A DNA stretch of 64,000 nucleotides from Blautia parvula. GTDB lineage: Bacteria > Bacillota > Clostridia > Lachnospirales > Lachnospiraceae. The stretch spans positions 1,830,001-1,894,000 of the forward strand of contig NZ_CP084061.1 in assembly GCF_020215665.1 (NCBI RefSeq), in the 5' to 3' direction. The notes beneath the pieces were generated by a model. The model searched no databases, had not been told where the DNA came from, and was given only the letters and a program-made list of their open reading frames with translations. Made by a program: the position numbers and the translations under genes. Positions 1-64,000 of this stretch are shown here, piece after piece. Numbering within the stretch: the first letter of the stretch is position 1; every line of letters begins with the position of its first letter.

Positions 1-807
1 CACACCGATTTCATTGGTGGAGCCGAAACGGTTCTTTACACTTCTCAAAATCCGGTAAGAGGCATGCCTGTCCCCTTCAAAATAGAGCACGGTATCCACC
101 ATGTGTTCCAGAACTCGGGGACCGGCAACACTTCCGTCCTTCGTCACATGACCTACAATAAATACGGAGATACCGCTGCCCTTTGCGATCTTCATAAGTA
201 TGCCTGTGGATTCCCGGACCTGTGAGACACTGCCCGGCGCGGATGATACCTCCTCATTATACATGGTTTGGATAGAGTCAATGATTACTGCCTCAGGCTT
301 CTCATTTTCTATGGTCGTACTGATGGTCTCCAGGTTCGTCTCACAGAGAAGGCGCAGGTTCTCATTAAATTCCCCGATACGCCGTGCCCGCATTTTAATC
401 TGCTGCAGGGATTCCTCCCCTGATATGTAGAGAATCTTATGCCCCAGATCTGAAAGAAGCTTGCACACCTGCAGAAGAAGGGTTGATTTTCCGATACCCG
501 GATCTCCGCCCACCAGAACCATGGAGCCCTGGACCACGCCGCCGCCCAGAACCCGGTCTAATTCATCCATTCCGGTCTTTACCCGGTTGTCCTCACGGAT
601 GTCAATCTCGGAGAGCTTCACCGGCTTGCCTGCCCGTCCTCCCGGACTGCCTGCTGTTGCCTGCCCGGAGCTTTTTTTCGCCCCCTGTGAAACAGTCTCC
701 TCCACAAAGGAATTCCACTCCCGGCATCCCGGGCACTGCCCCATCCATTTCGCAGATTCATATCCGCAGTTCTGGCAGAAAAAAACGGTTTTCTTAGCCT
801 TTGCCAT
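1..807 (-). CDS. radA: DNA repair protein RadA (Sms), 3' part missing
   Basis: RadA/Sms is a RecA-like ATPase that helps process recombination intermediates. Only the first 269 codons of about 455 are in the window; the gene runs off the left edge. A C4 zinc finger uses Cys11, Cys14, Cys25 and Cys28. Walker A ([10 protein letters not shown]) spans about residues 101-109. The RadA-specific KNRFG motif is at 258-262, right at the edge. The missing part would hold the Lon-like C-terminal domain. The start is the ATG at 805-807, giving the usual MAKxKTxFxCxxCG opening. A terminator-like hairpin separates it from the upstream gene, so it probably has its own promoter. Confidence 0.95.
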
Positions 808-852
808 ATTTTAATCCTTTCTGTTTTCCTTCCGTCAAATTTTCCCGTAAAA

Positions 853-885
853 TTGAAAAAGGGCCGGAGCACCACACTCCGACCC
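853..885 (-). terminator. Intrinsic terminator after the 926-1339 gene
   Basis: On the minus strand a stem of 9 bp (GGGTCGGAG with CTCCGGCCC, one G-U type pair) is followed by a run of Ts. It lies just downstream of the stop at 926 and upstream of radA. Confidence 0.7.
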
Positions 886-925
886 GCTGATTTTTAAACT
901 GCTGCCCGTTCGGACAAAATCCTTT

Positions 926-1339
926 TTACAGTTTCCTGATACTTACAGATACCTGCTCGGACTGCTCAAGCTCAACGCTGAAGGACAGCTTGCCGCCCAG
1001 ATTTGTCTTCATCTGACCTGCATTTACTCCATCTATGGTAATTGCATACTCTGTATCTTCTTCCAGTTCCACGGTGATCTGCGCATCCTTAGGGCCCTCT
1101 ACCAGAAAGCTCATGCCATCCTCCACTACATCAAGATCCAGAACTGCAGTTCCCGGAACAGATTCATACACGAACATGCCGTTGCGCTCCAGCTTTGTAA
1201 TTTCATTATATGTCTTTACTTTATACATATCTCCGTCATGCTCAAAGTCGGAAAGTTTGGATTTTGCTGCCAATTCATAATTTCCAAAGCTGATTTTACC
1301 GTTTTCCTCTGTTCGTATTAACTCTTTTACTACTGACAT
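926..1339 (-). CDS. Conserved protein of unknown function, 137 aa
   Basis: I do not recognise a catalytic family. The protein is acidic, soluble and predicted mostly beta, with no signal peptide or membrane segment. Its opening (MSVVKELIRTEENGKISFGNY) followed by alternating beta-strand patterns is a type common in Lachnospiraceae. As I recall, some annotations there call it endosialidase, but nothing in the sequence supports a sialidase activity. The ATG at 1337-1339 fits, with purine-rich sequence upstream. It lies between clpC and radA and is followed by a terminator, so it is probably the last gene of a short transcript. Confidence 0.8.
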   Translation of the reverse strand: MSVVKELIRTEENGKISFGNYELAAKSKLSDFEHDGDMYKVKTYNEITKLERNGMFVYESVPGTAVLDLDVVEDGMSFLVEGPKDAQITVELEEDTEYAITIDGVNAGQMKTNLGGKLSFSVELEQSEQVSVSIRKL

Positions 1340-1461
1340 CTCAATGTCCTCCCACTTATGTCTTTCACCGGGGCCTTGATACCCTCGTGCCTTCCGGTGT
1401 CTTTGGTTATATTTCTCAATGGAAACCTTATATGCATGTTACCATAATTCGTAATCTTTTT

Positions 1462-3924
1462 CTAGTCATTCGACGGATTTACCACAAATTTTATTCCCTG
1501 TTTAGAAATGCCCAGAGTCACCTCATCGCCCTCTTTAATCTTCCCTTCCAGGATCTCCTCTGCCATGACATCCTCAATCTTGTTCTGGATAGCCCGTTTC
1601 AGCGGTCTTGCGCCGTACTTTGGATCAAAACCTTCTTTCGCGATGAGCTCTTTTACGCTGTCCCGCACCTTTAAGGTGATGTTCATCTGGTCCCTGCAGC
1701 GTTTGATCAGATCCTTCATGAGGATTCCCACGATCTTCTTGATCTCTTCTTTGTTGAGGGTGTGGAAGACGATGATCTCATCGATACGGTTCAGGAATTC
1801 AGGCTTGAACATGCGTTTTACCTCTTCCATTACCCCTTCCTTCATCCTTCTGTAATCCTGCTTTTCATCTTCCACGGCTCCGAATCCCAGCTTTTTCGGC
1901 GCTACGATGGCCTGGGCACCTGCGTTGGAGGTCATGATGATGATGGTCTCCTTGAAATCCACTTTCCTTCCCTGGGCATCTGTAATATGGCCGTCGTCCA
2001 GCACCTGGAGCAGAATATTGAACACATCCGGATGTGCCTTCTCGATTTCATCGAAAAGGATGACGCTGTAAGGATTCCTGCGGACCTTCTCACTGAACTG
2101 GCCACCCTCCTCATAGCCCACATATCCCGGCGGTGAACCGATCAGCTTGGAGACGCTGTGCTTCTCCATATACTCGGACATATCCACACGGATCATGGAC
2201 TGCTCGCTTCCGAATACCGCCTCTGCCAGCGCTTTTGAAAGCTCTGTCTTTCCTACGCCGGTGGGGCCCAACAGCAGAAAAGAACCAATGGGGCGCTTGG
2301 GGTCTTTGAGTCCCACGCGTCCTCTCTTCACCGCTTTTGCCACTGCGGATACTGCTTCATCCTGGCCGATGACACGCCTGTGAAGGATATGCTCCAGACG
2401 GGCAAGGCGTTTTGACTCACCTTCCGCCAGCTTTTTGACCGGTATCTTTGTCCAGTCCGACACCACCTCGGCGATGTCCTCTTCCTTTACCACCAGCTTC
2501 TTATTCCTGCACTGCTTTTCATACCGCTCACGGGCCTTATTCAGCTCTTCCTCGGCTTTTTCCTGCTCCGCCTGGAGTTCCTTCGCCAAATCAAAATCCT
2601 GGGCTTTCACGGCCTCCTCCTTGGCTGCGTAGATGTGGCGGAGATGGTTCTCTGTCTGCACAATACCCTCCGGCGTCTTATAACCGGCAAGCTGAACCTT
2701 GGATGCCGCCTCGTCAAGCAGGTCTATGGCCTTATCCGGAAGGAACCTGTCATTGATATACCGAATGCTCATGGTCACGGCTGCCTCTATGGCTGACTCC
2801 TCAATGACTGCCCCATGATGCTTTTCATAATAAGGCGCAAGGCCTTTTAAGATTTCCACGGCCTCCTCCTTGGATGGCTCCTCCACCATGACCGGCTGGA
2901 ATCTCCGCTCCAGTGCAGCGTCCTTTTCAATATATTTTCTGTATTCATCTATGGTCGTGGCGCCGATGAGCTGAATCTCTCCTCTGGAAAGGGATGGTTT
3001 CAAAATATTGGACGCATCCAGTGCCCCCTCCGCGCCGCCTGCGCCGATAATAGTGTGCAGCTCGTCGATGAACAGAAGGATTCCCTTATTGTTCATGACT
3101 TCCTGTACTACTTTTTTGATTCTCTCTTCAAATTCTCCTCTGTATTTGCTGCCTGCCACCATACCGGACAAATCCAGCACTACCACACGCTTATCCAGCA
3201 TGTTCTCAGGCACAAGTCCCCACACGATCCGCTGTGCAAGTCCCTCTGTGATGGCAGTCTTGCCCACGCCGGGCTCACCGATCAGGCAGGGGTTGTTCTT
3301 GCTTCTCCGGCTCAGGATCTGGATGATCCTTGAAATTTCCTTTTCCCTGCCGATGACAGGGTCCAGTTTCCCGTCTGCAGCCATTTTGGTAAGATCGCGG
3401 CTGTATTGGTCCAGGGTGGGTGTCTGGCTTCCGGTGGATGCCTTCATCAGATTGCCGCTCTGCAGATCCTCCTTTGGAATCATTTTATCCTTGCCCATGG
3501 CCTTCAGCACATCCAGATAGAGCTGCTGTATATTGATTCCCAGTGTGTGGAGAAGTCTGGTCCCCACACAGTCATATTCCTTCAGCATGGCGATCAGAAT
3601 ATGCTCCGTGCCTATGACGCCGCCGCCGAAATTGCCGGCTTCCTCTCTGGCGTTATCAAGCACCTTCTGTGCCCTCGGTGTATATCCCTGTGGATTTTCA
3701 AGTGCCACATCCCCCTGGGGGGCGATCAGTTTATCGATCAGCGCCAGCAGCTTCATCTCCTCCACGCCGGCTTCCGCAAGGACAAGTCCGGCTGTTCCCG
3801 CCGTCTCCTTCAGCAGTCCTGCAAGCAGGTGCTCGGTGCCCACATAGTTGTGGCTGCGTCCCTCGGCAGTTTTCTCAGCGGCTTTCAGCGCATTTACTGC
3901 CTGCTTTGAATAACGTTCTTTCAT
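1462..3924 (-). CDS. clpC: ATP-dependent Clp protease ATP-binding subunit ClpC
   Basis: ClpC is the Hsp100 unfoldase that feeds proteins to ClpP. At 820 aa it is full length. It has a double Clp-N repeat (about residues 1-145), AAA1 with Walker A GEPGVGKT near 216-223, a middle region with a UVR-like segment (KAQDFDLAKEL, near 430), AAA2 with Walker A GPTGVGKT near 553, and a C-terminal D2-small domain. The usual Firmicutes neighbours ctsR, mcsA and mcsB are not here. Instead a GntR-type regulator ends 15 bp upstream of the start and is probably cotranscribed. ClpP is encoded about 29 kb away. Confidence 0.96.
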   Translation of the reverse strand: MKERYSKQAVNALKAAEKTAEGRSHNYVGTEHLLAGLLKETAGTAGLVLAEAGVEEMKLLALIDKLIAPQGDVALENPQGYTPRAQKVLDNAREEAGNFGGGVIGTEHILIAMLKEYDCVGTRLLHTLGINIQQLYLDVLKAMGKDKMIPKEDLQSGNLMKASTGSQTPTLDQYSRDLTKMAADGKLDPVIGREKEISRIIQILSRRSKNNPCLIGEPGVGKTAITEGLAQRIVWGLVPENMLDKRVVVLDLSGMVAGSKYRGEFEERIKKVVQEVMNNKGILLFIDELHTIIGAGGAEGALDASNILKPSLSRGEIQLIGATTIDEYRKYIEKDAALERRFQPVMVEEPSKEEAVEILKGLAPYYEKHHGAVIEESAIEAAVTMSIRYINDRFLPDKAIDLLDEAASKVQLAGYKTPEGIVQTENHLRHIYAAKEEAVKAQDFDLAKELQAEQEKAEEELNKARERYEKQCRNKKLVVKEEDIAEVVSDWTKIPVKKLAEGESKRLARLEHILHRRVIGQDEAVSAVAKAVKRGRVGLKDPKRPIGSFLLLGPTGVGKTELSKALAEAVFGSEQSMIRVDMSEYMEKHSVSKLIGSPPGYVGYEEGGQFSEKVRRNPYSVILFDEIEKAHPDVFNILLQVLDDGHITDAQGRKVDFKETIIIMTSNAGAQAIVAPKKLGFGAVEDEKQDYRRMKEGVMEEVKRMFKPEFLNRIDEIIVFHTLNKEEIKKIVGILMKDLIKRCRDQMNITLKVRDSVKELIAKEGFDPKYGARPLKRAIQNKIEDVMAEEILEGKIKEGDEVTLGISKQGIKFVVNPSND

Positions 3925-3939
3925 GCAAGTCTCCTTATT

Positions 3940-4308
3940 TTACTCATATTCTTCATAGATTTCATCTATCAGCTCATGGACCTCTGCCCTGGAAATATTC
4001 CGGCAGCTTCCTTTTGCCAAAAGAACCCTCAGTTCTTCCTTCATCTCCTCCAGGGCACGTATCTTATCCGCATCTATGGAAATGACAGCGCCTCTTCTCC
4101 TGTCGATCGTGACAAACCCCTCCTGCTTTAAAACCGAGTAGGCTTTATTTACCGTATGCATGTTAATGCCTATGGTGTCAGCCAGTTGTCTGACAGAAGG
4201 AAGATTTTCACCCTCCTGAAGCTTGGAGGTGGCAATTCCCAAAATAATCTGATTACACAGCTGAACGTAGATTGCTTCCTCACTGTTGAAATCGATCTCT
4301 ATCAACAT
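3940..4308 (-). CDS. GntR-family regulator, YtrA-like, upstream of clpC
   Basis: This 122-aa DNA-binding protein has an N-terminal winged helix (LPSVRQLADTIGINMHTVNKAY, then a wing with RRRGAVI) and only a short helical tail. That is the YtrA subfamily of GntR regulators, which have no large ligand-binding domain. YtrA members usually control ABC transporter operons and often their own transcription. Here the gene is first in an apparent two-gene unit with clpC, in the place where ctsR sits in other Firmicutes. I infer autoregulation and control of clpC. No ABC transporter gene is adjacent. Confidence 0.88.
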   Translation of the reverse strand: MLIEIDFNSEEAIYVQLCNQIILGIATSKLQEGENLPSVRQLADTIGINMHTVNKAYSVLKQEGFVTIDRRRGAVISIDADKIRALEEMKEELRVLLAKGSCRNISRAEVHELIDEIYEEYE

Positions 4309-4346
4309 CCTTCCACCTGCTTTCTCTTTTGGAATTTGTTATATAT

Positions 4347-4375
4347 AGGATAGCACAAATAAAGACGTTGTTCAA
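4347..4375 (-). promoter_or_regulatory. Probable sigma-A promoter of the gntR-clpC unit
   Basis: On the minus strand, TTGAAC (4370-4375) and TATCCT (4347-4352) are 17 bp apart, about 40 bp before the regulator start. The AT-rich stretch TATATATAAC next to the -10 could be a self-operator. Confidence 0.6.
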
Positions 4376-4384
4376 GTGGATGGG

Positions 4385-4420
4385 CAAAAAAAGGAAACGC
4401 CCGGCGTATGCGGCGTTTCC
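4385..4420 (-). terminator. Terminator of the pur operon
   Basis: A perfect 9-bp stem (GGAAACGCC at 4393-4401 with GGCGTTTCC at 4412-4420) is followed on the minus strand by seven or more Ts, 28 bp after the purD stop. Confidence 0.88.
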
Positions 4421-4447
4421 TTTTCCTTTGTATCAATTGCTTTCCTT

Positions 4448-5722
4448 TTATGCCTCGTCGATTGCTTTGCCGATGTCACTGCGCATGTATTTGTTGTCAA
4501 AATCGATCCACTGTACTGCCTTGTACGCATTGGCACGGGCTTCCTTCAGGTCTGCTCCCTTTGCGGTCACTCCCAGCACACGGCCTCCGTTTGTAACGAT
4601 CTCACCGTCTTTGAAGGCAGTTCCGGCGTGGAACACATAGTAACCGTCCTTGTCTTTGAAGGTATCCAGCCCCTTGATGGGATATCCCTTCTCATAAGAT
4701 ACCGGATATCCGTCAGAAGCCAGAACCACGCAGACTGCTGCATTATCCTCAAACTGCAGGTCGATCTCATCCAGCCTGCCGTCCACACATGCCTCGAACA
4801 CTTCCACAATGTCATTTTTCAGTCTCGGAATGACAACCTGTGCTTCCGGATCTCCAAAACGCGCATTGTATTCCAGAACTTTTGGCCCCTTCTCTGTGAG
4901 CATGAGTCCGAAGAAAATAATTCCCTTGAACTCTCTTCCCTCAGAAGCCATTGCGTCCACAGTGGCCTGATAGATGTATTTTTCACAGAAATCATCCACT
5001 TCCTTTGTATAGAAAGGACTTGGGGAGAAGGTTCCCATGCCGCCTGTATTCAGGCCCTGGTCTCCGTCTTTTGCGCGCTTGTGGTCCTGAGCGGAAGTCA
5101 TGGTCTTGATCGTCTTGCCATCCACAAAGGAGAGCACAGACACTTCACGGCCTGTCATGAACTCCTCCACAACCAGTGTGTTGCCTGCGGAGCCGAATTT
5201 TTTATCCAGCATAATGGTTTTGACGCCTTCCTCTGCCTCCTCCAGGGTGTTGCAGATCAGCACGCCTTTTCCAAGCGCAAGGCCGTCCGCCTTCAGAACA
5301 ATGGGGAACTCAGCCTTTTCACGCAGATACTTTAAGGAGTCCTCTGCATCCTCAAAATTCTCATAGCCCGCTGTAGGGATATTGTATTTTTTCATCAGGT
5401 CTTTTGAAAATGCCTTGGAGCCTTCCAGAATGGCGGCATTTTTTCTCGGGCCGAATACACGCAGACCCTCTCTCTCAAATACATCTACAACACCGCCTAC
5501 CAGCGGGTCATCCATTCCCACAACTGTAAGGTCAATAGCGTTTTCCTTAGCAAATGCAGCCAGCTTTTCAAATTCCATGGCTTTTATATCTACACACTGG
5601 GCATACTCCGCAATTCCCGCATTGCCCGGTGCACAGTAAATCTTGTCCACTTTGGGGCTCTGTGCCACTTTCCATGCAATGGCATGCTCTCTTCCGCCGC
5701 TTCCGATAATTAATACTTTCAT
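4448..5722 (-). CDS. purD: Phosphoribosylamine-glycine ligase PurD
   Basis: PurD makes glycinamide ribonucleotide from phosphoribosylamine, glycine and ATP, the second step of purine synthesis. The chosen start (ATG at 5720-5722) gives the family opening MKVLIIGSGGREHAI and 424 aa, a normal length. An earlier in-frame ATG would add eight residues but lacks a suitable ribosome binding site. The ATP-grasp core has the PurD signature LEYNARFGDPEAQ in its C-terminal half. It is the last gene of purE-purM-purN-purD, 20 bp after purN, and is followed by a strong terminator. Confidence 0.96.
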   Translation of the reverse strand: MKVLIIGSGGREHAIAWKVAQSPKVDKIYCAPGNAGIAEYAQCVDIKAMEFEKLAAFAKENAIDLTVVGMDDPLVGGVVDVFEREGLRVFGPRKNAAILEGSKAFSKDLMKKYNIPTAGYENFEDAEDSLKYLREKAEFPIVLKADGLALGKGVLICNTLEEAEEGVKTIMLDKKFGSAGNTLVVEEFMTGREVSVLSFVDGKTIKTMTSAQDHKRAKDGDQGLNTGGMGTFSPSPFYTKEVDDFCEKYIYQATVDAMASEGREFKGIIFFGLMLTEKGPKVLEYNARFGDPEAQVVIPRLKNDIVEVFEACVDGRLDEIDLQFEDNAAVCVVLASDGYPVSYEKGYPIKGLDTFKDKDGYYVFHAGTAFKDGEIVTNGGRVLGVTAKGADLKEARANAYKAVQWIDFDNKYMRSDIGKAIDEA

Positions 5723-5742
5723 ATTGCGCCTCTTCCTTCCGT

Positions 5743-6369
5743 TCACTCTTTTGTTTTCACAATACCGTCTTCCACAATTATCCTGCCGTTTGCGATCAGA
5801 TCAATGGCTTTTGGCATAATGACCCACTCTGCCTCCTCCATGACTCTTCTCTGCAGGATTTCCGGGGTATCCCCTTCTTTTACTTCCACTGCTTTCTGCA
5901 GAATGATCGGGCCTGTGTCTGTACCCTCGTCCACAAAATGTACCGTGGCACCCGTCACTTTCGCACCTCTTTTTAAGACAGCTTCATGGACTTTGAGCCC
6001 GTAATAGCCGGTTCCGCAAAAAGCAGGAATCAGTGCAGGATGGATGTTGATGATCTTATTCGGAAAAGCTTTTACCATGATCTCGGGGATCACCACAAGG
6101 CAGCCTGCAAGAACGACCAGATCCGGCTTGTAGGACTGCAGGGTCTCAAGAAGCGCCTGATTGAAGGCTGCTCTGTTCTCATAGTTTTTCGGGGATACGC
6201 ACAGCGCGTCAATTCCATGTGTTTTGGCGCGCTCCAGCGCATAGGCGCCGGGATTGTTGCTGATAACCACGGAAATCTCCGCATTCGTAATTGTTTTCTT
6301 GTCAATGGCATCTATTATGGCCTGCAGGTTTGTACCGCCGCCGGATACCAGAACTGCCAGTCTCAGCAT
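5743..6369 (-). CDS. purN: Phosphoribosylglycinamide formyltransferase PurN
   Basis: PurN transfers a formyl group from 10-formyl-THF to GAR, the third step of purine synthesis. At 208 aa it is full length. It opens with VLVSGGGTNLQAIIDA, the phosphate-binding loop. The active-site region NIHPALIPAF carries the conserved Asn-x-His, and a downstream Asp lies in the segment around VDEGTDTGPII. It sits between purM (about 78 bp upstream) and purD (20 bp downstream) in the same operon. Confidence 0.96.
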   Translation of the reverse strand: MLRLAVLVSGGGTNLQAIIDAIDKKTITNAEISVVISNNPGAYALERAKTHGIDALCVSPKNYENRAAFNQALLETLQSYKPDLVVLAGCLVVIPEIMVKAFPNKIINIHPALIPAFCGTGYYGLKVHEAVLKRGAKVTGATVHFVDEGTDTGPIILQKAVEVKEGDTPEILQRRVMEEAEWVIMPKAIDLIANGRIIVEDGIVKTKE

Positions 6370-6447
6370 TGTCTTACCAGCCTTTCTCCATGAGTTGAAA
6401 GCCCGCAGACTGCCTGTCTATGCAGGAATCTGCGGGAACTTATCATA

Positions 6448-7473
6448 CTACACTAATTTAACGTCTTTGTCTCCTGCCTCGATGCGTCCGATGACATAGG
6501 GCGTCTCGCCTGCTGCCTTTACAGCTTCCATGGTCTTCTCCACATCTGCCGCGTCCACAGCCATCACCATACCGATACCCATGTTGTAGGTGTTGTACAT
6601 CATTTTCTCGTCAATCTCACCTTTTTTCGCCATCAAAGTGAAGATCGGAGGGATTGGGTAGCTGTCCTTTTCGATCACTGCGCATACGCCGTCTTTCAGC
6701 ATTCTGGGCACGTTCTCATAGAATCCGCCGCCTGTGATATGGCTGCAGCCCTTGATGCGGACGCCGGCTTCCTTTACGCTTCTCAATGCCTTAACATAGA
6801 TCTTAGTCGGTGCGATCAGTGCCTCACCCAGGGTTTTGCCCAGCTCGTCATAGTAAGTGTCCAGAGACTCTTTTGTCATGTCGAACACTTTTCTCACAAG
6901 GGAAAATCCATTGCTGTGCACACCGGAGGACGCCATGCCCACAAGTACATCGCCGTCTTTTAACTCCTTGCCTGTGATCAGGTCTTTTTCATCTACAACG
7001 CCCACAGCAAATCCTGCCAGGTCATATTCATCTTCCGGATAGAATCCGGGCATCTCTGCTGTCTCACCGCCGATGAGGGCTGCATTTGACTGCTCACAGC
7101 CTGCCGCCACACCTTTGACGATCTCAGCGATCTTTTCCGGGTAGTTCTTGCCGCAGGCAATATAATCCAGGAAAAACAGCGGTTCTCCGCCTGCGCACGC
7201 GATATCATTTACGCACATAGCCACACAGTCAATTCCCACTGTGTCATGCTTATCCATTATGAAAGCCAGTTTCAGCTTGGTACCCACACCGTCTGTTCCT
7301 GATACCAGAGTCGGTTTCTCCATGTTCTTAAATGCATCCATGGAAAAGGCACCGGAAAATCCACCGATATTGGTGAGCACTTCCGGTCTCATGGTCTTTT
7401 TAATGTGTTCCTTCATCAACTCTACTGATTTGTAGCCTGCTTCAATATCTACACCGGCATTCTTGTAATCCAT
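6448..7473 (-). CDS. purM: Phosphoribosylformylglycinamidine cyclo-ligase PurM
   Basis: PurM closes the imidazole ring to give AIR. The protein is 341 aa, with the N-terminal [17 protein letters not shown]-site region and the GGETAEMPG motif near the middle, both diagnostic. I chose the second Met ([10 protein letters not shown]). The GGAGG lies 6 bp before it but directly abuts the earlier ATG at 7477-7479. The 165 bp between purE and purM contain several strong hairpins, so readthrough from purE may be controlled there. Confidence 0.95.
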
Positions 7474-7505
7474 TTTCATCCTCCAAAGGTTCTGTATTAA
7501 TATTC

Positions 7506-7533
7506 GTAACTATTCAGCCAGCTGAATCGTTAC
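7506..7533. repeat. 28-bp near-perfect palindrome, copy 1
   Basis: The arms GTAACTATTCAG and CTGAATCGTTAC pair at all but one position around a 4-base centre. A second copy with three differences lies at 26851-26878. Both lie between genes of the host chromosome. Confidence 0.75.
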
Positions 7534-7534
7534 G

Positions 7535-7577
7535 GGTATTCGCCCATTAAAAATCGCTTCGCGATGGGGCGAATACC
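7535..7577. repeat. Long hairpin in the purE-purM intergenic region
   Basis: An 11-bp perfect stem (GGTATTCGCCC at 7535-7545 with GGGCGAATACC at 7567-7577) encloses a smaller ATCGC/GCGAT hairpin. With the adjacent 28-bp palindrome and a GCGCA/TGCGC stem near 7606-7620 it makes the gap highly structured. There is no T-run, so it is not a standard terminator. An mRNA-stability element or a dispersed chromosomal repeat are the likely options. Confidence 0.6.
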
Positions 7578-7638
7578 TGCCGCCACTACTCTTTTGCACG
7601 GTCAGCGCAGTAAATGCGCAGACCTGACTAAACAGTTA

Positions 7639-8139
7639 CTAATATTCTTTATATCCAACTTCCTGCAGTCTTGCATCTTTTGCAACGACCTGGTCTTTCA
7701 GCTCTTCTTTATAGTCTTTTAACTTCTGCAGCAGTTCCGGGTCGGAAGTTGCTAAAATCTTGGCTGCCAGAATACCGGCATTGGCTCCTCCGTTGATTGC
7801 AACTGTTGCAACCGGAATTCCGGACGGCATCTGTACGATGGAATACAGGGAGTCTCTTCCTCCTAAAGATGTGGTGTGCATGGGGATACCGATTACCGGC
7901 ATGGGGAAAATCGCTGCACACATGCCTGGAAGGTGAGCTGCCATTCCTGCACCTGCAATGATGACTTTGAAATCTTTCTCCTCCGCTGTCTTTGCGTACT
8001 CAAAGAACACATCCGGTTCTCTGTGAGCTGAAATGATCTTCATCTCATACTCGATTCCAAATTTTTCCAACATGTCTGCTGCTTTTTTCATAACAGGCAT
8101 ATCGGAGTCACTTCCCATAACAATTCCAACTTTTGCCAT
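7639..8139 (-). CDS. purE: N5-carboxyaminoimidazole ribonucleotide mutase PurE
   Basis: PurE (class I) converts N5-CAIR to CAIR in purine synthesis. The protein is 166 aa and begins MAKVGIVMGSDSDMPVMKKA, the standard opening with the phosphate-binding GSDSD. ISAHREP and the glycine-rich GAGMAAHLPGM loop are also present. The start (ATG at 8137-8139) has AAAGGAG about 8 bp upstream. The frame stays open a further 39 codons upstream, but that part is 5' leader without a ribosome binding site. It is the first gene of purE-M-N-D and has a strong promoter about 120 bp upstream. I see no purine riboswitch in the leader. Confidence 0.95.
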   Translation of the reverse strand: MAKVGIVMGSDSDMPVMKKAADMLEKFGIEYEMKIISAHREPDVFFEYAKTAEEKDFKVIIAGAGMAAHLPGMCAAIFPMPVIGIPMHTTSLGGRDSLYSIVQMPSGIPVATVAINGGANAGILAAKILATSDPELLQKLKDYKEELKDQVVAKDARLQEVGYKEY

Positions 8140-8268
8140 GACTTTATCTCCTTTATTTTTGAATTTTGTTGTTGCTGGATTACGGGAATGCCAGAAGCAG
8201 TCCCGTGATAACAAGCTGTGCCCCGAAGATTTGCGGACCACAACGCTTACTTTCATCTTTACAGAACA

Positions 8269-8297
8269 ATTTTACATAGAGTTCTAAATATTGTCAA
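8269..8297 (-). promoter_or_regulatory. Promoter of the purE operon
   Basis: On the minus strand a consensus TTGACA (8292-8297) is exactly 17 bp from TAAAAT (8269-8274). This predicts a leader of about 120 nt before the purE ATG. Confidence 0.78.
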
Positions 8298-8352
8298 CCT
8301 CATATCTCATTTTTGATGGCAGCTTATAGGGGAAAAAGGCGGATTTTCACAT

Positions 8353-8381
8353 AAAAAGGAAGCCGTTTTTCTCCGGCTTCC
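8353..8381 (-). terminator. Terminator of the lipoprotein gene
   Basis: An 8-bp stem (GGAAGCCG at 8358-8365 with CGGCTTCC at 8374-8381) is followed on the minus strand by five Ts. It lies about 50 bp after the stop of the lipoprotein gene. Confidence 0.8.
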
Positions 8382-8429
8382 CAAAAATGTACAGGCTGCA
8401 GCCAAAAGTACAAGTCTTTCTCTGTCCTG

Positions 8430-9011
8430 TCAGTGTGAAATCTCTGCGCTGTCGGGGTTCATGGTATCTCCCTCGTATGTAACGGTAACCGTATCCCCAA
8501 TCTGGTAAGAATCATCAAAACCGGAGAGTATGCCTGTGTCAAATCCGTAGACACCGCCGTCCGCTTCCATAATTCCCAGGGTGGAACCACTGATATCCTG
8601 AATGATACCGGTCACGGTCTGCGGGCCTCCGGGTTCTTCTGTACTATCATCCGTATCATCAGTGCCGGCAGTGTTATCCTCACTGTCAACATTTTCTACC
8701 TGTCCAGACGCTTCCTCCCCGGTATTGTATTCCTGCTGCCCGGATATTCCCGCGCCGGATTGGGCATCTGTCCCCTCTTCCTTCTTCGGCGATGCATCTT
8801 CTTGCTCCCCGTCCCCGGAAGTATCCGGCTTTTTCACTGGCTTTACCACCGTCTGCTCTTTTCTGTCCTTCGTTTTCTCTGTCCCATCCACCCCAGCCTC
8901 TGTCTTTTTTTGTGTATCTTTATCCTCCGCTTCGTTTTTTCCACATCCTGCCCCAAGTACGGATACTGCGAGCAGCCCTGCAAGCACAATTGCCGCTATA
9001 CGTTTCTTCAT
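8430..9011 (-). CDS. Putative lipoprotein with acidic linker and small C-terminal domain
   Basis: I do not recognise the function. The start at 9009-9011 gives MKKRIAAIVLAGLLAVSVLGAGC, a lipoprotein signal peptide with Cys23 as the lipid site, and has GGGGAG about 10 bp upstream. Residues 25-125 are a low-complexity stretch rich in Asp, Glu, Thr, Lys and Gly, likely an extracellular spacer. The last 65 residues or so look like a small beta-barrel (TVTGIIQDISGSTLGIMEADG...), similar in pattern to OB- or DUF-type domains of surface proteins. It appears to be a single-gene unit with its own terminator. Confidence 0.82.
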   Translation of the reverse strand: MKKRIAAIVLAGLLAVSVLGAGCGKNEAEDKDTQKKTEAGVDGTEKTKDRKEQTVVKPVKKPDTSGDGEQEDASPKKEEGTDAQSGAGISGQQEYNTGEEASGQVENVDSEDNTAGTDDTDDSTEEPGGPQTVTGIIQDISGSTLGIMEADGGVYGFDTGILSGFDDSYQIGDTVTVTYEGDTMNPDSAEISH

Positions 9012-9207
9012 AAATATTACTCCCCTTTTTCCCATGTAAATATTTGTCTCACAACATCTTCTTCCTCATTATACTGCACAAACAAAAGCAGAAAGCAAAA
9101 TGTACATAATCGTCGTGATTTTTGACATAATCGTACAGAAATACATGTTTTTTTACAAAAGGAGGGCCGGGTCCGACATCTGCGGCCCGGCGTATGAAAA
9201 AGAAACA

Positions 9208-11259
9208 TCACTCATCCAGCACCCGGTTCAGTTCCTCAGTCCCCGGCAGTACAAAACGGCTGTCTTTTATGATCGGTATCCGGCTGCCGTCCCTTTTCAC
9301 CGCTGTGATCTCTCCCAGCTCCTCATAAGGAATGGTAATATCCGTATGGCATCCGAAGTAGGCTTTGCCCGCATCGATCCTTCTTAAAACAGACACTTCA
9401 TTGTCCCTGGCAATGATCTCTTTCCCGTCGGGATTATACACTGCGGTATCCTCAGACCAGCTGTAGCAAGTATCACCCACTGCAAAGTGCGGTCCCATCT
9501 TCTCCGCAATGAGAATAGGCAGAATGTCCTCAATCCGGTATTTCTTAGCCATCACATAGGCCGTGGTGTTGGTGCCGATGGCAAATTCCCCCAAGGGCAG
9601 CATATCGTGGTGGAACAGGATATTTTCCTTAATATAATCCCTGTTCTCCTCCTCTGTCTCAAAATTGGCGCAGATATAATCTGAAACTTTCCCATCCCGG
9701 AAAGTTATCTCCAGATTCCTGTAATACAAGCCGTCCAGATACACGCCTGACACGTGCAGCACACCGTTCGTTCCATGAAGAACCGGGCTTGTGAAGACTT
9801 CCCCCACAGGGATGTTCACATCTGCCAAACAGTTTTCAAAATTCGTCTGTTTTTCCGGATCTGTAAGGTCATGGAGGCGCACCGTCATATCCGTCCGGTT
9901 GCCGCCCCTGCCCTTGATCCTGACCTCGCACCCTTCATCCAGGGCATCAATAAGCTTCTGCTGGATTCCCTGATACAGACGATAGTCAAGGGTGTTCAGG
10001 CGCACGGTTTCCCGGAAAATATCCCCGAATTTCTCACCTATCTCACAGACCGGATAGGCAATGATGGTAAAGCTGCGCTCTTCCCCCTTGATATAGCGGT
10101 TCACGATCTGTCCCGCCTCATTGTCATAGACCACCTGCAGTTTCTGCTGGTGGGATGACAGGGAAAAGGCCTCCTTTTTACTCACGGGAGTAAAAGGTGT
10201 TTCCCCGAAGGTCTCTATAACAGCCGGGCCTCCGTGGGTATTGGCAAGGTCTTTTACCTGCTCATAAGCCACCTGCATAACACGGAGCTTACGCTGTACA
10301 AACTCCTGGTTCAAAAACAGCGCCGCGTCATCCTTGTGGTCATAATCATACTGTTTATTTGGAATTGCCCCGTAATAGCCAATCCTGTGGTGCTGCTTTT
10401 TATTCACCGCATGGACGGCGCTCCGGTAAATCACAGGCTTTAATCCCATGTCCTCAAACTGGCGGACAGCCGCCCTTACCATGCGCTCAAAACCAAGCTG
10501 ATAACGGATATTCACACTGTTCTTTTTGGAAATGTCTTTTCTCCCGTTGACAAACCCGATCCTGTAACCTTCTGTAAAGGTACGGGCCATGGCCTCTGTC
10601 TCCTCCTCAGAAAAACGGTTCAGATATTCTGCCATGGCGATTTCATTCTCTGTCACATATTCCCCGTACTTATACAAATATCTGGAATCTGTAAGGTCAC
10701 TGTCACAGACAATGCGCACAGCAAAATCAAGAGAAGGGTCCACCGCTTCCCGGATTCTTCTCCCAACCATCTCCTCACTGTAATCACTCACATACCAGTA
10801 CAGGGTATCTCTTATCTCCTGCGCAGGCACTGTCGGCTCCTCCAGCAAATTGTAGATCTGCACATAAAGTTCCATGAGCACCGTCATATCAAAGAGGCGG
10901 TCCTCATAGGCATAGACAACGATCCCCCGCACCTCTGCTGCCAGAAAGGAAAGAAGCCTTCCGTACTCCTCCTGGAGCATGCGCACCGCATAAGCCGGAT
11001 TTGCGTAAGATGTCTCATAAGCTCCGGGCAGTATCCTGCCGTAAAGCTCCTCATTGTTCTTCTGAAGTTCTGAAAGGGCAGCATGTTCCAGCCATCCTTC
11101 CCTGATCTTCTCATGAAGGGTGAGCACATAATTCAAGTAGGATGTCATCTCATGAAAAAATCCGCAAAATCTCTCCGGCACATCCATCTCCTGCTGCATT
11201 TCCCGGATTCTTCCCTTCACCAGTTCAAAACGTTCCTCCAAAAATGTATCTCTACTCAT
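9208..11259 (-). CDS. M29-type metallo-aminopeptidase with a long N-terminal extension
   Basis: The C-terminal 400 residues carry the metal and catalytic pattern of M29 (AmpS/aminopeptidase T) enzymes: Glu in PVGEVFTSP, Glu in LGEFAIGTN, His in KMGPHFAVGDT followed by a nearby Tyr, and His/Asp in GCHTDITIPY. Family members are usually 370-415 aa. This one is 683 aa, with about 270 additional N-terminal residues, mostly helical and without a motif I know. The product is probably cytosolic, as no signal peptide is seen. The start overlaps the upstream HD-domain gene by 8 bp, so the two are translationally coupled. Confidence 0.88.
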   Translation of the reverse strand: MSRDTFLEERFELVKGRIREMQQEMDVPERFCGFFHEMTSYLNYVLTLHEKIREGWLEHAALSELQKNNEELYGRILPGAYETSYANPAYAVRMLQEEYGRLLSFLAAEVRGIVVYAYEDRLFDMTVLMELYVQIYNLLEEPTVPAQEIRDTLYWYVSDYSEEMVGRRIREAVDPSLDFAVRIVCDSDLTDSRYLYKYGEYVTENEIAMAEYLNRFSEEETEAMARTFTEGYRIGFVNGRKDISKKNSVNIRYQLGFERMVRAAVRQFEDMGLKPVIYRSAVHAVNKKQHHRIGYYGAIPNKQYDYDHKDDAALFLNQEFVQRKLRVMQVAYEQVKDLANTHGGPAVIETFGETPFTPVSKKEAFSLSSHQQKLQVVYDNEAGQIVNRYIKGEERSFTIIAYPVCEIGEKFGDIFRETVRLNTLDYRLYQGIQQKLIDALDEGCEVRIKGRGGNRTDMTVRLHDLTDPEKQTNFENCLADVNIPVGEVFTSPVLHGTNGVLHVSGVYLDGLYYRNLEITFRDGKVSDYICANFETEEENRDYIKENILFHHDMLPLGEFAIGTNTTAYVMAKKYRIEDILPILIAEKMGPHFAVGDTCYSWSEDTAVYNPDGKEIIARDNEVSVLRRIDAGKAYFGCHTDITIPYEELGEITAVKRDGSRIPIIKDSRFVLPGTEELNRVLDE

Positions 11260-11842
11260 CTCTCAGATTTCCTTTTTCCACATTTTTGTCAAGAATGCCG
11301 TTCACATACTCCATCAGCAGCGCAGAGCCCTGTGCGGTTCCCGCATTCCTTTTCATGACCTGTGATCTCTTGATCTCATGCTCTCTCCAGGACTTGCCGT
11401 CTGTGGCGTCATTGAGCATCAGAGGCTGCACACAGTCAAGGGAGTGGGCGAATTTTGCCTCCGGTGTCTCGGAAGCCTCAAACTCCTCCCACAGATCCAT
11501 CATCTTCTCCGCTTGGTCCTCCGGCAGCAGCCCGAAAATGCGTTTTGCCGCCTTCACCTCACGCTCCCGCTTATCCAGATGGCCGGCATCGTCATAGGCA
11601 TAGGTATCCCCTGCGTCAATCTCTACAATATCGTGTATGAGAACCATGAGCATGGTCCTGGCAATATCAATCTTCTCATTGGCGTGCTCTGACAGAAGTG
11701 CTGCCATCAGCGCCAGATGCCAGGAGTGCTCTGCGTCATTCTCCCTGCGGATTCCGTCTGACAGGTAAGTCTGGCGGCGGACAAATTTACTCTTGTCAAC
11801 CTCCAGCATAAATTCCATCTGTTTTTTTAATCTATCGTCCAT
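11252..11842 (-). CDS. HD-domain phosphohydrolase, YfbR/HDDC2-like
   Basis: This 196-aa protein has the HD metal-site pattern of 5'-deoxynucleotidases: EHSWHLALMAALL supplies the first His, MVLIHDIVEIDAGDTY the His-Asp pair, and a further Asp lies near residue 140. The related YfbR and HDDC2 enzymes dephosphorylate deoxynucleoside monophosphates, and that is the likely role here. Its 3' end overlaps the start of the aminopeptidase gene. The small membrane-protein genes lie directly upstream, the nearest ending 9 bp away. Confidence 0.88.
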   Translation of the reverse strand: MDDRLKKQMEFMLEVDKSKFVRRQTYLSDGIRRENDAEHSWHLALMAALLSEHANEKIDIARTMLMVLIHDIVEIDAGDTYAYDDAGHLDKREREVKAAKRIFGLLPEDQAEKMMDLWEEFEASETPEAKFAHSLDCVQPLMLNDATDGKSWREHEIKRSQVMKRNAGTAQGSALLMEYVNGILDKNVEKGNLRDE

Positions 11843-11851
11843 ATTTCCTCC

Positions 11852-12172
11852 TTATGAGATTCCCACCAAAAAAAGCGCAATCCAGATGACCATCAGCACG
11901 CCGTTGGCCACGGAACCGATCTTGCTGTAAAGAAATGCACGGTTCTGTTCCGAAAAGCTTTTCAGCCCCAGAATAAACCCGTATACGGACAAGCCAAGAG
12001 CCAGGATTCCCATAGCTCCCAGATACATGCCGCCCTGTCCACTCATGACCAGGGAACAGATTGCTGCTCCAAAAAACAGCAGGCCGGACATCAGCGCCAG
12101 AATAGAGGATTCCACTCCGCCTCTGGTATGTCTTTTTTTTGTAAATGAATATTTATAGCGTTTTTTTGCCAT
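11852..12172 (-). CDS. Small membrane protein, 106 aa, DUF6142-like
   Basis: Function unknown. After a basic N-terminus (MAKKRYKYSFTKKRHTRGG) there are about three hydrophobic segments (residues 20-45, 48-70 and 85-106), so it is an inner-membrane protein with a positive cytoplasmic tail. It resembles a family I recall as DUF6142 from Lachnospiraceae. Its start overlaps the end of the vanZ-like gene by 20 bp, and its stop is 9 bp before the HD gene, so it belongs to that transcript. Confidence 0.78.
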   Translation of the reverse strand: MAKKRYKYSFTKKRHTRGGVESSILALMSGLLFFGAAICSLVMSGQGGMYLGAMGILALGLSVYGFILGLKSFSEQNRAFLYSKIGSVANGVLMVIWIALFLVGIS

Positions 12173-12641
12173 GCTGTCTCCTCCTGTTTTTTCTATATAT
12201 ATAATGGCTCACGGCAAAAAGGATATATCCAAGTGCCGCACCAGTTGTATTCAAAATCATATCGTCCACATCAAAACATCCCAGCTTCGTGATAAGCTGT
12301 ATGGTTTCCACGCAAAGGCTCAATGCAAAACCGGAAAAAGTGATAAAAAAGAATCCCCTTGCATTTCTGCAAATGATGGGAAGAATCAGGCCAAAAGGAA
12401 CAAAACCTATTACATTTCCAAACAGATTGGATACCACTGCTAAGACTCCAAGCTGCTCTTTGTAAATCCAGAATCTTCTGATTTCCTGTAAAGGCGTCAG
12501 GTTGTAGTGGTATTCCCTCTGGGCAAACTCCACCCCGCTGAACCGCTCCGCGAAAAACAGGAAATAAATAAGCGCAAGTATATAAATCAGGAACAACACG
12601 GTTCCTGCCGCTTTGATTTTCCTTTTTGTTTTATTTTTCAA
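12153..12641 (-). CDS. VanZ-family membrane protein
   Basis: At 162 aa with four hydrophobic segments, it shows the VanZ pattern: the pre-helix NLTPLQEIRRF, then NLFGNVIGFVPFGLILPII, then SLCVETIQLITKLGCFDVDDMILNTTGAALGY. The DVDDxxLNTxGxxxG signature near the C-terminus is diagnostic. VanZ itself gives low-level teicoplanin resistance, but chromosomal members such as this have no established function. No van genes are nearby. Confidence 0.92.
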   Translation of the reverse strand: MKNKTKRKIKAAGTVLFLIYILALIYFLFFAERFSGVEFAQREYHYNLTPLQEIRRFWIYKEQLGVLAVVSNLFGNVIGFVPFGLILPIICRNARGFFFITFSGFALSLCVETIQLITKLGCFDVDDMILNTTGAALGYILFAVSHYIYRKNRRRQHGKKTL

Positions 12642-12681
12642 TGTTCTAAACTCCTATTGCATAGTCTCTCCTATGTATGAA

Positions 12682-12709
12682 GAAGAGGGCCGCCTAAAAC
12701 GCCCTCTTC
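12682..12709 (-). terminator. Hairpin between two small membrane-protein genes
   Basis: A 9-bp perfect stem (GAAGAGGGC with GCCCTCTTC) has only a weak T-run on the minus strand. It is placed between the stop at 12735 and the vanZ-like gene, so a partial terminator is the best guess. Confidence 0.5.
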
Positions 12710-12734
12710 CCTATTCTTGTGTTGTTCTGTCCGG

Positions 12735-12887
12735 CTAGAATGTGATCTCACTTCTTTTTCTTAAAAGTTTTGTTCCGTTGATAATAAGCATAACACCGCT
12801 GACAATTCCTGTAACTGCAGCGACAATTCCCAGTACCAGAGAGGTAACTCCGGCACGTGACATAGTCTTATAGATCTTTTCGTTCAT
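12735..12887 (-). CDS. Small single-pass membrane protein, 50 aa
   Basis: A short reading frame on the minus strand begins MNEKIYKTMSRAGVTSLVLG and ends with a basic tail (LLRKRSEITF). It has one clear membrane segment (about residues 14-37) of Gly, Val and Ile. GGAAGG lies about 10 bp before the ATG. No family recognised. It lies between pyrE and the vanZ-like gene, 44 bp after pyrE, and could be the last gene of the pyr transcript or separate. Coding is supported by the membrane-protein character and the ribosome binding site. Confidence 0.65.
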   Translation of the reverse strand: MNEKIYKTMSRAGVTSLVLGIVAAVTGIVSGVMLIINGTKLLRKRSEITF

Positions 12888-12931
12888 CCAGCACACTTCC
12901 TTCCGTCCCGACAAAGTCAGATGATTATTGT

Positions 12932-13609
12932 TTACTCGTTTGCGCCATATTTCTCATAATATGCATCAATGGCTGCTTTCATCTTATCATCAATGATAAC
13001 TTTTCCTTTGTACTCTTTGTTGTACAGATGCTCCACAACCTCCTCCATGGTTACAATGGCTGTTGTGGCAAGTCCGTACTTCTCTTCAATCTCTTTAAGT
13101 GCGCTCTTCTCGCCCTGTCCCCGCTCCATGCGGTCCACAGATACCACAAGGCCGATGGGGCTTACATTGCCCTGCGCCCTGATAATGGGTAGTGTCTCTG
13201 CGATAGAGGTGCCTGCTGTTGTCACGTCCTCGATGATGACCACCTTATCGCCGTCCTCAATAGGGCTTCCCAGAAGGATTCCCTTATCCCCATGGTCCTT
13301 TACTTCTTTCCTGTTGGAGCAGTAGCGGATATCTTTTCCGTAAAACTCACTGATCGCCATGGTTGCTGCTACTGTCAGCGGTATTCCCTTGTAGGCAGGT
13401 CCGAACAATACGTCAAAGTCAAATCCGAACTTGTCCGCAATGGCTCTGGCATAATATTCTCCCAGCTTGCGAAGCTGTGCTCCTGTTCTATAAAATCCGG
13501 TGTTTACGAAAAACGGGGTGTTCCGTCCGCTCTTTGTGACGAAGTCTCCGAATTTCAGCACCTGGCAGTCCACCATAAATTCAATAAATTCCTGTTTGTA
13601 CGCTTCCAT
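12932..13609 (-). CDS. pyrE: Orotate phosphoribosyltransferase PyrE
   Basis: PyrE attaches orotate to PRPP to make OMP. The protein is 225 aa with the phosphate-binding KSGRNTPFFVNTG near the N-terminus, FGPAYKGIPL, and the PRPP loop VVIIEDVTTAGTSIAET in the middle, all typical. It ends the pyrC-F-K-D-E cluster, starting 29 bp after the pyrD stop. Confidence 0.96.
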   Translation of the reverse strand: MEAYKQEFIEFMVDCQVLKFGDFVTKSGRNTPFFVNTGFYRTGAQLRKLGEYYARAIADKFGFDFDVLFGPAYKGIPLTVAATMAISEFYGKDIRYCSNRKEVKDHGDKGILLGSPIEDGDKVVIIEDVTTAGTSIAETLPIIRAQGNVSPIGLVVSVDRMERGQGEKSALKEIEEKYGLATTAIVTMEEVVEHLYNKEYKGKVIIDDKMKAAIDAYYEKYGANE

Positions 13610-13638
13610 CGAATTTCCTCCTAGTTTTCTCTTCCCGT

Positions 13639-14541
13639 TTATTCTACCACACCAATCAGGGATTGAATATCCTGAATTTTATTTTTCTTCATATAATCTT
13701 CAATCCCCCGGACTGTCTCCACTGTTGCATAGGGGTTGGTGAAATTAGCTGTTCCTATGGACACGGCTGTGGCGCCGGCCAGGATAAATTCCAGAGCATC
13801 CTCAGCACTGCAGATGCCGCCCATGCCTATGATGGGCAGTTTTACCGCACGTGCTGTCTGGTAGACCATGCGGACAGCCACAGGTTTTAAACAGGGACCT
13901 GACATACCGCCTGTCTTGTTTGCCAGTGCAAACGTTCTCTTATTGATATCTATCTTCATGCCGGTCAGTGTGTTGATCAGGGAAAGCACATCCGCGCCGC
14001 CTGCCTCTGCGGCCTTGGCCATCTCTGTAATATCTGTCACATTTGGGCTGAGTTTCATGATAACCGGCTGTTTTGCATGCTTCTTTACTTCCCTGGTGAT
14101 GGCTTCCACTGCTTTGGGATCCTGTCCGAATGCAATGCCGCCTTCCTTCACGTTAGGGCAGGAGATATTGATCTCCAGCATATCCACATCTTCCCCGGCC
14201 AGACGCTCCACTACTTCACAGTATTCCTCTGTACTCTTTCCGCATACATTGACAATGATCTTTGTATCATATTTTTTCAGGAAAGGGATGTCTCTCTCGC
14301 AGAACACGTCAATACCGGGATTCTGCAGGCCGATGGCGTTCAACATGCCGCAGGAAGTCTCCGCGATACGCGGTGTGGGATTGCCCGGCCAGGGTACACT
14401 TGCCACACCCTTTGTGACAACAGCACCAAGGCAGCTCAAATCCACAAATTCGCTGTATTCTGCCCCGGAGCCAAAGGTTCCTGAGGCTGTCATAACAGGA
14501 TTCTTCAGTTCCACACCTGCCAGATTCACTTTTGTATTCAT
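13639..14541 (-). CDS. pyrD: Dihydroorotate dehydrogenase B catalytic subunit
   Basis: PyrD type 1B oxidises dihydroorotate using FMN, passing electrons to NAD+ through PyrK. At 300 aa it has the class 1 pattern: ASGTFGSGAEY, NISCPNVKEGG with the catalytic Cys region for class 1B, and the FMN-binding IIGMGGICSAEDALEFILAGA. The ATG at 14539-14541 overlaps the pyrK stop as ATGA, so the two subunits are translationally coupled. A TTG one codon earlier is possible but less likely. Confidence 0.95.
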   Translation of the reverse strand: MNTKVNLAGVELKNPVMTASGTFGSGAEYSEFVDLSCLGAVVTKGVASVPWPGNPTPRIAETSCGMLNAIGLQNPGIDVFCERDIPFLKKYDTKIIVNVCGKSTEEYCEVVERLAGEDVDMLEINISCPNVKEGGIAFGQDPKAVEAITREVKKHAKQPVIMKLSPNVTDITEMAKAAEAGGADVLSLINTLTGMKIDINKRTFALANKTGGMSGPCLKPVAVRMVYQTARAVKLPIIGMGGICSAEDALEFILAGATAVSIGTANFTNPYATVETVRGIEDYMKKNKIQDIQSLIGVVE

Positions 14542-15317
14542 CAAAGCTCTACCTCCGTGCTCAAAAATACCGGGCCGTCCTTGCAGATTCTCTTGTTATG
14601 CACATGGGAGTGTCCGTCCACTTCCTTTGACTGACAGACACAGGCCAGACAGGCACCGATTCCGCATGCCATCTTCTCCTCCAGGGAGATATAGCATGTT
14701 ATTTTCTTTTCCTCTGCATAGGCCTTCACAGCCCGCAGCATGGGGGTCGGGCCGCAGGCAAGGATGACTTCCGGCTCTATATGGTTCTCACGGATGGCAT
14801 CCATAACATTGCCTTTCGTACCAACACTTCCATCCTCTGTTGTGATAAAAAGCCTTCCCGCTGCCTCCAGCTCTTTTACGAGGAAGAGGTCTGCGCTTCG
14901 GTAACCGGATATGATGGTCACATCCGCATCCGCCTCTTTGGCAGTCTGCAGCATAGGGGGCACGCCGATGCCGCCGCTCATCATGAGCACGCGTTTTCCC
15001 CTGATCTCCTCCATCGGGAACCCATTGCCCAGAGGTCCCAGTATATCCAGAGTGTCACCTGCACAGGCTTTTGAAAATTCCTCTGTTCCTTTGCCAACTG
15101 TTCTGTATACGATCCGCAGGCTTCCCGCTTCTCTGTCTATCTCACACAGGCTGATGGGGCGGGGCAGCATTCTGCTCTGGTCCCTGCTGTAGACAGAGAT
15201 AAACTGTCCCGGTTTGGCGACTGCCGCAATCTCTTCTGCTGCCAGCCACATGCTGTACACACCCTCAGCCAGCTTCTCCTGCCGGATCACTGTACTTGTT
15301 ATCTTTGCTTTTGCCAT
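14541..15317 (-). CDS. pyrK: Dihydroorotate dehydrogenase B electron-transfer subunit PyrK
   Basis: PyrK carries FAD and a 2Fe-2S cluster and links PyrD to NAD+. The 258-aa protein has an N-terminal FAD barrel (RMLPRPISLCEID), a NAD-binding part (LMMSGGIGVPPMLQTAKEA), and the C-terminal Cys cluster CGIGACLACVC with one more Cys downstream. It is followed directly by pyrD with an ATGA overlap, and pyrF ends 10 bp upstream. Confidence 0.95.
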   Translation of the reverse strand: MAKAKITSTVIRQEKLAEGVYSMWLAAEEIAAVAKPGQFISVYSRDQSRMLPRPISLCEIDREAGSLRIVYRTVGKGTEEFSKACAGDTLDILGPLGNGFPMEEIRGKRVLMMSGGIGVPPMLQTAKEADADVTIISGYRSADLFLVKELEAAGRLFITTEDGSVGTKGNVMDAIRENHIEPEVILACGPTPMLRAVKAYAEEKKITCYISLEEKMACGIGACLACVCQSKEVDGHSHVHNKRICKDGPVFLSTEVEL

Positions 15318-15327
15318 GGTCCTCTCC

Positions 15328-16257
15328 TTATTTTACAGCCTTAAGAGCGCCGTCAATGTCTGCGATCATATCTTCCACTGCTCTGCGGGATGCATCCGCG
15401 AAATTCGCTTCGCCGATTTCGGCGTATTTTTCCTGCTTGTAGGCAGCAATAATACCGCGGGAGGAATTTACAATGGCTCCCAGGCCGTCTTCATTAAAGA
15501 AATGCACCAGGTCTTTTCCCTGTCCGCCCTGGGCACCGTATCCCGGAACCAAGATGTAGGCTTTCGGCATGATCCGGCGAAGGATCTTACCCATCTCGGG
15601 ATAAGTGGCACCTACCACGGCACCGATATAGCTGTATGAATCGCCCATGCATTCCTGACCCCACTCGGCAACTTTTTCTCCCACCAGTTCATAGAGCGGT
15701 CTTCCGTTTACTAACTGGTCCTGGAACTCCCCGCTGGACGGATTGGAGGTCTTTACAAGGATGAAAAGACCTTTTTTCTCCTTTTTACACACATCAATAA
15801 ACGGGTTCACACCGTCTGATCCCAGATACGGATTCACAGTCACAAAATCCTCATCAAATCCGGCGTACTCCTTGCTGCCCACCTGAACCCTGCCGATGTG
15901 GCCGGCTGCGTAAGCGGCAGATGTGGAACCGATATCACCGCGCTTGATATCACCGATGACAACCAGGTCCTTTTCTTTACAGTAATCCACTGTCTTCTTA
16001 AAAGCCATAAGACCCGGGATACCAAACTGCTCATACATGGCGATCTGCGGTTTTACTGCCGGAATCAGGTCATGGGTGGCGTCCACAATTGCTTTATTGA
16101 ACTGCCAGACAGCTTCTGCCGCCCCTTCCAGGGTCTCGCCGCACTCTTTGAATGCAGCATCCTGGATGTGTTTCGGAATATAATTGAGCATAGGGTCCAG
16201 ACCCACCACGATAGGTGCGTGGGTCTTCCTGATCTTCTCTGTAAGTTTATTAATCAT
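15328..16257 (-). CDS. pyrF: Orotidine 5'-phosphate decarboxylase PyrF
   Basis: PyrF decarboxylates OMP to UMP. At 309 aa it is the longer type of OMP decarboxylase. The active-site motif is VIGDIKRGDIGSTSAAYA, with the Lys between two Asp residues, and VGLDPMLNYIP is near the N-terminus. It lies in the pyr operon between pyrC (27 bp upstream) and pyrK (10 bp downstream). Confidence 0.95.
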   Translation of the reverse strand: MINKLTEKIRKTHAPIVVGLDPMLNYIPKHIQDAAFKECGETLEGAAEAVWQFNKAIVDATHDLIPAVKPQIAMYEQFGIPGLMAFKKTVDYCKEKDLVVIGDIKRGDIGSTSAAYAAGHIGRVQVGSKEYAGFDEDFVTVNPYLGSDGVNPFIDVCKKEKKGLFILVKTSNPSSGEFQDQLVNGRPLYELVGEKVAEWGQECMGDSYSYIGAVVGATYPEMGKILRRIMPKAYILVPGYGAQGGQGKDLVHFFNEDGLGAIVNSSRGIIAAYKQEKYAEIGEANFADASRRAVEDMIADIDGALKAVK

Positions 16258-16284
16258 GATTTTTCCTCCGTGAGTGAAATTATT

Positions 16285-17583
16285 TTATTGTCTGATCATG
16301 CCGTCCTGGATATAGGCGATCTTACCGTCGCAGATTGTGGCTTTTACCAGACCTTTTACCCTGCGGCCGTTGAATGGCGTGTTCTTTCCTTTTGAAAGGA
16401 AAGTCATGGAATCAATAACATATTCTGCATCCGGGTCGATGATGGTCACATCAGCGGCTTTTCCCTCTTCCAGGGAGCCTCTGTCAAGACCGATGATCTT
16501 AGCAGGGTTATAGCTCATTTTTTCCGCCATCTGCATGGGTGTCAGAATCCCCTTGTCCACCAGCTCCGTGATGGTGAGGGCAACGGATGTCTCCAGCCCC
16601 ACAATGCCGAAGGGCGCTCTGGTGATGGGCATGGTCTTCTCCTCACGGCTGTGAGGCGCATGATCTGTACTGATGACATCCATAATATCATCCTTCAGGC
16701 CGCGGATCAGTGCGTCCCTGTCCTCTTTTGTGCGCAGAGGCGGATTCATCTTATAGTTGGCGTCATTGGGGTCCACATCGTCAGAAGTCAGTGTGAAGTG
16801 GTGGGGGCATACTTCGCCTGTCACCTTGATCCCCTCTTTTTTCGCCAGTTCTACCATGCGGACACTCTCCTTGGTGGAGCAGTGGCACAGATGAAGCTTG
16901 GCTCCTGTCTCTTTTGCCAGGATAATATCCCTTGCCGCAATGATGTCCTCCACTGCGTTGCTGATTCCCGGCAGTCCCATCTCTCTGGAATGCTCGTCCT
17001 CATTGACGCAGCCCTTGCCCACAATATTCCGGTCTTCACAGTGGGCAAATACGGGAATATCGTATTTTGCCGCGATTCCCATGGCATTTTTATATAATCT
17101 GGCATTCATGACGGATTTGCCGTCCTCGCTGATGGCAGGTACGCCCTGCTCGATCATCTCCTCAATATCCGCCAGTTCCTCACCGGACTGTCCTTTTGTA
17201 ATGGCACCGATCTGCATTACATGGATAGGAGACAATTCTTTTGCTTTATTCTGAACGTATTTCACACGGTCCGCGCTGTCGATGACCGGCTTGGTATTGG
17301 GCATGGCAAGAATTGTGGTGAATCCGCCTCTGGCTGCTGCCTTGGAGCCTGACACAATATCTTCTTTATAAGTCAGCCCCGGGTCCCGCAGATGCACATG
17401 CAGGTCAATGAGCCCGGGCATTACATAGCAGCCTGAAGCGTCGATGACTTTATCTGTCTTATCCTTTGGCTTAAGGCCCTTGCCTGTCTTTTTCACTTTG
17501 CCGCCCTCTATATAGAGGTCGCTTATTTCGTCTGTCTTTGTTGCCGGATCGATGATACGTCCGTTCCTGATTAAAATATTCAT
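16285..17583 (-). CDS. pyrC: Dihydroorotase PyrC
   Basis: PyrC cyclises carbamoyl aspartate to dihydroorotate. The chosen start (ATG at 17581-17583, with GGAGG upstream) gives 432 aa opening MNILIRNGRIIDP. It has the metal-binding GLIDLHVHLRDPG, a second His region in LHLCHCSTKESV, and STDHAPHS near residue 305. It is the first gene of pyrC-F-K-D-E. The predicted leader is only about 30 nt, so PyrR-type attenuation is unlikely. Confidence 0.95.
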   Translation of the reverse strand: MNILIRNGRIIDPATKTDEISDLYIEGGKVKKTGKGLKPKDKTDKVIDASGCYVMPGLIDLHVHLRDPGLTYKEDIVSGSKAAARGGFTTILAMPNTKPVIDSADRVKYVQNKAKELSPIHVMQIGAITKGQSGEELADIEEMIEQGVPAISEDGKSVMNARLYKNAMGIAAKYDIPVFAHCEDRNIVGKGCVNEDEHSREMGLPGISNAVEDIIAARDIILAKETGAKLHLCHCSTKESVRMVELAKKEGIKVTGEVCPHHFTLTSDDVDPNDANYKMNPPLRTKEDRDALIRGLKDDIMDVISTDHAPHSREEKTMPITRAPFGIVGLETSVALTITELVDKGILTPMQMAEKMSYNPAKIIGLDRGSLEEGKAADVTIIDPDAEYVIDSMTFLSKGKNTPFNGRRVKGLVKATICDGKIAYIQDGMIRQ

Positions 17584-17620
17584 AAATTCTTCCTCCGGGA
17601 CTTTACATCTTTTGATTTTA

Positions 17621-17649
17621 ATAGTAACATACACAATTTCTTTCGTCAA
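17621..17649 (-). promoter_or_regulatory. Promoter of the pyr operon
   Basis: On the minus strand TTGACG (17644-17649) and TACTAT (17621-17626) are 17 bp apart, about 40 bp before the pyrC start. It is divergent from the cold-shock promoter, with only 14 bp between the two -35 boxes. Confidence 0.65.
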
Positions 17650-17663
17650 TTATACATTTTTAC

Positions 17664-17692
17664 TTGACTTTTTTTCGATTTGCGAATATACT
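17664..17692 (+). promoter_or_regulatory. Promoter of the cold-shock gene
   Basis: TTGACT (17664-17669) and TATACT (17687-17692) have a 17-bp spacer. Transcription would start near 17700, giving an unusually long leader of about 220 nt. Confidence 0.75.
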
Positions 17693-17764
17693 GAATTTGT
17701 TAAAGGAATATTGGATATAAATAATTGAAAGTGCATTTAATAAGCTTCCGGTTATCGTGATGTT

Positions 17765-17823
17765 AAGCGGTTTTTAGAGATTGTATTATTTCTTATTTAT
17801 AATACCCTCTCTAAAGACCGCTT
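17765..17823 (+). promoter_or_regulatory. Long hairpin in the 5' leader of the cold-shock mRNA
   Basis: Two 25-nt arms (17765-17789 and 17799-17823) pair with only two mismatches and one G-U pair around a 9-nt loop. They are followed by ATTTTTC. The placement 96 nt before the ATG suggests either a terminator-like attenuator or a temperature-dependent leader structure, as in other csp mRNAs. The rest of 17584-17918 holds only the two divergent promoters and AT-rich leader. Confidence 0.6.
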
Positions 17824-17918
17824 ATTTTTCATAAATAATGGGAACTTTCCACGAAGCGTGCTTCCTGTTTTCTTTATCCAATCCTAATTTTTATTTTTTA
17901 TTTTATGGAGGTAACACT

Positions 17919-18119
17919 ATGAACAAGGGAACTGTAAAATGGTTTAATGCAGAAAAAGGCTACGGATTCATCACAGGTGAAGACGGACAGGATGTATTCG
18001 TACACTTCTCCGCTATCAATGGAGATGGTTTTAAATCCCTGGAAGAAGGACAGGCTGTATCTTATGATTTAACTGAAGGCGCTCGTGGAATGCAGGCAGC
18101 TAACGTAGAAAAATTATAA
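17919..18119 (+). CDS. Cold-shock protein (CspA/CspB family)
   Basis: This is a 66-aa single cold-shock domain that binds single-stranded RNA and DNA. RNP1 (KGYGFIT) and RNP2 (VFVHFSAI) are both intact. The start at 17919 has GGAGG 7-8 bp upstream and gives the canonical [10 protein letters not shown] opening. The same frame extends upstream only through the leader. It is monocistronic, with its own promoter, a long structured leader, and a strong terminator after the stop. Confidence 0.96.
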
Positions 18120-18145
18120 TTTCCGGATAAACTGTACGAAAAATG

Positions 18146-18179
18146 CGGCTGGGCAGAATCTTCTGCCCAGCCGTTTTTT
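18146..18179 (+). terminator. Terminator of the cold-shock gene
   Basis: A 12-bp stem (CGGCTGGGCAGA with TCTGCCCAGCCG, 4-nt loop) is followed by six Ts. It may also serve the convergent GGDEF gene. Confidence 0.92.
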
Positions 18180-18182
18180 ATT

Positions 18183-19868
18183 CTATTTCCTGCTGCTTTT
18201 CTTATTCTCATACATATTCCTGTCCGCCCGGCCGATCAGTTCATGAAGCCACTCATCTGATTCCCCCGTTTTTCTGCCTGTGGCAATCCCTGCCGCTATG
18301 GAAATCTTCACCTCGTGTTCCTGATTATACTTCTCCTGGGCTTCCTCCAGATTCTTCTCCCATGACCGGATGCTCTGCAGACGCTTTAAAAATATCAGGA
18401 ACTCATCGCCGCCGATTCTGTAAATCTCGCCAAATCCACAGAATGCCTCCCTCAGACACCGGGCACATCCCTTGATCATCTCATCCCCGGCTCTGTGTCC
18501 AAAAGTGTCATTTACTTTCTTAAGGCCGTTTAAATCTACCATGACCGCTGACAGTTCCTGTCCCCGGGTCATCGTCTCCTGCAGTTCCTGCAGGCGCATC
18601 TCATATGCGGAGCGGTTTCCAAGCTTTGTCATAATATCCATATAGGCCAGCTCCTCAAGAATCCTGTCCCCGGTCCTATCCTCCAGGATTTCATTTACCT
18701 GACGTACCGTCATCCTGAGCAGTGCGCACACAAAGCCCAAAAGTCCAAGCTGATAATACATGGCATACCTGCTGCCCACCCCGGTATAAAAGGAGACCAG
18801 GGATACCACTGCCATGACTATGAGGAAAAAGACACCGCCAAGGAAAATCCTGGCGTACTGGGCCTTACTGCTTCTCAGCTCTTTTACCATATAAATCACA
18901 GAACAGATCATGGCAGCCACATAGAGGATATGGGTGATCGGAAGCATCTGCATCAGTTTACGTCCGCCCATCAGGTACACAAGACTCTGCACCAGTACAT
19001 TGCCGGCCAGTATTGTCTTCATCCAGTCCAGCATGGCTGATCTCCTCTGGCAGACTTCTCTGATAAAGGAAAGCATGGGGATGGGGATCATATAAAACGC
19101 ATAAAAGGATATCAGGCAGATCAGTCTGGGCCATGGCGATAAGAATACCATGAATTTGGAATCTGTGAGGATCCAGACTGCTGATACCAGGATAAAGATC
19201 CAGGCATAAAACACGCTGGATACATGCACAGCCTCCCTGACTCTCAAAAGAAGCCAGAGGAGAAACATACCCGCGCTCAGCACCAGGAGCACCACACAGA
19301 ATATGATCCTGGGACATTCCCGCACTCGGATATCCAAAAGCATGCTTTCCCTGCTGTCCAGACAGATCACGGGAACCTGAACCAGCCCTTCTCTATAAAA
19401 GCCGCTGAATATGACGGTTATCTCTTTTCCGGCATCTTCCCTGCCAAGCCTTGTCATACAAAAGTTGTTTCCCAGCATACCGTGAAATGTCCCTGTCTGC
19501 TGTTCCATATACCGGTATCTTGACACACCGTCAACGTATATTTCAACCTGCTGGTAATGGTTCAGAAATCCCAGATATTTTTCCTCCTCGGAAAATTCAG
19601 GGATGGTCTGCCTAAGAATGATCTTCCCTCCCCGGATCTTTATTTGGGATGGGACCTCACACGTCTTCTCTGTGCCGTCATCCGCCTGATAGTGCCAGCC
19701 GGTATCCCACTGATTAACACTGCTGCCTTTCTCCCGCACATTCCGGGGTTCCGGTTCTGCCTGCAATGCCGTAAACACGCCCAGCACAGCCATGATCACA
19801 ACTGTAAAAAATAAAATCCAGTGCCGGATCTTCCCGATCCTCTTTTCTCTCAACCGCAATTCCTCCAT
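18183..19868 (-). CDS. Membrane-bound GGDEF protein (probable diguanylate cyclase)
   Basis: At 561 aa, the protein has an N-terminal membrane anchor, an extracytoplasmic part of about 160 residues (beta-rich, with YRYMEQQTGTFHGMLGNNF), then about seven membrane helices (residues 190-380). This is the layout of 7TM-DISM sensors. The C-terminal GGDEF domain (about 395-555) has an intact RIGGDEF active site and LNGLKKVNDTFGHRAGDEMI, so it should make c-di-GMP. I see no RxxD inhibitory site just before GGDEF. No partner signalling genes are adjacent. Confidence 0.9.
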   Translation of the reverse strand: MEELRLREKRIGKIRHWILFFTVVIMAVLGVFTALQAEPEPRNVREKGSSVNQWDTGWHYQADDGTEKTCEVPSQIKIRGGKIILRQTIPEFSEEEKYLGFLNHYQQVEIYVDGVSRYRYMEQQTGTFHGMLGNNFCMTRLGREDAGKEITVIFSGFYREGLVQVPVICLDSRESMLLDIRVRECPRIIFCVVLLVLSAGMFLLWLLLRVREAVHVSSVFYAWIFILVSAVWILTDSKFMVFLSPWPRLICLISFYAFYMIPIPMLSFIREVCQRRSAMLDWMKTILAGNVLVQSLVYLMGGRKLMQMLPITHILYVAAMICSVIYMVKELRSSKAQYARIFLGGVFFLIVMAVVSLVSFYTGVGSRYAMYYQLGLLGFVCALLRMTVRQVNEILEDRTGDRILEELAYMDIMTKLGNRSAYEMRLQELQETMTRGQELSAVMVDLNGLKKVNDTFGHRAGDEMIKGCARCLREAFCGFGEIYRIGGDEFLIFLKRLQSIRSWEKNLEEAQEKYNQEHEVKISIAAGIATGRKTGESDEWLHELIGRADRNMYENKKSSRK

Positions 19869-19942
19869 TTAAAACATACTGCTGTGAAGTATCCTCCGCG
19901 CGCTGCGCGCCTTTCGCTGTCCGTGCCTTCCCGCTTAACAAG

Positions 19943-19970
19943 AAAAAAGGAAATGCATCTTAGCATTTCC
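19943..19970 (-). terminator. Terminator after the 86-aa membrane protein gene
   Basis: An 8-bp stem (GGAAATGC at 19949-19956 with GCATTTCC at 19963-19970) is followed by six Ts on the minus strand, 22 bp after the stop. Confidence 0.8.
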
Positions 19971-19991
19971 CATTCTGCCTTCCCTGTATGC

Positions 19992-20252
19992 CTATTCGGC
20001 TGTCTCTCCTGCAGTAAGCTCCTGGAGATAATCTGTCATGGCTGTCACGTTCATTTCTGTAGTTGTGGCCTCTCCCTCTGCGTCGTCTTTTGTAGCAAGA
20101 CCGTAGGCAGAATAGCCAATCCATCCAACGATCAGCAGACAAACCGCAGAAACAATGATCTTCTCAAGCAAAAGTTCACGTGCTTCTTTTTTCTGGATCT
20201 TGTCGCGGTTATTTTTATAATTTTTATACTTATCGACTTTTTCCTGACTCAT
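19992..20252 (-). CDS. Small membrane protein, 86 aa, unknown function
   Basis: A very basic N-terminal third (KVDKYKNYKNNRDKIQKKEAR) is followed by one membrane helix (about residues 33-52, IIVSAVCLLIVGWIGYSAYGL) and an acidic outer tail rich in Thr and Glu. The positive-inside rule puts the basic part in the cytoplasm. It could be a small scaffold or chaperone-like membrane protein, but no family is recognised. It stands alone with a terminator behind it. Confidence 0.78.
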   Translation of the reverse strand: MSQEKVDKYKNYKNNRDKIQKKEARELLLEKIIVSAVCLLIVGWIGYSAYGLATKDDAEGEATTTEMNVTAMTDYLQELTAGETAE

Positions 20253-20319
20253 GATGCTTCTCCTTATGTAAAGTTATGAATATTCCTTGATTTTTAATTA
20301 TAGCATATCTTTCTTTATT

Positions 20320-20541
20320 TTACCACTCTTTTGAGACTTCTTCTTCCCTGATTCCGTACTGCTCCATAAATTCCTGAAGGTCTGCCCTGCTTTTGATCAG
20401 GCACACTTCCTGGAATTTTCCTGTCTTCAGATCCTTGAATCCTGCCACCTGCTCTCCGGTGCAGATGCTGGATTTGAGCACAGGCTTCACGGCTATGCGG
20501 TCAAAGGGAATGACCTCTTTTTTCTTTTTCCTGCCAAACAC
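20320..20541 (-). CDS. Conserved small protein, 73 aa
   Basis: It begins MFGRKKKKEVIPFDR and contains a central CTGEQVAGFKDLKTGKFQEV segment with one Cys, then an acidic C-terminal helix. I know similar small proteins from Lachnospiraceae genomes but no function. As I recall, some are labelled aspartate dehydrogenase, which the length cannot support. It ends just upstream of the 86-aa membrane protein gene and begins 19 bp after the AEC permease stop. Confidence 0.75.
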   Translation of the reverse strand: MFGRKKKKEVIPFDRIAVKPVLKSSICTGEQVAGFKDLKTGKFQEVCLIKSRADLQEFMEQYGIREEEVSKEW

Positions 20542-20560
20542 AGAACCACGATCCTTTCTC

Positions 20561-21505
20561 TTATACCAGTCCCAGGGTTTTTAATAAGAACAGCCAGCCG
20601 GTCAATGTAAATGCGGAAAAAAAGGTAGTCAGCATTACCGTACTGGAAGTCAGCACTCCCTCATGGCCCATATTTTTCGCCATGACAAAACAACTCACCG
20701 TTGTAGCTGACCCCAGCATGACCAGTATGGCGATCAGCCGCTCCTTCGTATAGCCCAGCCGAACAGCCAGGGGGAGGAATACAGCAGCCAGCACCACCAG
20801 TTTGATCAGACTTGCCAGCACGGAGGGGCGCAGCTTTGCCAGTGCCTTCTTTCCCTCAAAGGATGCACCCATAGCCATAAGACCGAGAGGGGTTGCCAGA
20901 ACTGCCACATTCTTCACTGTCTTCTGCATGATCTCCGGCTGCGGAATCCTAAGGACAGACCAGAGAATCCCTGCCAGGATTCCCAGTATGATGGGATTTG
21001 TGACAATGCCCTTTGCTGTTTTCAGCAGCAGTTTCCGGTCAAGCTTTTTTCTCCCGGGCTTCATAAGGGAGAGGATCACCACCGCTGCCGCGTTGTAGAG
21101 GGGAACTGTCCCCACGATCATAAGGGGGGCCATACCGGAACTGCCGTAGATATTCTGTATAAAGGCAATCCCCAGGATCGCTGCACTGCTTCGGTAGGAA
21201 GCCTGCACAAACTCCCCGCGGATCTCCTCCTCCACCAGCAGCCTGGCAAGGAGGGCGATCACGGTGATACTCACCAGCGTGGCGAGAAAGCAGAACAGAA
21301 CAAAACCGCCGTCCCAGCTTTTCCGCACATCCACAGAGGATATATCCTGGAACACCAGGGCCGGTATGGCTGCCACGAAGACAAAACGGTTGAGCTTTGC
21401 CACAAAGTCAGCATTCATCAGCCCCAGATACCTGAACAGAAGGCCCAGAAGCATGGTGAGGAAAATGGGCAGTGTGGCATTCAGGCTGAATATAAGATTC
21501 TCCAA
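20561..21505 (-). CDS. AEC-family permease (auxin efflux carrier type)
   Basis: The 314-aa integral membrane protein has about ten helices in two inverted halves. It shows the family pattern of an N-terminal LPIFLTMLLGLLFRYLGLM and a C-terminal part with Gly/Pro-broken helices (LGSATTVSCFVMAKNMG). AEC members export small organic acids or move malate/malonate-type anions; the substrate here cannot be deduced. It starts 5 bp after the flavin reductase gene and is probably cotranscribed with it. Confidence 0.9.
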   Translation of the reverse strand: MENLIFSLNATLPIFLTMLLGLLFRYLGLMNADFVAKLNRFVFVAAIPALVFQDISSVDVRKSWDGGFVLFCFLATLVSITVIALLARLLVEEEIRGEFVQASYRSSAAILGIAFIQNIYGSSGMAPLMIVGTVPLYNAAAVVILSLMKPGRKKLDRKLLLKTAKGIVTNPIILGILAGILWSVLRIPQPEIMQKTVKNVAVLATPLGLMAMGASFEGKKALAKLRPSVLASLIKLVVLAAVFLPLAVRLGYTKERLIAILVMLGSATTVSCFVMAKNMGHEGVLTSSTVMLTTFFSAFTLTGWLFLLKTLGLV

Positions 21506-21510
21506 TGAGC

Positions 21511-22020
21511 TCAGCCTTCCTTCACCAGTACCTTCAGGATCTCACCGATGTACATGGTGTGATAATCTTTCTCAGGGTACCATTTTTCATCATTCTCCGG
21601 AGCATCAAAGTTTTCCGGGAAGAGGTCTCCGTGATACATCTTTTTGCAGACAAACACCAGGCTGGCCTCCTCAAACGCGGGAGCGCCGTCCACAAAGCAG
21701 GCAGTAAGTCCGGCCTCACTGATCTTGTCTCTGTCACGGCCTGACACGCTGCCGCATAAGCTTAATGCTTTTTTGTACCCTTCAGGGAAGAAGGAGATGG
21801 TAAAGGTGTCATTTGCGTCCACAAATTCCTTTGTGTAGCGCTGGGGACGGATATAGGCTGTCACCACATCTTTGCCCCAGATCACACCAACGCCGCCCCA
21901 GCTTGCAGTCATGGTATTATATTTTTCCTCTGTACCTGCTGTGATCAGCATCCACTCTTTTCCTATCTTTGTAAATGGATTGAACTGTAATTCCTCTGCT
22001 TTTACCTCTTTAAATGCCAT
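21511..22020 (-). CDS. Flavin reductase family protein (flavoredoxin-like)
   Basis: This 169-aa protein fits the FMN-binding split-barrel flavin reductase family. It opens with FNPFTKIGKEWMLITAGTEEKYNTMTASWGG, the standard FMN-binding start, and has YTKEFVDANDTFTISFFPE in the middle. It probably binds FMN and acts in electron transfer or as a flavoredoxin. It is followed by the AEC permease and preceded by a 20-bp perfect palindrome. Confidence 0.9.
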   Translation of the reverse strand: MAFKEVKAEELQFNPFTKIGKEWMLITAGTEEKYNTMTASWGGVGVIWGKDVVTAYIRPQRYTKEFVDANDTFTISFFPEGYKKALSLCGSVSGRDRDKISEAGLTACFVDGAPAFEEASLVFVCKKMYHGDLFPENFDAPENDEKWYPEKDYHTMYIGEILKVLVKEG

Positions 22021-22057
22021 AATAATTCCTTCCTTTCTCCCGGCCTGTATTCAGCAG

Positions 22058-22077
22058 CCGTTCAGACGTCTGAACGG
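22058..22077. repeat. 20-bp perfect palindrome between malQ and the flavin reductase gene
   Basis: CCGTTCAGAC is followed directly by its exact reverse complement GTCTGAACGG, with no loop. It lies 4 bp past the malQ stop and 38 bp before the flavin reductase start. There is no T-run, so an operator or a readthrough barrier is more likely than a terminator. Confidence 0.6.
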
Positions 22078-22080
22078 ACA

Positions 22081-23562
22081 CTATAATCTGCCGTATAATT
22101 TTGTCATATGCCAGATCCTGCCTTTTAATTCATCCGAAAATGCATTTTTGCTCATTCTCCACTTCCAGTTGTCCCCTAATGTGGATGGCGTATTGATCCT
22201 GGCCTCGCTGCCGAGCCCCAGATAATCCTGCACGGGTATGATGCAGGTATCAGCCACACTGCGCATGGCAAGGCTGATCAGATCCCAGTGCTGCTCCTCT
22301 TTCGGTGTATGGAAGCTGTTCATATATCTAAGGGCCACATCCCTGTCCCAGTTAGTCATGTGCTCATACCAGCCCACAGTGGTGTCATTGTCATGGGTTC
22401 CTGTGTAGACCACACAGTTTCTGTCATACTTGTAGGTGAGATAGTCGCTGTTCTCACTGGTGTCAAAGGCAAACTGCAGCACCTTCATGCCCGGATACCC
22501 GCTGTCCCGCAGAAGCTTGTAAACGGTCTCCGTTAGAAATCCCAGATCCTCAGCAATGATGTTCCGCTCCCCAAGCTCCTCTTTCATGGTATGGAACAGG
22601 TCCATGCCCGGTCCCTTTTCCCAGTGGCCGTTCTGTGCGGTCTCATCTCCGTAGGGAATGGAATAATACTCATCAAATCCCCTGAAATGGTCAATCCGCA
22701 CAATGTCAAAAAGCTTGAAACAGTGGGCAATCCTGCGCATCCACCAGCCGTAGTGCATTCTCTTGTGGTAATCCCAGCGGTACAGGGGATTGCCCCAGAG
22801 CTGGCCTGTGGCGGAGAACCCGTCCGGCGGACAGCCTGCCACAGCCACCGGCAGATTGTTCTCATCCAACTGGAACAGCTCCGGATTCGCCCAGGTATCC
22901 GCACTGTCAAAGGCCACATATATGGGAATGTCCCCAACAATCTGAATCCCTTTTTCATGGGCATAGTTCTTTACATTCTTCCACTGCTCAAAAAACTCGA
23001 ACTGCAGATACTGGTAAAAGATAATGTCCTCCCGCAGCTCGTCCTGATATCTCTTCAGGGCAGCCGGCTCTCTCAGACGCACTTCCTCGTCCCACTCGAT
23101 CCAGCTTTTGCCGCCGAATTTGTTTTTCACAGCCATATACAGGGCATAGTCATCCAGCCAGTGGTTGTTCTCCACACAGAAGGTAAGAAAATTCCCGTCA
23201 GACAGGATTTTGCTCCTTTCAAAGGCCTTCCGAAGAAGAGGAAAACGGCTCTCATATATTTTTCCGTAATCAATATAGGAGGGATGATCTCCCCAGTCAC
23301 AGGCGTCGCACTCTTCCTTTGTCAGCCATCCTTTCCCGATCAGGACGTTCAGATCGATGAAATAGGGATTGCCTGCAAAGGTGGAAAAGGATTGATAGGG
23401 GGAATCCCCGTAGCTGGTAGGTCCCAGCGGCAGTATCTGCCAGAGTTTCTGACCCGTATCTCTTAAAAGATCAATAAACTCATATGCCTCCTTAGAAAAT
23501 GCTCCAATGCCGTATGGAGACGGCAGACTGGCTATTGGCAGCAGCATTCCACTTCTTCTCAT
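22081..23562 (-). CDS. malQ: 4-alpha-glucanotransferase (amylomaltase) MalQ
   Basis: MalQ transfers glucan segments between maltodextrins in glycogen/maltose metabolism. The start chosen (ATG at 23560-23562) gives 493 aa opening MRRSGMLLPIASLPSPYGIG, normal for GH77. The catalytic region includes DIPIYVAFDSADTWANPELF, VRIDHFRGFDEYY (nucleophile Asp), IAEDLGFLT (acid/base Glu) and YTGTHDNDTTVGW. It follows truA with a 1-bp gap, so it is probably cotranscribed with truA and the ecf genes. Confidence 0.95.
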   Translation of the reverse strand: MRRSGMLLPIASLPSPYGIGAFSKEAYEFIDLLRDTGQKLWQILPLGPTSYGDSPYQSFSTFAGNPYFIDLNVLIGKGWLTKEECDACDWGDHPSYIDYGKIYESRFPLLRKAFERSKILSDGNFLTFCVENNHWLDDYALYMAVKNKFGGKSWIEWDEEVRLREPAALKRYQDELREDIIFYQYLQFEFFEQWKNVKNYAHEKGIQIVGDIPIYVAFDSADTWANPELFQLDENNLPVAVAGCPPDGFSATGQLWGNPLYRWDYHKRMHYGWWMRRIAHCFKLFDIVRIDHFRGFDEYYSIPYGDETAQNGHWEKGPGMDLFHTMKEELGERNIIAEDLGFLTETVYKLLRDSGYPGMKVLQFAFDTSENSDYLTYKYDRNCVVYTGTHDNDTTVGWYEHMTNWDRDVALRYMNSFHTPKEEQHWDLISLAMRSVADTCIIPVQDYLGLGSEARINTPSTLGDNWKWRMSKNAFSDELKGRIWHMTKLYGRL

Positions 23563-23563
23563 A

Positions 23564-24322
23564 TCACAATTCCTCTTCCTTGCCGTTTTTATAGTCAATT
23601 TTTATCAGGGTCAGCCCCCGCGCCGGGGCGGTGGGGCCGGCTGCCTTCCTGTCTCTGGCAGCCAGTATATCCTGCATCTTTTCCGGCGGATAGGCTCCAC
23701 CGCCGATCTCCATCAGCGTGCCGGCCAGAATCCGCACCATATTATACAAAAATCCGCTGCCCGTGATGCGTATGGTGATCAGGTCATTCTCACGTTCCAC
23801 CGAAAAGCTGTGGATGGTCCTGACGGTTGTCTTCACCTGCGCTCCCGCACCGCAGAAACTTTTAAAATCATGTTCGCCCAGCAGGTACGCCCCTGCCTGT
23901 CTCATCTTCTCAATATCCATGGGGATATAAGTAAAATGGGAGTAAAAGCGCTCTGTTGGCACCGGAAATCTTCTGTTCAGTATCCGGTATTCATATGTCT
24001 TCTCACTGACCCGGTACCTGGGATGAAAATCCCTGCTGACCTCCCTTGACCGCTGGATCCGGATATCTTCAGGAAGCCGCTGGTTCAGGGCGTAGGAAAT
24101 CTTCTCCCCCGGCATTCTGGCGTTGGTGTCGAACACAGCCACATTGCCCAGGGCATGGACGCCTGCGTCGGTTCTGCTGGCGCCTATGGTCTCCACAGGC
24201 TCCTTTAACAGCTCCGCCAGATGGCGGTTCAGCACCTCCTGTACGGTGATCCCGTTTGGCTGTACCTGCCAGCCGCAGTAATTTGTGCCGTCATAGGCCA
24301 CTTCCAGCATTACACGTTTCAT
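23564..24322 (-). CDS. truA: tRNA pseudouridine(38-40) synthase TruA
   Basis: TruA makes pseudouridine at positions 38-40 of the tRNA anticodon arm. The protein is 252 aa with the catalytic Asp in ASRTDAGVHALGN, the opening VAYDGTNYCGWQVQPN, and the conserved FLYNMVRILAGTL near residue 205. The common Firmicutes order ecfA1-ecfA2-ecfT-truA is seen here, with truA 10 bp downstream of ecfT. Confidence 0.96.
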   Translation of the reverse strand: MKRVMLEVAYDGTNYCGWQVQPNGITVQEVLNRHLAELLKEPVETIGASRTDAGVHALGNVAVFDTNARMPGEKISYALNQRLPEDIRIQRSREVSRDFHPRYRVSEKTYEYRILNRRFPVPTERFYSHFTYIPMDIEKMRQAGAYLLGEHDFKSFCGAGAQVKTTVRTIHSFSVERENDLITIRITGSGFLYNMVRILAGTLMEIGGGAYPPEKMQDILAARDRKAAGPTAPARGLTLIKIDYKNGKEEEL

Positions 24323-24332
24323 ACGGCGCCTC

Positions 24333-25133
24333 CTAGATCAGCACGCGGATCGCGATGTCCGCGGCCAGGTACAAAAAGATGCACAGGTAAGCTGAGGTGT
24401 CCCTGCTGTGGTATTTGAGAGGCTTCATAGATGTCCTGTTCTCACCGCCGTGATAACAGCGTGCCTCCATGGCCATAGCAAGATCATCTGCCCTTCTGAA
24501 CGCGGAGATGAAAAGGGGAACCAGAAGCGGCAGCAGGTTCTTAGCCTTCTGGATCAGATTCCCGTTCTCAAAATCAGCGCCTCTGGCGATCTGTGCCTTC
24601 ATGATCTTATCTGTCTCCTCCATAAGGATGGGAATGAATCTGAGGGCAATGGACATCATCATGGCGATATCATGTACCGGCACCCTGATCTTATTCAGCG
24701 GCCTCATAAGTCTCTCCAGACCGTCTGTGAGCTGGTTCGGCGTAGTGGTCAGTGTCATGACTGAGGAACCGATAACCAGATAGATCAGCCGGATACCGAT
24801 CTTCACAGCCTGCAGGATACCCTCCTGTGTGATCTTGAAGATCCAGAACTGCCACAGCACCTTGCCCGGTATTAAAAACAGATTGAAGGCAACAGTGATC
24901 AGCAGAATAAAGAACAGCGGTTTCAGCCCTTTCAGCATAAACTTAACGGGGACCTTTGACATGATGATGACTGCTGCCAGAAAAACCGTTGCCAGCAGAT
25001 ATCCCCAGAAGGAATTTGCCACAAAAAGTGACACCAGAAACATGATGGTTCCCACAAACTTCACGCGGGGGTCCAGCCTGTGGAGAATGGAATCCGCAGG
25101 GTAATATTGTCCGATGGTTATATCTCTTATCAT
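24333..25133 (-). CDS. ecfT: ECF transporter transmembrane subunit EcfT
   Basis: EcfT joins the two ATPases to vitamin-binding S components in the membrane. At 266 aa it has five or six hydrophobic segments and the family's cytoplasmic coupling motifs with Ala-Arg-Gly (AQIARGADF) and the later RRADDLAMAMEARCY. Its start overlaps the ecfA2 stop by 4 bp (ATGA). The S subunits are not in the window, as is usual for shared group II ECF modules. Confidence 0.95.
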   Translation of the reverse strand: MIRDITIGQYYPADSILHRLDPRVKFVGTIMFLVSLFVANSFWGYLLATVFLAAVIIMSKVPVKFMLKGLKPLFFILLITVAFNLFLIPGKVLWQFWIFKITQEGILQAVKIGIRLIYLVIGSSVMTLTTTPNQLTDGLERLMRPLNKIRVPVHDIAMMMSIALRFIPILMEETDKIMKAQIARGADFENGNLIQKAKNLLPLLVPLFISAFRRADDLAMAMEARCYHGGENRTSMKPLKYHSRDTSAYLCIFLYLAADIAIRVLI

Positions 25134-25987
25134 TTGTCCAATCTCTCCAGTGCCTGTAATATACTTGCCTTTGCCTCCTCCACCGTGGTGGCTGAGGTAT
25201 CCACATGCAGCCCGCGTTCCCCCAAAGCGTGCATGATGTAAGTGATCTGAGGCGCCGCAAGCCCCATGGCCTCCAGCTCCTTATAGTGGGAAAAGACTTC
25301 TCTCGGCACACCGTCAAATGCCTTTTCCCCTTTATTCATTACGATCATGCGCTCCACGTATTTGGCAATGTCCTCCATACTGTGGGATACCAGGATCACA
25401 GTGATTCCCCGCAGACTGTGCAGGGATGCGATCTGGTCCAGTATCTCATCCCGCCCCTGGGGGTCCAGGCCTGCCGTGGGTTCATCCAGGATCAGCACCT
25501 CCGGCTCCATGGCCAGCACACCCGCAATGGCTGCCCGCCGCTTCTGCCCTCCCGACAGCTCAAAGGGGGAGCTTTTATAAAACTTTTCGGAAAGCCCTGC
25601 CTGGGTCAGCGCCCTGACAGCTCTCTCCTCGGCTTCCTCTTTGGAAAGACCCAGATTCTTCGGCCCGAAGCAGACATCCTCAAGAACCTCCGCCTCAAAG
25701 AGCTGATGCTCCGGATACTGGAACACCAGTCCCACTTTGCTTCTCAGTTTCTGCCTGTCATATTTTTCCGCCCATATATCCTGGCCGTTGTAGAGGACTT
25801 TGCCTGATGTGGGTTTCATAAGGCCGTTGAAATGCTGTATCAGTGTGGATTTTCCGCTTCCCGTGTGTCCTATGATGCCCATGAACTGGCCGTCCGGAAT
25901 CTCCATATCCACATCCTTTAAGGCGTGCATCTCATAGACTGTTCCCGGACTGTATGTGTATGTGATATGCTCTAATTTTATTGACAT
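25130..25987 (-). CDS. ecfA2: ECF transporter ATPase EcfA2
   Basis: This 285-aa ABC ATPase has Walker [10 protein letters not shown] near residue 38, signature LSGGQKRR, Walker [14 protein letters not shown] and a C-terminal extension. [22 protein letters not shown] at the start is typical of EcfA2. It pairs with EcfA1 and EcfT to power vitamin uptake. It overlaps ecfA1 by 10 bp and ecfT by 4 bp. Confidence 0.95.
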
Positions 25988-26823
25988 AATGCGTTCACCA
26001 ATTCCTCTGTCGTCAGAATTCCCGCAGGTATCTTCACCCCTGCCTGCTTCAGCTCATAGGCCAGAAGTGTGACCTGGGGCACATCCAGGCGGTAGGATTT
26101 CAGCTCCTCCACCCTGGAAAAGACCTCTCTGGGTGTTCCCTGCATCACTACTTTTCCCTGGTCCATGACGAACACCTTGTCCGCGTTCACCACTTCCTCC
26201 ATATAATGCGTGATCAGAACCACTGTGATGCCTTCCTTTTCATTGAGCTCCTTTACTGCCCGGAGCACTTCTTTTCTGCCGTTTGGGTCCAGCATGGCTG
26301 TGGGTTCGTCCAGAATAATGCATTTGGGATGCATGGCCATGACACCTGCTATGGCAACCCTCTGCTTCTGTCCGCCTGACAGCTTATTTGGTGAATGGTG
26401 GCGGTAGGCAGTCATACCCACTGCCTCCAGACTTTCATTCACTCTCTGCCAGATATCATCCGTGGGGATTCCCATATTTTCAGGGCCGAAGCCCACGTCC
26501 TCCTCCACCACGGTACCGATGATCTGATTGTCGGGATTTTGGAAGACCATTCCTGCCTTCTGGCGGATCTTCCAGATATCCTCCTCCTCCGTGGTGTTCA
26601 TGCCGTCCAGCCACAGCGCACCCTCCGTAGGAAACAAAAGGGCATTGATATGCTTCGCCAGCGTGGATTTTCCGGAGCCGTTGTGTCCCAGGACAGCAAT
26701 AAACTGTCCTGCCTCGATATCCAGCTCCACATTGTCAAGGGCTCTGTACGTGCCCTCCACATGGCCGCTTTCATCGTATTTATAATAGTCATGCACCAGT
26801 TTAATGGCTTTTACAATTCCCAT
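25978..26823 (-). CDS. ecfA1: ECF transporter ATPase EcfA1
   Basis: This 281-aa ABC ATPase has Walker [10 protein letters not shown], signature LSGGQKQR, and Walker [14 protein letters not shown]. The [20 protein letters not shown] opening and the GPENMGIP loop match EcfA1. It is the first of ecfA1-ecfA2-ecfT-truA-malQ. Just upstream is one copy of a 28-bp chromosomal palindrome. Confidence 0.95.
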
Positions 26824-26850
26824 TTTATATCCTTTCCATTGTACCTGATT

Positions 26851-26878
26851 GTAACTATCCAGTCAACTGAATCGTTAC
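26851..26878. repeat. 28-bp near-perfect palindrome, copy 2
   Basis: Matches 7506-7533 at 25 of 28 positions, between ecfA1 and the HAD-GNAT gene. Both copies begin GTAACTAT and end CTGAATCGTTAC. Confidence 0.75.
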
Positions 26879-26890
26879 TCCTGCCCGCAG

Positions 26891-28075
26891 CTAGTCACTG
26901 CAGGTATATCTGTAAACCTCCATATCCTCGCAGTCATCCTCCAGACGGTAATCAATCTTGGAAAAGCCCAGCTTGCGCGCCAGCTTTTTGGAAGCCAGAT
27001 TGGCACTGCGTATTCTGCAGTACAGATACACAGCCCCTCTTTTCTTTGCCTCCTCCAGGATGCCGCGGCAGGCTTCATAGGCAAAACCTTTTCTTCTGTG
27101 TTTTTCATCGATCAGATATCCCAGCTCTACCACAGAGCTGTTGTGGTTCCAGATTTTCGGCTCTACACCGGCGCGGCCCACGATGGTGCCGCTCTCCTTC
27201 TCCTCCAGAACCCAGTATCCCATATCACACATTTCGTACATGTACTTGCGGTATGAAGGAAATGCCTCCAGTTCCTCCTCCAGGCTCTTTTCCACGCCCT
27301 CCGCAGTGTCGGGTGTGCCCTGGCTTGTGATCTCCATCATTTTGGGGATATCCCGCTCAGACATTTCCCGGATGCGCAGTCTTTCTGTCTCACAGACCAC
27401 TGCGGGAAGATGTCTGCCATGACAGTACACTTTCTCCAAAAAAGCTGTGTCAATCTCTTCATATCCCTCTATGACCATATCTGCAGAACTGAGATCCTGT
27501 TTTCCGGAATCAGGATTGAAGTAGGCAATACAGACGATGCCCGCTGCCTTTGCAGCCCTGCATCCGTTGGCGGAATCCTCCAGTATGAGACACTCCTCCG
27601 GATCCAGTCCCATCTGCTTTGCCGTCTCCAGAAATACATCCGGCGCCGGTTTTGGGTTCTTCACCTGCTCCCCGCTCACCAGAATGTCAAAATAGCTGTC
27701 GATTCCCAGGGTTGTCACCACCTGCCGGATGTAGGAAAGGGGAGAGGAGGACGCGATCGCCAGGCAGTATCCACCGTCTTTTAAGCGCTTCAGAAGCTGG
27801 GGTACCCCCTCGATCATGGGGAATCCTTCCTCTTTTATGACCTGTTCCTTTATCTGTTTCATGGTCTTTACCAGTTCCTCGTCATCCCTGGAAATCCCGT
27901 AGTTGTCGTGCAGTATATCCATTAAAAAACCATTGGTGGAACCGATACATGGTTTGTAAATTTCGTAATCCAGTTCAATCCCCCGCGCTGCAAGCGTCTG
28001 TTTCCAGACTCTGTAGTGGACCGGCTCACTGTTTATAAGCACGCCGTCCATATCGAAAATAATTCCTTTTAACAT
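26891..28075 (-). CDS. Fusion of HAD phosphatase and GNAT acetyltransferase
   Basis: At 394 aa it joins two domains normally found separately. Residues 1-225 are a HAD-IA hydrolase of the beta-phosphoglucomutase type: IFDMDGVLINSEP with the nucleophile Asp, SSSP, and CLILEDSANGCRAAKAAG. Residues from about 230 (ERLRIREMSERDIPKMM) are a GNAT fold, with the acetyl-CoA loop in ELGYLIDEKHRRKGFAYEA. The HAD part may dephosphorylate a sugar phosphate, and the GNAT part may acetylate an amine or N-terminus; the substrates are unknown. I see no frameshift or internal stop that would make it two genes. Confidence 0.9.
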   Translation of the reverse strand: MLKGIIFDMDGVLINSEPVHYRVWKQTLAARGIELDYEIYKPCIGSTNGFLMDILHDNYGISRDDEELVKTMKQIKEQVIKEEGFPMIEGVPQLLKRLKDGGYCLAIASSSPLSYIRQVVTTLGIDSYFDILVSGEQVKNPKPAPDVFLETAKQMGLDPEECLILEDSANGCRAAKAAGIVCIAYFNPDSGKQDLSSADMVIEGYEEIDTAFLEKVYCHGRHLPAVVCETERLRIREMSERDIPKMMEITSQGTPDTAEGVEKSLEEELEAFPSYRKYMYEMCDMGYWVLEEKESGTIVGRAGVEPKIWNHNSSVVELGYLIDEKHRRKGFAYEACRGILEEAKKRGAVYLYCRIRSANLASKKLARKLGFSKIDYRLEDDCEDMEVYRYTCSD

Positions 28076-28140
28076 ACTATCTCCCTTTTAACGGAACTTT
28101 ACCCTGTATTCAGAATCTCTGCGGCAAAGCGCTGTAACGA

Positions 28141-28176
28141 AAAACAGGGAGTGCCGCTGTCAAAGCGACACTCCCT
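28141..28176 (-). terminator. Terminator of the tig-clpPX-lon-engB cluster
   Basis: A stem of about 12 bp (AGGGAGTG.CGCT with AGCG.CACTCCCT) is followed by five Ts on the minus strand. It lies 18 bp after the engB stop. Confidence 0.85.
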
Positions 28177-28193
28177 CGTATCTCTACACGGTT

Positions 28194-28787
28194 CTACGCC
28201 GGCTCAAACAGCAAACTTTCCGCCAGCTCCCAGATCTCCTCCCTGCCCTGTTTTGTCTCGGCAGAAAAAGGGATCACGGCAGTACCCGGACGCAGCGCAA
28301 GCCCTTCTTTCAGGGCTTTCACATGCTTGGGCACCTGGCTTCTCTTTAATTTGTCCACTTTTGTTGCTATGATAATCGGCTCATATCCGTTGTGCACAAT
28401 CCAGTCATACATGGTTTTATCATTTGCAGATGGGTCATGGCGGATATCAATGAGAAGAAACACTGCTCGTAACTCTTTGGTATTCTGCAGATATCTCTCG
28501 ATCAGCTTTCCCCATTGTTCCTTTACTGCCTGGGCCACCTTTGCATATCCGTAACCCGGCAGGTCCACCAGGTACAGCGCATCGTTCACATTATAAAAAT
28601 TTATAGTCTGTGTCTTTCCGGGGGATGCGCTGGTCCTTGCCAGGGATTTCCTGTTCATAAGCGCATTGATCAGGGATGATTTCCCCACGTTGGATTTCCC
28701 CGCAAATGCGATGTGCGGCAGCTCCGTTTTTGGAAGCGTGCTGGTGACACCGCAGACAATATCCAGTGATACATTCTTAATTACCAT
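28194..28787 (-). CDS. engB: Ribosome biogenesis GTPase EngB (YsxC/YihA)
   Basis: This 197-aa GTPase is needed for assembly of the large ribosomal subunit. G1 is GKSNVGKSS, G2 lies in SPGKTQTINFYN, G3 is DLPGYG, and G4 is ATKVDKL. It lies 22 bp downstream of lon, the standard lon-ysxC pairing of Firmicutes, and is the last gene before a terminator. Confidence 0.96.
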   Translation of the reverse strand: MVIKNVSLDIVCGVTSTLPKTELPHIAFAGKSNVGKSSLINALMNRKSLARTSASPGKTQTINFYNVNDALYLVDLPGYGYAKVAQAVKEQWGKLIERYLQNTKELRAVFLLIDIRHDPSANDKTMYDWIVHNGYEPIIIATKVDKLKRSQVPKHVKALKEGLALRPGTAVIPFSAETKQGREEIWELAESLLFEPA

Positions 28788-28809
28788 CTTTCATCCTCCG
28801 AATATGGTT

Positions 28810-31125
28810 TCAGACAAAAGCCTGCGCCAGCACCTCTTCCATTGTGCTGACGAATAGGATTAAAAGGCCGTCTGTGATCTCTTGTTCCATTTCTTCAATA
28901 TCCGGTCTGTTCTCCGCCGGGACCAGTACGGTCTCAATGCCTGCGCTCTTGGCTGCCAGAAGTTTTTCCTTCAGGCCGCCGATGGGCAGGACCCTGCCCC
29001 GGAGGGTAATCTCACCGGTCATGGCAAGATTGGCCTTCACCGGAGTTCCCGTCACTGCGGAGAGCATGGCTGTGGCCATGGTGATTCCCGCAGAGGGGCC
29101 GTCCTTCGGAACAGCACCTTCAGGAATGTGGATATGTAAATCGTGTTCCTGGAAAAATTCAGGTTTTATATTATACTTATCAGCAATGGAACGGATGTAG
29201 CTTACACCGGTCTGGGCCGACTCTTTCATCACATCTCCGAGCTGCCCTGTCAGCATGAACTCGCCTTTTCCGGGCATGAGGTTTACCTCGATCTGCAGGG
29301 TATCACCTCCCACACTGGTCCAGGCCAGCCCTCGGACGATTCCGATCTCATCAAAGCTGTTCTTTTTCTGGTAGGTGTATTTCGCCCTGCCTAAGAACTC
29401 CTCCAGATTCTCCGGATTCACCGTCACGGATTCCTGCTTATCCTCCAGGATCTTTCGCGCCGTCTTCCGGCAGATCTCACCGATCTTCCGCTCCAGCTCC
29501 CTGACTCCGGCTTCCTTTGTGTAGCCGGTGATCATTTCCCGCAGAGCCTCATCATCCAGGATGAGCTGTCCCTCTTTCAGTCCATGGATCTTCATCTGCT
29601 TGGGAACCAGATGTTCCCTGCCGATGTGCCATTTTTCATTTTCCGTATAGCTGCTCACCTCAATGATCTCCATACGGTCCAGAAGGGGCCTTGGTATGGT
29701 CTGCAGGTCGTTGGCCGTGGCAATGAACAGTACCTCAGACAGATCCAGGGGAATCTCCACATAGTGGTCCCTGAACTTGTTGTTCTGCTCAGAATCCAGC
29801 ACTTCCAGAAGTGCGGAGGAGGTGTCACCTTTATAGTCACTGCTCACTTTGTCAATCTCATCCAAAAGCATCAGGGGATTCTTGACACCTGCCTGTATCA
29901 GTCCATTGGCAATTCTGCCCGGCATGGCGCCGATATAAGTTCTTCTGTGGCCCCGGATCTCCGCTTCATCCCGGACACCGCCCAGGCAGATGCGAACATA
30001 CTCCTTGTGAAGCGCCCGTGCCACGGATTTGGCAATGGATGTCTTTCCTGTTCCGGGAGGGCCGACCAGACAGAGAATGGGGCTCTCACCTTTTTTAGTG
30101 AGTGTGCGCACTGCCAGAAATTCCATGATGCGCTCTTTCACCTTGTGCAGGCCGTAGTGATCTGTTTCCAGAACCTTGTTGGCCTCCTTCAGGTTTTTAT
30201 TGTCCCTGGTCAGCTTGTCCCAGGGCAGGGAGAGAAGCGTCTCGATATAACTGCGCATTACACTGGACTCTGCCTGGCTGCCGGCAGTGTTTTTAAAACG
30301 CTCCACCTCTTTTAATATCTTCTCTTTTACTTCCCGGGAAGCCTTCAGTTTTTTTACATCCTCGCGGAACTGGTCCGCCTCGGAGCGGGTATCATCTTCC
30401 CCCAGCTCTTCCCGTATCAGTTTGAGCTGTTCCCTTAAGATGTATTCCCTCTGGTTTTTATCCACCCGTTCTTTTACTTTGCTCTGCAGCTCCGCGCTGA
30501 TTTCCAGGACTTCTATCTCATTGGTGAGAATAATGCCCAGCTCCTCATAGCGCGCCTCCAGGGATACCGCTTCCAGAACACTCTGCCTGTCCTCATACTT
30601 CATGGGGAGATGGATGGATATCTGGTCAATGACTTTGCTCACATCGTCAAGCTCCAGGATCTGTCCTGCCAGTTCTTTGCTCATCTTGGGATTTACACTG
30701 CAGTATTTTACAAAGATCTCCTTAATCCCCCGGAGCATGGCTTCCTCCACACTCTCATCCACCTGCCTCAGCTCCTCCTCATCGAATGTGGCTGCCTCGG
30801 CGTTCAGATAGTATTCACTTTCCGTAAAACGGATCAGCTCTGCCCGCTCCATTCCCTCTACCAGGACACGGACAATATTCTTCGGCAGCTTTACAAGCTG
30901 CTTGATCTCCGCAACGGTTCCTATTTTATATAAATCCTCCTGTCCCGGGTCCTCCACTGCAGGGTCTTTCTGAGTGATCAGAAGCACCCTCTGGTCCTGC
31001 ATCATGGCCTTCTCAATGGCCTGGATGGATTTTTCCCTGCTCACGTCAAAGTGGACGATCATGTCAGGAAGGATCGTTGTACCTCTAAGGGCGATGGCTG
31101 GCAGATTATAGATTATGTCACTCAT
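28810..31125 (-). CDS. lon: ATP-dependent protease Lon
   Basis: LonA degrades damaged and regulatory proteins. At 771 aa it has an N-terminal substrate domain (about 1-200), a coiled middle part, the AAA+ domain with GPPGTGKTS near residue 355 and MLLDEIDKV, and a C-terminal Ser-Lys protease with the catalytic Ser in KDGPSAGITMA and the Lys in GGLKEKLLAAKSAG. It lies 29 bp after clpX. Confidence 0.97.
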   Translation of the reverse strand: MSDIIYNLPAIALRGTTILPDMIVHFDVSREKSIQAIEKAMMQDQRVLLITQKDPAVEDPGQEDLYKIGTVAEIKQLVKLPKNIVRVLVEGMERAELIRFTESEYYLNAEAATFDEEELRQVDESVEEAMLRGIKEIFVKYCSVNPKMSKELAGQILELDDVSKVIDQISIHLPMKYEDRQSVLEAVSLEARYEELGIILTNEIEVLEISAELQSKVKERVDKNQREYILREQLKLIREELGEDDTRSEADQFREDVKKLKASREVKEKILKEVERFKNTAGSQAESSVMRSYIETLLSLPWDKLTRDNKNLKEANKVLETDHYGLHKVKERIMEFLAVRTLTKKGESPILCLVGPPGTGKTSIAKSVARALHKEYVRICLGGVRDEAEIRGHRRTYIGAMPGRIANGLIQAGVKNPLMLLDEIDKVSSDYKGDTSSALLEVLDSEQNNKFRDHYVEIPLDLSEVLFIATANDLQTIPRPLLDRMEIIEVSSYTENEKWHIGREHLVPKQMKIHGLKEGQLILDDEALREMITGYTKEAGVRELERKIGEICRKTARKILEDKQESVTVNPENLEEFLGRAKYTYQKKNSFDEIGIVRGLAWTSVGGDTLQIEVNLMPGKGEFMLTGQLGDVMKESAQTGVSYIRSIADKYNIKPEFFQEHDLHIHIPEGAVPKDGPSAGITMATAMLSAVTGTPVKANLAMTGEITLRGRVLPIGGLKEKLLAAKSAGIETVLVPAENRPDIEEMEQEITDGLLILFVSTMEEVLAQAFV

Positions 31126-31154
31126 TCCCGCGCCTCCTTAATCGTTATGCATAA

Positions 31155-32450
31155 TTATGCAGTTTCTGGTGTTCCCCTCTTGCGTCCGCCCTTGTTTCTC
31201 CTTGTGGGCGGCTGCATTTCCCCATGTTCAATTAAGGCCTGGCCCTTACCTTCTACCAAATCTTTTGTTATCTTGCAGGAGCGTATGGTCTCATCAGAGG
31301 GCGCTGTATACATAAGGTCCATCATGGTATTTTCCATAATGGCGCGCAGTCCCCTGGCTCCTGTCTTTCTGTCCATGGACTTCTTGGCAATGGCCACCAG
31401 GGCATCATCGTCAAAGTCCAGATCCACGCCGTCAAGCTCAAAAAGCCTCTTGTACTGTCTGATCAGAGAGTTTCTTGGCTCCTTCAGGATCTTCACCAGT
31501 GCCTCCTCATCCAGGGCATCCAGGGATACCACTACAGGAACACGGCCCACAAACTCGGGTATCATGCCGAATTTTACCAGGTCCTGAGGCATTACCTCTT
31601 TCAGGATCTCTCCCACATTTCTGTCTTTTTTATCTGTCACAACAGCATTGAAACCGATGGCTTTTGTATCTTTTCTGTTTTCAATGATCTTATTGAGTCC
31701 CTCAAACGCACCGCCGCAGATAAAGAGAATATTGGTGGTATCGATCTGCAGAAATTCCTGGTGCGGATGCTTTCTTCCTCCCTGAGGCGGAACGCTGGCA
31801 ACTGTGCCCTCCAGGATCTTAAGAAGCGCCTGCTGGACACCCTCACCGGATACATCTCTTGTGATGGACGCATTCTCCGACTTTCTTGTTATCTTGTCAA
31901 TCTCATCAATGTAAATAATGCCGTACTGCGCACGGTCAATATCATAATCAGCCGCCTGAATGATCTTCAGCAGAATATTCTCCACATCCTCGCCTACATA
32001 TCCGGCCTCCGTGAGGGTTGTGGCGTCTGCAATGGCAAAAGGTACATTCAAAAGTCTGGCAAGTGTCTGTGCCAGCAGTGTCTTACCGGAACCGGTAGGT
32101 CCCAGCATAAGGATATTACTCTTCTGAAGTTCAATGTCGGAATCTTTTCCCGCCATAACGCGCTTATAGTGATTGTAAACGGCTACAGACAGCACCTTTT
32201 TCGCCTCATCCTGCCCGATCACATAATCATCCAAAAATGTCTTGATCTCCTGTGGTTTCAGCAGATTGATCTCCCCGCCGCCATCTTCCGTGTACCCTGT
32301 ACTGTCCTCATCTATGATCTCCGCACAGATTTCCACGCATTCATCACAGATGTAAGTACCGCTGGGGCCTGCAATCAGTTTCCGTACCTGTTCTTCTGTC
32401 TTTCCGCAGAAAGAGCAGCGGATTTTTGGCTCGTTTCCTTTTATCGCCAT
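31155..32450 (-). CDS. clpX: ClpX, unfoldase subunit of ClpXP
   Basis: ClpX recognises tagged substrates and feeds ClpP. At 431 aa it has an N-terminal C4 zinc-binding domain ([20 protein letters not shown]... CDECVEIC), Walker A GPTGSGKT near residue 117, Walker [11 protein letters not shown], pore loop GYVGEDVE, and sensor II near [10 protein letters not shown]. It is downstream of clpP by 80 bp; that gap has a weak hairpin but no good terminator. Confidence 0.97.
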
Positions 32451-32530
32451 TCTTCTATTCCTTTCTTGATTTCCGTATTAATGCCGAAAGACCCCCGCAG
32501 CTAACACCGCAGGAGTCTTATCATTCGTTC

Positions 32531-33112
32531 TTACCTGTGCTCGATCACACTGTCAATCAGACCATAAGCCTTTGCCTCTTCTGCGGACATATAATAATCT
32601 CTTTCCGTATCTCTGGCAATGACTTCAAAAGGCTGACCTGTGTTGGCGGCCAGAGTCTCATTCAGTTTCTTCTTGGTCTTCAAAATCATGTCGGCAACAA
32701 TCTGAATTTCCGTAGCCTGTCCCTTCGCGCCGCCGGACGGCTGGTGAATCATGATCTCCGCGTTTGGAAGCGCGAATCTCTTTCCTTTTGTACCGCCTGC
32801 CAGCAGGAATGCACCCATGCTCGCAGCCATACCAATGCAGATTGTGGACACATCACATTTAATGTAATGCATGGTATCATAGATAGCCCATCCTGCTGTC
32901 ACAGAACCGCCCGGACTGTTGATATACAGATGAATGTCCTTTCCCGGGTCCTCTGATTCCAGGAACAAAAGCTGTGCCACAGTCAGGCTTGCTGTTGTGT
33001 CATTCACTTCTTCTCCCAGAAATATGATTCTATCTTTTAACAGCCTGGAGTAGATGTCATAACTCCTCTCTCCTCTGCTGTTCTGTTCGATGACGTATGG
33101 TACTAAACTCAT
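32531..33112 (-). CDS. clpP: ClpP, proteolytic subunit
   Basis: ClpP is the barrel-forming serine protease used by ClpX and ClpC. At 193 aa the catalytic Ser is in GMAASMGAF (about residue 97), the His in [11 protein letters not shown], and the Asp in [10 protein letters not shown]. The start [25 protein letters not shown] is typical. It lies between tig and clpX. Confidence 0.97.
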
Positions 33113-33163
33113 GAAACTCCTCCTATTCTGTCACGCGGGCGTAAGAAACGAACTTTCTGTTCG

Positions 33164-34474
33164 TTATTCCTCTGTCTTCTCCACTACCTCTGTCACTTTT
33201 GCAGCGTCAGCTACTAAGGTAACAGCTTCCTGAACAGCGATGTCTTTCTTCATCTGCTCTTTCTCGTAGTCGCCCATTAATTCTTTTAATTTGTCGGCTT
33301 CCATCTTGTACATTTCAGCCATTTTTGCGATTTCTTCATCTACTTTTTCATCAGTAACCTGGATGTTCTCAACCTCTGCAACCTTCTCCAGTACCAGACG
33401 GCTCTGGATTCTCTTCAGGGCCTGCGGTCTCATCTGCTCCTGGATCTTGGCATTGTCAAGACCTGTGAACTGATAATACTGGTCAATGGATAAGCCCTGG
33501 GACTGCAGTCTTCTTACGAAGTCATCCACTAACTGGCGGATCTGGTTCTGGATCATTGCTTCCGGAATATCCATCTGCGCGTTCTCAATGATCGCGTCAA
33601 CTACTTTATCTTCTTTTTCACGTTTTGCAACGTCTTCTTTGCGCTCTTTCAGTTTCTGCGCAATGTCTTTCTTGTATTCTTCCAGAGTATCAAACTCAGA
33701 GACATCTTTTGCAAATTCATCATCCAGTTCAGGAAGTTCTTTCACTTTGATGGCTTTTACATTGCATTTGAATACTGCTGCTTTTCCGGCCAGGTCATTT
33801 GCGTGATAATCTTCCGGGAATGTCACATTGACATCTTTTTCTTCGCCGATCACAGCGCCTACCAGCTGCTCTTCAAATCCGGGGATGAAAGAGTTGGAAC
33901 CAATGGTCAGAGGATAATCTGTGCCTTTTCCGCCTTCAAATGCCTCTCCGTCTACGAATCCCTCGAAGTCAAGCGTGATCATATCGCCGTTTTCCACTGC
34001 TCTGTCGTCCACGTCGATGGTTCTGGAGTTGTTCTCCTGCTCTTTCTTCAGCTCGCCTGCGATCTCTTCTTCTGTCACTTCCGCTTTTGTAACCTCAACC
34101 TCTACTCCTTTGTAATCACCCAGAGTCACTTCCGGTTTTACAGCTACTTCTGCTGTGAAGATAAACGGTTTGCCTTTTTCGATCTGTACCACATCGATCT
34201 CCGGCTGGGAAACGATCTCCAGACCGCACTCATCTGCTGCTTTAGGGTACTCAGACTGGATCAGGGCATTTGCTGCATCTTCATAGAAGATACCTGCTCC
34301 ATACATTTTTTCAATCATTACACGCGGAGCTTTTCCTTTACGGAATCCCGGGATAGTGATTTTATTTTTGTTTTTCTGGTAAGCAGCCTGTACTGCTTTT
34401 TCAAAATCTTCAGCGGAAGCCTCAATAGTAAGCTTCGCCATGTTCTTCTCTAAGTTTTCTACCTGTACGCTCAT
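33164..34474 (-). CDS. tig: Trigger factor
   Basis: Trigger factor is the ribosome-bound chaperone with peptidyl-prolyl isomerase activity. At 436 aa it has the ribosome-binding N-domain (signature GFRKGKAPR near residues 44-52), the FKBP-type domain with the DMITLDFEGFVDGEAFEGGKG segment (about 160-245), and a helical C-domain. It heads the tig-clpP-clpX-lon-engB cluster, so folding and degradation are transcribed together. The leader has two direct copies of TATTCATGCATT (34505 and 34522). Confidence 0.96.
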   Translation of the reverse strand: MSVQVENLEKNMAKLTIEASAEDFEKAVQAAYQKNKNKITIPGFRKGKAPRVMIEKMYGAGIFYEDAANALIQSEYPKAADECGLEIVSQPEIDVVQIEKGKPFIFTAEVAVKPEVTLGDYKGVEVEVTKAEVTEEEIAGELKKEQENNSRTIDVDDRAVENGDMITLDFEGFVDGEAFEGGKGTDYPLTIGSNSFIPGFEEQLVGAVIGEEKDVNVTFPEDYHANDLAGKAAVFKCNVKAIKVKELPELDDEFAKDVSEFDTLEEYKKDIAQKLKERKEDVAKREKEDKVVDAIIENAQMDIPEAMIQNQIRQLVDDFVRRLQSQGLSIDQYYQFTGLDNAKIQEQMRPQALKRIQSRLVLEKVAEVENIQVTDEKVDEEIAKMAEMYKMEADKLKELMGDYEKEQMKKDIAVQEAVTLVADAAKVTEVVEKTEE

Positions 34475-34577
34475 TTTAAATGATTCCTCCTTGAATTCTA
34501 TATGTATTCATGCATTTTGAGTATTCATGCATTCCTGCCCAAAACGGACACTTTATCATACTTACAGTCATTATCAC

Positions 34578-34586
34578 AGTATAGCA
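34578..34586 (-). promoter_or_regulatory. Possible extended -10 promoter for tig
   Basis: On the minus strand TGC is followed directly by TATACT (34578-34583), an extended -10. No good -35 box is visible. It lies about 100 bp before the tig ATG and just past the DJ-1 stop. Confidence 0.4.
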
Positions 34587-34614
34587 CAAGGAATTTAAAA
34601 ATACCAGCATTTTT

Positions 34615-35160
34615 TTATGAAACAATGGATTTTTTGATCTGGCGGGCCTTCACTTCTCCCTCAAGCTGTGAAATCAGCTCCAGCGCAAAGGGGATAGCTG
34701 TTCCCAGGCCTCTGCTGGTGGTGATATTTCCGTCTTTTACCACCGGATCGGTAAAGACCAGCGCGCCTTCCAGCTTCTCCTCAAATCCCGGATAGCAGGC
34801 CGCCTTCTTCTCCCTTAAAATCCCGAGACCGCCCAGGACACTGGGTGCTGCGCAGATTGCCGCCACTTTCCGGTCTGATGCGGCAAATTCTTTCAGCAGG
34901 TCCGCAAGTCCCTGATGCGCTCCCAGATGTTTGGTTCCCGGCATGCCTCCGGGCAGCACCAGCAGGTCCACTGTGCTGTAGTCCACATCCTCAAAAAAAA
35001 CATCTGCTTTTATCTCAATTCCATGGGAACCGGTCACACTCAGATTGTCGGAGATGGATACCATGAGCACTTCCTCGCCGGCTCTCCTTAAAAGGTCCAC
35101 CACAGTCAGACCTTCCACTTCCTCAAAACCATCTGCGGTAAATACACAAACTTTTGCCAT
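34615..35160 (-). CDS. DJ-1/PfpI family protein
   Basis: This 181-aa protein has the DJ-1 fold markers: Glu in TADGFEEVEG, and the nucleophile Cys in VAAICAAPSVLGG at about residue 102. Relatives act as deglycases, chaperones or amidotransferase-like enzymes; the exact activity here is not clear. It is transcribed divergently from the CYTH gene and lies upstream of tig. Confidence 0.92.
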   Translation of the reverse strand: MAKVCVFTADGFEEVEGLTVVDLLRRAGEEVLMVSISDNLSVTGSHGIEIKADVFFEDVDYSTVDLLVLPGGMPGTKHLGAHQGLADLLKEFAASDRKVAAICAAPSVLGGLGILREKKAACYPGFEEKLEGALVFTDPVVKDGNITTSRGLGTAIPFALELISQLEGEVKARQIKKSIVS

Positions 35161-35317
35161 ATGAGTACCTCCCTATTATAAATTCAAAACACGTATAAAA
35201 TCCTGCCTACCCGTTTATTATACCATAGGATCACATGTTAATTCTAAAACTTCCGTTTCTTTTTTATAAAAAATATGATATACCTGTTTATATAGAAAAA
35301 AGGAGGTCCTCACAGAA

Positions 35318-35776
35318 ATGGAAATCGAAAGAAAATTCCTTATTAAAGAGCTGCCCGCTGATTTGAAGAACTATCCCTGTCACGTGATCGAGCAGGCATA
35401 TCTGAACACCAACCCGGTTGTCCGCATACGCAGACAGGACGCCACCTATATCCTCACCTATAAGGGAGAGGGCCATATGGTGCGGGAGGAGTATAACCTG
35501 CCGCTGAATGAGACGTCCTATTATCATCTGAAGGAAAAGGCGGACGGCATCGTTCTGTCCAAGATCAGATATCTGCTGCCCCTTGAGGGAGAACTCACCA
35601 TTGAGCTGGATGTCTTTCAGGCACCTTATGAGGGTCTTTTTCTGGCAGAGGTGGAATTCCCGGACGTGGAGTCAGCCAATTCCTTCACACCACCGGACTG
35701 GTTTGGGGAAGATGTCACATTCTCATCACAATACCATAACAGCACCCTCTCAACAGGAACGGACAGGCCGCAGTGA
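35318..35776 (+). CDS. CYTH domain protein
   Basis: The 152-aa protein opens MEIERKFLI, with the ExExK metal- and phosphate-binding signature of CYTH (triphosphate tunnel) enzymes. Later Arg/Lys and Glu-x-Glu patterns (VVRIRRQDATYILTYKG, LTIELDVFQ, AEVEF) build the tunnel. Likely a triphosphatase acting on inorganic or nucleoside triphosphates, though some relatives are adenylate cyclases. AAGGAGG lies upstream of the ATG. The terminator hairpin overlaps the stop codon. Confidence 0.92.
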   Translation: MEIERKFLIKELPADLKNYPCHVIEQAYLNTNPVVRIRRQDATYILTYKGEGHMVREEYNLPLNETSYYHLKEKADGIVLSKIRYLLPLEGELTIELDVFQAPYEGLFLAEVEFPDVESANSFTPPDWFGEDVTFSSQYHNSTLSTGTDRPQ

Positions 35777-35796
35777 TGCCGGCCTGTCCGCTTTTG
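35761..35796 (+). terminator. Terminator overlapping the CYTH stop codon
   Basis: A 9-bp perfect stem (GGACAGGCC at 35761-35769 with GGCCTGTCC at 35781-35789) is followed by CTTTTG. The stop at 35774-35776 is in the loop. Confidence 0.7.
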
Positions 35797-35798
35797 AT

Positions 35799-36008
35799 TC
35801 ACTCCTCACCGAGGCTCTTCATGATTCTGTGCCAGGTATCTTCCCGGCGTTTCTCAATCTCTTCCTCCAGTGCCTCTTCCCCTTTTCTTGTTTTCTCCAG
35901 ACTCTTAGTATATGCCCTGGGAATCTTGTAAAGCAGTTTTCCCAAAAAACGCAGAAACGCATTGCCACTGTCCAGCAGCCATACACTGATTTCAAAAATA
36001 TGGTCCAT
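35799..36008 (-). CDS. Small conserved protein, 69 aa
   Basis: Function unknown. The ATG at 36006-36008 has AAGGGG about 7 bp upstream and gives MDHIFEISVWLLDSGNAFLRF; the frame also allows a TTG two codons earlier. The N-terminal half is amphipathic, the second half a highly charged helix (KTRKGEEALEEEIEKRRED). It may sit at the membrane surface. A competing frame at 35819-36040 looks like non-coding overlap. It faces the CYTH gene tail to tail. Confidence 0.65.
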   Translation of the reverse strand: MDHIFEISVWLLDSGNAFLRFLGKLLYKIPRAYTKSLEKTRKGEEALEEEIEKRREDTWHRIMKSLGEE

Positions 36009-36134
36009 AAGCAACCCCTTCTGTCTCGGCCAAGCAGCACACAGGTGCTTTTTGCCTTTTCTTATATTCTACCAGCAGTTCGCATTTATTGCAATGAGAA
36101 ATATTGCTAATTCCCGTCAAGACATTGCCCGTTT

Positions 36135-36929
36135 CTACAGTTCTCTGGTCTTCTTTACACAGGCGCGGATGCAGTCCATCACAGCACTGCGCATGCCCTT
36201 TTGCTCCAGAATGCCCACCCCTTCAATAGTGGTACCTGCCGGTGAGCACACCATATCCTTGAGCTCGCCCGGATGCATCCCTGTCTCAAGGACCATTTTT
36301 GCACTGCCCAGAACGGCCTGTGCCGCAAATTCATAGGCTTTTTTCCTCGGCATGCCCTCAGCAACAGCGCCGTCAGCCATGGCCTCAATGAACATGAAAA
36401 CAAAGGCCGGGGAACTTCCGCTGACAGCTCCCACCACATCCAGCATGGGTTCTGTCACTACCTCTGCCCTTCCGAAGGAGCGGAGCAGCACCAGGGCCTC
36501 CTCCAGCTCTTTTTCTTCCACCAGTGCATTCCTGCAGACACCTGTGATTCCTTCGCCTACCAGAGCCGGTGTATTTGGCATGGTGCGGATGATCTTCCTG
36601 TCCCCGCCTATGCGTTCCTCCAGCCAGCTCATGGTCTTGCCGGCAGCGATGGAGATGATCACCTGGTCACTGCCAAGCACATCTTTTATCTCCGCAATCA
36701 CGTCCTCCAGAAACTGCGGCTTTACTGCCAGGAACACCATGTCGGAATGCTTCGCTGTCTCCCTGTTGTCCGTACTGCAGGCGATGCCCAGTTTTTCTTT
36801 TATCTTTGCAGCAGATTCCTCTGACTTTGTGGACGCTGTGATATCTTCCCTGTCTACGATCTTTTTTTCCAAAATGCCGCCGATAATAGCAGAAGCCATA
36901 TTGCCGCATCCGATAAATCCAAGTTTCAT
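36135..36929 (-). CDS. proC: Pyrroline-5-carboxylate reductase ProC
   Basis: ProC makes proline from pyrroline-5-carboxylate with NADPH. At 264 aa it has the Rossmann GFIGCGNMASAIIGGI opening, RTMPNTPALVGEG, and the C-terminal helical signature AQAVLGSAKMVLETGMHPGELKDMVCSPAGTT. It appears to be a single-gene unit. Confidence 0.96.
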   Translation of the reverse strand: MKLGFIGCGNMASAIIGGILEKKIVDREDITASTKSEESAAKIKEKLGIACSTDNRETAKHSDMVFLAVKPQFLEDVIAEIKDVLGSDQVIISIAAGKTMSWLEERIGGDRKIIRTMPNTPALVGEGITGVCRNALVEEKELEEALVLLRSFGRAEVVTEPMLDVVGAVSGSSPAFVFMFIEAMADGAVAEGMPRKKAYEFAAQAVLGSAKMVLETGMHPGELKDMVCSPAGTTIEGVGILEQKGMRSAVMDCIRACVKKTREL

Positions 36930-37098
36930 CTGTAATCCTCCTCGTTTCGTAACAGCTCAGCCGGAACCATTACCTTGTATTTACTTTTCCTCCCCATTAT
37001 CCTCCGTTGCCTCTATTTTTTCAAGTGTCATACATATATTTTTTCAATTCCCAGCATAATTTTAAACATAATGCATGTTAATCCCCGGAGGTCTCCCT

Positions 37099-37584
37099 AT
37101 GCAGCAATCTTTTAAAGTCTTTACCGTGATCGGTATCCTGTTCACCATGATCCTTGGTTCCCTGTCCCACTTTTTTTACGGATGGTCCGGTGATTTTTTC
37201 CTGGTCGGACTGTTCAGCCCGGTAAACGAGAGTGTGTGGGAACATCTCAAACTGCTGTTCTTCCCTGCACTTCTCTTTATGCTTACAGAACGGCGCCTGC
37301 TCTCCTACCGCTGTCCTGACCTGTTCTGCAAAAACCTGGCAGGTCTGTATGCCGGGCTGGCCGCCATGCCCGCGCTCTTTTACGGGTATACGCTGTTCAC
37401 AAAAAAGAATTACCTGTGGGCTGATATCACGGTATTTATTCTCAGCGTCCTGACCACCTATCTGCTGGCCTATGCCCTCAGAAAAACGAAGCTATCGGAT
37501 TCCCTGTGCCGCATCCTTTATGCTGTCCTCTATCTTTTACTGGCTGTCTTTACGGCTGTCTCCGTCTTCTTTATGATAAAATAA
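37099..37584 (+). CDS. DUF6512-like membrane protein, 161 aa
   Basis: The protein has about five hydrophobic segments and the characteristic SHFFYGWSGDFFLVGLFSPVNESVWEHLKL segment near the N-terminus (residues 25-55). I recall this as DUF6512, with unknown function. The start at 37099 has GGAGGT 7 bp upstream; the frame continues eight codons further without a ribosome binding site. It lies alone between proC and a small Cys-containing protein gene. Confidence 0.85.
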   Translation: MQQSFKVFTVIGILFTMILGSLSHFFYGWSGDFFLVGLFSPVNESVWEHLKLLFFPALLFMLTERRLLSYRCPDLFCKNLAGLYAGLAAMPALFYGYTLFTKKNYLWADITVFILSVLTTYLLAYALRKTKLSDSLCRILYAVLYLLLAVFTAVSVFFMIK

Positions 37585-37683
37585 AATACGGCACAGAGAA
37601 CTTTCCCGTACCGTAAAAACTCCCCTGTACTTTTTCCCTGTCTTGTATTATGATATTGTTATTCTGACAAAGGAGAAAAAGAT

Positions 37684-37944
37684 ATGAGCAATGAAGTATT
37701 TTCTGTGTACCACTGCAAATCCTGCAATAAAATAGAAGTGACACAGTACATATCTCCACAGCAGATGGAGGAATTCGGCCTGACCGCCGAGGAACTTCTT
37801 CCCATCTGTCCGGTCACCGGCAGCTCGGACTTAGAAGAGCTGGGACAGATGACAGAAAAGGAACTGCGCCACTTTGCCTACAGTGATGTGGAGGGCGTAA
37901 AAGAATATCTGAAAAACAGGGAAATAAAAACTCCCAGGCTCTAA
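37684..37944 (+). CDS. Small protein with a CxxC motif, 86 aa
   Basis: No family recognised. The protein is acidic and has YHCKSCNKIEV near residue 10 and a later ICPVTGSS, so it could bind one metal. GGAGAAAA lies about 8 bp before the ATG. It is followed by a strong bidirectional terminator. A role in regulation or nucleic-acid binding is possible but not supported. Confidence 0.75.
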   Translation: MSNEVFSVYHCKSCNKIEVTQYISPQQMEEFGLTAEELLPICPVTGSSDLEELGQMTEKELRHFAYSDVEGVKEYLKNREIKTPRL

Positions 37945-37961
37945 GCCCTGGCCCTGATCCG

Positions 37962-38014
37962 AAAGAGGGGACCACACGCGTGATGCTGTCATGCGTGCGA
38001 TCCCCTCTTTTTTT
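37962..38014. terminator. Bidirectional terminator
   Basis: An outer stem (AAAGAGGGGA at 37962-37971 with TCCCCTCTTT at 38001-38010) plus an inner CACGCG/TGCGTG stem is followed by seven Ts on the plus strand and an A-rich flank on the other. It lies between convergent genes. Confidence 0.88.
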
Positions 38015-38019
38015 GCTGT

Positions 38020-38232
38020 TCAGCACTCTTTTCCCAGTTTACGGGAACCTATGAGTTTCCAGGTCTTATATTTCTTAACTCTATGCACAATATGGCGGGT
38101 TTTTCCGCATTTCATACACTGTCCCATAAAATCATATACCAGCACATCCTCCCGCTTCAGCTTCAGTCCGTATGTCTCATTCAGGCACGACCTGCAGTAT
38201 CCCAGTCCATGTATTCTTTCATTTCTTGTCAT
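38020..38232 (-). CDS. Zinc-ribbon-like small protein, 70 aa
   Basis: Start chosen at 38230-38232 (MTRNERIHGLGYCRSC), with a GGGAG upstream; the open frame extends 29 codons further without a good start. The protein has two CxxC pairs, GYCRSC and GQCMKCG, and a basic C-terminus (HRVKKYKTWKLIGSRK). This pattern suggests a zinc ribbon that binds nucleic acid. It is divergent from the XRE-type regulator, with 162 bp between them, so the two may be coregulated. Confidence 0.7.
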   Translation of the reverse strand: MTRNERIHGLGYCRSCLNETYGLKLKREDVLVYDFMGQCMKCGKTRHIVHRVKKYKTWKLIGSRKLGKEC

Positions 38233-38394
38233 CTTCACTCCCGCTCCCTGTAAATTTAATAATATCTTAATGAATCTAATATTTCTTTTTATAATATCAG
38301 ATACAATACGATATTTCAAGACAGATTACGCATTAAAAACGACATTTTGGGGCATAGTATCATGTACAATGTTATATATTAGGTGGTGAAAAAT

Positions 38395-38733
38395 ATGTAC
38401 AGCGAGAATACTTTTGAAGAAAACAGCTACGAAGAATTGTTTTATGACCGTCTTACGCAGCTTCGGTCAGCGAAGAAGGTCTCTGCAAGAGACATGAGTC
38501 TTTCCATTGGACAGAACCCGGGATACATCAACGGATTGGAAAATAAAAAAGGACTTCCCTCCATGACGGTATTTTTCTATATCTGTGATTATCTGAATGT
38601 TACACCAAAAGAATTTTTTGACGAGAGCATTGTCTGTCCTGAACAATTCAAGAATCTGTACCAGGATATGCAGGAACTGGACCGTGATGATCTCCAGCTC
38701 TTGTGGACATTGACAAAACGTCTGCAAAAATAA
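38395..38733 (+). CDS. XRE-type helix-turn-helix regulator
   Basis: The 112-aa protein has an N-terminal HTH (residues 15-75: RLTQLRSAKKVSARDMSLSI, GQNPGYINGLENKKGLPSM, then FYICDYLNVTPKEFFD), typical of Firmicutes XRE regulators. The remaining tail looks like a short dimerisation helix. AGGTGG lies 8 bp before the ATG at 38395; a GTG four codons earlier is in frame but overlaps that site. It probably represses itself or the divergent zinc-ribbon gene. Confidence 0.9.
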   Translation: MYSENTFEENSYEELFYDRLTQLRSAKKVSARDMSLSIGQNPGYINGLENKKGLPSMTVFFYICDYLNVTPKEFFDESIVCPEQFKNLYQDMQELDRDDLQLLWTLTKRLQK

Positions 38734-38740
38734 GACGCAG

Positions 38741-38785
38741 AAAAGCCGTGGGCTGCAGTAAGATACGCTGCAGCCCACGGCTTTT
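38741..38785. terminator. Strong bidirectional terminator
   Basis: An 18-bp perfect stem (38741-38758 with 38768-38785) reads AAAAGCCGTGGGCTGCAG and its complement, followed by six Ts. It serves the XRE gene and the convergent AraC gene. Confidence 0.92.
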
Positions 38786-39655
38786 TTAATTCTGCCGGCC
38801 GGTTTCCTGTTTGCTTTCCAGCATTTTTTTTTCATTACTCTTTCTGTACTGATTCGGCGACATGGAAGTCATTCTCCGGAATGCCTGGGAAAAGTAAGAC
38901 TGGGAGGAGTATCCGACCATACCTGATATTTTCGTGACCGGATAGTTGGTGGTCTCCAGAAGATGCATGGCCTCTGACAGCCGTTTCTGTGTCAGATAGC
39001 TGATGGGAGAGATTCCCTTATAGGCCTTAAACGCATGGACCAGATAGTATTTATTGATATGGGCCAGAAGGCTCAGGGATTCCAGGGTGATCTCCTCAAA
39101 GTAGTGTTCATTGATATACTGCTCCACAAAACGGCATTCTCTGGTGGCTTTCTTGGGCGGCGCTGCCAGAAGGTTCTGGCGGGTATGCCTGGTAATATAC
39201 AGAAGGAGCAGCTCCAGAAGCTTCTGGCAGATCACCCCACTGTCCGGTTCTTCCAGACGCGCCTCCGCAACCATCTGCGCCAGGCAGTCTGAAATCTGCC
39301 TGTGGCGCTGTCCCAGGTAATGGACACTGTAGTCATAGGGTCCGCTCTCCTCCCCGGAATGGAACTGCAGCCCCTCTATGCCCAGGGCAATGTATTCCCA
39401 GGGGCTTTTTTTATTTCCCAGTTCCGTGTGGGAGACACCCGGGTTTACTAAAACCAGATCATTTTCCCGCACGGGTACTCTCTTATTGTCTATGATAAAG
39501 CTCCCCTCCCCCTTTGTGATGAAGAAAAGCTCTGCAAAATAATGGGAATGCTCCATACTGTGCCAGTCCTTGTCAGACCTGGCGCAGGTCACATACAAAA
39601 GCTGAACAGGCAGTGACAGAGGAGGCGGCTCCATGGAATATCGCTGGTTGCTCAT
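38786..39655 (-). CDS. AraC-family transcriptional regulator
   Basis: This 289-aa protein has an N-terminal cupin-like sensor domain (HYFAELFFITKGEGSFIIDNKRVPV...) and a C-terminal pair of HTHs (EITLESLSLLAHINKYYLVHAFKAYKGISP and VTKISGMVGYSSQSYFSQAFRRMTSMSPNQYR). The start at 39655 has GGAGGA upstream. The substrate-binding protein gene starts 183 bp away in the opposite direction, so this regulator may control that transporter. Confidence 0.92.
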   Translation of the reverse strand: MSNQRYSMEPPPLSLPVQLLYVTCARSDKDWHSMEHSHYFAELFFITKGEGSFIIDNKRVPVRENDLVLVNPGVSHTELGNKKSPWEYIALGIEGLQFHSGEESGPYDYSVHYLGQRHRQISDCLAQMVAEARLEEPDSGVICQKLLELLLLYITRHTRQNLLAAPPKKATRECRFVEQYINEHYFEEITLESLSLLAHINKYYLVHAFKAYKGISPISYLTQKRLSEAMHLLETTNYPVTKISGMVGYSSQSYFSQAFRRMTSMSPNQYRKSNEKKMLESKQETGRQN

Positions 39656-39838
39656 ATAGGGTTCCTCCCGTTTTCTCTTTGTAACTCCATTATAAAATTT
39701 TTCTGCTTTGGGAACAAGCCTGTTTTTTAACACCGGTCCCGGAACTTCTGGCAAGCCTTTTTCATACCTTATTATATGTCCCGGAGCACCCTGCGGCCTT
39801 TGGGAATATTTTATTGCACCAAATAACAGGAGGGAACT

Positions 39839-40423
39839 ATGAAAAAGATTTTATCCGTTTTACTCGCAGTCACTCTCTGCGCTTCCATGTGTCTTACAGG
39901 CTGCCAGAAGTCAGCAAAGAGTGGGAAAGATTCCAAAGATTCCGGCACGGAAAAAGAACTGGTGGATGTGAAACTGAATGAAGTTGCCCATTCCATCTTC
40001 TATGCGCCGCAGTATGTGGCCATTGAGGAGGGATACTTTACAAAGGAAGGCATCCGGTTAGAGTGCGTGACAGGTTTCGGCGCTGACAAAACCATGACTG
40101 CTGTCCTCTCCGGTGACGCAGACATCGGCTTTATGGGCGCAGAGGCATCCGTGTATGCCTACCAGGAAGGTGCCAATGACGCAGTCGTCAACTTTGCGCA
40201 GCTTACACAGCGTGCCGGAAATTTCCTGGTAGCCAGAAAAGAGATGCCGGATTTCAAGTGGAGTGATTTAAAGGATAAGGATATTCTGGGCGGGCGCGCC
40301 GGCGGCCGACCTAACCACGATGTAACATTTGAGCACATTAGGGAAATTTACGAATGGACAAGCCGAAAATCCCTGGAATTGCCGGTTTTCAAGTATGAGG
40401 AAAAGATTATATCTGCTTCATAG
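39839..40423 (+). pseudogene. ABC transporter substrate-binding lipoprotein, cut by the ICE
   Basis: The first 156 codons are a good NMT1/SsuA-type substrate-binding protein. There is a lipoprotein signal (MKKILSVLLAVTLCASMCLTGC, Cys22 lipidated), then EVAHSIFYAPQYVAIEEGYFTKEG and GDADIGFMGAEA. Family members run past 300 aa. Here homology stops at GGRAGG (codon 156, ending at 40306), where the usual sequence would continue M-P-E-M. The remaining codons up to 40423 are ICE sequence read by chance. The protein would be non-functional. The rest of the gene and its permease and ATPase should be beyond the ICE's right end. Confidence 0.88.
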
Positions 40424-40454
40424 CATTGATTGAATATATAGAGTTTGCTTAAAG

Positions 40455-40479
40455 AGGACAGGCCCGCACTGTCCTTTTT
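40455..40479 (+). terminator. Terminator near the ICE left end
   Basis: A 7-bp stem (AGGACAG at 40455-40461 with CTGTCCT at 40469-40475) is followed by a T-run. It would stop transcription coming in from the disrupted host gene, or attenuate the ICE operon. Confidence 0.65.
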
Positions 40480-40506
40480 ACTATCCTCAAAGGAAGGAGG
40501 CGAAAA

Positions 40507-40584
40507 TTGTCGCAAGGAAATAACCCCTTAACCGGGCCTGACCGTAATGGTTGGGCCTTTTTTCATGTCACGAAAAGGAGGTAA
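40507..40584 (+). CDS. Possible 25-aa leader peptide before parB
   Basis: A strong ribosome binding site (AAGGAAGGAGG) is followed by a TTG at 40507 and a 25-codon frame ending at TAA 40584. The peptide would start MSQGNNPLTGPDRNGWAFF and end in TKRR. Its last codons overlap the AAAAGGAGG that serves the ParB-like gene, so ribosomes finishing the peptide would be placed at that start. This may be translational coupling. Alternatively the frame is chance. Confidence 0.35.
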   Translation: MSQGNNPLTGPDRNGWAFFHVTKRR

Positions 40585-40591
40585 TGCACAC

Positions 40592-41962
40592 ATGGCTGAT
40601 GATAAGCCTAAAATTTCACAGGAACAGTCCTCTCCCACCGACCCGCCTGTCAGTCAGGAGGTCAAGGACACTGCTCCGGCTGTAGCTCAACCGGGTGAGG
40701 AAAGGGACAAGGCGGCTGATACAAAATCGTTTGAAACGAAGGAAACAGAATCCGCTGGTTCTAAAAAGCTGGACGATATTGTAAAGCAAGTCAAAGATGC
40801 CCAGCAGAAGCAGACCGAGGCCAGTCTTGCCGCTCCCGACAAAAAACAGTCCGCTTCTATAACTAAGTTATCTGATTTGCCAAAGACCGGACAGAAGAAA
40901 GTTGAGAAACCGGAGCCCACACAAAAGACTGCCGCTGCGAAAAAAGAGACAAAGAAAAAGCCCGCACAGACAGCGAAACCGGGAAAGCCCAAAAGTACGG
41001 CTTCAGCTTCTAAAGGAGCTCCCGGAGCCAGTGTCCCGGCACAATCAGCACCCACGCCCCCGGAGCCACCAAAGGAGGCACCACGCCGGGGAGAGGAACA
41101 GATTGTCTATCTGAAGCTGAATGAGCTCCACGCCTTCAAAAACCACCCCTTCGGCGTGCGTGACGATGAAGAAATGCGGGCCATGGTTTCCAGCGTCAAG
41201 GACAAGGGTGTGACCCAGCCCGCTATCGTCCGGCCCTTGGAGGGCGGCGGCTATGAGATTGTATCCGGCCACCGCCGTCAGAAGGCCAGCGAACTGGCAG
41301 GCTACACGGACATGCCCTGTATCGTCCGCAACCTGACCGATGATGAAGCCATCACGCAGATGGTGGAGGACAACTTAAACCAGCGTGAGGAAATCCTCCC
41401 CAGTGAAAAGGCGAAGGCCCTGAAAATGCAGTTGGAGGCCATCAAACATCAGGGAGCCCGGACTTCGGGCCATGTTGACCCGAAGGAGGCCGGGAAACGC
41501 TCCAATGAGATTGTGGCAGAGCGCAACAAGATGGCGGTCAAACAGGTTCAGCGGTTTATCCGGCTCAATGAGCTGGTTCCCGACTTAATGAAGCTGGTGG
41601 ACGATAAGAAAATCGGCTTCACAACTGCCGTGGAGCTCTCCTATATCAATAAGAAAAACCAGAACTATATCGCTGTCTCCATTGACAGCCAGCAGGCTTC
41701 CCCCACACAGGCACAGGCCAAACGCATGAGGGAGCTTGACGAAAAGAAACTGCTCAACGGTGACGTGATTGACGGAATCATGATGGAGGATAAGAAGGAG
41801 GTAGACAAAGTGATTTTAACAGGTGCAGAGCTTGGGAAATATTTTGGCGCGGAGGCCACCCCGAGGGAAATGAAAGACCAGATCATCAAACTGCTGGACG
41901 ATTGGAAGGGACAGCAGAAGGAACAGGTCAAGCCGGAGAAAAAGGCTGACAAGGAGAAATAA
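40592..41962 (+). CDS. ParB/RepB/Spo0J family DNA-binding protein
   Basis: The start at 40592 has AAAAGGAGG upstream and gives 456 aa. Residues 1-165 are a disordered extension rich in Lys, Pro, Ala and Gln. The ParB N-domain begins near 170 (IVYLKLNELHAF) and includes the conserved GHRRQKA (about 226-232), now known in ParB as part of the CTP-binding region. The box DDEAITQMVEDNLNQRE follows, then a helix-turn-helix region near 270-340. It could partition the circular ICE or, like KorB of RK2, repress ICE genes by binding dispersed sites. One copy of the 23-bp palindrome encodes residues 291-298. No parA is seen. Confidence 0.9.
   Translation: MADDKPKISQEQSSPTDPPVSQEVKDTAPAVAQPGEERDKAADTKSFETKETESAGSKKLDDIVKQVKDAQQKQTEASLAAPDKKQSASITKLSDLPKTGQKKVEKPEPTQKTAAAKKETKKKPAQTAKPGKPKSTASASKGAPGASVPAQSAPTPPEPPKEAPRRGEEQIVYLKLNELHAFKNHPFGVRDDEEMRAMVSSVKDKGVTQPAIVRPLEGGGYEIVSGHRRQKASELAGYTDMPCIVRNLTDDEAITQMVEDNLNQREEILPSEKAKALKMQLEAIKHQGARTSGHVDPKEAGKRSNEIVAERNKMAVKQVQRFIRLNELVPDLMKLVDDKKIGFTTAVELSYINKKNQNYIAVSIDSQQASPTQAQAKRMRELDEKKLLNGDVIDGIMMEDKKEVDKVILTGAELGKYFGAEATPREMKDQIIKLLDDWKGQQKEQVKPEKKADKEK
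41463..41485. repeat. ICE 23-bp palindrome, copy 1 (inside parB-like gene)
   Basis: Arms CTTCGGGCCA and TGACCCGAAG (one change) around TGT. Read in frame as T-S-G-H-V-D-P-K. Confidence 0.75.
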
Positions 41963-41968
41963 GCGGGG

Positions 41969-41991
41969 CTTCGGGCCAGTGTGACCCGAGA
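41969..41991. repeat. ICE 23-bp palindrome, copy 2
   Basis: Arms CTTCGGGCCA and TGACCCGAGA around GTG, 6 bp after the stop of the ParB-like gene. Confidence 0.75.
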
Positions 41992-42029
41992 CTAAGACCG
42001 TGGGGCGCAGCCCCACACCCCGAAGCTCG

Positions 42030-42180
42030 AAGGATATATAATTCCCCGTCGCCGTTTGTTGGATAGCATAGCCGGGAAAATCTGTCAAGGGCCTGCCGCC
42101 GTAGGCGGTGCTTCGCACCCTTGACAGATTTCTCCCGGTTATGCTTTAAGGCGGTCAAGCGACGGGGATATAAATTCCTT
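42030..42180. repeat. Long imperfect inverted repeat, about 150 bp
   Basis: The non-coding gap 41963-42269 holds a nested palindrome. The inner arms 42065-42091 (AGCATAGCCGGGAAAATCTG then TCAAGGG) and 42118-42145 (CCCTTGACAGATTT then CTCCCGGTTATGCT) are nearly complementary. Flanking arms include CCCCGTCGC (42044-42052) and GCGACGGGG (42169-42177), with a GCCGCC/GGCGGT hairpin at the apex. No gene fits. It could be an origin of transfer, a single-strand replication origin, or a structured RNA of the ICE. I recall similar sequence from related ICEs. Confidence 0.7.
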
Positions 42181-42189
42181 TGAGCCGTT

Positions 42190-42209
42190 CCCCTTCCCAC
42201 GGGAAGGGG
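42190..42209. repeat. Perfect hairpin CCCCTTCCC/GGGAAGGGG
   Basis: Two 9-bp arms are separated by only two bases, just right of the long inverted repeat and 60 bp before the next gene. Confidence 0.65.
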
Positions 42210-42269
42210 CGGAGGGGTTGGGCTCTATCCTGCTACTACTCTTTTATAGAAGAAACGGAGGTAAAAACA

Positions 42270-42623
42270 GTGAAACGACCTTTAGCTTATATTACTGCGG
42301 CATGGAACGGGGAGCCGGATATTGACGCCGCCCTTGCCGTCCAATACTGCCGGATTACTTACGAAGCGGGATTCTCACCGATCTGCCCGCTGTTGTATCT
42401 GCCGCTGTTTATCAATGACGCTATCCCCGAGGAACATAAGGACGGGATTGACATGCGCCGGGATATGCTCCGGCGGGCCCGGGTGCTTGTTGTCTGCGGC
42501 GGTGCTGTGGACGAAGATGTAAAAAATGATATTGCCGTGGCCCAGCGGCTGAACATCACGGCAACCACCCTGGACGGGATTGTGACGGTCAACCAGCAGG
42601 GCCGGAACGCAGATGATGTTTGA
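42270..42623 (+). CDS. Small DUF7768-like protein, 117 aa
   Basis: Start is GTG at 42270, with GGAGGT 7 bp upstream; the reading frame extends left through non-coding repeats. The protein begins MKRPLAYITAAWNGEPDIDA and has alternating strands and helices (VLVVCGGAVDEDVKNDIAVAQ) like the Rossmann-like nucleoside deoxyribosyltransferase fold. I recall this family in ICEs as DUF7768. It may process nucleotides or bind a nucleoside ligand, but there is no evidence for a specific reaction. Its end overlaps ardA by 11 bp. Confidence 0.75.
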   Translation: MKRPLAYITAAWNGEPDIDAALAVQYCRITYEAGFSPICPLLYLPLFINDAIPEEHKDGIDMRRDMLRRARVLVVCGGAVDEDVKNDIAVAQRLNITATTLDGIVTVNQQGRNADDV

Positions 42624-43323
42624 AGCCTATCTGACAAATGTGGCCTTATATGCTACCAGAGGCGTTGAGGTCGGGGAGTATTTAAAATTCCCAGCCACCA
42701 CGGAGGAAATACAGGCGCTTCTTTCCCGGATAGAAATAGACGGGAAGAAATATTCAGAAATCTTCATCACGAACTTTGAAAGTGACGTGCTGGGGCTGTC
42801 CGACTATCTTGATGAATATGAGGATATTGACGAGCTGAACCATCTGGCGCATGTTCTGGAGGAAGTACGGGATAAGGGCGAACTGGCAAAGTATGAAGCC
42901 GCCCTTGTTTTGGGAAAACATACGGCAAGCGTAAAAGATTTAATCAATCTCGCTCAAAATCTTGATATTTACAACTTTCAGCCGGGTATAGAAACTTGGG
43001 AGGCTTTAGGCTGTTATTATGCGGACGAGCTCATGGCAATCAATATCCCTTCCGATATACGGGCCTATTTTGACTATGAGGCATACGGACGCGATATCGC
43101 CATCAACGAAGGCGGCTGTTTTGCGCCGGGTGGTTATGTGTCCGCCGCTCCCCTTGTATTTACCGAGTATTATCACGGAATAGGGGATATCCCCGCAGAA
43201 CACCGTGTATTTGCCTATCCCAACGAAACGCCACATTCCATTCTGGAAACCTTGAAACAGTTAAAAGAAGCCCCGCTTGCTCCGAAAAAGGAAAAGACGG
43301 GGCCTTCCCATGAGGAACGGTAA
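42613..43323 (+). CDS. ardA: Antirestriction protein ArdA
   Basis: ArdA mimics B-form DNA to block type I restriction enzymes and help the ICE survive entry into a new host. It has the family opening FEAYLTNVALYATRGVEVGEYLKFPA, then IFITNFESDVLGLSDYLDEYEDIDELNHLA, and the C-terminal YFDYEAYGRDIAINEGG. The net negative charge is typical. At 236 aa it is longer than Tn916 ArdA (166 aa), in part from a C-terminal tail ending in a basic, Pro-rich stretch and E-E-R. There is a tandem ATG at 42613 and 42616. It overlaps the upstream gene. Confidence 0.9.
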   Translation: MMFEAYLTNVALYATRGVEVGEYLKFPATTEEIQALLSRIEIDGKKYSEIFITNFESDVLGLSDYLDEYEDIDELNHLAHVLEEVRDKGELAKYEAALVLGKHTASVKDLINLAQNLDIYNFQPGIETWEALGCYYADELMAINIPSDIRAYFDYEAYGRDIAINEGGCFAPGGYVSAAPLVFTEYYHGIGDIPAEHRVFAYPNETPHSILETLKQLKEAPLAPKKEKTGPSHEER

Positions 43324-43325
43324 GA

Positions 43326-43348
43326 CTTCGGGCCAGCATGGCCCGAGG
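43326..43348. repeat. ICE 23-bp palindrome, copy 3
   Basis: Arms CTTCGGGCCA and TGGCCCGAGG around GCA, 2 bp after the ardA stop and just before AAAGGAGG. Confidence 0.8.
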
Positions 43349-43370
43349 CCGCAAAGGAGGTGCAGGTAAC

Positions 43371-44384
43371 ATTAACTACTATCCAATCAACGAGACAGCG
43401 GCCCGCCGTGCCAAAGAGATGAACAGCTTTTATGATTATCAGGAAGGGAGTGCAACCGCCGAATACCATAGCCTCGTAGATAAGGCCGCCGCTGTGGCAG
43501 AGAAACAGAAAACAAGGGTTGACCCCATGTTTCATGAAAAAATCGACCATCTGCTTGATACCTATGCCCGCAAGCTGGCAGAAAACATGAACCAGCAGTT
43601 TGCGATTGACGCGCGGGTTCCGTCCGTCATGATAGCCGGGCCTGCCAACTTCCCCATCAGGCAGAAGGAAAACCAGAACCGGGCCCGCGACAGCAACATG
43701 GAGGAATGGCGGCATATTCAGGGCCTCCTTGATAAAATCCGCAGTACCGGCATGGGCGGAATCAGCGCAGATGACCCGGAGGCCATCACGAAGCTGAAAG
43801 AGAAACTGGAAGGACTGGAACGCTCCCAACTGATTATGAAGGAAGTCAACATTTATTACCGCAAACACGGGACACTTGACGGCTGTGTGCTTCTCTCCCC
43901 TGACCAGATAGAAAAGCTAAAGGCGGATATGGCCCGGTACAGTTGGCTGAGAAAGCCCTTTGACCTTACGAATACCAGCGCGGAAATCCGCAGGGTAAAG
44001 GAACGAATCGAAGATTTAAGCAAACGGGCCGAAACGGAATTTTCCGGCTGGGAGTTTCAGGGCGGCCATGTGGATATGAACCGGCAGGACAACCGCCTGC
44101 AAATCTTCTTTGACGGGAAACCGGACGCCGATACCCGGACGGAACTCAAAGGGAACGGATTCCGGTGGGCCCCCAGCGTGGGCGCATGGCAGCGACAGCT
44201 TACCGATAACGCAATCTGGGCCGCCGACCGTCTGGATTGTATCCAGCCGCTTTCCGGTGAACGTCCTTCCCAGCTTCAAAAGAAGGCGCAGGAAAAGCCG
44301 TCTATCCTGAAAACCATGCAGGAATATCCAAAGGAGCCGGGACAGGAAAAACCGCTTACGCCTAAGAAGGAGGCCGAACGGTAG
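43371..44384 (+). CDS. Conserved ICE protein, 337 aa (DUF3560-like C-terminus)
   Basis: Function unknown. I recall close relatives in clostridial ICEs that start M-N-Y-Y-P-I-N-E. Here the matching codon is ATT at 43371, 10 bp after AAAGGAGG, so an ATT start is likely. The only in-frame ATG upstream (43338) lies inside a palindrome copy, without a ribosome binding site. The body is helical (RRAKEMNSFYDYQEGSATAEY...), and the C-terminal part, NRLQIFFDGKPDADTRTELK and GFRWAPSVGAWQRQLTDNA, resembles the DUF3560 region. It ends with a basic tail containing K-P-S-I-L-K-T-M, 27 residues from the C-terminus counting from the Ser. Confidence 0.75.
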   Translation: MNYYPINETAARRAKEMNSFYDYQEGSATAEYHSLVDKAAAVAEKQKTRVDPMFHEKIDHLLDTYARKLAENMNQQFAIDARVPSVMIAGPANFPIRQKENQNRARDSNMEEWRHIQGLLDKIRSTGMGGISADDPEAITKLKEKLEGLERSQLIMKEVNIYYRKHGTLDGCVLLSPDQIEKLKADMARYSWLRKPFDLTNTSAEIRRVKERIEDLSKRAETEFSGWEFQGGHVDMNRQDNRLQIFFDGKPDADTRTELKGNGFRWAPSVGAWQRQLTDNAIWAADRLDCIQPLSGERPSQLQKKAQEKPSILKTMQEYPKEPGQEKPLTPKKEAER

Positions 44385-44385
44385 G

Positions 44386-44408
44386 CTTCGGGCCATGCTG
44401 GCCCGAGG
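44386..44408. repeat. ICE 23-bp palindrome, copy 4
   Basis: Arms CTTCGGGCCA and TGGCCCGAGG around TGC, 1 bp after the previous stop. Confidence 0.8.
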
Positions 44409-44423
44409 TTATGAAGGGAGTGA

Positions 44424-45200
44424 TTGATTATCAGTAAGACCAGACAAAAGCGGCTGGCGGAGCAGAAGGAAGTAAAGGAACTGCTGGCCGTGCTGAAGGA
44501 AAACAATTTTTCCAGCGCAAAGGATCTCATGGCCGCCATCGGCCATGTGTCAGACTTGGAGGAACAGCTTTCCAGTGCGGTTCAGGAGCTTACCGCCATG
44601 CGGCAGGAATTGCAGGAAATGAAGCAATCGCCGTTAAAGGCCGCCCTGCAAAGGTCGGTTCAGACCTTGGAGGCGAAAGTTTCCCAGTTGAGGGTGCAGA
44701 TTGACGCGCTGAAAGAAATCATCATAGAGGGCTGTAAACAGGCCCTTGCCGATTTTAAGCAGCGAGGAACGGCGGCCTTAGACGGCGTGGCCCGCTTCTT
44801 CCATCTGCGGGAAGGTCTGGAAGGGGTAAAGGAAACCATTCAGGCGGGGATTGCCACAGACGAAAAGGCCCTTGCGAAAATCGAAGCCGTTTCAGCCGAA
44901 TACCACGAGGCGGGCAGGCATTTGAAAAATGTAGGCCGGGCCCTGATGGGGAAGGAGGCCGTATCAAAGGCAAAAGGCCCGGGCAAGCTGGCAAAAACAG
45001 TTGCGGCACCTTACCGGGCTGAACGCTCCAGCCTGCTCTCCATGCAGAAAAGCGTGGAAAAAGCCCTCGCCCGGATAGAACGGCTGGAACAGGCGGCAGA
45101 AAAAAAGCCGTCCATCTTAGACACCATGCGGACGCAGAATGAAAAGATACGGGCGGAACCGGCAAAAGAGGCCCCGCCCTCCAAATATGCCGAGCGGTAG
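44424..45200 (+). CDS. Coiled-coil ICE protein, about 258 aa (DUF6674-like)
   Basis: Start codon uncertain. TTG at 44424 is only 3 bp from GGGAG, while ATT at 44427 and ATC at 44430 are better spaced; no ATG is near. The protein is almost entirely helical, with a predicted coiled coil from about residue 45 to 105 (LEEQLSSAVQELTAMRQELQEM) and a second helical part to 230. The tail carries K-P-S-I-L-D-T-M and ends A-E-R. I recall similar ICE proteins as DUF6674. It might organise the transfer machinery, but that is inference. Confidence 0.72.
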   Translation: MIISKTRQKRLAEQKEVKELLAVLKENNFSSAKDLMAAIGHVSDLEEQLSSAVQELTAMRQELQEMKQSPLKAALQRSVQTLEAKVSQLRVQIDALKEIIIEGCKQALADFKQRGTAALDGVARFFHLREGLEGVKETIQAGIATDEKALAKIEAVSAEYHEAGRHLKNVGRALMGKEAVSKAKGPGKLAKTVAAPYRAERSSLLSMQKSVEKALARIERLEQAAEKKPSILDTMRTQNEKIRAEPAKEAPPSKYAER

Positions 45201-45201
45201 A

Positions 45202-45224
45202 CCTCGGGCCACATTGGCCCGAGA
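45202..45224. repeat. ICE 23-bp palindrome, copy 5
   Basis: Arms CCTCGGGCCA and TGGCCCGAGA around CAT, 1 bp after the previous stop. Confidence 0.8.
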
Positions 45225-45291
45225 TTTTCCGTCTCCCGTAAAGATAAGAGGCCCCCCGGAGTTTATGGGAGCCTGACAGGAAGGAGGTATT

Positions 45292-45762
45292 ATGCAGGAC
45301 GAAGTAAACCAAAAAACGGTTGCCCTCTCAATCCGGGCAACAAAGCTCACAGGCCGGGTGCTGGCCTCCGCAATATGGAAGATTTTAGAGGAAGGGAAAA
45401 AGCGTCACCAGAAAGCGCTGACCCCGCAAGGCCGCCAAAGCGTGAAAAAGCTGATGAACCATTACGGGGCCAAAAACTCCATGCCCCTCGTGGGAGCGCC
45501 CCGGCAGTTTGACCGCATAGCAAAGGAATTTCATGTAGACTATGCGTTCCATAAGGTCAGCCCCGGCCACTACCTGCTGTTTTTCAAAGCGGGACAGGCG
45601 GACGCCATGACGGCGGCGTTCCAGAAATACAGTGACAAGGTGCTGAATAAGGGGAAAGACAAGGCTTCTATCCTCGGCCAGCTACGGAACCTTTCAGAGC
45701 ATATCAAGTCCCGGCCGAAGGAGCGCCAGAAAACCAGAGAGGCGGTGAAGGAAGAACGGTGA
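45292..45762 (+). CDS. PcfB family protein (DUF3801)
   Basis: PcfB in pCF10 and related systems binds the coupling protein and the relaxosome. This 156-aa protein has the conserved opening VNQKTVALSIRATKLTGRVLA and the segment FDRIAKEFHVDYAFHK, followed by YLLFFKAGQADAMTAAFQKY. The tail contains K-A-S-I-L-G-Q-L and ends E-E-R. GGAGG lies before the ATG. It overlaps the virD4 start by 4 bp, matching the pcfB-pcfC pairing. Confidence 0.88.
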   Translation: MQDEVNQKTVALSIRATKLTGRVLASAIWKILEEGKKRHQKALTPQGRQSVKKLMNHYGAKNSMPLVGAPRQFDRIAKEFHVDYAFHKVSPGHYLLFFKAGQADAMTAAFQKYSDKVLNKGKDKASILGQLRNLSEHIKSRPKERQKTREAVKEER

Positions 45763-47582
45763 GTGACAAAATCCGAAAATATGTGCTTCCCAACCTCCCC
45801 TACCTCTTTGTATTCTGGTTCTTCTCAAAGGTGGGGACGGCTTACCGCATGGCCGCCGGAGCCGATTTCGGCACGAAGCTCGTAGGCATGATGAAAACTT
45901 TCCCTACGGCCTTTGAAAACTACCTTCCGGGCCTTGGCGGGCTAGACCTTCTGGTGGGGCTTACCGGGGCCGTGGGAATGTACCTGCTTGTGCAGTCCAA
46001 AATCAGGAAGGGAAAAAAGTTCCGCCGTGAGGAAGAATATGGCTCGGCCCGCTGGGGTACGGCAAAGGATATCAAGCCCTTTGTAGACCCGGTATTTAAA
46101 AACAACGTCATTCTCACGGGTACGGAGTTCCTGACACTGAACACCCGGCCCAAAATCCCGGCCAACGCCCGGAACCTAAACGCCTGTGTGATCGGCTCGT
46201 CCGGCTCCGGAAAAACAAGATTCTGGCTGACCCCGCAGCTCCTTCAGGCCCATTCGTCCTATGTGGTCGTAGATCCAAAAGGCGGCACCCTCGAACAATG
46301 CGGGCGTTTCCTGCAACGACAGGGCTACCGGCTCCGGGTGTTCAACACTATCGACTTTACCAAATCCATGCATTACAATCCACTGGCCTACATCAAGACG
46401 GAAAGTGACGTGCTGAAATTTGTGACCGCCCTGATTGCCAACACCAAAGGGGACGGCAAAGACGGGGACGAGTTCTGGACAAAAGCGGAAACCCTTCTTT
46501 ACTGTGCGTTGATTGCCTATATCGTCTTTGAGGGGCCGGAGGAAGAACGGAACATGAATACCCTTGTGGAAATGATTAACAGCATGGAAGTCCGGGAAGA
46601 TGATGAGAGCTTCAAAAATGCCGTTGACTATATGTTTGACGGGTTGGAACGGAGGAACCCCAACCACTTTGCCGTGAGGCAGTATAAAAAGTATAAATTA
46701 GCCAGCGGCAAGACCGCAAAAAGTATATTGATTAGCTGTGGAGCACGTCTCGCGCCCTTCGATATTGGGGAGCTCCGGGAAATTATGACCTATGACGAGC
46801 TGGGGCTTGATATGCTGGGAGATGAAAAAACAGCCCTGTTTTTCCTGATATCCGACACAAATACCACCTACAACTTCCTCGTTGCCCTTGCCTTCTCCAC
46901 TATGTTCAACATGCTCTGTGAGCGGGCCGACAACAAGTACGGCGGGAGGCTCCCCCATCATGTGCGGGTGCTGTGGGACGAGGCAGCCAACACGGGACAG
47001 GTGCCGGGACTGGAAAAAATCGTGGCCGTCATTCGTTCCCGCGAAATCAGCCTGACGCTGTTCTATCAGGCCATGAGCCAGTGCAAGGCGCTCTATAAGG
47101 ACAACGCCGAGACAATCATGGGGAATATGGATTCCATCGTCTTCCTCGGAGGCCGGGAAAGCTCCACAATCAAGGAAATTTCTGAAAATTGGCTGGGCAA
47201 GGCCACCATCTCCATGCAGACAGAAAGCCGCACCCGGGGACAGTCCGAAAGCTACGGGCAGAATATGCAACGTCTGGGCCGGGAGCTTCTCACCACAAGC
47301 GAAATCACCACCATGCCCGGAAATATGTGTATCTGCCAGCTCCGGGGCCTCCCGCCTTTTTACAGCCCGAAGTATGACTTGAAAAAGCACCCCAGCTATA
47401 ATCAGACAGCCGAGTACGACAAAAAGAAAAACGCCTTCCGCTCGGAAACCCTGTTCCGCCACCGGCCATTGAGACTAAAACCGGAGGACGAATACACGGT
47501 CTACGAGATAGAGGAAACAGACGCAGAGGAAGAAGCTGACATTCTCAACTTTGACGACATGGACAGTGACGACTTTGCGTGA
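45759..47582 (+). CDS. virD4: VirD4-like type IV coupling protein (CD1115 family)
   Basis: The coupling ATPase brings the relaxase-DNA complex to the secretion channel. At 607 aa it has two N-terminal membrane segments (about 10-30 and 60-80), Walker A GSSGSGKT near residue 149, VVVDPKGGTLEQCG, and Walker B with RVLWDEAANTG, followed by VIRSREISLTLFYQAMSQ. The C-terminal tail is strongly acidic (EETDAEEEADILNFDDMDSDDFA). The start is a GTG overlapping the pcfB stop. Confidence 0.94.
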   Translation: MSDKIRKYVLPNLPYLFVFWFFSKVGTAYRMAAGADFGTKLVGMMKTFPTAFENYLPGLGGLDLLVGLTGAVGMYLLVQSKIRKGKKFRREEEYGSARWGTAKDIKPFVDPVFKNNVILTGTEFLTLNTRPKIPANARNLNACVIGSSGSGKTRFWLTPQLLQAHSSYVVVDPKGGTLEQCGRFLQRQGYRLRVFNTIDFTKSMHYNPLAYIKTESDVLKFVTALIANTKGDGKDGDEFWTKAETLLYCALIAYIVFEGPEEERNMNTLVEMINSMEVREDDESFKNAVDYMFDGLERRNPNHFAVRQYKKYKLASGKTAKSILISCGARLAPFDIGELREIMTYDELGLDMLGDEKTALFFLISDTNTTYNFLVALAFSTMFNMLCERADNKYGGRLPHHVRVLWDEAANTGQVPGLEKIVAVIRSREISLTLFYQAMSQCKALYKDNAETIMGNMDSIVFLGGRESSTIKEISENWLGKATISMQTESRTRGQSESYGQNMQRLGRELLTTSEITTMPGNMCICQLRGLPPFYSPKYDLKKHPSYNQTAEYDKKKNAFRSETLFRHRPLRLKPEDEYTVYEIEETDAEEEADILNFDDMDSDDFA

Positions 47583-47605
47583 CCTCGGGCCACATTGGCC
47601 CGAAG
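47583..47605. repeat. ICE 23-bp palindrome, copy 6
   Basis: Arms CCTCGGGCCA and TGGCCCGAAG around CAT, directly abutting the virD4 stop. Confidence 0.8.
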
Positions 47606-47674
47606 CGCCGCCGTTATGGGCGGCTATTTTGTTACCCGAAAACCGATTCAATCTAAGAAAATGGAGGAAACCAC

Positions 47675-47887
47675 ATGGAATTTTTCAACTCTGCTATCGA
47701 CATATTAAAGGTTCTCGTTATCGCCCTGGGGGCCGGGCTTGCGGTGTGGGGAGTCATCAACCTGTTAGAAGGATACGGCTCGGACAACCCGGCGGCAAAA
47801 TCACAGGGAATTAAACAGCTCATGGCCGGAGGCGGTGTTGTCCTGATTGGCACACAGCTTATCCCCCTCTTATCCGGCCTGTTCTAA
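47675..47887 (+). CDS. Maff2-family small membrane protein (pilin-like)
   Basis: The 70-aa protein has two membrane helices joined by a Gly/Asp-rich loop (residues 8-28 and 47-68: GGGVVLIGTQLIPLLSG). The LGAGLAVWGVINLLEGYGSDNPAAKSQGIKQLMAGGG pattern is that of Maff2 proteins from Firmicutes ICEs. Its place after virD4 and before the VirB6-like gene suggests a VirB2/TrbC-like pilin role, though no cleavage site is clear. Confidence 0.85.
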   Translation: MEFFNSAIDILKVLVIALGAGLAVWGVINLLEGYGSDNPAAKSQGIKQLMAGGGVVLIGTQLIPLLSGLF

Positions 47888-47913
47888 AGCGTTCCCATTT
47901 AAAGGAGTGATAT

Positions 47914-48780
47914 ATGGATACTATCATCAATGCAATCGTGGAATGGCTCAAGGGTGTGCTTGTAGATGGTATCATGGGAAATCTGGACGGCCTTTTCAAC
48001 AACGTGAATGAGCAGGTCGGAGGGATTGCCTCGCAGGTTGGGACGACCCCGGCGGATTTTAACGCCGGGGTCTTTTCCATGATACGGCAGATATCGGAAA
48101 CGGTCGTTCTGCCAATCGCCGGGATTATCCTCACGTTCGTCATGACCTATGAGCTCATTCAGATGCTCATAGACCGGAACAACCTCCATGACATAGACAC
48201 ATGGATGTTCTTCAAGTGGATATTTAAAACCTTCGTGGCCGTGACGATCCTGACGAACACCTTCAATATCGTGCTGGCTGTCTTTGACGTGAGCCAGCAT
48301 GTGATACAACAGTCGGCGGGGCTTATCCAGAGCGGCACGGAAATCACGCCGGACATTATGGACAGCCTGCGCACGGACTTGGAGGCGATGGAGCTGGGCC
48401 CGCTGTTCGGGCTGTTCCTCCAGTCATTCCTCGTCCAGTTCACCATGACCGCCCTGAATATCGTGATATTTGTCATTGTCTATGGCCGCATGATTGAGAT
48501 ATACCTGCTGACCAGCCTTGCCCCTATCCCCTTCTCCACCGTGGCGAACCGGGAAACCGGGCACATGGGGCAGAACTATTTCCGGTCACTGTGCGCGGTC
48601 GGCTTTCAGGGGCTCCTGATTATGGTATGCGTGGCAATCTACGCCGTGCTGATTCAGAGTATTGCAACGGACGGCGACCCCATGGGAGCCATCTGGCGCT
48701 GTGTCGGCTATACGGTGCTCCTGTGCTTTTCTCTCTTTAAGACCGGGAGCCTGTCAAAATCCATCTTCGGCACCGGTTAA
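47914..48780 (+). CDS. VirB6/TrbL-like conjugation membrane protein
   Basis: The 288-aa polytopic protein has about six membrane helices in its middle and C-terminal parts, with a cytoplasmic-type N-terminus (MDTIINAIVEWLKGVLVDG). Segments such as VAVTILTNTFNIVLAVFDV and LTSLAPIPFSTVANRETG match the VirB6-like protein of clostridial ICEs (CD1112 family). It would form the inner-membrane channel together with PrgI and VirB4. Confidence 0.88.
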   Translation: MDTIINAIVEWLKGVLVDGIMGNLDGLFNNVNEQVGGIASQVGTTPADFNAGVFSMIRQISETVVLPIAGIILTFVMTYELIQMLIDRNNLHDIDTWMFFKWIFKTFVAVTILTNTFNIVLAVFDVSQHVIQQSAGLIQSGTEITPDIMDSLRTDLEAMELGPLFGLFLQSFLVQFTMTALNIVIFVIVYGRMIEIYLLTSLAPIPFSTVANRETGHMGQNYFRSLCAVGFQGLLIMVCVAIYAVLIQSIATDGDPMGAIWRCVGYTVLLCFSLFKTGSLSKSIFGTG

Positions 48781-48793
48781 ACCGGCAGAAGGA

Positions 48794-48816
48794 CTTCGGG
48801 CCACCCTGGCCCGAGG
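48794..48816. repeat. ICE 23-bp palindrome, copy 7
   Basis: Arms CTTCGGGCCA and TGGCCCGAGG around CCC, 13 bp after the previous stop and just before GGAAGGAGG. Confidence 0.8.
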
Positions 48817-48831
48817 CGGGAAGGAGGACAT

Positions 48832-49497
48832 ATGCCGAGACGCTACAAGCTGGGGGCGGACGGGCAGGCCCACCCGGCCTACTTTGGAAAGCTCCCCGAG
48901 GAATTTACAAAAGAGGATACCCTGCGTTTCCTCGCAGACACGGATATCCAGTTATACAGGCTTCTGTCGGCGGACACTCATGCCGCACTCCGGGCAGAAG
49001 GCTACGAGTATAAAAACGGGGGCCTTATCCCCATTTCAGAAAAGGAGACAGTTATGCAGGAACAGACAGGCGGCGCACCCGCCGCTACACAGGAACCCAT
49101 GAAGCTGGACGTGAGCGTGAGGCTCATTGACCCCGTAAAAAACCTGATTGGCTTTGCCAGTGTGAAATTCAACGACTGTTTTGTGGTGGAGAATTTCAAG
49201 ATACTGCAAGGCGAAAAAGGGATTTATGCAGGTATGCCCAGCCAGCCGGACAGAAACGGGGGCTACCGTGACGTAGCAAAACCCATCACGAAGGAGTTCC
49301 GCAGTCAGCTTAACGAAGCGGTTGTGGAAGCCTATACGACGGAGCTCGACCATTTGCAGGCAAGATTAGCAGCCGCACGGGGAGGCCAGGAACGGCCCTC
49401 CATCAAGGAACAGCTCACCGCCGGGGCAAAACAGGCGGAACAGGCGCAGGCGGAGAAACCCGCAAAGGCAAAGGCCAGCCGCGGGCAGGACAGATAA
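48832..49497 (+). CDS. SpoVG-domain ICE protein with a separate N-terminal module
   Basis: Residues 1-74 are an unfamiliar small domain (RYKLGADGQAHPAYFGKLPEEF...). Residues 90-175 are a SpoVG-type nucleic-acid-binding domain (LDVSVRLIDPVKNLIGFASV and then ITKEFRSQLNEAVVEAY). The tail (R-P-S-I-K-E-Q-L, ending Q-D-R) is disordered. An internal ATG at 49054 has AAAGGAG 6 bp upstream, so a shorter form made of the SpoVG part alone may be produced, or this is a fusion of two formerly separate genes. GGAGG precedes the first ATG. Confidence 0.82.
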   Translation: MPRRYKLGADGQAHPAYFGKLPEEFTKEDTLRFLADTDIQLYRLLSADTHAALRAEGYEYKNGGLIPISEKETVMQEQTGGAPAATQEPMKLDVSVRLIDPVKNLIGFASVKFNDCFVVENFKILQGEKGIYAGMPSQPDRNGGYRDVAKPITKEFRSQLNEAVVEAYTTELDHLQARLAAARGGQERPSIKEQLTAGAKQAEQAQAEKPAKAKASRGQDR

Positions 49498-49520
49498 CTT
49501 CGGGCCATGGTGGCCCGAAG
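49498..49520. repeat. ICE 23-bp palindrome, copy 8
   Basis: Arms CTTCGGGCCA and TGGCCCGAAG around TGG, directly abutting the stop of the SpoVG-domain gene. Confidence 0.8.
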
Positions 49521-49542
49521 TGAAGGAAGGAGGCGTATGCCC

Positions 49543-50163
49543 ATGACACACATAAAACAAGCCTATGACGCCGCCTGCTACTACGATGGAAAGCTGTTGG
49601 GCCGCTGTACCGTGGCTGACAGTGAAGCCTATTCCCTTCTGATGAAGGAGTGCGGCGGCGAGGCCGTCCGTGTCCTGCGGGAATATCCCTACCTGTCCCC
49701 GGAGCTGAAAGCCATTCTGGAAAAAGCGGCGCTCATGCAGGCCGACCGCCAGAGGACAGGCGGCATGTTCCATGAGCCGGAAAGCTCCCCGTGGGGCAAG
49801 GTTCAGACCTGCGACACGCTCTGCCCCGGGGTGTTCCTTGTGAGCACGGCCAGCCACGGCGGGACAATGGTAGCAAAGGAAGTGGCCGCCGTCCTGTCTA
49901 CTGCGGCTAAAAAATGCGGTTTCCAGAGGAACGGTTACATCTGTTTTGAGGAGGACGCACAGGAAAGCGTGGTACTGCGGGAGCTCTTAGATAAAAAGCT
50001 GTGGAAAATCCCTGACCGTATCAAGGATAAGGAAAAATTTGAGGAAAACATCAACCAGTCCATCAGACAGTATAACCCCGACTACTGGCGGGCAAGGCAG
50101 GCCGGACGAGAGGCCGCCGTGGAAGGGAAACGGCCCCTGCCCGCAAAGGAGACGGCCAGATAG
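49543..50163 (+). CDS. DUF7007-like ICE protein, 206 aa
   Basis: The start at 49543 gives MTHIKQAYDAACYYD and has AAGGAGG 9 bp upstream; an ATG two codons earlier is closer than usual. The central WGKVQTCDTLCPGVFLVSTASHGG motif with paired Cys and His (about residues 83-106) is the mark of a family I recall as DUF7007. The motif looks catalytic or metal-binding, but I know no assigned reaction. The basic tail ends T-A-R. Confidence 0.78.
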   Translation: MTHIKQAYDAACYYDGKLLGRCTVADSEAYSLLMKECGGEAVRVLREYPYLSPELKAILEKAALMQADRQRTGGMFHEPESSPWGKVQTCDTLCPGVFLVSTASHGGTMVAKEVAAVLSTAAKKCGFQRNGYICFEEDAQESVVLRELLDKKLWKIPDRIKDKEKFEENINQSIRQYNPDYWRARQAGREAAVEGKRPLPAKETAR

Positions 50164-50186
50164 CTTCGGGCCACCATGGCCCGAAG
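50164..50186. repeat. ICE 23-bp palindrome, copy 9
   Basis: Arms CTTCGGGCCA and TGGCCCGAAG around CCA, directly abutting the stop and 8 bp before the next AAAGGAGG. Confidence 0.8.
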
Positions 50187-50208
50187 TGCCAAAGGAGGTG
50201 AACAGCCC

Positions 50209-50598
50209 ATGGCATATGTACCCGTACCAAAAGACCTAAACAAAATCAAGACGAAGCTGGCCTTAAACTTGACGAAGCGCCAGCTTATCTGTTTCTCCCT
50301 TGCGGCGGCGGTGGGGATTCCGTCCTACCTGTCCAGCCGTGGAACCATCGGAAACAGCCCGGCCCTTTTCCTGATGATTGGCCTCATGCTCCCGTTTTTC
50401 TTTTTCGCCATGTATGAGCGTGACGGCCTGCCACTTGAAAAGGTGCTGAGGAATATCCTGCGCACCCGGTTCCTATATCCGAGGGTGCGGCCCTATCAGA
50501 CAGAAAATTTTTATGCTCTATTGAGCGGTTTCAAGAAGGAGGCGAAGCCGATTGCAGAACCAGAAAAAAAGAAAAAGCCCCGCAGGAAAAAAGCCTGA
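50209..50598 (+). CDS. prgI: PrgI family protein (VirB3-like)
   Basis: The 129-aa protein has two membrane helices (about 27-48 and 52-70) after MAYVPVPKDLNKIKTKLALNLTKRQL, which is the PrgI opening, and RDGLPLEKVLRN, with a basic C-terminus. It corresponds to VirB3 and is usually found before virB4. The start at 50209 has AAAGGAGG upstream. Its 3' end overlaps the virB4 start by 47 bp. Confidence 0.9.
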   Translation: MAYVPVPKDLNKIKTKLALNLTKRQLICFSLAAAVGIPSYLSSRGTIGNSPALFLMIGLMLPFFFFAMYERDGLPLEKVLRNILRTRFLYPRVRPYQTENFYALLSGFKKEAKPIAEPEKKKKPRRKKA

Positions 50599-52663
50599 CC
50601 GGAAAGGCGGCCTGTTTCCCGGCGGAAAGCGGAAGGTTCCCGCCACCGCCCAGCAGACCCTTCCCTACCGGGAAATGTACCGGGACGGCGTGTGCCGGGT
50701 GGCCGACCATTATTACACGAAAACCATAGAATACGAGGACATCAACTACCAGCTCGCACAGGCCGAGGATCAGGCCGCCATTTTTGACGGGTGGAGCGCC
50801 TGCTTAAATTACTTTGACAGCACCCTCCCCTTCCAGCTCTCATTCATCAACCACCGGAGCCGCCCGGAAAGCCGCTACAGCGTCAACATCTCCATGCAGG
50901 AGGACGAATATAACGGGGTGCGGCAGGAATACGTGGAAATGCTGGAAAACCAGATAGCCAAAAGCAACAACGGAATCGTGCGGACGAAACTGTTGACCTT
51001 CGGCGTGAACGTGGACGATTTATCCACGGCCCGGGCGAGGCTGGAACGGGTGGAGGCCGATATCATGAACAATTTTAAGAAGCTGGGCGTAAAATCAGCC
51101 GCCCTCTCCGGGCTGGAACGCCTGGAACTGCTCCACGGCCAGCTCCACCCGGGCGGGAATGACCCCTTCCGTTTTTCATGGGATATGATACCAAAAACCG
51201 GGCTTTCCACAAAGGACTTTATCGCGCCCACCAGCTTTGACTTCCGGTTCAGCCGTCTGTTCCGGGTGGGCACCACATGGGGAGCCTCCTCCTACTTGCA
51301 GATTCTTGCCTCGGAGCTTTCCGATAAACTGCTGGCGGAGCTGTTGGAGCTGGACGCGGAAATGACCATCACCCTCCATGTGCAGACAGTCGATCAGGCC
51401 GCCGCCGTGAAAGCTATCAAGGCCAAAGTCTCCGATATCGACAAGATGAAGGTGGAGGAACAGAAAAAGGCGGTGCGCTCCGGCTACGACATGGACATTC
51501 TGCCTCCCGACCTTGTGACCTACAGCCAGGACGCTAAGACCCTTCTGGAAGATTTGCAGAGCCGGAATGAAAGAATGTTCCTCCTGACCTTCCTTGTGGT
51601 CAACATGGCGCCCACCCGGCGGGAGCTGGACAACGACCTGTTCACCGTGTCAGGAATCGTGCAGAAATACAACTGCGCCCTGAAACGGCTGGACTTCCAG
51701 CAGGAGCAGGCGTTCCTTTCCAGCCTTCCCCTCGGCCACAACGCCATTGAGATACAGAGGGGCCTGACTACCAGCAGCACCGCCATTTTCGTCCCCTTCA
51801 TAACGCAGGAGCTCCGCATGGACGGGGAGGCGGTCTATTACGGCCTGAACGCCCTTTCCCACAACGTCATCATGGCGAACCGGAAGAAACTGAAAAACCC
51901 CAACGGCCTGTTCCTTGGCGTACCCGGTTCCGGGAAATCCTTTGCCGCAAAACGGGAGCTTGTGAACGTGTTCCTCGCCACCCGCGACCGGATTATCGTA
52001 GTAGACCCCATGGGCGAATATTCCCCGCTAATCCGGCGGCTGGGCGGTCAGGTGATTGAGATTGCGCCGGACAGCCCGCACCACATCAACCCCATGGACA
52101 TAGATTTGAGTTTTGACGAGGAAAATCCCATGGCCTTAAAGGCCGACTTTATCCTGTCGCTGATGGAGCTCATTGTTGGCGGCAAGGACGGCCTACAGCC
52201 CATTGACCGGACGGTGATTGACCGCTGTGTGCGCTTCATGTACCGGGAGCATATCCAGCACCCGGAAAAGAAACAGATGCCGACGTTGCAGGATTTATAC
52301 GAACTGCTCTGCAAACAGCCGGAGGCGGAGGCTTCCCGTCTGGCAACCTCCCTTGAAATCTACGTGTCCGGTTCCTTAAACGTATTCAACCATGAAACCA
52401 ACGTGGACTTGAACCGCCGCCTTGTGTGCCTCGATTTAAAGAAGCTGGGGGCGGGACTGCGCACGATTGCCATGCTCATCATGCAGGATTTAGTGAACTC
52501 ACAGGTTTCCCTGAACTTCATGAACGGGCTTTCCACATGGTGCTACTTTGACGAATTTCACGTACTGCTCCGGGACGCCCTGACGGCCAGCTACTGCGTT
52601 GCCATCTGGAAAATGCTGCGGAAGAAAGGCTGCGTCCCGTCAGCTTTGACCCAGAACGTGAAG
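50552..52663 (+). CDS. virB4: VirB4-type conjugation ATPase, 5' exon
   Basis: VirB4 powers assembly of the transfer channel. This exon holds 704 codons. It begins with TTG at 50552 (GGAGG 9-12 bp upstream) and has the basic opening KKRKSPAGKKPDRKGG. It contains the N-terminal TraE/CagE-like part, Walker A GVPGSGKSF near residue 455, VVDPMGEYS, and Walker B WCYFDEFHVLL near 675, and ends in TQNVK. A group II intron cuts it right after that codon. Splicing would restore a 796-aa protein. Unspliced, the product is 715 aa and lacks the conserved end. Confidence 0.93.
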
Positions 52664-53191
52664 GTGCGCCCAGATAGGGCGTTGTGCAAAGCAGTTTAAG
52701 GTACTGCCGCACACGGCAGTGTGCGAAACAATCTGCCTTACCGACTAAGGAGAAATCCTTTACGGGAACAGCGCATGGCAGAAAAAGGAATAGTCACCAA
52801 AGGACTTAGGTGCGACTGTTTCCTAATGTTAAGAAGATATGAGGATAAGATTGGGTTTATCGAATGTAAGGTTCCAGTTCCTGTTTTTTGCAGGTGTGGG
52901 AAAAGTCCTGTAACCCATGTCATAACGCTGTCACGTCATCTTTCACGGCGGGACAACTGCTACACGTTATGAAACAGGCGTGAGAACACGTCATAACGAA
53001 CCGAAAGCATATCCGACAATCTTCATTCACCTAAGCACAACGCTAACTGGGGATTGCCTAAGTCCGGCTCATTCGCCGGATATGGTAACGGAGGCTCCAT
53101 AGTAGTCCGAGAGGGGTAATGACCCTTACATGGCGAAGGGAGCCAGTTAGTAACATCTAAAATGTAAGAATGAAAGGGAGGAGAAACCTCA

Positions 53192-54982
53192 ATGAAACCA
53201 ACATCTGAAATTTTAGAGCGTATTGAAAGGTGTTCCAGCGAACACAAAGACGGCGTATTCACAAGGCTATACAGATATTTACTCCGTGAAGATATTTACT
53301 ACGCCGCCTATCAGAAACTTTATGCAAACAAAGGCGCAACAACACAGGGTATCGACGACGATACCGCAGACGGTTTCAGTGACTTCTATGTAAAAGAGTT
53401 AATCCAGTCACTAAAGGACGGAACCTACAAGGCTAACCCTGTAAGACGTGGGTATATTCCAAAGAAAAACGGAAAACTCCGTCCGCTGGGTATCCCGTCT
53501 TTCCGTGACAAGCTCCTGCAAGAAGTTGTCAGAATGATTTTGGAAGCTATCTATGAACCTGTCTTTGACAGTCACTCCCACGGTTTCAGACCGGGCAAAA
53601 GCTGTCATACCGCACTCCGTCAGATTTCTTCTGACTTCACAGGCGTGGTTTGGTTTATCGAGGGTGATATTCAGGGTTGTTTTGATAACATCAATCACGA
53701 AAAACTGATTGAGATTTTGAGCAGGAAAATCAAAGACAGTCGTTTTCTGAACATCATTCGCCAGTTTTTGAAAGCTGGGTATATCGAGAATTGGAAGTAT
53801 AACGCCACTTACAGCGGTTCTCCGCAGGGTGGTATCTGTTCACCGATACTTGCAAATATCTATCTGAATGAGCTGGACAAGAAGTTTCGGGAAATCGCAG
53901 AACGCTTTGATAAACCGAGGTCCGCATATCAGACACCGGAATATCATACGGCAAGCAAAGAATTAAAAAGGCTGTCCTACTGGATTGACCATACCGATAA
54001 TGAAGCGGAAAGACAAGAACTGATTGACCAGCATAAAGCGCAGAAGAAAGCTATGAGAAATCTGCCCTGCAAACCCGCCGACAATAAGAAATTTACTTTT
54101 GTCCGCTATGCGGACGACTGGCTGGCAGGTGTGTGCGGCACAAAAGCGGAATGTGAAGAATTAAAAACCGAAATCGCTGAATTTCTAAGCACAGAGTTGA
54201 AATTGACCTTGAGTGAAGAAAAGACGCTGATAACGCACAGCTCCGAAAAAGTCCGTTTCATTGGCTATGATATTTGCGTCCGCAGAAATCAGGAGGTCAA
54301 AGGTCACAGAATGAAAAACGGGACGTGGAGAAAATCCCGTACCCTGCACATGAAAGTTGCCCTTACTATTCCCCATACGGAAAAGATTGAGAAATTTATG
54401 TTTGCAAAGAAAGTCATTCGCCAAAAGGAGAATGGGGAGTTCCAGCCGATACACAGAGCCGGACTTCTCAACCTTGCGGATTATGAGATTGTGGAGCAGT
54501 ACAATGCCGAAGCAAGAGGACTATGCAACTATTACAATCTGGCCTGTGACTATCACACGCTGGACTACTTCTGCTATCTCATGGAGTATAGCTGCTTAAA
54601 GACGATTGCCAACAAGCATAAAACCAGTATCCGCAAAATCATCCGCCAGCACAAAGACGGGAAAACGTGGTCTGTTCCTTATGAAACCAAAGCTGGGACA
54701 AAACGTGTACGCCCTGTTAAAATCGCAGATTGTAAGCGTGGCGAAGCGAGTGACATCATCTATCAGAGAAAGAAATTTAGCTGGAAAACCACTATCAGAC
54801 AACGGCTTAATGCCAGAGTTTGTGAACTATGTGGGTGTAAAGAAGCCGACTTGTACGAGGTTCACGTTATACGGAACCTAAACGAGTTGGGGAATTCTGA
54901 TTGGGAAACCGTGATGAAAAAGAAGCGGCGGAAAACACTTGTTGTTTGTAGCAAGTGCCATGAAAGAATACACAAACACTAA
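53192..54982 (+). CDS. ltrA: Group II intron maturase/reverse transcriptase LtrA
   Basis: The protein is 596 aa. Residues 40-370 are the reverse transcriptase, with RGYIPKKNGKLRPLGIPSFRDKLLQ, the palm motif FVRYADDW (YADD, about 305-312) and GSPQGGICSPILANIYL. The maturase X domain (about 400-510) is followed by a C-terminal HNH-type endonuclease (CELCGCKEADLYEVHVI... CSKCHERIHKH). All three activities look intact, so the intron may still be able to move. GGGAGGAG precedes the ATG. Confidence 0.95.
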   Translation: MKPTSEILERIERCSSEHKDGVFTRLYRYLLREDIYYAAYQKLYANKGATTQGIDDDTADGFSDFYVKELIQSLKDGTYKANPVRRGYIPKKNGKLRPLGIPSFRDKLLQEVVRMILEAIYEPVFDSHSHGFRPGKSCHTALRQISSDFTGVVWFIEGDIQGCFDNINHEKLIEILSRKIKDSRFLNIIRQFLKAGYIENWKYNATYSGSPQGGICSPILANIYLNELDKKFREIAERFDKPRSAYQTPEYHTASKELKRLSYWIDHTDNEAERQELIDQHKAQKKAMRNLPCKPADNKKFTFVRYADDWLAGVCGTKAECEELKTEIAEFLSTELKLTLSEEKTLITHSSEKVRFIGYDICVRRNQEVKGHRMKNGTWRKSRTLHMKVALTIPHTEKIEKFMFAKKVIRQKENGEFQPIHRAGLLNLADYEIVEQYNAEARGLCNYYNLACDYHTLDYFCYLMEYSCLKTIANKHKTSIRKIIRQHKDGKTWSVPYETKAGTKRVRPVKIADCKRGEASDIIYQRKKFSWKTTIRQRLNARVCELCGCKEADLYEVHVIRNLNELGNSDWETVMKKKRRKTLVVCSKCHERIHKH

Positions 54983-55005
54983 TCAATACGTCAATTACTA
55001 ATGGG

Positions 55006-55039
55006 GAGCCGGATACTTCGAGAGGAGTAAGTCCGGTTC
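55006..55039 (+). ncRNA. Group II intron domain V
   Basis: A 34-nt hairpin, GAGCCGGATACTTC then a GAGA loop region and GTCCGGTTC at the end, has the fixed length and base pattern of domain V, the catalytic core. Confidence 0.8.
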
Positions 55040-55099
55040 CGAGGGAGGGTGTAGGAAACCTGCCGCCAACGGCGGCAAGACGCCTTTACCCTACCCTAC

Positions 55100-55378
55100 G
55101 ATTTTCTGGCAAGCCCCGAGATTGAGAATATTTTCGAGAACTCGGATTTCCTCGTACTGCTCGCACAGGCACAGGGCGACCGGCAGATCATCGCAAAACA
55201 GCTTGGTATCAGTCCGCACCAGCTTTCCTATGTGACCCACACCAATTCCGGTGAGGGCCTTTTGTTTTTCGGGAACGTCACAATCCCCTTCGTAGACCAC
55301 TTCCCGCAGAATACGGAGCTCTATGCAATCATGACAACCCGCCCGGAGGATAAGAAGAATGAGCCAAAACAGGAATGA
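55100..55378 (+). CDS. virB4: VirB4-type conjugation ATPase, 3' exon
   Basis: These 92 codons continue VirB4 after the intron: DFLASPEIENIFENSDFLVL, then QAQGDRQIIAKQLGIS, NSGEGLLFFGNVTIPFVDHF, and a C-terminal KKNEPKQE. When joined to the 5' exon the NVK-DFLASPE junction matches the conserved TQNVxDLL motif of VirB4 ATPases. It overlaps the start of the Mom-like gene by 20 bp. Confidence 0.9.
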   Translation, partial: DFLASPEIENIFENSDFLVLLAQAQGDRQIIAKQLGISPHQLSYVTHTNSGEGLLFFGNVTIPFVDHFPQNTELYAIMTTRPEDKKNEPKQE

Positions 55379-56168
55379 CACCACTTCGGGCCAACGTGGC
55401 CCGAAGCTCACGGTACGGGAAATCCCCAAAGAGCAGGCCATCGGCTTTATCCGCCGCTACCATTATTCCAAAATCATGCCCCGGCTGAATAAGCACTATC
55501 TGGGCTTTTACACTGGAAACCGACTTGCGGGCGTGGTGGCGCTGGGCTGGGGAACCCAGCCGCTCCAAAGCATACGGAAGATGTTCCCCCGCCACAGGCT
55601 CCAATCCGGCGACTATCTGGAAATCGGGAAGATGTGTTTTCTCCCTGAAATGAACGGGAACCAGTGTTTTGGGAGCCGGGTGCTCTCCCAGCTTGTAAAA
55701 TGGCTGAAAAATAATACAGACTGCCTGTTCCTCTACACGCTGGCGGACGGCATTATGGGGAAATGCGGCTATGTGTATCAGGCCGCGAACTTCCGGTACA
55801 TCGGGAGCTTTCCCACCAGCGTCTACCGCTGTACGGCCACCGGGGAGAAAATCCACCCACGGAGCGCAAGGCTCTTACTGGAAGAAAACGCCGCCCTTGA
55901 CGGGGTGGAAAGACGGTTCTGGCTGACCCATGGCTACTGTGAATACAAGGGGATTGAAAAAATCAACGGCCTCATGTTCCGTTATCTCTACCCGCTGAAC
56001 AGGCAGGCAAAAAAAATCCTGAACGCCTACCCGGAGTACCGGGGGCTCCCAAACCCGAAGGATAAGGATTTGAAATTCACCATGCGAACCGCCCCGGGCG
56101 TATACGCCCCAATCCCGCCGCCGTTATTTAACCGTGATGTATGCCAATTCAACACACAGAAATGTTGA
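55359..56168 (+). CDS. Mom-like DNA modification protein (GNAT-related), 269 aa
   Basis: The body resembles a family I recall from ICEs as Mom-like, after the phage Mu protein that makes methylcarbamoyl-adenine to protect DNA from restriction. Key segments are REIPKEQAIGFIRRYHYSK, LGFYTGNRLAGVVALGWGTQP, YLEIGKMCFLPEMNGNQCFGSRVLSQLVKW and YTLADGIMGKCGYVYQAANF. These match a GNAT-like fold, with the His-Tyr-Ser and Gly-rich regions in place. It overlaps the VirB4 3' exon. Residues 9-16 are encoded by a palindrome copy. Modification activity is inferred from family only. Confidence 0.65.
   Translation: MSQNRNDTTSGQRGPKLTVREIPKEQAIGFIRRYHYSKIMPRLNKHYLGFYTGNRLAGVVALGWGTQPLQSIRKMFPRHRLQSGDYLEIGKMCFLPEMNGNQCFGSRVLSQLVKWLKNNTDCLFLYTLADGIMGKCGYVYQAANFRYIGSFPTSVYRCTATGEKIHPRSARLLLEENAALDGVERRFWLTHGYCEYKGIEKINGLMFRYLYPLNRQAKKILNAYPEYRGLPNPKDKDLKFTMRTAPGVYAPIPPPLFNRDVCQFNTQKC
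55384..55406. repeat. ICE 23-bp palindrome, copy 10 (inside Mom-like gene)
   Basis: Arms CTTCGGGCCA and TGGCCCGAAG around ACG, 5 bp after the virB4 stop. Read in frame as T-S-G-Q-R-G-P-K at residues 9-16. Confidence 0.8.
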
Positions 56169-56205
56169 GCTGGCTTTTTTTGTTCCGGGAAAGGAGGAAT
56201 GACCT

Positions 56206-58176
56206 ATGGGAAAGGAACCAAAGAAAGTCAGGCCAAAACAGCCGCCGCCGGATACCTTCACCTCGGGCCAACATGGCCCGAAGCAGGAAACCAGCCCGCC
56301 GCCGGATTCCGCCCCTTCCGGCCGCCTGCGTTTTGAGGAAGGGGACACGCCGCCGCAGGACGGGGCCACCTCGGGCCAGCATGGCCCGAAGCCCTCCGGG
56401 AAGTTCCGGCAGGATACGGAGCGGGCCCGCCCCTCCGACCATATGCGGCGGGAGGAAAATGCGGACGGAGACGGAGGGCAGGAACCCCATGACAAAGAGG
56501 CCGGGCCTGACCGGGCCGGTAAGAAACGTACTGATGGTGAGAAATATGCCGATGGGGAGAAACGGGCTGACGGCAAGGAACGCTCTGACGGCAGGAAACC
56601 GGACAAGACGGAGAAGGCACAGGAAAAAGCGGATAAGGCCGGACGGAAACTGGAATCGGCCCGGGAAAAGCTGGCCTCACAGAAGCCGCCCAAACAGCCG
56701 GGACTGGCAAAGAAGGCTGTCCGGGGTGTGCGGGCGGAGGTATGGTTTTACACCCACAACAAAATACACGAGATTGAGCATGAGAACGTAGGCGTGGAAG
56801 GAGCCCATAAATCCGAGCTTGTGGCAGAGGCAGGAACCCGTAAGCTCGCCCGGTTTGCCAGACGCCGCTACCGTGAGCACCCGGCCCGCCGGGTGGCGAA
56901 ATGGGAACGAAAGGAGCTAGCGGCACGGGCCAATCTGGATTTTCAGAAGATGGCAAAGGAACACCCGGAGCTTGCCAGCAACCCGCTCTCCCGCATGGCA
57001 CAGAAATGGAAACTGAAACGCCAGTATGCCAGACAGGCAAGACAGGCCGCAAAGCAGGGGGCACGGGCGGCGAAGAAAACAGCCGCCACAGCCGGAACCA
57101 TTACGAAACGGGCGGTTCAGGCGGCGGCCCGCCACCCGGTATTTATCCTGATTATCGTGGTACTGTTCCTGCTGTTTTATATCCTGTCAGCGTTTTCCTC
57201 CCTTATCCCCATGCTGGGGAGCGGCCTTGCAAACGCCATATCCGGCACCTCCTACGCCTCCGCTGACAGCGACCTTTTAGGGGCGGACGAGGACTATACC
57301 GCTCTGGAAAATGACCTGAAACAGAAGATTGCCAATATCGAGCACACCCACAGCGGCTATGACGAATACCGCTACAACGTAGATGAAATCGGCCACAACC
57401 CCTATGAGCTTGCCTCCTACCTGTCGGCCAAATACCACAGCTATACCCGGTCAGGGATACAGGGCGAACTTGGGGAGGTCTTTGAAGCACAGTACGAGCT
57501 GACGCTGACCGAGGAAGTGGAAATCCGCTACCGCACAGAAACCAGCACAGACGCGGACGGCAACGAGACGAGCGAGGAAGTCCCTTATGAATACTATATC
57601 CTCCATGTGACCTTAAAAAACCGCACTCTCCCCGCCGTGGTGAATACCCGGCTTACCATGGAGCAGAAGGAGATTTATTCCGTCATGCAGGAATTAAAGG
57701 GCAACAAGCCCCACCTGTGGGAAGGCATTTACACGGGAGGCGGCACAGGGACGGACCCCGGCTACCAGATACCCGGGGAGGCCCTGTCCGACCCGTCCTT
57801 CGCGGCCCTGATTGGGGAGGCGGAGAAATACTTGGGCTATCCCTATGTATGGGGCGGTTCCAGCCCGTCCACCTCCTTTGACTGCTCCGGCTTCGTCTGC
57901 TGGGTATTTTCCAACAGCGGCGTCCATAACCTGCCCCGCACCACGGCGCAGGGCATTTACAACCAGTGCGCCCGTGTCTCCCCCGCTGACGCAAAGCCCG
58001 GCGATATCATCTTTTTTACTGGCACCTATGACAGCGGCGTGCCAGTCTCCCACGTAGGAATTTATGTAGGCAACAATATGATGATCCACTGTGGGAACCC
58101 AATTCAATACGCCAGTATCAGCACGTCCTACTGGACGCAGCATTTCTACGCATTTGGCCGTTTATCAGGAAATTGA
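56206..58176 (+). CDS. NlpC/P60 cell-wall hydrolase of the transfer apparatus (CD1108 type)
   Basis: At 656 aa, residues 1-300 are basic, Pro/Lys/Arg-rich and disordered, and include two palindrome-encoded S-G-Q-H-G-P-K peptides. A membrane helix lies at about 305-325 (HPVFILIIVVLFLLFYILSAF). The outer part ends in an NlpC/P60 domain (about 530-655) with catalytic Cys in TSFDCSGFVCW, His in VSHVGIYVGNN, and a further His in MIHCGNP. It likely opens peptidoglycan for the conjugation channel. GGAGGAATGACCT precedes the start. The N-terminal part differs in composition from the catalytic half. Confidence 0.9.
   Translation: MGKEPKKVRPKQPPPDTFTSGQHGPKQETSPPPDSAPSGRLRFEEGDTPPQDGATSGQHGPKPSGKFRQDTERARPSDHMRREENADGDGGQEPHDKEAGPDRAGKKRTDGEKYADGEKRADGKERSDGRKPDKTEKAQEKADKAGRKLESAREKLASQKPPKQPGLAKKAVRGVRAEVWFYTHNKIHEIEHENVGVEGAHKSELVAEAGTRKLARFARRRYREHPARRVAKWERKELAARANLDFQKMAKEHPELASNPLSRMAQKWKLKRQYARQARQAAKQGARAAKKTAATAGTITKRAVQAAARHPVFILIIVVLFLLFYILSAFSSLIPMLGSGLANAISGTSYASADSDLLGADEDYTALENDLKQKIANIEHTHSGYDEYRYNVDEIGHNPYELASYLSAKYHSYTRSGIQGELGEVFEAQYELTLTEEVEIRYRTETSTDADGNETSEEVPYEYYILHVTLKNRTLPAVVNTRLTMEQKEIYSVMQELKGNKPHLWEGIYTGGGTGTDPGYQIPGEALSDPSFAALIGEAEKYLGYPYVWGGSSPSTSFDCSGFVCWVFSNSGVHNLPRTTAQGIYNQCARVSPADAKPGDIIFFTGTYDSGVPVSHVGIYVGNNMMIHCGNPIQYASISTSYWTQHFYAFGRLSGN
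56261..56283. repeat. ICE 23-bp palindrome, copy 11 (inside NlpC/P60 gene)
   Basis: Arms CCTCGGGCCA and TGGCCCGAAG around ACA. Read in frame as T-S-G-Q-H-G-P-K at residues 19-26. Confidence 0.8.
56369..56391. repeat. ICE 23-bp palindrome, copy 12 (inside NlpC/P60 gene)
   Basis: Arms CCTCGGGCCA and TGGCCCGAAG around GCA. Read in frame as T-S-G-Q-H-G-P-K at residues 55-62. Confidence 0.8.
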
Positions 58177-58202
58177 CCGTCATAAACAGAAAGGAGATTC
58201 GC

Positions 58203-58472
58203 ATGAACAGACTTGAAAAAATCGAGAAGGATTTGGAGAAAGCCCGGGAGAAGGCCGCCGAGTGCCAGGCCAAAGTCCGGGAACTGGAAAAACAGAAACA
58301 GGAGGAGGAAAACAGCCAGATCGTGCAGGCGGTGCGCTCCATGAAGCTGACCCCTGCCGAGCTCCTGGCTTTCCTAAACAACCCGAAGGACACCCCTGCC
58401 GCTTCGGGCCAGACTGGCCCGAAGTCCGCTGACGGAAAAGAAAAGGAGGACGAAGCCCATGAAGAAGCCTAA
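58203..58472 (+). CDS. DUF4315 family protein
   Basis: This 89-aa protein has the DUF4315 opening MNRLEKIEKDLEKAREKAAECQAKVRELEKQK, a long charged helix, then LTPAELLAFLNNP. Such proteins lie between the NlpC/P60 gene and DUF4366 in clostridial ICEs; the function is unknown. The start at 58203 has AAAGGAG upstream. Residues 67-74 come from a palindrome copy. It overlaps the DUF4366 gene by 14 bp. Confidence 0.88.
   Translation: MNRLEKIEKDLEKAREKAAECQAKVRELEKQKQEEENSQIVQAVRSMKLTPAELLAFLNNPKDTPAASGQTGPKSADGKEKEDEAHEEA
58402..58424. repeat. ICE 23-bp palindrome, copy 13 (inside DUF4315 gene)
   Basis: Arms CTTCGGGCCA and TGGCCCGAAG around GAC. Read in frame as A-S-G-Q-T-G-P-K. Confidence 0.8.
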
Positions 58473-59172
58473 CCTTCACCGATTGTCGGCGCTGGCCGCC
58501 TGCCTGCTGTGCGGTACTTATTTTACAATCCCCGCCTACGCCCAGAGCAGTGAACCGCAGGCCGAAACCACATCGGCTGAAACTATCCCAGTTGAAACCG
58601 TGACCCCGGAGGAACCGGCGGAGCCCAATCCCTTCACCCCGGACGGAACCGGAACCGTGGTGGATAAGGCCACCGACAAGGACGGGAAGGAATTTTACAC
58701 CATCACCACCCCGGACGAGAATATCTTCTTTCTGGTGATTGATAACCAGAAGTCCAGCGAAAATGTCTATTTCCTGAACGCCGTCACGGAAACAGACCTC
58801 CTTCCCCTTGCGGAAAAAGACGGTGAAGGAACGGCTGTGGAGCCGGAAACCACACCCGCACCGAAAACGGAACCGGAAACGGAAACGCCCACGGAGGAAC
58901 CAGAACAGCCGGAGCCAGCGCCCAAAGAGGATAAGGCAGACAACGGCCTGTTCTCCCTCCTTCTGGTTGCGGCGGTAGTCCTGATTGGCGGCGGGGCCGG
59001 ATATTACTTCAAAATCTATAAGCCCAAACATCAGGCCCCGGACTTGGAGGACGATTATTGCGAGTATGAGGAAGAAGCCGAGGAACCGGAAGAATCCGAA
59101 GAAGATGATACCCCACCGTGGAACGAAGAAGAACCGGAAGCAGGCGGGGAGGACAAGGAGGACAGGAAATGA
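58459..59172 (+). CDS. DUF4366 domain protein (CD1107 family)
   Basis: The 237-aa protein has a signal peptide (KPNLHRLSALAACLLCGTYFTIPAYAQS), an outer domain with GTGTVVDKATDKDGKEFYTI typical of DUF4366, a Pro/Glu/Thr-rich spacer, a membrane helix (about 155-178) and an acidic cytoplasmic tail (EDDYCEYEEEAEEPEE...). It is a single-pass surface protein of the conjugation apparatus; the exact role is unknown. It overlaps both neighbours. Confidence 0.88.
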   Translation: MKKPNLHRLSALAACLLCGTYFTIPAYAQSSEPQAETTSAETIPVETVTPEEPAEPNPFTPDGTGTVVDKATDKDGKEFYTITTPDENIFFLVIDNQKSSENVYFLNAVTETDLLPLAEKDGEGTAVEPETTPAPKTEPETETPTEEPEQPEPAPKEDKADNGLFSLLLVAAVVLIGGGAGYYFKIYKPKHQAPDLEDDYCEYEEEAEEPEESEEDDTPPWNEEEPEAGGEDKEDRK

Positions 59173-59360
59173 ATTTCACAGACAGCCCTTTTGAACAGAT
59201 GATGAAGGAGGTTCCCCGTCCGGGCAGGGGCAGTTCCGGTCCCTGCGCCGGGTGCCGTTATGCTAAAGAGTGCAAAAACCAGAAAGGACGCTGCCGGAAG
59301 AAGTTCCGCGCCCTGCTTGTGGAGCCGCAGGCTTCGGGCCAACGTGGCCCGAAGTCCTGA
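59169..59360 (+). CDS. Small Cys-rich ICE protein, 63 aa
   Basis: MNFTDSPFEQMMKEVPRPGRG is followed by a Cys-rich CAGCRYAKECKNQKGRC, which could bind zinc. The last ten residues are the palindrome-encoded peptide plus one Ser. Both ends overlap neighbours as ATGA, indicating translational coupling. No named family is recognised. Confidence 0.75.
   Translation: MNFTDSPFEQMMKEVPRPGRGSSGPCAGCRYAKECKNQKGRCRKKFRALLVEPQASGQRGPKS
59332..59354. repeat. ICE 23-bp palindrome, copy 14 (end of Cys-rich gene)
   Basis: Arms CTTCGGGCCA and TGGCCCGAAG around ACG. Read in frame as A-S-G-Q-R-G-P-K, one codon before the stop. Confidence 0.8.
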
Positions 59361-59758
59361 TGGCCCGGGAGCTGACCCGTGACGAGAGGAAGAAAATCCG
59401 GGGGCTTGTCACGGGCATGTGCGCCAACTATGACAGCGAAACCGGCCTGTGCCTCCCGCTGGACTGCCCCTGCTATATGCTGAATAAATGGTGGACAGGC
59501 GCTTACTGCCGCTACTTCCGTCGCTCCGTCCTGCCCCTCAATCCGGCATTGGAAACCACCTTATTGGAGAAAGGGCCCGCCCCCGGGCTCCGACCCTGCA
59601 CGGTCTGCGGCAGGCTCTTTTTGCCAATGGGGCGGCAAGCCTACTGCTCCGAAGCCTGCAAGGCCGAGGGGAACCGCAAAAAGAGCCGGGAACGTATGCG
59701 GAAAATGAGAAGGAAAACGGAGGGCCCCTGTTACGTTTTGCCCTCCGGGAAAGCCTGA
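59360..59758 (+). CDS. Cysteine-rich VLP protein
   Basis: The start at 59360 overlaps the previous stop (ATGA) and gives 132 aa. It has the pattern of the family I recall as cysteine-rich VLP: LTRDERKKIRGLVTGMCANYD, LPLDCPCYMLNKWWTGAYCRYF, and a C-terminal zinc-finger-like CTVCGRLFLPMGRQAYCSEAC followed by a basic tail (RKKSRERMRKMRRK). Common in clostridial ICEs; the function is unknown, though nucleic-acid binding is plausible. Confidence 0.85.
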   Translation: MARELTRDERKKIRGLVTGMCANYDSETGLCLPLDCPCYMLNKWWTGAYCRYFRRSVLPLNPALETTLLEKGPAPGLRPCTVCGRLFLPMGRQAYCSEACKAEGNRKKSRERMRKMRRKTEGPCYVLPSGKA

Positions 59759-59782
59759 TTTTGCAGGATTTCTAAGAGGCAG

Positions 59783-59824
59783 AACCGGGGCCGTGATAAT
59801 CTGATACCTTTGTCCCCGGTTTTG
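59783..59824 (+). terminator. Possible terminator after the Cys-rich VLP gene
   Basis: AACCGGGG (59783-59790) pairs with CCCCGGTT (59814-59821), followed by a short T-rich stretch. It is weak and has a 23-nt loop. Confidence 0.5.
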
Positions 59825-59849
59825 CTGTTTATTTCGTAACATCATCAGA

Positions 59850-59872
59850 CTTCAGGCCATGCTGGCCCGAGG
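59850..59872. repeat. ICE 23-bp palindrome, copy 15
   Basis: Arms CTTCAGGCCA (one change) and TGGCCCGAGG around TGC, 18 bp before the next start. Confidence 0.75.
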
Positions 59873-59890
59873 TCGGAAAGGAGAATCTGC

Positions 59891-60664
59891 ATGGAAGATT
59901 TAAAAGGGTATCAAATCCAGAAGGAGGCCGTCTTTGAGAATGGCCGGGGCTTCGCGCTGGCCCATAACCCGGAGGCGCAGTCCCCCTTTGTAATCTGGCA
60001 TTTCACGGTTATGCCGGAAGGGGAACGCAATTATTATGGCTATACGGCCTGCCGTGGTATCCTGCCGCCGGAAAAAGAATTTGAGAGGTTCCTGTTCGCC
60101 TACGACTATGTTTACAAGGTTCCGCAACTGCCGGAGGGCAAAAGGCCGAGGGGAACGGATTATTACCGGTATTACACCCGCTATCCCCTTGACGCGAATG
60201 CCTTCCCAAAATCAAAGGAGCTGGGGCTGTTGGAGATTGCCCCTTACGATAACCGGACGATGGTGGAAGGCAATTCCATACGGACGTGGGGAGAACTGAT
60301 TTATACTAAGCCGCTGCCGGAAAAGCTGGTGGCTGATTATGAGCTCAAACCCTCCCGCCTGAATCCTGACGTAAGAAGGAAAATGGAGGAGCAGACGCAG
60401 GCGCTTGGCAAATGGGAGGACAGCCGCCATTTCGGTGATAAGCGGCGGCTGACATGGTTCCATCCGGATTTTGGGACGTATATCCTGAAACAGCCCCTTT
60501 CCCCAGAACAGCTTTCCGAACGGATTGAGGCCATGGAGGAATTGGAGGCAGAGCGGAAAGAAAAACGGTCAATCACCGCCCAGCTCCGCAAAGAGACGAA
60601 TCAGGAAAAGGAAAACAGGGAACCGCCCGCGAAAAAGGGCGGCCACTCCCACGAGGACAGATAG
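59891..60664 (+). CDS. Conserved ICE protein, 257 aa, unknown function
   Basis: I do not recognise a family. The first 190 residues look folded, with many aromatic residues (VIWHFTVMPEGERNYYGYTACRG, FLFAYDYVYKV, YYRYYTRYPLDANAF). The rest is helical and charged, with a tail holding R-S-I-T-A-Q-L and ending E-D-R. GGAGAA precedes the ATG. It follows palindrome copy 15 and a possible terminator, so it may start a new transcript leading to mobC. Confidence 0.75.
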   Translation: MEDLKGYQIQKEAVFENGRGFALAHNPEAQSPFVIWHFTVMPEGERNYYGYTACRGILPPEKEFERFLFAYDYVYKVPQLPEGKRPRGTDYYRYYTRYPLDANAFPKSKELGLLEIAPYDNRTMVEGNSIRTWGELIYTKPLPEKLVADYELKPSRLNPDVRRKMEEQTQALGKWEDSRHFGDKRRLTWFHPDFGTYILKQPLSPEQLSERIEAMEELEAERKEKRSITAQLRKETNQEKENREPPAKKGGHSHEDR

Positions 60665-60675
60665 GAGGACGAACC

Positions 60676-60861
60676 ATGCACGAAAAAGACAATTATTTAA
60701 AAAATGCAGAGCTTTCCACAGAGCAGAACTGCAACATGATTGACGGGATTCCCAATAATACGCCGCTCCCTCCGGCTCCCCCGGAACCGGACAGAAAGCC
60801 GCTGGATAAAGTAAAGGAGCCACCCTCCCGCAAACGGAGCCGGGAACGTGAGGACAGATGA
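60676..60861 (+). CDS. Short DUF4316-like protein, 61 aa
   Basis: NYLKNAELSTEQNCNMIDGIPNN is the segment I recall from DUF4316 proteins of clostridial ICEs, where it is usually part of larger proteins. Here only this segment and a Pro/Arg-rich tail (SRKRSREREDR) remain. AGGAGG precedes the ATG. It ends overlapping mobC as ATGA. It may be a cut-down remnant. Confidence 0.72.
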   Translation: MHEKDNYLKNAELSTEQNCNMIDGIPNNTPLPPAPPEPDRKPLDKVKEPPSRKRSREREDR

Positions 60862-61199
60862 AAGGCCGCAGGCGCGATATCCACCTTCATGTGATGGTGA
60901 CGGCAGAGGAACTGGCAAGAATAAGAGAACGCATGGACGAGGCCGGTATCACCAACGCCGGGGCCTATGTGCGCAAGATGGCCTTAAACGGCTATATCCT
61001 CCATGTTGACCTCTCCCCCGTAAAGGAGCTGGTTTCCCTTCAGCGGCGGTGCGCCAACAATCTCAATCAGGTGGCCGTCCATGCCAACATGTACGGCGTA
61101 TACCCGGAGGAAATCGCAGGGCTCCAGCGTGATTATGAAACGCTGTGGGGGCAGGTTTCCGATGTGCTGAAAGAGCTTTCCGAGCTGGTGGCAAAGTAA
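60858..61199 (+). CDS. mobC: MobC-type relaxosome accessory protein
   Basis: The 113-aa protein has an N-terminal ribbon-helix-helix-like part (RRRDIHLHVMVTAEELARIRERMDEAGITNAGAYVRKMALNGY) and the C-terminal MobC helix (SLQRRCANNLNQVAVHANMYG). It assists the relaxase at oriT. The relaxase gene normally follows directly; here it does not, because the AT-rich PHP-ATPase gene comes next. It overlaps the upstream gene (ATGA). Confidence 0.9.
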   Translation: MKGRRRDIHLHVMVTAEELARIRERMDEAGITNAGAYVRKMALNGYILHVDLSPVKELVSLQRRCANNLNQVAVHANMYGVYPEEIAGLQRDYETLWGQVSDVLKELSELVAK

Positions 61200-61205
61200 C
61201 AGACG

Positions 61206-61255
61206 GGGCGGCGGCCATGGACTGACAGTTATGGCCTGCCGCCCTTTCTTTTTTT
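61206..61255 (+). terminator. Terminator after mobC
   Basis: GGGCGGCGGCCAT (61206-61218) pairs with ATGGCCTGCCGCCC (61231-61244, one bulge) and is followed by TTTCTTTTTTT. Confidence 0.85.
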
Positions 61256-61258
61256 GAG

Positions 61259-61281
61259 CTTCGGGCCAATATGTCCCGAAG
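61259..61281. repeat. ICE 23-bp palindrome, copy 16
   Basis: Arms CTTCGGGCCA and TGTCCCGAAG (one change) around ATA, at the border between GC-rich ICE sequence and the AT-rich gene. Confidence 0.8.
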
Positions 61282-61404
61282 ATATAGTCAAAATCACGTA
61301 TATATGATAAAATACAAATATTATGTAGAATCGTGTTCGTTAAAATTGAGAACCAAATTATCAGAGATTGTTTGTATAAATATCGTATGCAGGAGGATAC
61401 AAAA

Positions 61405-64000
61405 GTGAATAATTTAAGAGGCTCGGAATGGCATAAGTGGGATTTACATATTCATACAGCTTCATCATATGATAGTCCTTATCGGGGAGATGATGCTGAT
61501 GAATTACTTTGTGCTACATTGCATGATAACAATATTAGTGCTGTAGCTATTACAGATCACTTTAAAATTGATGCTGATAGAATTTCCCATTTAAGGTCTT
61601 TGGCTCCCGATATCGTATTTTTTCCAGGAGTAGAACTAAGAACAGATAAGGGCGCAGACAATCTTCACCTAATAATTGTGTTCTCTAATGAAATAGATTT
61701 ATCAACATTATCAATGGATTTTGAAGCAATTATGTTAAGGACTAATGCAAAATCAAATAGTTCACCAGAAACAATCTATTGGACATTTGAAGATATAGTA
61801 AGTTTTGCGAAATCACATGACGGACTTATTACAATTCATGCGGGAAAAAAGACAAATGGTATTGACAAGGAAATTTCTAATGCTCTTCCAGTAAAAGAGG
61901 CAATAAAGGCAGATATTGCAGAAAATATTGATTTCTTTGAAATCGGTAAGAAAACAGATATTAATGATTATTATAAATGGGTATTTAAGGAAGTAGAAGA
62001 AAAACCTTTAATTATGTGCTCGGATTGCCATGACCCGAGAAAATATACATCTAAAGAGAACTTATGGATTAAAGCTAATCTTACATTTGAAGGTTTAAAG
62101 CAATGCCGCTATCAACCTACGGAACGCGTTTATATTGGTAGTATTCCACCAGCATTAGATAGAGCGAACAAAAATGGAAAGTCTAATATACAACGAATTT
62201 CTGTCCATAAAAATGAGAATCCTAAAAATGTAGATATAGATTGGTTTGATTTTGAATTGCCACTAAATTCAGGTCTTGTAGCAATAATCGGAAACAAGGG
62301 AAGTGGTAAAAGTGCATTATCAGATATAATTGGCCATTTATGTAAATGTAATACTATGGAAAATGCTTCGTTTTTAAATGAAACCCGTTTTCGTAAACCA
62401 CCGAAGAATTTTGCAGAAGATTACATTGCTACTATACAGTGGGGAGATTCTCACGTTGAATCTATATCTTTATCAGAAAGTAACTACAATACAACCATTG
62501 AAGATGCCCAATATCTCCCTCAAAAATATATTGAGGAAGTCTGTAATGATATAGGTAATGAATTCCAACGAGAAATTGATCGAGTGATTTTTTCTTACGT
62601 AGACCGTACTGAGCGTGGCACAGCAACCAATTTAGAAGAATTAGTTTTTAATAAGTCAAAAGCTATTTCTTTGTCCATGCAAAAATTAAACATTGAAATT
62701 AATGATATCAATGATACCTTGATTAAACTTGAAGAGAAGAAAACTACCCAATATAGGATACATATAAGTGACAGCCTAAAAAAATTAAAAGATACTTTAG
62801 AACGACATGAGAATACTAAACCACAAGAAATAAAAAAGCCCGAACCTAAGGAAGGTAAATCAGATTATCAAGATAAATTAAAAACTTTAAATAGTTCTAT
62901 TGAGAGTTTAGAAACAAAAATTGAAGAGTATCGTAATAATTTAACGCAAATAAACATTGTAATAGATGAAGCAAACCAACTTATTGCCAAACTGGATTTA
63001 TTAGAATCTAATGTAAAAGAAACAGAGTTATTATTGAAAGATTTTATAAAAAAGTATTCATTAGATGTTGACGAAAGCGGCATTACGTTGGTTACGCCTA
63101 AGGAAACTATACAACAGTATATTCTTAAATTAAGTAATGATAAGATTGTATTTCAAAAATCACTTAATGGTTCTGATACAGAAGATGGTCTTTTAGATAA
63201 ACTCGAAAAAGAAAAAGAAAAGAAAAGTTCGCTTATATCCACAACGGATAGCGAAGAAAAGCAATATCAAAAATATTTATCTGATCTTGATGAGTGGGAA
63301 AAACAGCGCAAATTAATTATTGGCACCAAAACTACAGAAGATACATTAACATATTTTCAAAATGAAGCCGACTATATTGAAAACGAGTTAGATACAATTT
63401 ATGAAGGCACAAAAAGTAGACGAGATGAAAAAATCAGAGAATTATATCTACAAAAAAGTAATCTTGTTTCAGTGTATCACGAAATATATGCGCCAGTAGA
63501 AATTGAAATTAAAAAGCTGTTAGGAGAATTAGAAGAAAGCATAGAATTTGCCGCAGAAATTCAACTGGAGCAAAGTGATTTTGCTGAAACCGCTTTATCC
63601 TTAATAAATCAAAAATATGCCGGCCTTTTTAAAGGAAAAAGTGAAGCATATAATAAAATGAATCAGTTGCTTAGAAGGACTGAATTTGATAACGTGGATA
63701 GTGTTATAGATTTTATTCACGATGTTCTGGTTGTAGTGGATGAAGATTTAGATAATTCAACAAAAAAAGTTCCTGATAAAAAAGCATTATATAATTTGTT
63801 ATGTTGCTTGGATTATATCGGAGTTTCCTTTAAATTAAAAATGGGAGAAAGAGATTTGGAGGAATTATCTCCTGGCGAAAGGGGCATTGTCTTACTTGTC
63901 TTTTATCTGGCATTAAGTCAAAATAATATTCCAATAATAATTGACCAGCCAGAGGATAACTTAGATAACCAGTCTGTTTATAGTAAATTAGTTCCTTGTA
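61405..64000 (+). CDS. PHP-domain / SMC-like ATPase protein (TrlF or Ppl type), 3' end missing
   Basis: The GTG at 61405 has AGGAGG 8 bp upstream; 865 codons are open up to the window edge. Residues 10-215 are a PHP phosphoesterase domain with its metal residues: DLHIHT (13-18), TDH (50-52), GVEL with Glu77, IHAG with His145, and SDCHD (206-210). The ATPase follows, with Walker A GNKGSGKS (296-303), a long coiled coil (about 400-790), the ABC signature LSPGERG (821-827) and Walker B IIIDQPEDNLDN (844-855). It is like RecF/SMC-type proteins. NCBI calls such proteins TrlF, and similar ones (Ppl) were reported as phage defence. Base composition is far more AT-rich than the ICE. Confidence 0.85.
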   Translation, partial: MNNLRGSEWHKWDLHIHTASSYDSPYRGDDADELLCATLHDNNISAVAITDHFKIDADRISHLRSLAPDIVFFPGVELRTDKGADNLHLIIVFSNEIDLSTLSMDFEAIMLRTNAKSNSSPETIYWTFEDIVSFAKSHDGLITIHAGKKTNGIDKEISNALPVKEAIKADIAENIDFFEIGKKTDINDYYKWVFKEVEEKPLIMCSDCHDPRKYTSKENLWIKANLTFEGLKQCRYQPTERVYIGSIPPALDRANKNGKSNIQRISVHKNENPKNVDIDWFDFELPLNSGLVAIIGNKGSGKSALSDIIGHLCKCNTMENASFLNETRFRKPPKNFAEDYIATIQWGDSHVESISLSESNYNTTIEDAQYLPQKYIEEVCNDIGNEFQREIDRVIFSYVDRTERGTATNLEELVFNKSKAISLSMQKLNIEINDINDTLIKLEEKKTTQYRIHISDSLKKLKDTLERHENTKPQEIKKPEPKEGKSDYQDKLKTLNSSIESLETKIEEYRNNLTQINIVIDEANQLIAKLDLLESNVKETELLLKDFIKKYSLDVDESGITLVTPKETIQQYILKLSNDKIVFQKSLNGSDTEDGLLDKLEKEKEKKSSLISTTDSEEKQYQKYLSDLDEWEKQRKLIIGTKTTEDTLTYFQNEADYIENELDTIYEGTKSRRDEKIRELYLQKSNLVSVYHEIYAPVEIEIKKLLGELEESIEFAAEIQLEQSDFAETALSLINQKYAGLFKGKSEAYNKMNQLLRRTEFDNVDSVIDFIHDVLVVVDEDLDNSTKKVPDKKALYNLLCCLDYIGVSFKLKMGERDLEELSPGERGIVLLVFYLALSQNNIPIIIDQPEDNLDNQSVYSKLVPC

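Follow-up and report, generated by a model that had tools for sequence, protein, structure and literature searches.

The palindrome dispersed over this ICE recurs in a defined pattern that is restricted to the element in this genome, keeps its positions in related elements and co-varies with the HTH of the ParB-family protein that the ICE itself encodes. We infer that its copies are parS-like sites of that protein, and put the probability of this reading at roughly 0.86; it is drawn from sequence comparison, with no binding, CTP or expression data behind it.

Distribution of the palindrome

In the window, by which we mean the whole stretch of 64,000 nt analysed, the palindrome consists of the arms CTTCGGGCCA and TGGCCCGAAG around a free 3-bp centre, and all 16 copies listed in the preliminary description were present with these arms (Table 1). 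At least one arm position departs from the consensus in 11 of the 16. Copies 1, 2, 15 and 16, singled out earlier for arm changes, do differ, but they are not alone in doing so.

The preliminary description would have fallen had copies occurred throughout the host or been expected by chance, and neither was the case. Shuffling gave a mean of 0.00 matches in 100 shuffles against the 16 real copies in the window. Allowing up to two mismatches, a search of the whole genome (6,247,046 bases, 6.25 Mb) returned 20 places, all inside the ICE (C1:1871463-1905524), while a reversed control pattern at the same tolerance returned 0 matches genome-wide. The earlier claim that host DNA, the intron and the cargo gene are free of the palindrome held at this threshold, neither the cargo block nor the intron nor the remaining host genome carrying a copy; a host-wide repeat or a chance occurrence is thus ruled out by the shuffles and the genome search. 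With up to six mismatches allowed, 60 kb of sequence around the ICE contained 22 copies, spread over ~37 kb, six of them beyond the window end.

Many sites lie at gene ends within a run of same-strand genes. Ten of the 22 copies start 0-15 nt 3' of a stop codon; for these counts, the starts of three ORFs with their first ATG inside a palindrome were set manually downstream. The eight copies previously placed 0-13 nt past a stop (sites 2-9) are indeed there, at 6, 2, 1, 1, 0, 13, 0 and 0 nt. Seven of the 22 fall within genes and 15 are mostly intergenic.

Literature searches with the sequence strings themselves and by subject gave no description of these sites. Solitary palindrome copies were seen in other genomes, at L056 (CTTCGGGACATTTTGTCCCGAAG) and L047, near Cys-rich VLP genes. 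Repeats at L063 were set aside, as they resemble a CRISPR array.

Table 1. Positions of the parB-like gene and of the palindromic sites (window coordinates unless marked C1)
Feature	Position	Strand	Context
ICE parB-like gene, long type	40547..41962	+	471 aa from first ATG; first gene of ICE
Site 1	41463..41485		inside parB, codons 306-313, between ParB_N and HTH
Site 2	41969..41991		6 nt past parB stop
Site 3	43326..43348		2 nt past ardA stop
Site 4	44386..44408		1 nt past orf348 stop
Site 5	45202..45224		1 nt past DUF6674 gene stop
Site 6	47583..47605		flush with virD4 stop, 3' side
Site 7	48794..48816		13 nt past trbL-like stop
Site 8	49498..49520		flush with spoVG-domain gene stop, 3' side
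Site 9	50164..50186		flush with DUF7007 gene stop, then prgI
Site 10	55384..55406		close to 5' end of Mom-family ORF
Site 11	56261..56283		NlpC/P60 gene, 5' part
Site 12	56369..56391		NlpC/P60 gene, 5' part
Site 13	58402..58424		DUF4315 gene, 3' part
Site 14	59332..59354		Cys-rich VLP gene, 5' part
Site 15	59850..59872		5' of DarA_C-domain gene
Site 16	61259..61281		between nikA-like gene and SMC-like ORF
Six sites past window end	C1:1894277, 1894687, 1896215, 1904287, 1904855, 1905502		

The ICE ParB and its relatives

The product of the first ICE gene, whose true start may be Met16 (40592) to judge from its translation, contains ParB_N (PF02195, E=1.8e-19) and an HTH with key residues N320, V331, K332 and Q335 (numbers from the alignment). 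Its AlphaFold model has helices at 319-326 and 331-352, at an overall confidence that is low (mean pLDDT 62); HTH helices are present in both ParB models examined, the other having a mean pLDDT of 80. Most of the N-terminal 180 residues score below 50, with one helix at 73-93, and the long N-terminal extension is predicted to be mostly disordered. For a short relative (L062), the best Foldseek matches were ParB and Noc, then KorB. Among 27 long ParBs, 20 carry a GHRR motif and 20 an NxQR (P) motif with one extra residue, while seven were matched by neither pattern, so a normal CTP cycle is not to be assumed.

Loci were drawn from 54 regions hand-picked among the matches listed, together with loci met earlier and the best 80 rows (79 loci) of one further ParB search; genes with internal stops (L227, L039, L040, L081, L031 and L129) were excluded from protein alignments. 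The related short ParBs mostly lie beside parA and have one palindrome inside parB, just 5' of the HTH codons, in a loop predicted to be disordered. The frame of this embedded palindrome is constant, AACTT-NNNNN-CAASTTG-N'N'N'N'N'-AAGTT, around a hypervariable middle. Of 151 distinct linker DNAs, 119 passed a palindrome filter that required ≥7 of 10 pairs, C at 11 and G at 17 and a protein of <420 aa; they correspond to 87 distinct 27-mers, with 34 different 5-mers at half-site positions 6-10. Middle pairing reached 0.93, a value raised by the palindrome filter, compared with 0.41 when right arms were shuffled (largest of 2000 shuffles, 0.50). With long ParB genes included, 40 of 79 genes had P≤0.01 against 500 synonymous recodings and 50 of 79 had at least 9 of 10 pairs. 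Some short ParBs, for example L127, L134 and L132, lack the embedded palindrome.

With one ParA query at E≤1e-8, parA was found upstream of the ParB gene in 121 of 137 short rows and in 0 of 25 members, those with upstream sequence available, of the long-ParB clade, to which the window ParB belongs; the same query gave no match in 60 kb of sequence around the ICE or in L005-L007. Nested or repeated loci had been taken out of the recoding, alignment and linker sets, either manually or because their linker DNA was identical, but some may remain in these parA counts. Each sequence stretch examined in the long clade contains 3-22 sites. The preliminary description had proposed aligning related ICEs to see whether copies occupy the same gene junctions, and they often do, although the site sequence differs between subclades. 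In two related ICEs, arm identity was 0.94/0.93 compared with 0.37/0.14 for the loop and 0.65/0.46-0.49 for the flanks; arm identity is inflated here, the sites having been located with the motif itself, and their pairing was done by hand.

On the ParB reading, each palindrome would be a site of two-fold symmetry at which the product of the first ICE gene binds (loads). In the short systems the site lies within the parB frame, and site and reader would travel together; the long clade lacks parA upstream, its ParB is extended N-terminally and the site recurs across the element, the order of these changes being inferred. As a presumed CTP-gated clamp, like Spo0J, Noc and KorB, ParB would load at the sites and coat the ICE. 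We think it somewhat more probable than not that this amounts to a ParA-less, ICE-wide clamp array in which ~20 loading sites give one self-encoded coat and the array is re-specified in place with 3-4 HTH residues. Behind it would be a ParAB family, widespread and with the centromere lying in the parB frame, in which the hypervariable middle and the HTH make up a code, legible from sequence, of more than 30 specificities that occur in nature and may be orthogonal. That the coat organises or silences the integrated ICE is a weaker inference, made by analogy, which we hold only tentatively and at slightly under even odds.

Less likely than a silencing coat is segregation driven by ParA or assisted by host ParA, in which the sites would form a ParB-bound distributed centromere and the excised, replicating ICE circle would be segregated through host ParA or another motor. 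This does not exclude the main reading. The short relatives are for the most part ParAB pairs carrying a single embedded site, and one element (L132) combines ParA, ParB, RepA_N and a relaxase with five dispersed sites. Against it stand the lack of parA matches, with the single query used, around the ICE and upstream of the long ParBs, and an N-terminal SxD[DE][LI]F motif, guessed to serve ParA, that occurs in 88 of 141 short ParBs but in 0 of 27 long ones. We regard a centromere role as unlikely for this ICE, though far from negligible.

Co-variation between HTH residues and site bases

Support for ParB as the reader of the palindrome comes in part from comparison of ParB pairs that are 75-95% identical. 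Residues 175, 176 and 179 differ in 78, 68 and 86% of pairs with different sites (n=1090) and in 0-1% of pairs with the same site (n=153), mean identity being 0.86 in both sets. At residue 176, K or R goes with G at position 9 (26), N, S or T with C at position 10 (65) and D with G at position 10 (9), without exception among 100 of the 111 rows; the other 11 rows have CA, TT or TC. These classes were derived from the same data that they describe.

Residues 164, 175, 176 and 179 together appear to specify half-site bases 7-10. With relatives of <70% identity as the source of prediction, the four residues gave the four middle bases with an agreement of 0.87 over a baseline of 0.39 (111 rows); 100 random column sets gave a mean of 0.39 and a maximum of 0.48. 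The four residues were picked after the co-variation analyses, not beforehand. Five multi-copy groups lay outside the training rows, including the window ICE; four were predicted exactly and one at three of four bases, the prediction for group C being wrong at one base. For groups C and C2 and for L132, the best look-up agrees at just three of four residues. The window ICE has the middle GGGC (the CTTCGGGCCA type), and group B, with the HTH set T/Y/K/Q, has GGGA (the CTTTGGGACA type, for example L083). The idea that ParBs of one genome avoid sharing a specificity was set aside, two loci of a single genome (L105 and L119 in G046) having the same site. For the long groups, HTH residues were transcribed manually, and a long-type ParB (L139) present in the pairing, identity-pair, distant-pair, co-variation and random-column sets was excluded from the final prediction.

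Another ICE protein could in principle bind the palindrome while ParB co-varies through linkage or common descent. In short parB genes the site adjoins the HTH codons and the two could recombine as one cassette, and the contrast between same-site and different-site pairs spans residues ~143-179. However, among distant ParBs (<65% identity), those that have a site in common also resemble each other in the HTH, with an HTH identity of 0.44 (79 pairs) compared with 0.24 (3257 pairs) and a largest control shift of 0.065 in 200 sets, and scattered sites unlinked to the HTH follow the same code. No palindrome adjoins the HTH codons in 13 group B/C parB genes, in L132 or in three of four A-prime parB genes; as the sites of the multi-copy groups are scattered, linkage explains them poorly. 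Co-varying residues 164 and 175 are also spaced like Q162 and R173, which contact DNA in Caulobacter ParB (PMC7383237), and from this spacing we infer that they are equivalent. A different binder is very improbable, and the ICE ParB, named as a candidate at the outset, is supported as the reader by the code, its binding being inferred.

An mRNA element would require the 10-bp stem past the stops to process, stabilise or insulate the cistrons of the transfer operon. The stop-proximal placement of 10 of 22 copies would suit such a role and is not demanded by DNA binding, which counts against the ParB reading, and the best of four folded copies reached -20.1 kcal/mol (z -4.65; the others -2.90, -1.58 and -1.75). 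Nevertheless, the arm sequence follows the ParB HTH, seven of 22 copies lie inside genes, and mismatches lack the wobble bias of an RNA stem, with 62 G-U and 94 A-C in 15 oriented ICE stretches, many of them related, and 12 G-U and 20 A-C in the parB-embedded sites. At gathering score, Rfam matched only a group II intron in window positions 38000-64000. Wobble bias, the folding of the four copies and Rfam thus lend the stem no support, and we give it very little credence. Palindromic co-variation with the HTH, together with the absent wobble bias, favours a protein-bound DNA site, as the preliminary description had supposed; the alternatives it left open, an mRNA-processing element or a selfish repeat, are weaker.

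A selfish or passively spreading palindrome with no ICE protein partner, which would account for many near-identical copies restricted to one element and for single copies in short-ParB loci as against many in long-ParB ICEs, is scarcely tenable, because matching junctions retain the arms though their flanks are now only about half identical, the cargo block, intron and other host DNA carry no copies, and arms change between clades in step with the ParB HTH, a fit at matching junctions that a purely selfish repeat does not explain.

Relation to known ParB systems

The parS sites of characterised ParBs are 16 bp long, and in B. subtilis one parS lies within spo0J. The ICE system shares with ParB-parS (Spo0J, Caulobacter ParB) a ParB_N domain, an HTH inferred to read a palindrome and one site inside parB. 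It differs in that no ParA was found in the ICE by our single query, 22 sites are spread over ~37 kb, and sites of the ICE family span 23-27 bp, with outer AACTT and inner CA conserved and a hypervariable middle. This length, greater than the 16-bp parS or OB of characterised ParBs, counts against the ParB reading, as does the oriented centre triplet of the A-prime ICEs (ACT in 40 and AGT in 8 of 52), which is unexpected for a symmetric site.

Noc, too, is an orphan relative of ParB and has a palindrome of its own (PMC7383237). Its NBS sites are dispersed on the host chromosome, whereas the ICE protein has a different site and a long N-terminal extension, predicted to be mostly disordered. Changes at a small number of residues in the HTH region (173, 179, 184 and 201) switch Noc-NBS specificity (PMC7383237). 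KorB of RK2 is a sliding clamp and long-range repressor with a 16-bp OB upstream of promoters (PMC11790492); many operator copies on the element that encodes the ParB-family protein are common to both systems, but the ICE sites are often at gene ends, and a clamp demonstrated for KorB is only presumed for the ICE ParB. BisD of ICEclc is a ParB-domain ICE protein that controls ICE genes, and orphan ParBs are described as common and frequently tied to mobile elements (PMC7423338, PMC12704722). Unlike the ICE ParB, BisD works with BisC, activates promoters and belongs to Gamma- and Betaproteobacteria; the available parts of these papers do not describe a dispersed palindrome array.

A likely target site can now be assigned to a large ParB family on Bacillota conjugative elements, and the protein-DNA code, readable from sequence, is directly testable, as is the silencing or packaging of ICEs by sliding clamps. 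The many natural ParB-site pairs offer material for studying the diversification of partition or incompatibility specificity and may also serve in orthogonal DNA labelling. An evolutionary question arises as well, namely how ~20 sites acquire a new specificity in place as their reader changes. The dispersal survey covered one bacterial family. Scans of viral contigs returned few relatives (7 and 2), and family matches occur in at least 166 of 397 genomes of one bacterial family.

The palindrome array of the ICE

All 16 palindromes that the preliminary description placed in the window (23-bp sites with two 10-bp arms and a free 3-bp centre) were recovered at their positions. The two outcomes that it had named as refuting can be set aside: shuffled sequence gave a mean of 0.00 matches (100 shuffles), which refutes chance, and a spread through the host chromosome is refuted by the 20 places matched with ≤2 mismatches in the 6.25 Mb genome, all of which fall within C1:1871463-1905524 (full contig coordinates). 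A laxer scan (≤6 mismatches) found 22 copies in the 60 kb around the ICE. We infer an ICE length of ~37 kb because parts of an NMT1-like gene flank both ends: the left boundary adjoins a truncated NMT1-like gene, and at the right boundary a recombinase ORF is fused to the remainder of the NMT1-like domain.

Of the copies, 15/22 lie for the most part in intergenic DNA (against only 12.6% of start positions), and 10/22 begin 0–15 nt past a stop codon; for these counts, the starts of three ORFs were set by hand. The two widest palindrome-free gaps are a cargo block after 66215 and the group II intron stretch after 50164. The intron, located downstream of a virB4-like ORF, lacks the palindrome, as had been described previously, and no copy was found in the 966-aa ORF, possibly a defence gene, or in the cargo block past the window. 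The domain matches of the 966-aa ORF all fall under Pfam curated cut-offs. In the closest relative ICE (genome G148), only the last 18 residues of the Mom-family ORF align.

Features of the ICE, including its continuation past the window (stretch L006), and of the distant element L132
Feature	Position	Content or match
ICE parB-like gene	window 40547..41962 (+)	long-type ParB
Group II intron	window 53192-55099 (ORF 53192-54982)	reverse transcriptase/maturase ORF; Rfam RF00029 at 55004-55099
Mom-family ORF	window 55359-56168	PF25680, E 9.6e-56
966-aa ORF	window 61333 to past end (L006:5333-8233)	weak PHP and SMC/AAA-like matches
Cargo past window	L006:12348-15997	lantibiotic immunity MutG-type permease, response regulator, histidine kinase
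L132 element	L132:3393-9116	ParA, ParB, RepA_N, relaxase, T2SSE-type ATPase

Using ≤2 mismatches, at least one match was found in 49/397 genomes of the same bacterial family and at least four in 12/397 (own genome included), while a reversed control pattern matched in 3/397. In one of the 12, G283, the four matches are spread over three contigs. For eight others of the 12 (G028, G119, G038, G127, G144, G148, G222 and G284), stretches share, within the portions examined, the gene order parB, DUF7768, ardA, DUF6674, pcfB, virD4, trbL, spoVG, DUF7007, prgI, virB4, P60, DUF4315, CD1107 and relaxase. Whether copies occupy the same gene junctions in related ICEs, a question raised by the preliminary description, can be answered positively: corresponding copies follow parB, ardA, virD4, trbL, DUF7007 and relaxase, and others lie within the P60, DUF4315 and Cys-rich VLP genes. 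Some corresponding places are empty, and not every ICE fills each. Among the 22 positions of the window ICE, 17 could be paired with G222 and 12 with G038, with arm identities of 0.94 and 0.93, respectively, against 0.37 and 0.14 for the centre; flank identity was 0.65 and 0.46–0.49. Arm identity is favoured here because the sites were located by motif. In the A-prime ICEs (G038, G127 and G144; L029-L034), the centre triplet on the operon strand is ACT in 40/52 copies and AGT in 8/52, an orientation bias that is unexpected for a symmetric site.

Co-variation of the embedded site with the ParB HTH

The parB reading frame contains copy 1, placed after the ParB_N domain and ahead of the HTH, and many ParB homologues (38–50% identical) carry a differing palindrome at the same position. 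From 151 distinct linker DNAs, 119 passed a palindrome filter, yielding 87 distinct 27-mers. In these, conservation largely holds for the outer AACTT and the inner CA, whereas 34 different forms occur at half-site positions 6–10. Arm agreement at these positions was 0.93, compared with 0.41 when right arms were shuffled; the former value is raised by the filter, and the set included one long-type row. The palindrome beat 500 synonymous recodings at P≤0.01 in 40/79 parB genes and reached at least 9/10 arm pairs in 50/79 (long types included). In one short ParB model, the loop whose codons spell the site (residues 151–161) has pLDDT <50, and the HTH helices come next (residues 163–169 and 175–184).

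Among ParB pairs that are 75–95% identical, residues 175, 176 and 179 differ in 78, 68 and 86% of 1,090 pairs with different sites, compared with 0–1% of 153 pairs with equal sites. Outside residues 143–179, linker excepted, the largest contrast listed was 0.10. Without exception, K/R at residue 176 accompanies G at position 9 (26 proteins), N/S/T accompanies C at position 10 (65 proteins) and D accompanies G at position 10 (9 proteins), these classes being derived from the same data they describe; the remaining 11/111 proteins have CA, TT or TC as inner dinucleotide. Residue 164 is the most informative on positions 7 and 8, and its codon overlaps the palindrome in 0/111 genes.

Four HTH residues, selected after the co-variation and information results had been seen, predicted the four middle bases with an agreement of 0.87 (baseline 0.39) when relatives with ≥70% identity were excluded and 0.82 (baseline 0.37) when the limit was ≥60%. 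The maximum for 100 random four-column sets of variable columns was 0.48. In Caulobacter ParB, Q162 and R173 contact DNA (PMC7383237), and their spacing is that of residues 164 and 175 of short ParBs; we infer that these residues are one-to-one equivalents.

Dispersed sites and the inferred history of the long ParBs

Group B long-ParB ICEs have their own multi-copy palindrome of CTTTGGGACA type, and groups C and C2 have multi-copy palindromes of CTTCGGGACA or CTTCTGGACA type; an additional copy lies in the 5' part of parB in 13/13 genes of these three groups. The distant element L132, with five dispersed ACTTGTGGTCA sites and no embedded site in its parB, is a separate case. The corresponding HTH strings are VKQVQR (window ICE, group A), YKQVQR (B), YKKVMR (C and C2) and AKTVQR (L132). 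Middle bases predicted from the best look-up matches among 111 short ParBs equalled those observed for group A (GGGC; 4/4 residues matched, one protein), group B (GGGA; 4/4, two proteins), C2 (TGGA; 3/4) and L132 (TGGT; 3/4), whereas for group C TGGA was predicted and GGGA observed. Linkage is a poor explanation of this code, because most dispersed sites are far from the HTH codons.

The long ParBs group together in a single clade (19 rows; support 100/100). ParA lies upstream in 121/137 short ParB rows versus 0/25 long ones; a second palindrome copy is absent in 105/107 short-ParB loci (1.6 Mb examined), and long-ParB stretches hold 3–22 copies each (portions examined). An N-terminal SxD[DE][LI]F motif occurs in 0/27 long versus 88/141 short ParBs, and the NxQR motif is one residue longer in 20/27 long ParBs, the other 7/27 being unmatched by the pattern used. 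We infer descent from a ParAB system carrying its site in its own reading frame, which would have lost its motor, retained its DNA reader and multiplied the site.

Possible functions and further observations

As a function, our first choice is a ParB coat that would silence or organise the ICE, because of two precedents: KorB of RK2, the closest, a ParB-family clamp with operators on its own element that acts as a repressor at a distance (PMC11790492), and BisD, a precedent on an ICE for ParB-type regulators (PMC7423338; PMC12704722). Service in ICE segregation is our second choice. The placement after stop codons and the oriented A-prime centre remain unexplained.

Searches of the open-access literature by sequence string and topic revealed, among the papers listed, none that we recognised as describing the sites, which does not exclude print elsewhere; in a polyvalent-protein survey treating Tn1549-like elements, 'palindrom' is absent and 'parS' appears once, in a reference. 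Palindromic repeats at L063:1990-2670, ~66 nt apart, form a CRISPR-like array unrelated to the ICE palindrome. Finally, loci L127, L134, L129 and L061 each contain two short parB homologues, at least one with a palindrome, and these may encode hetero-pairs.
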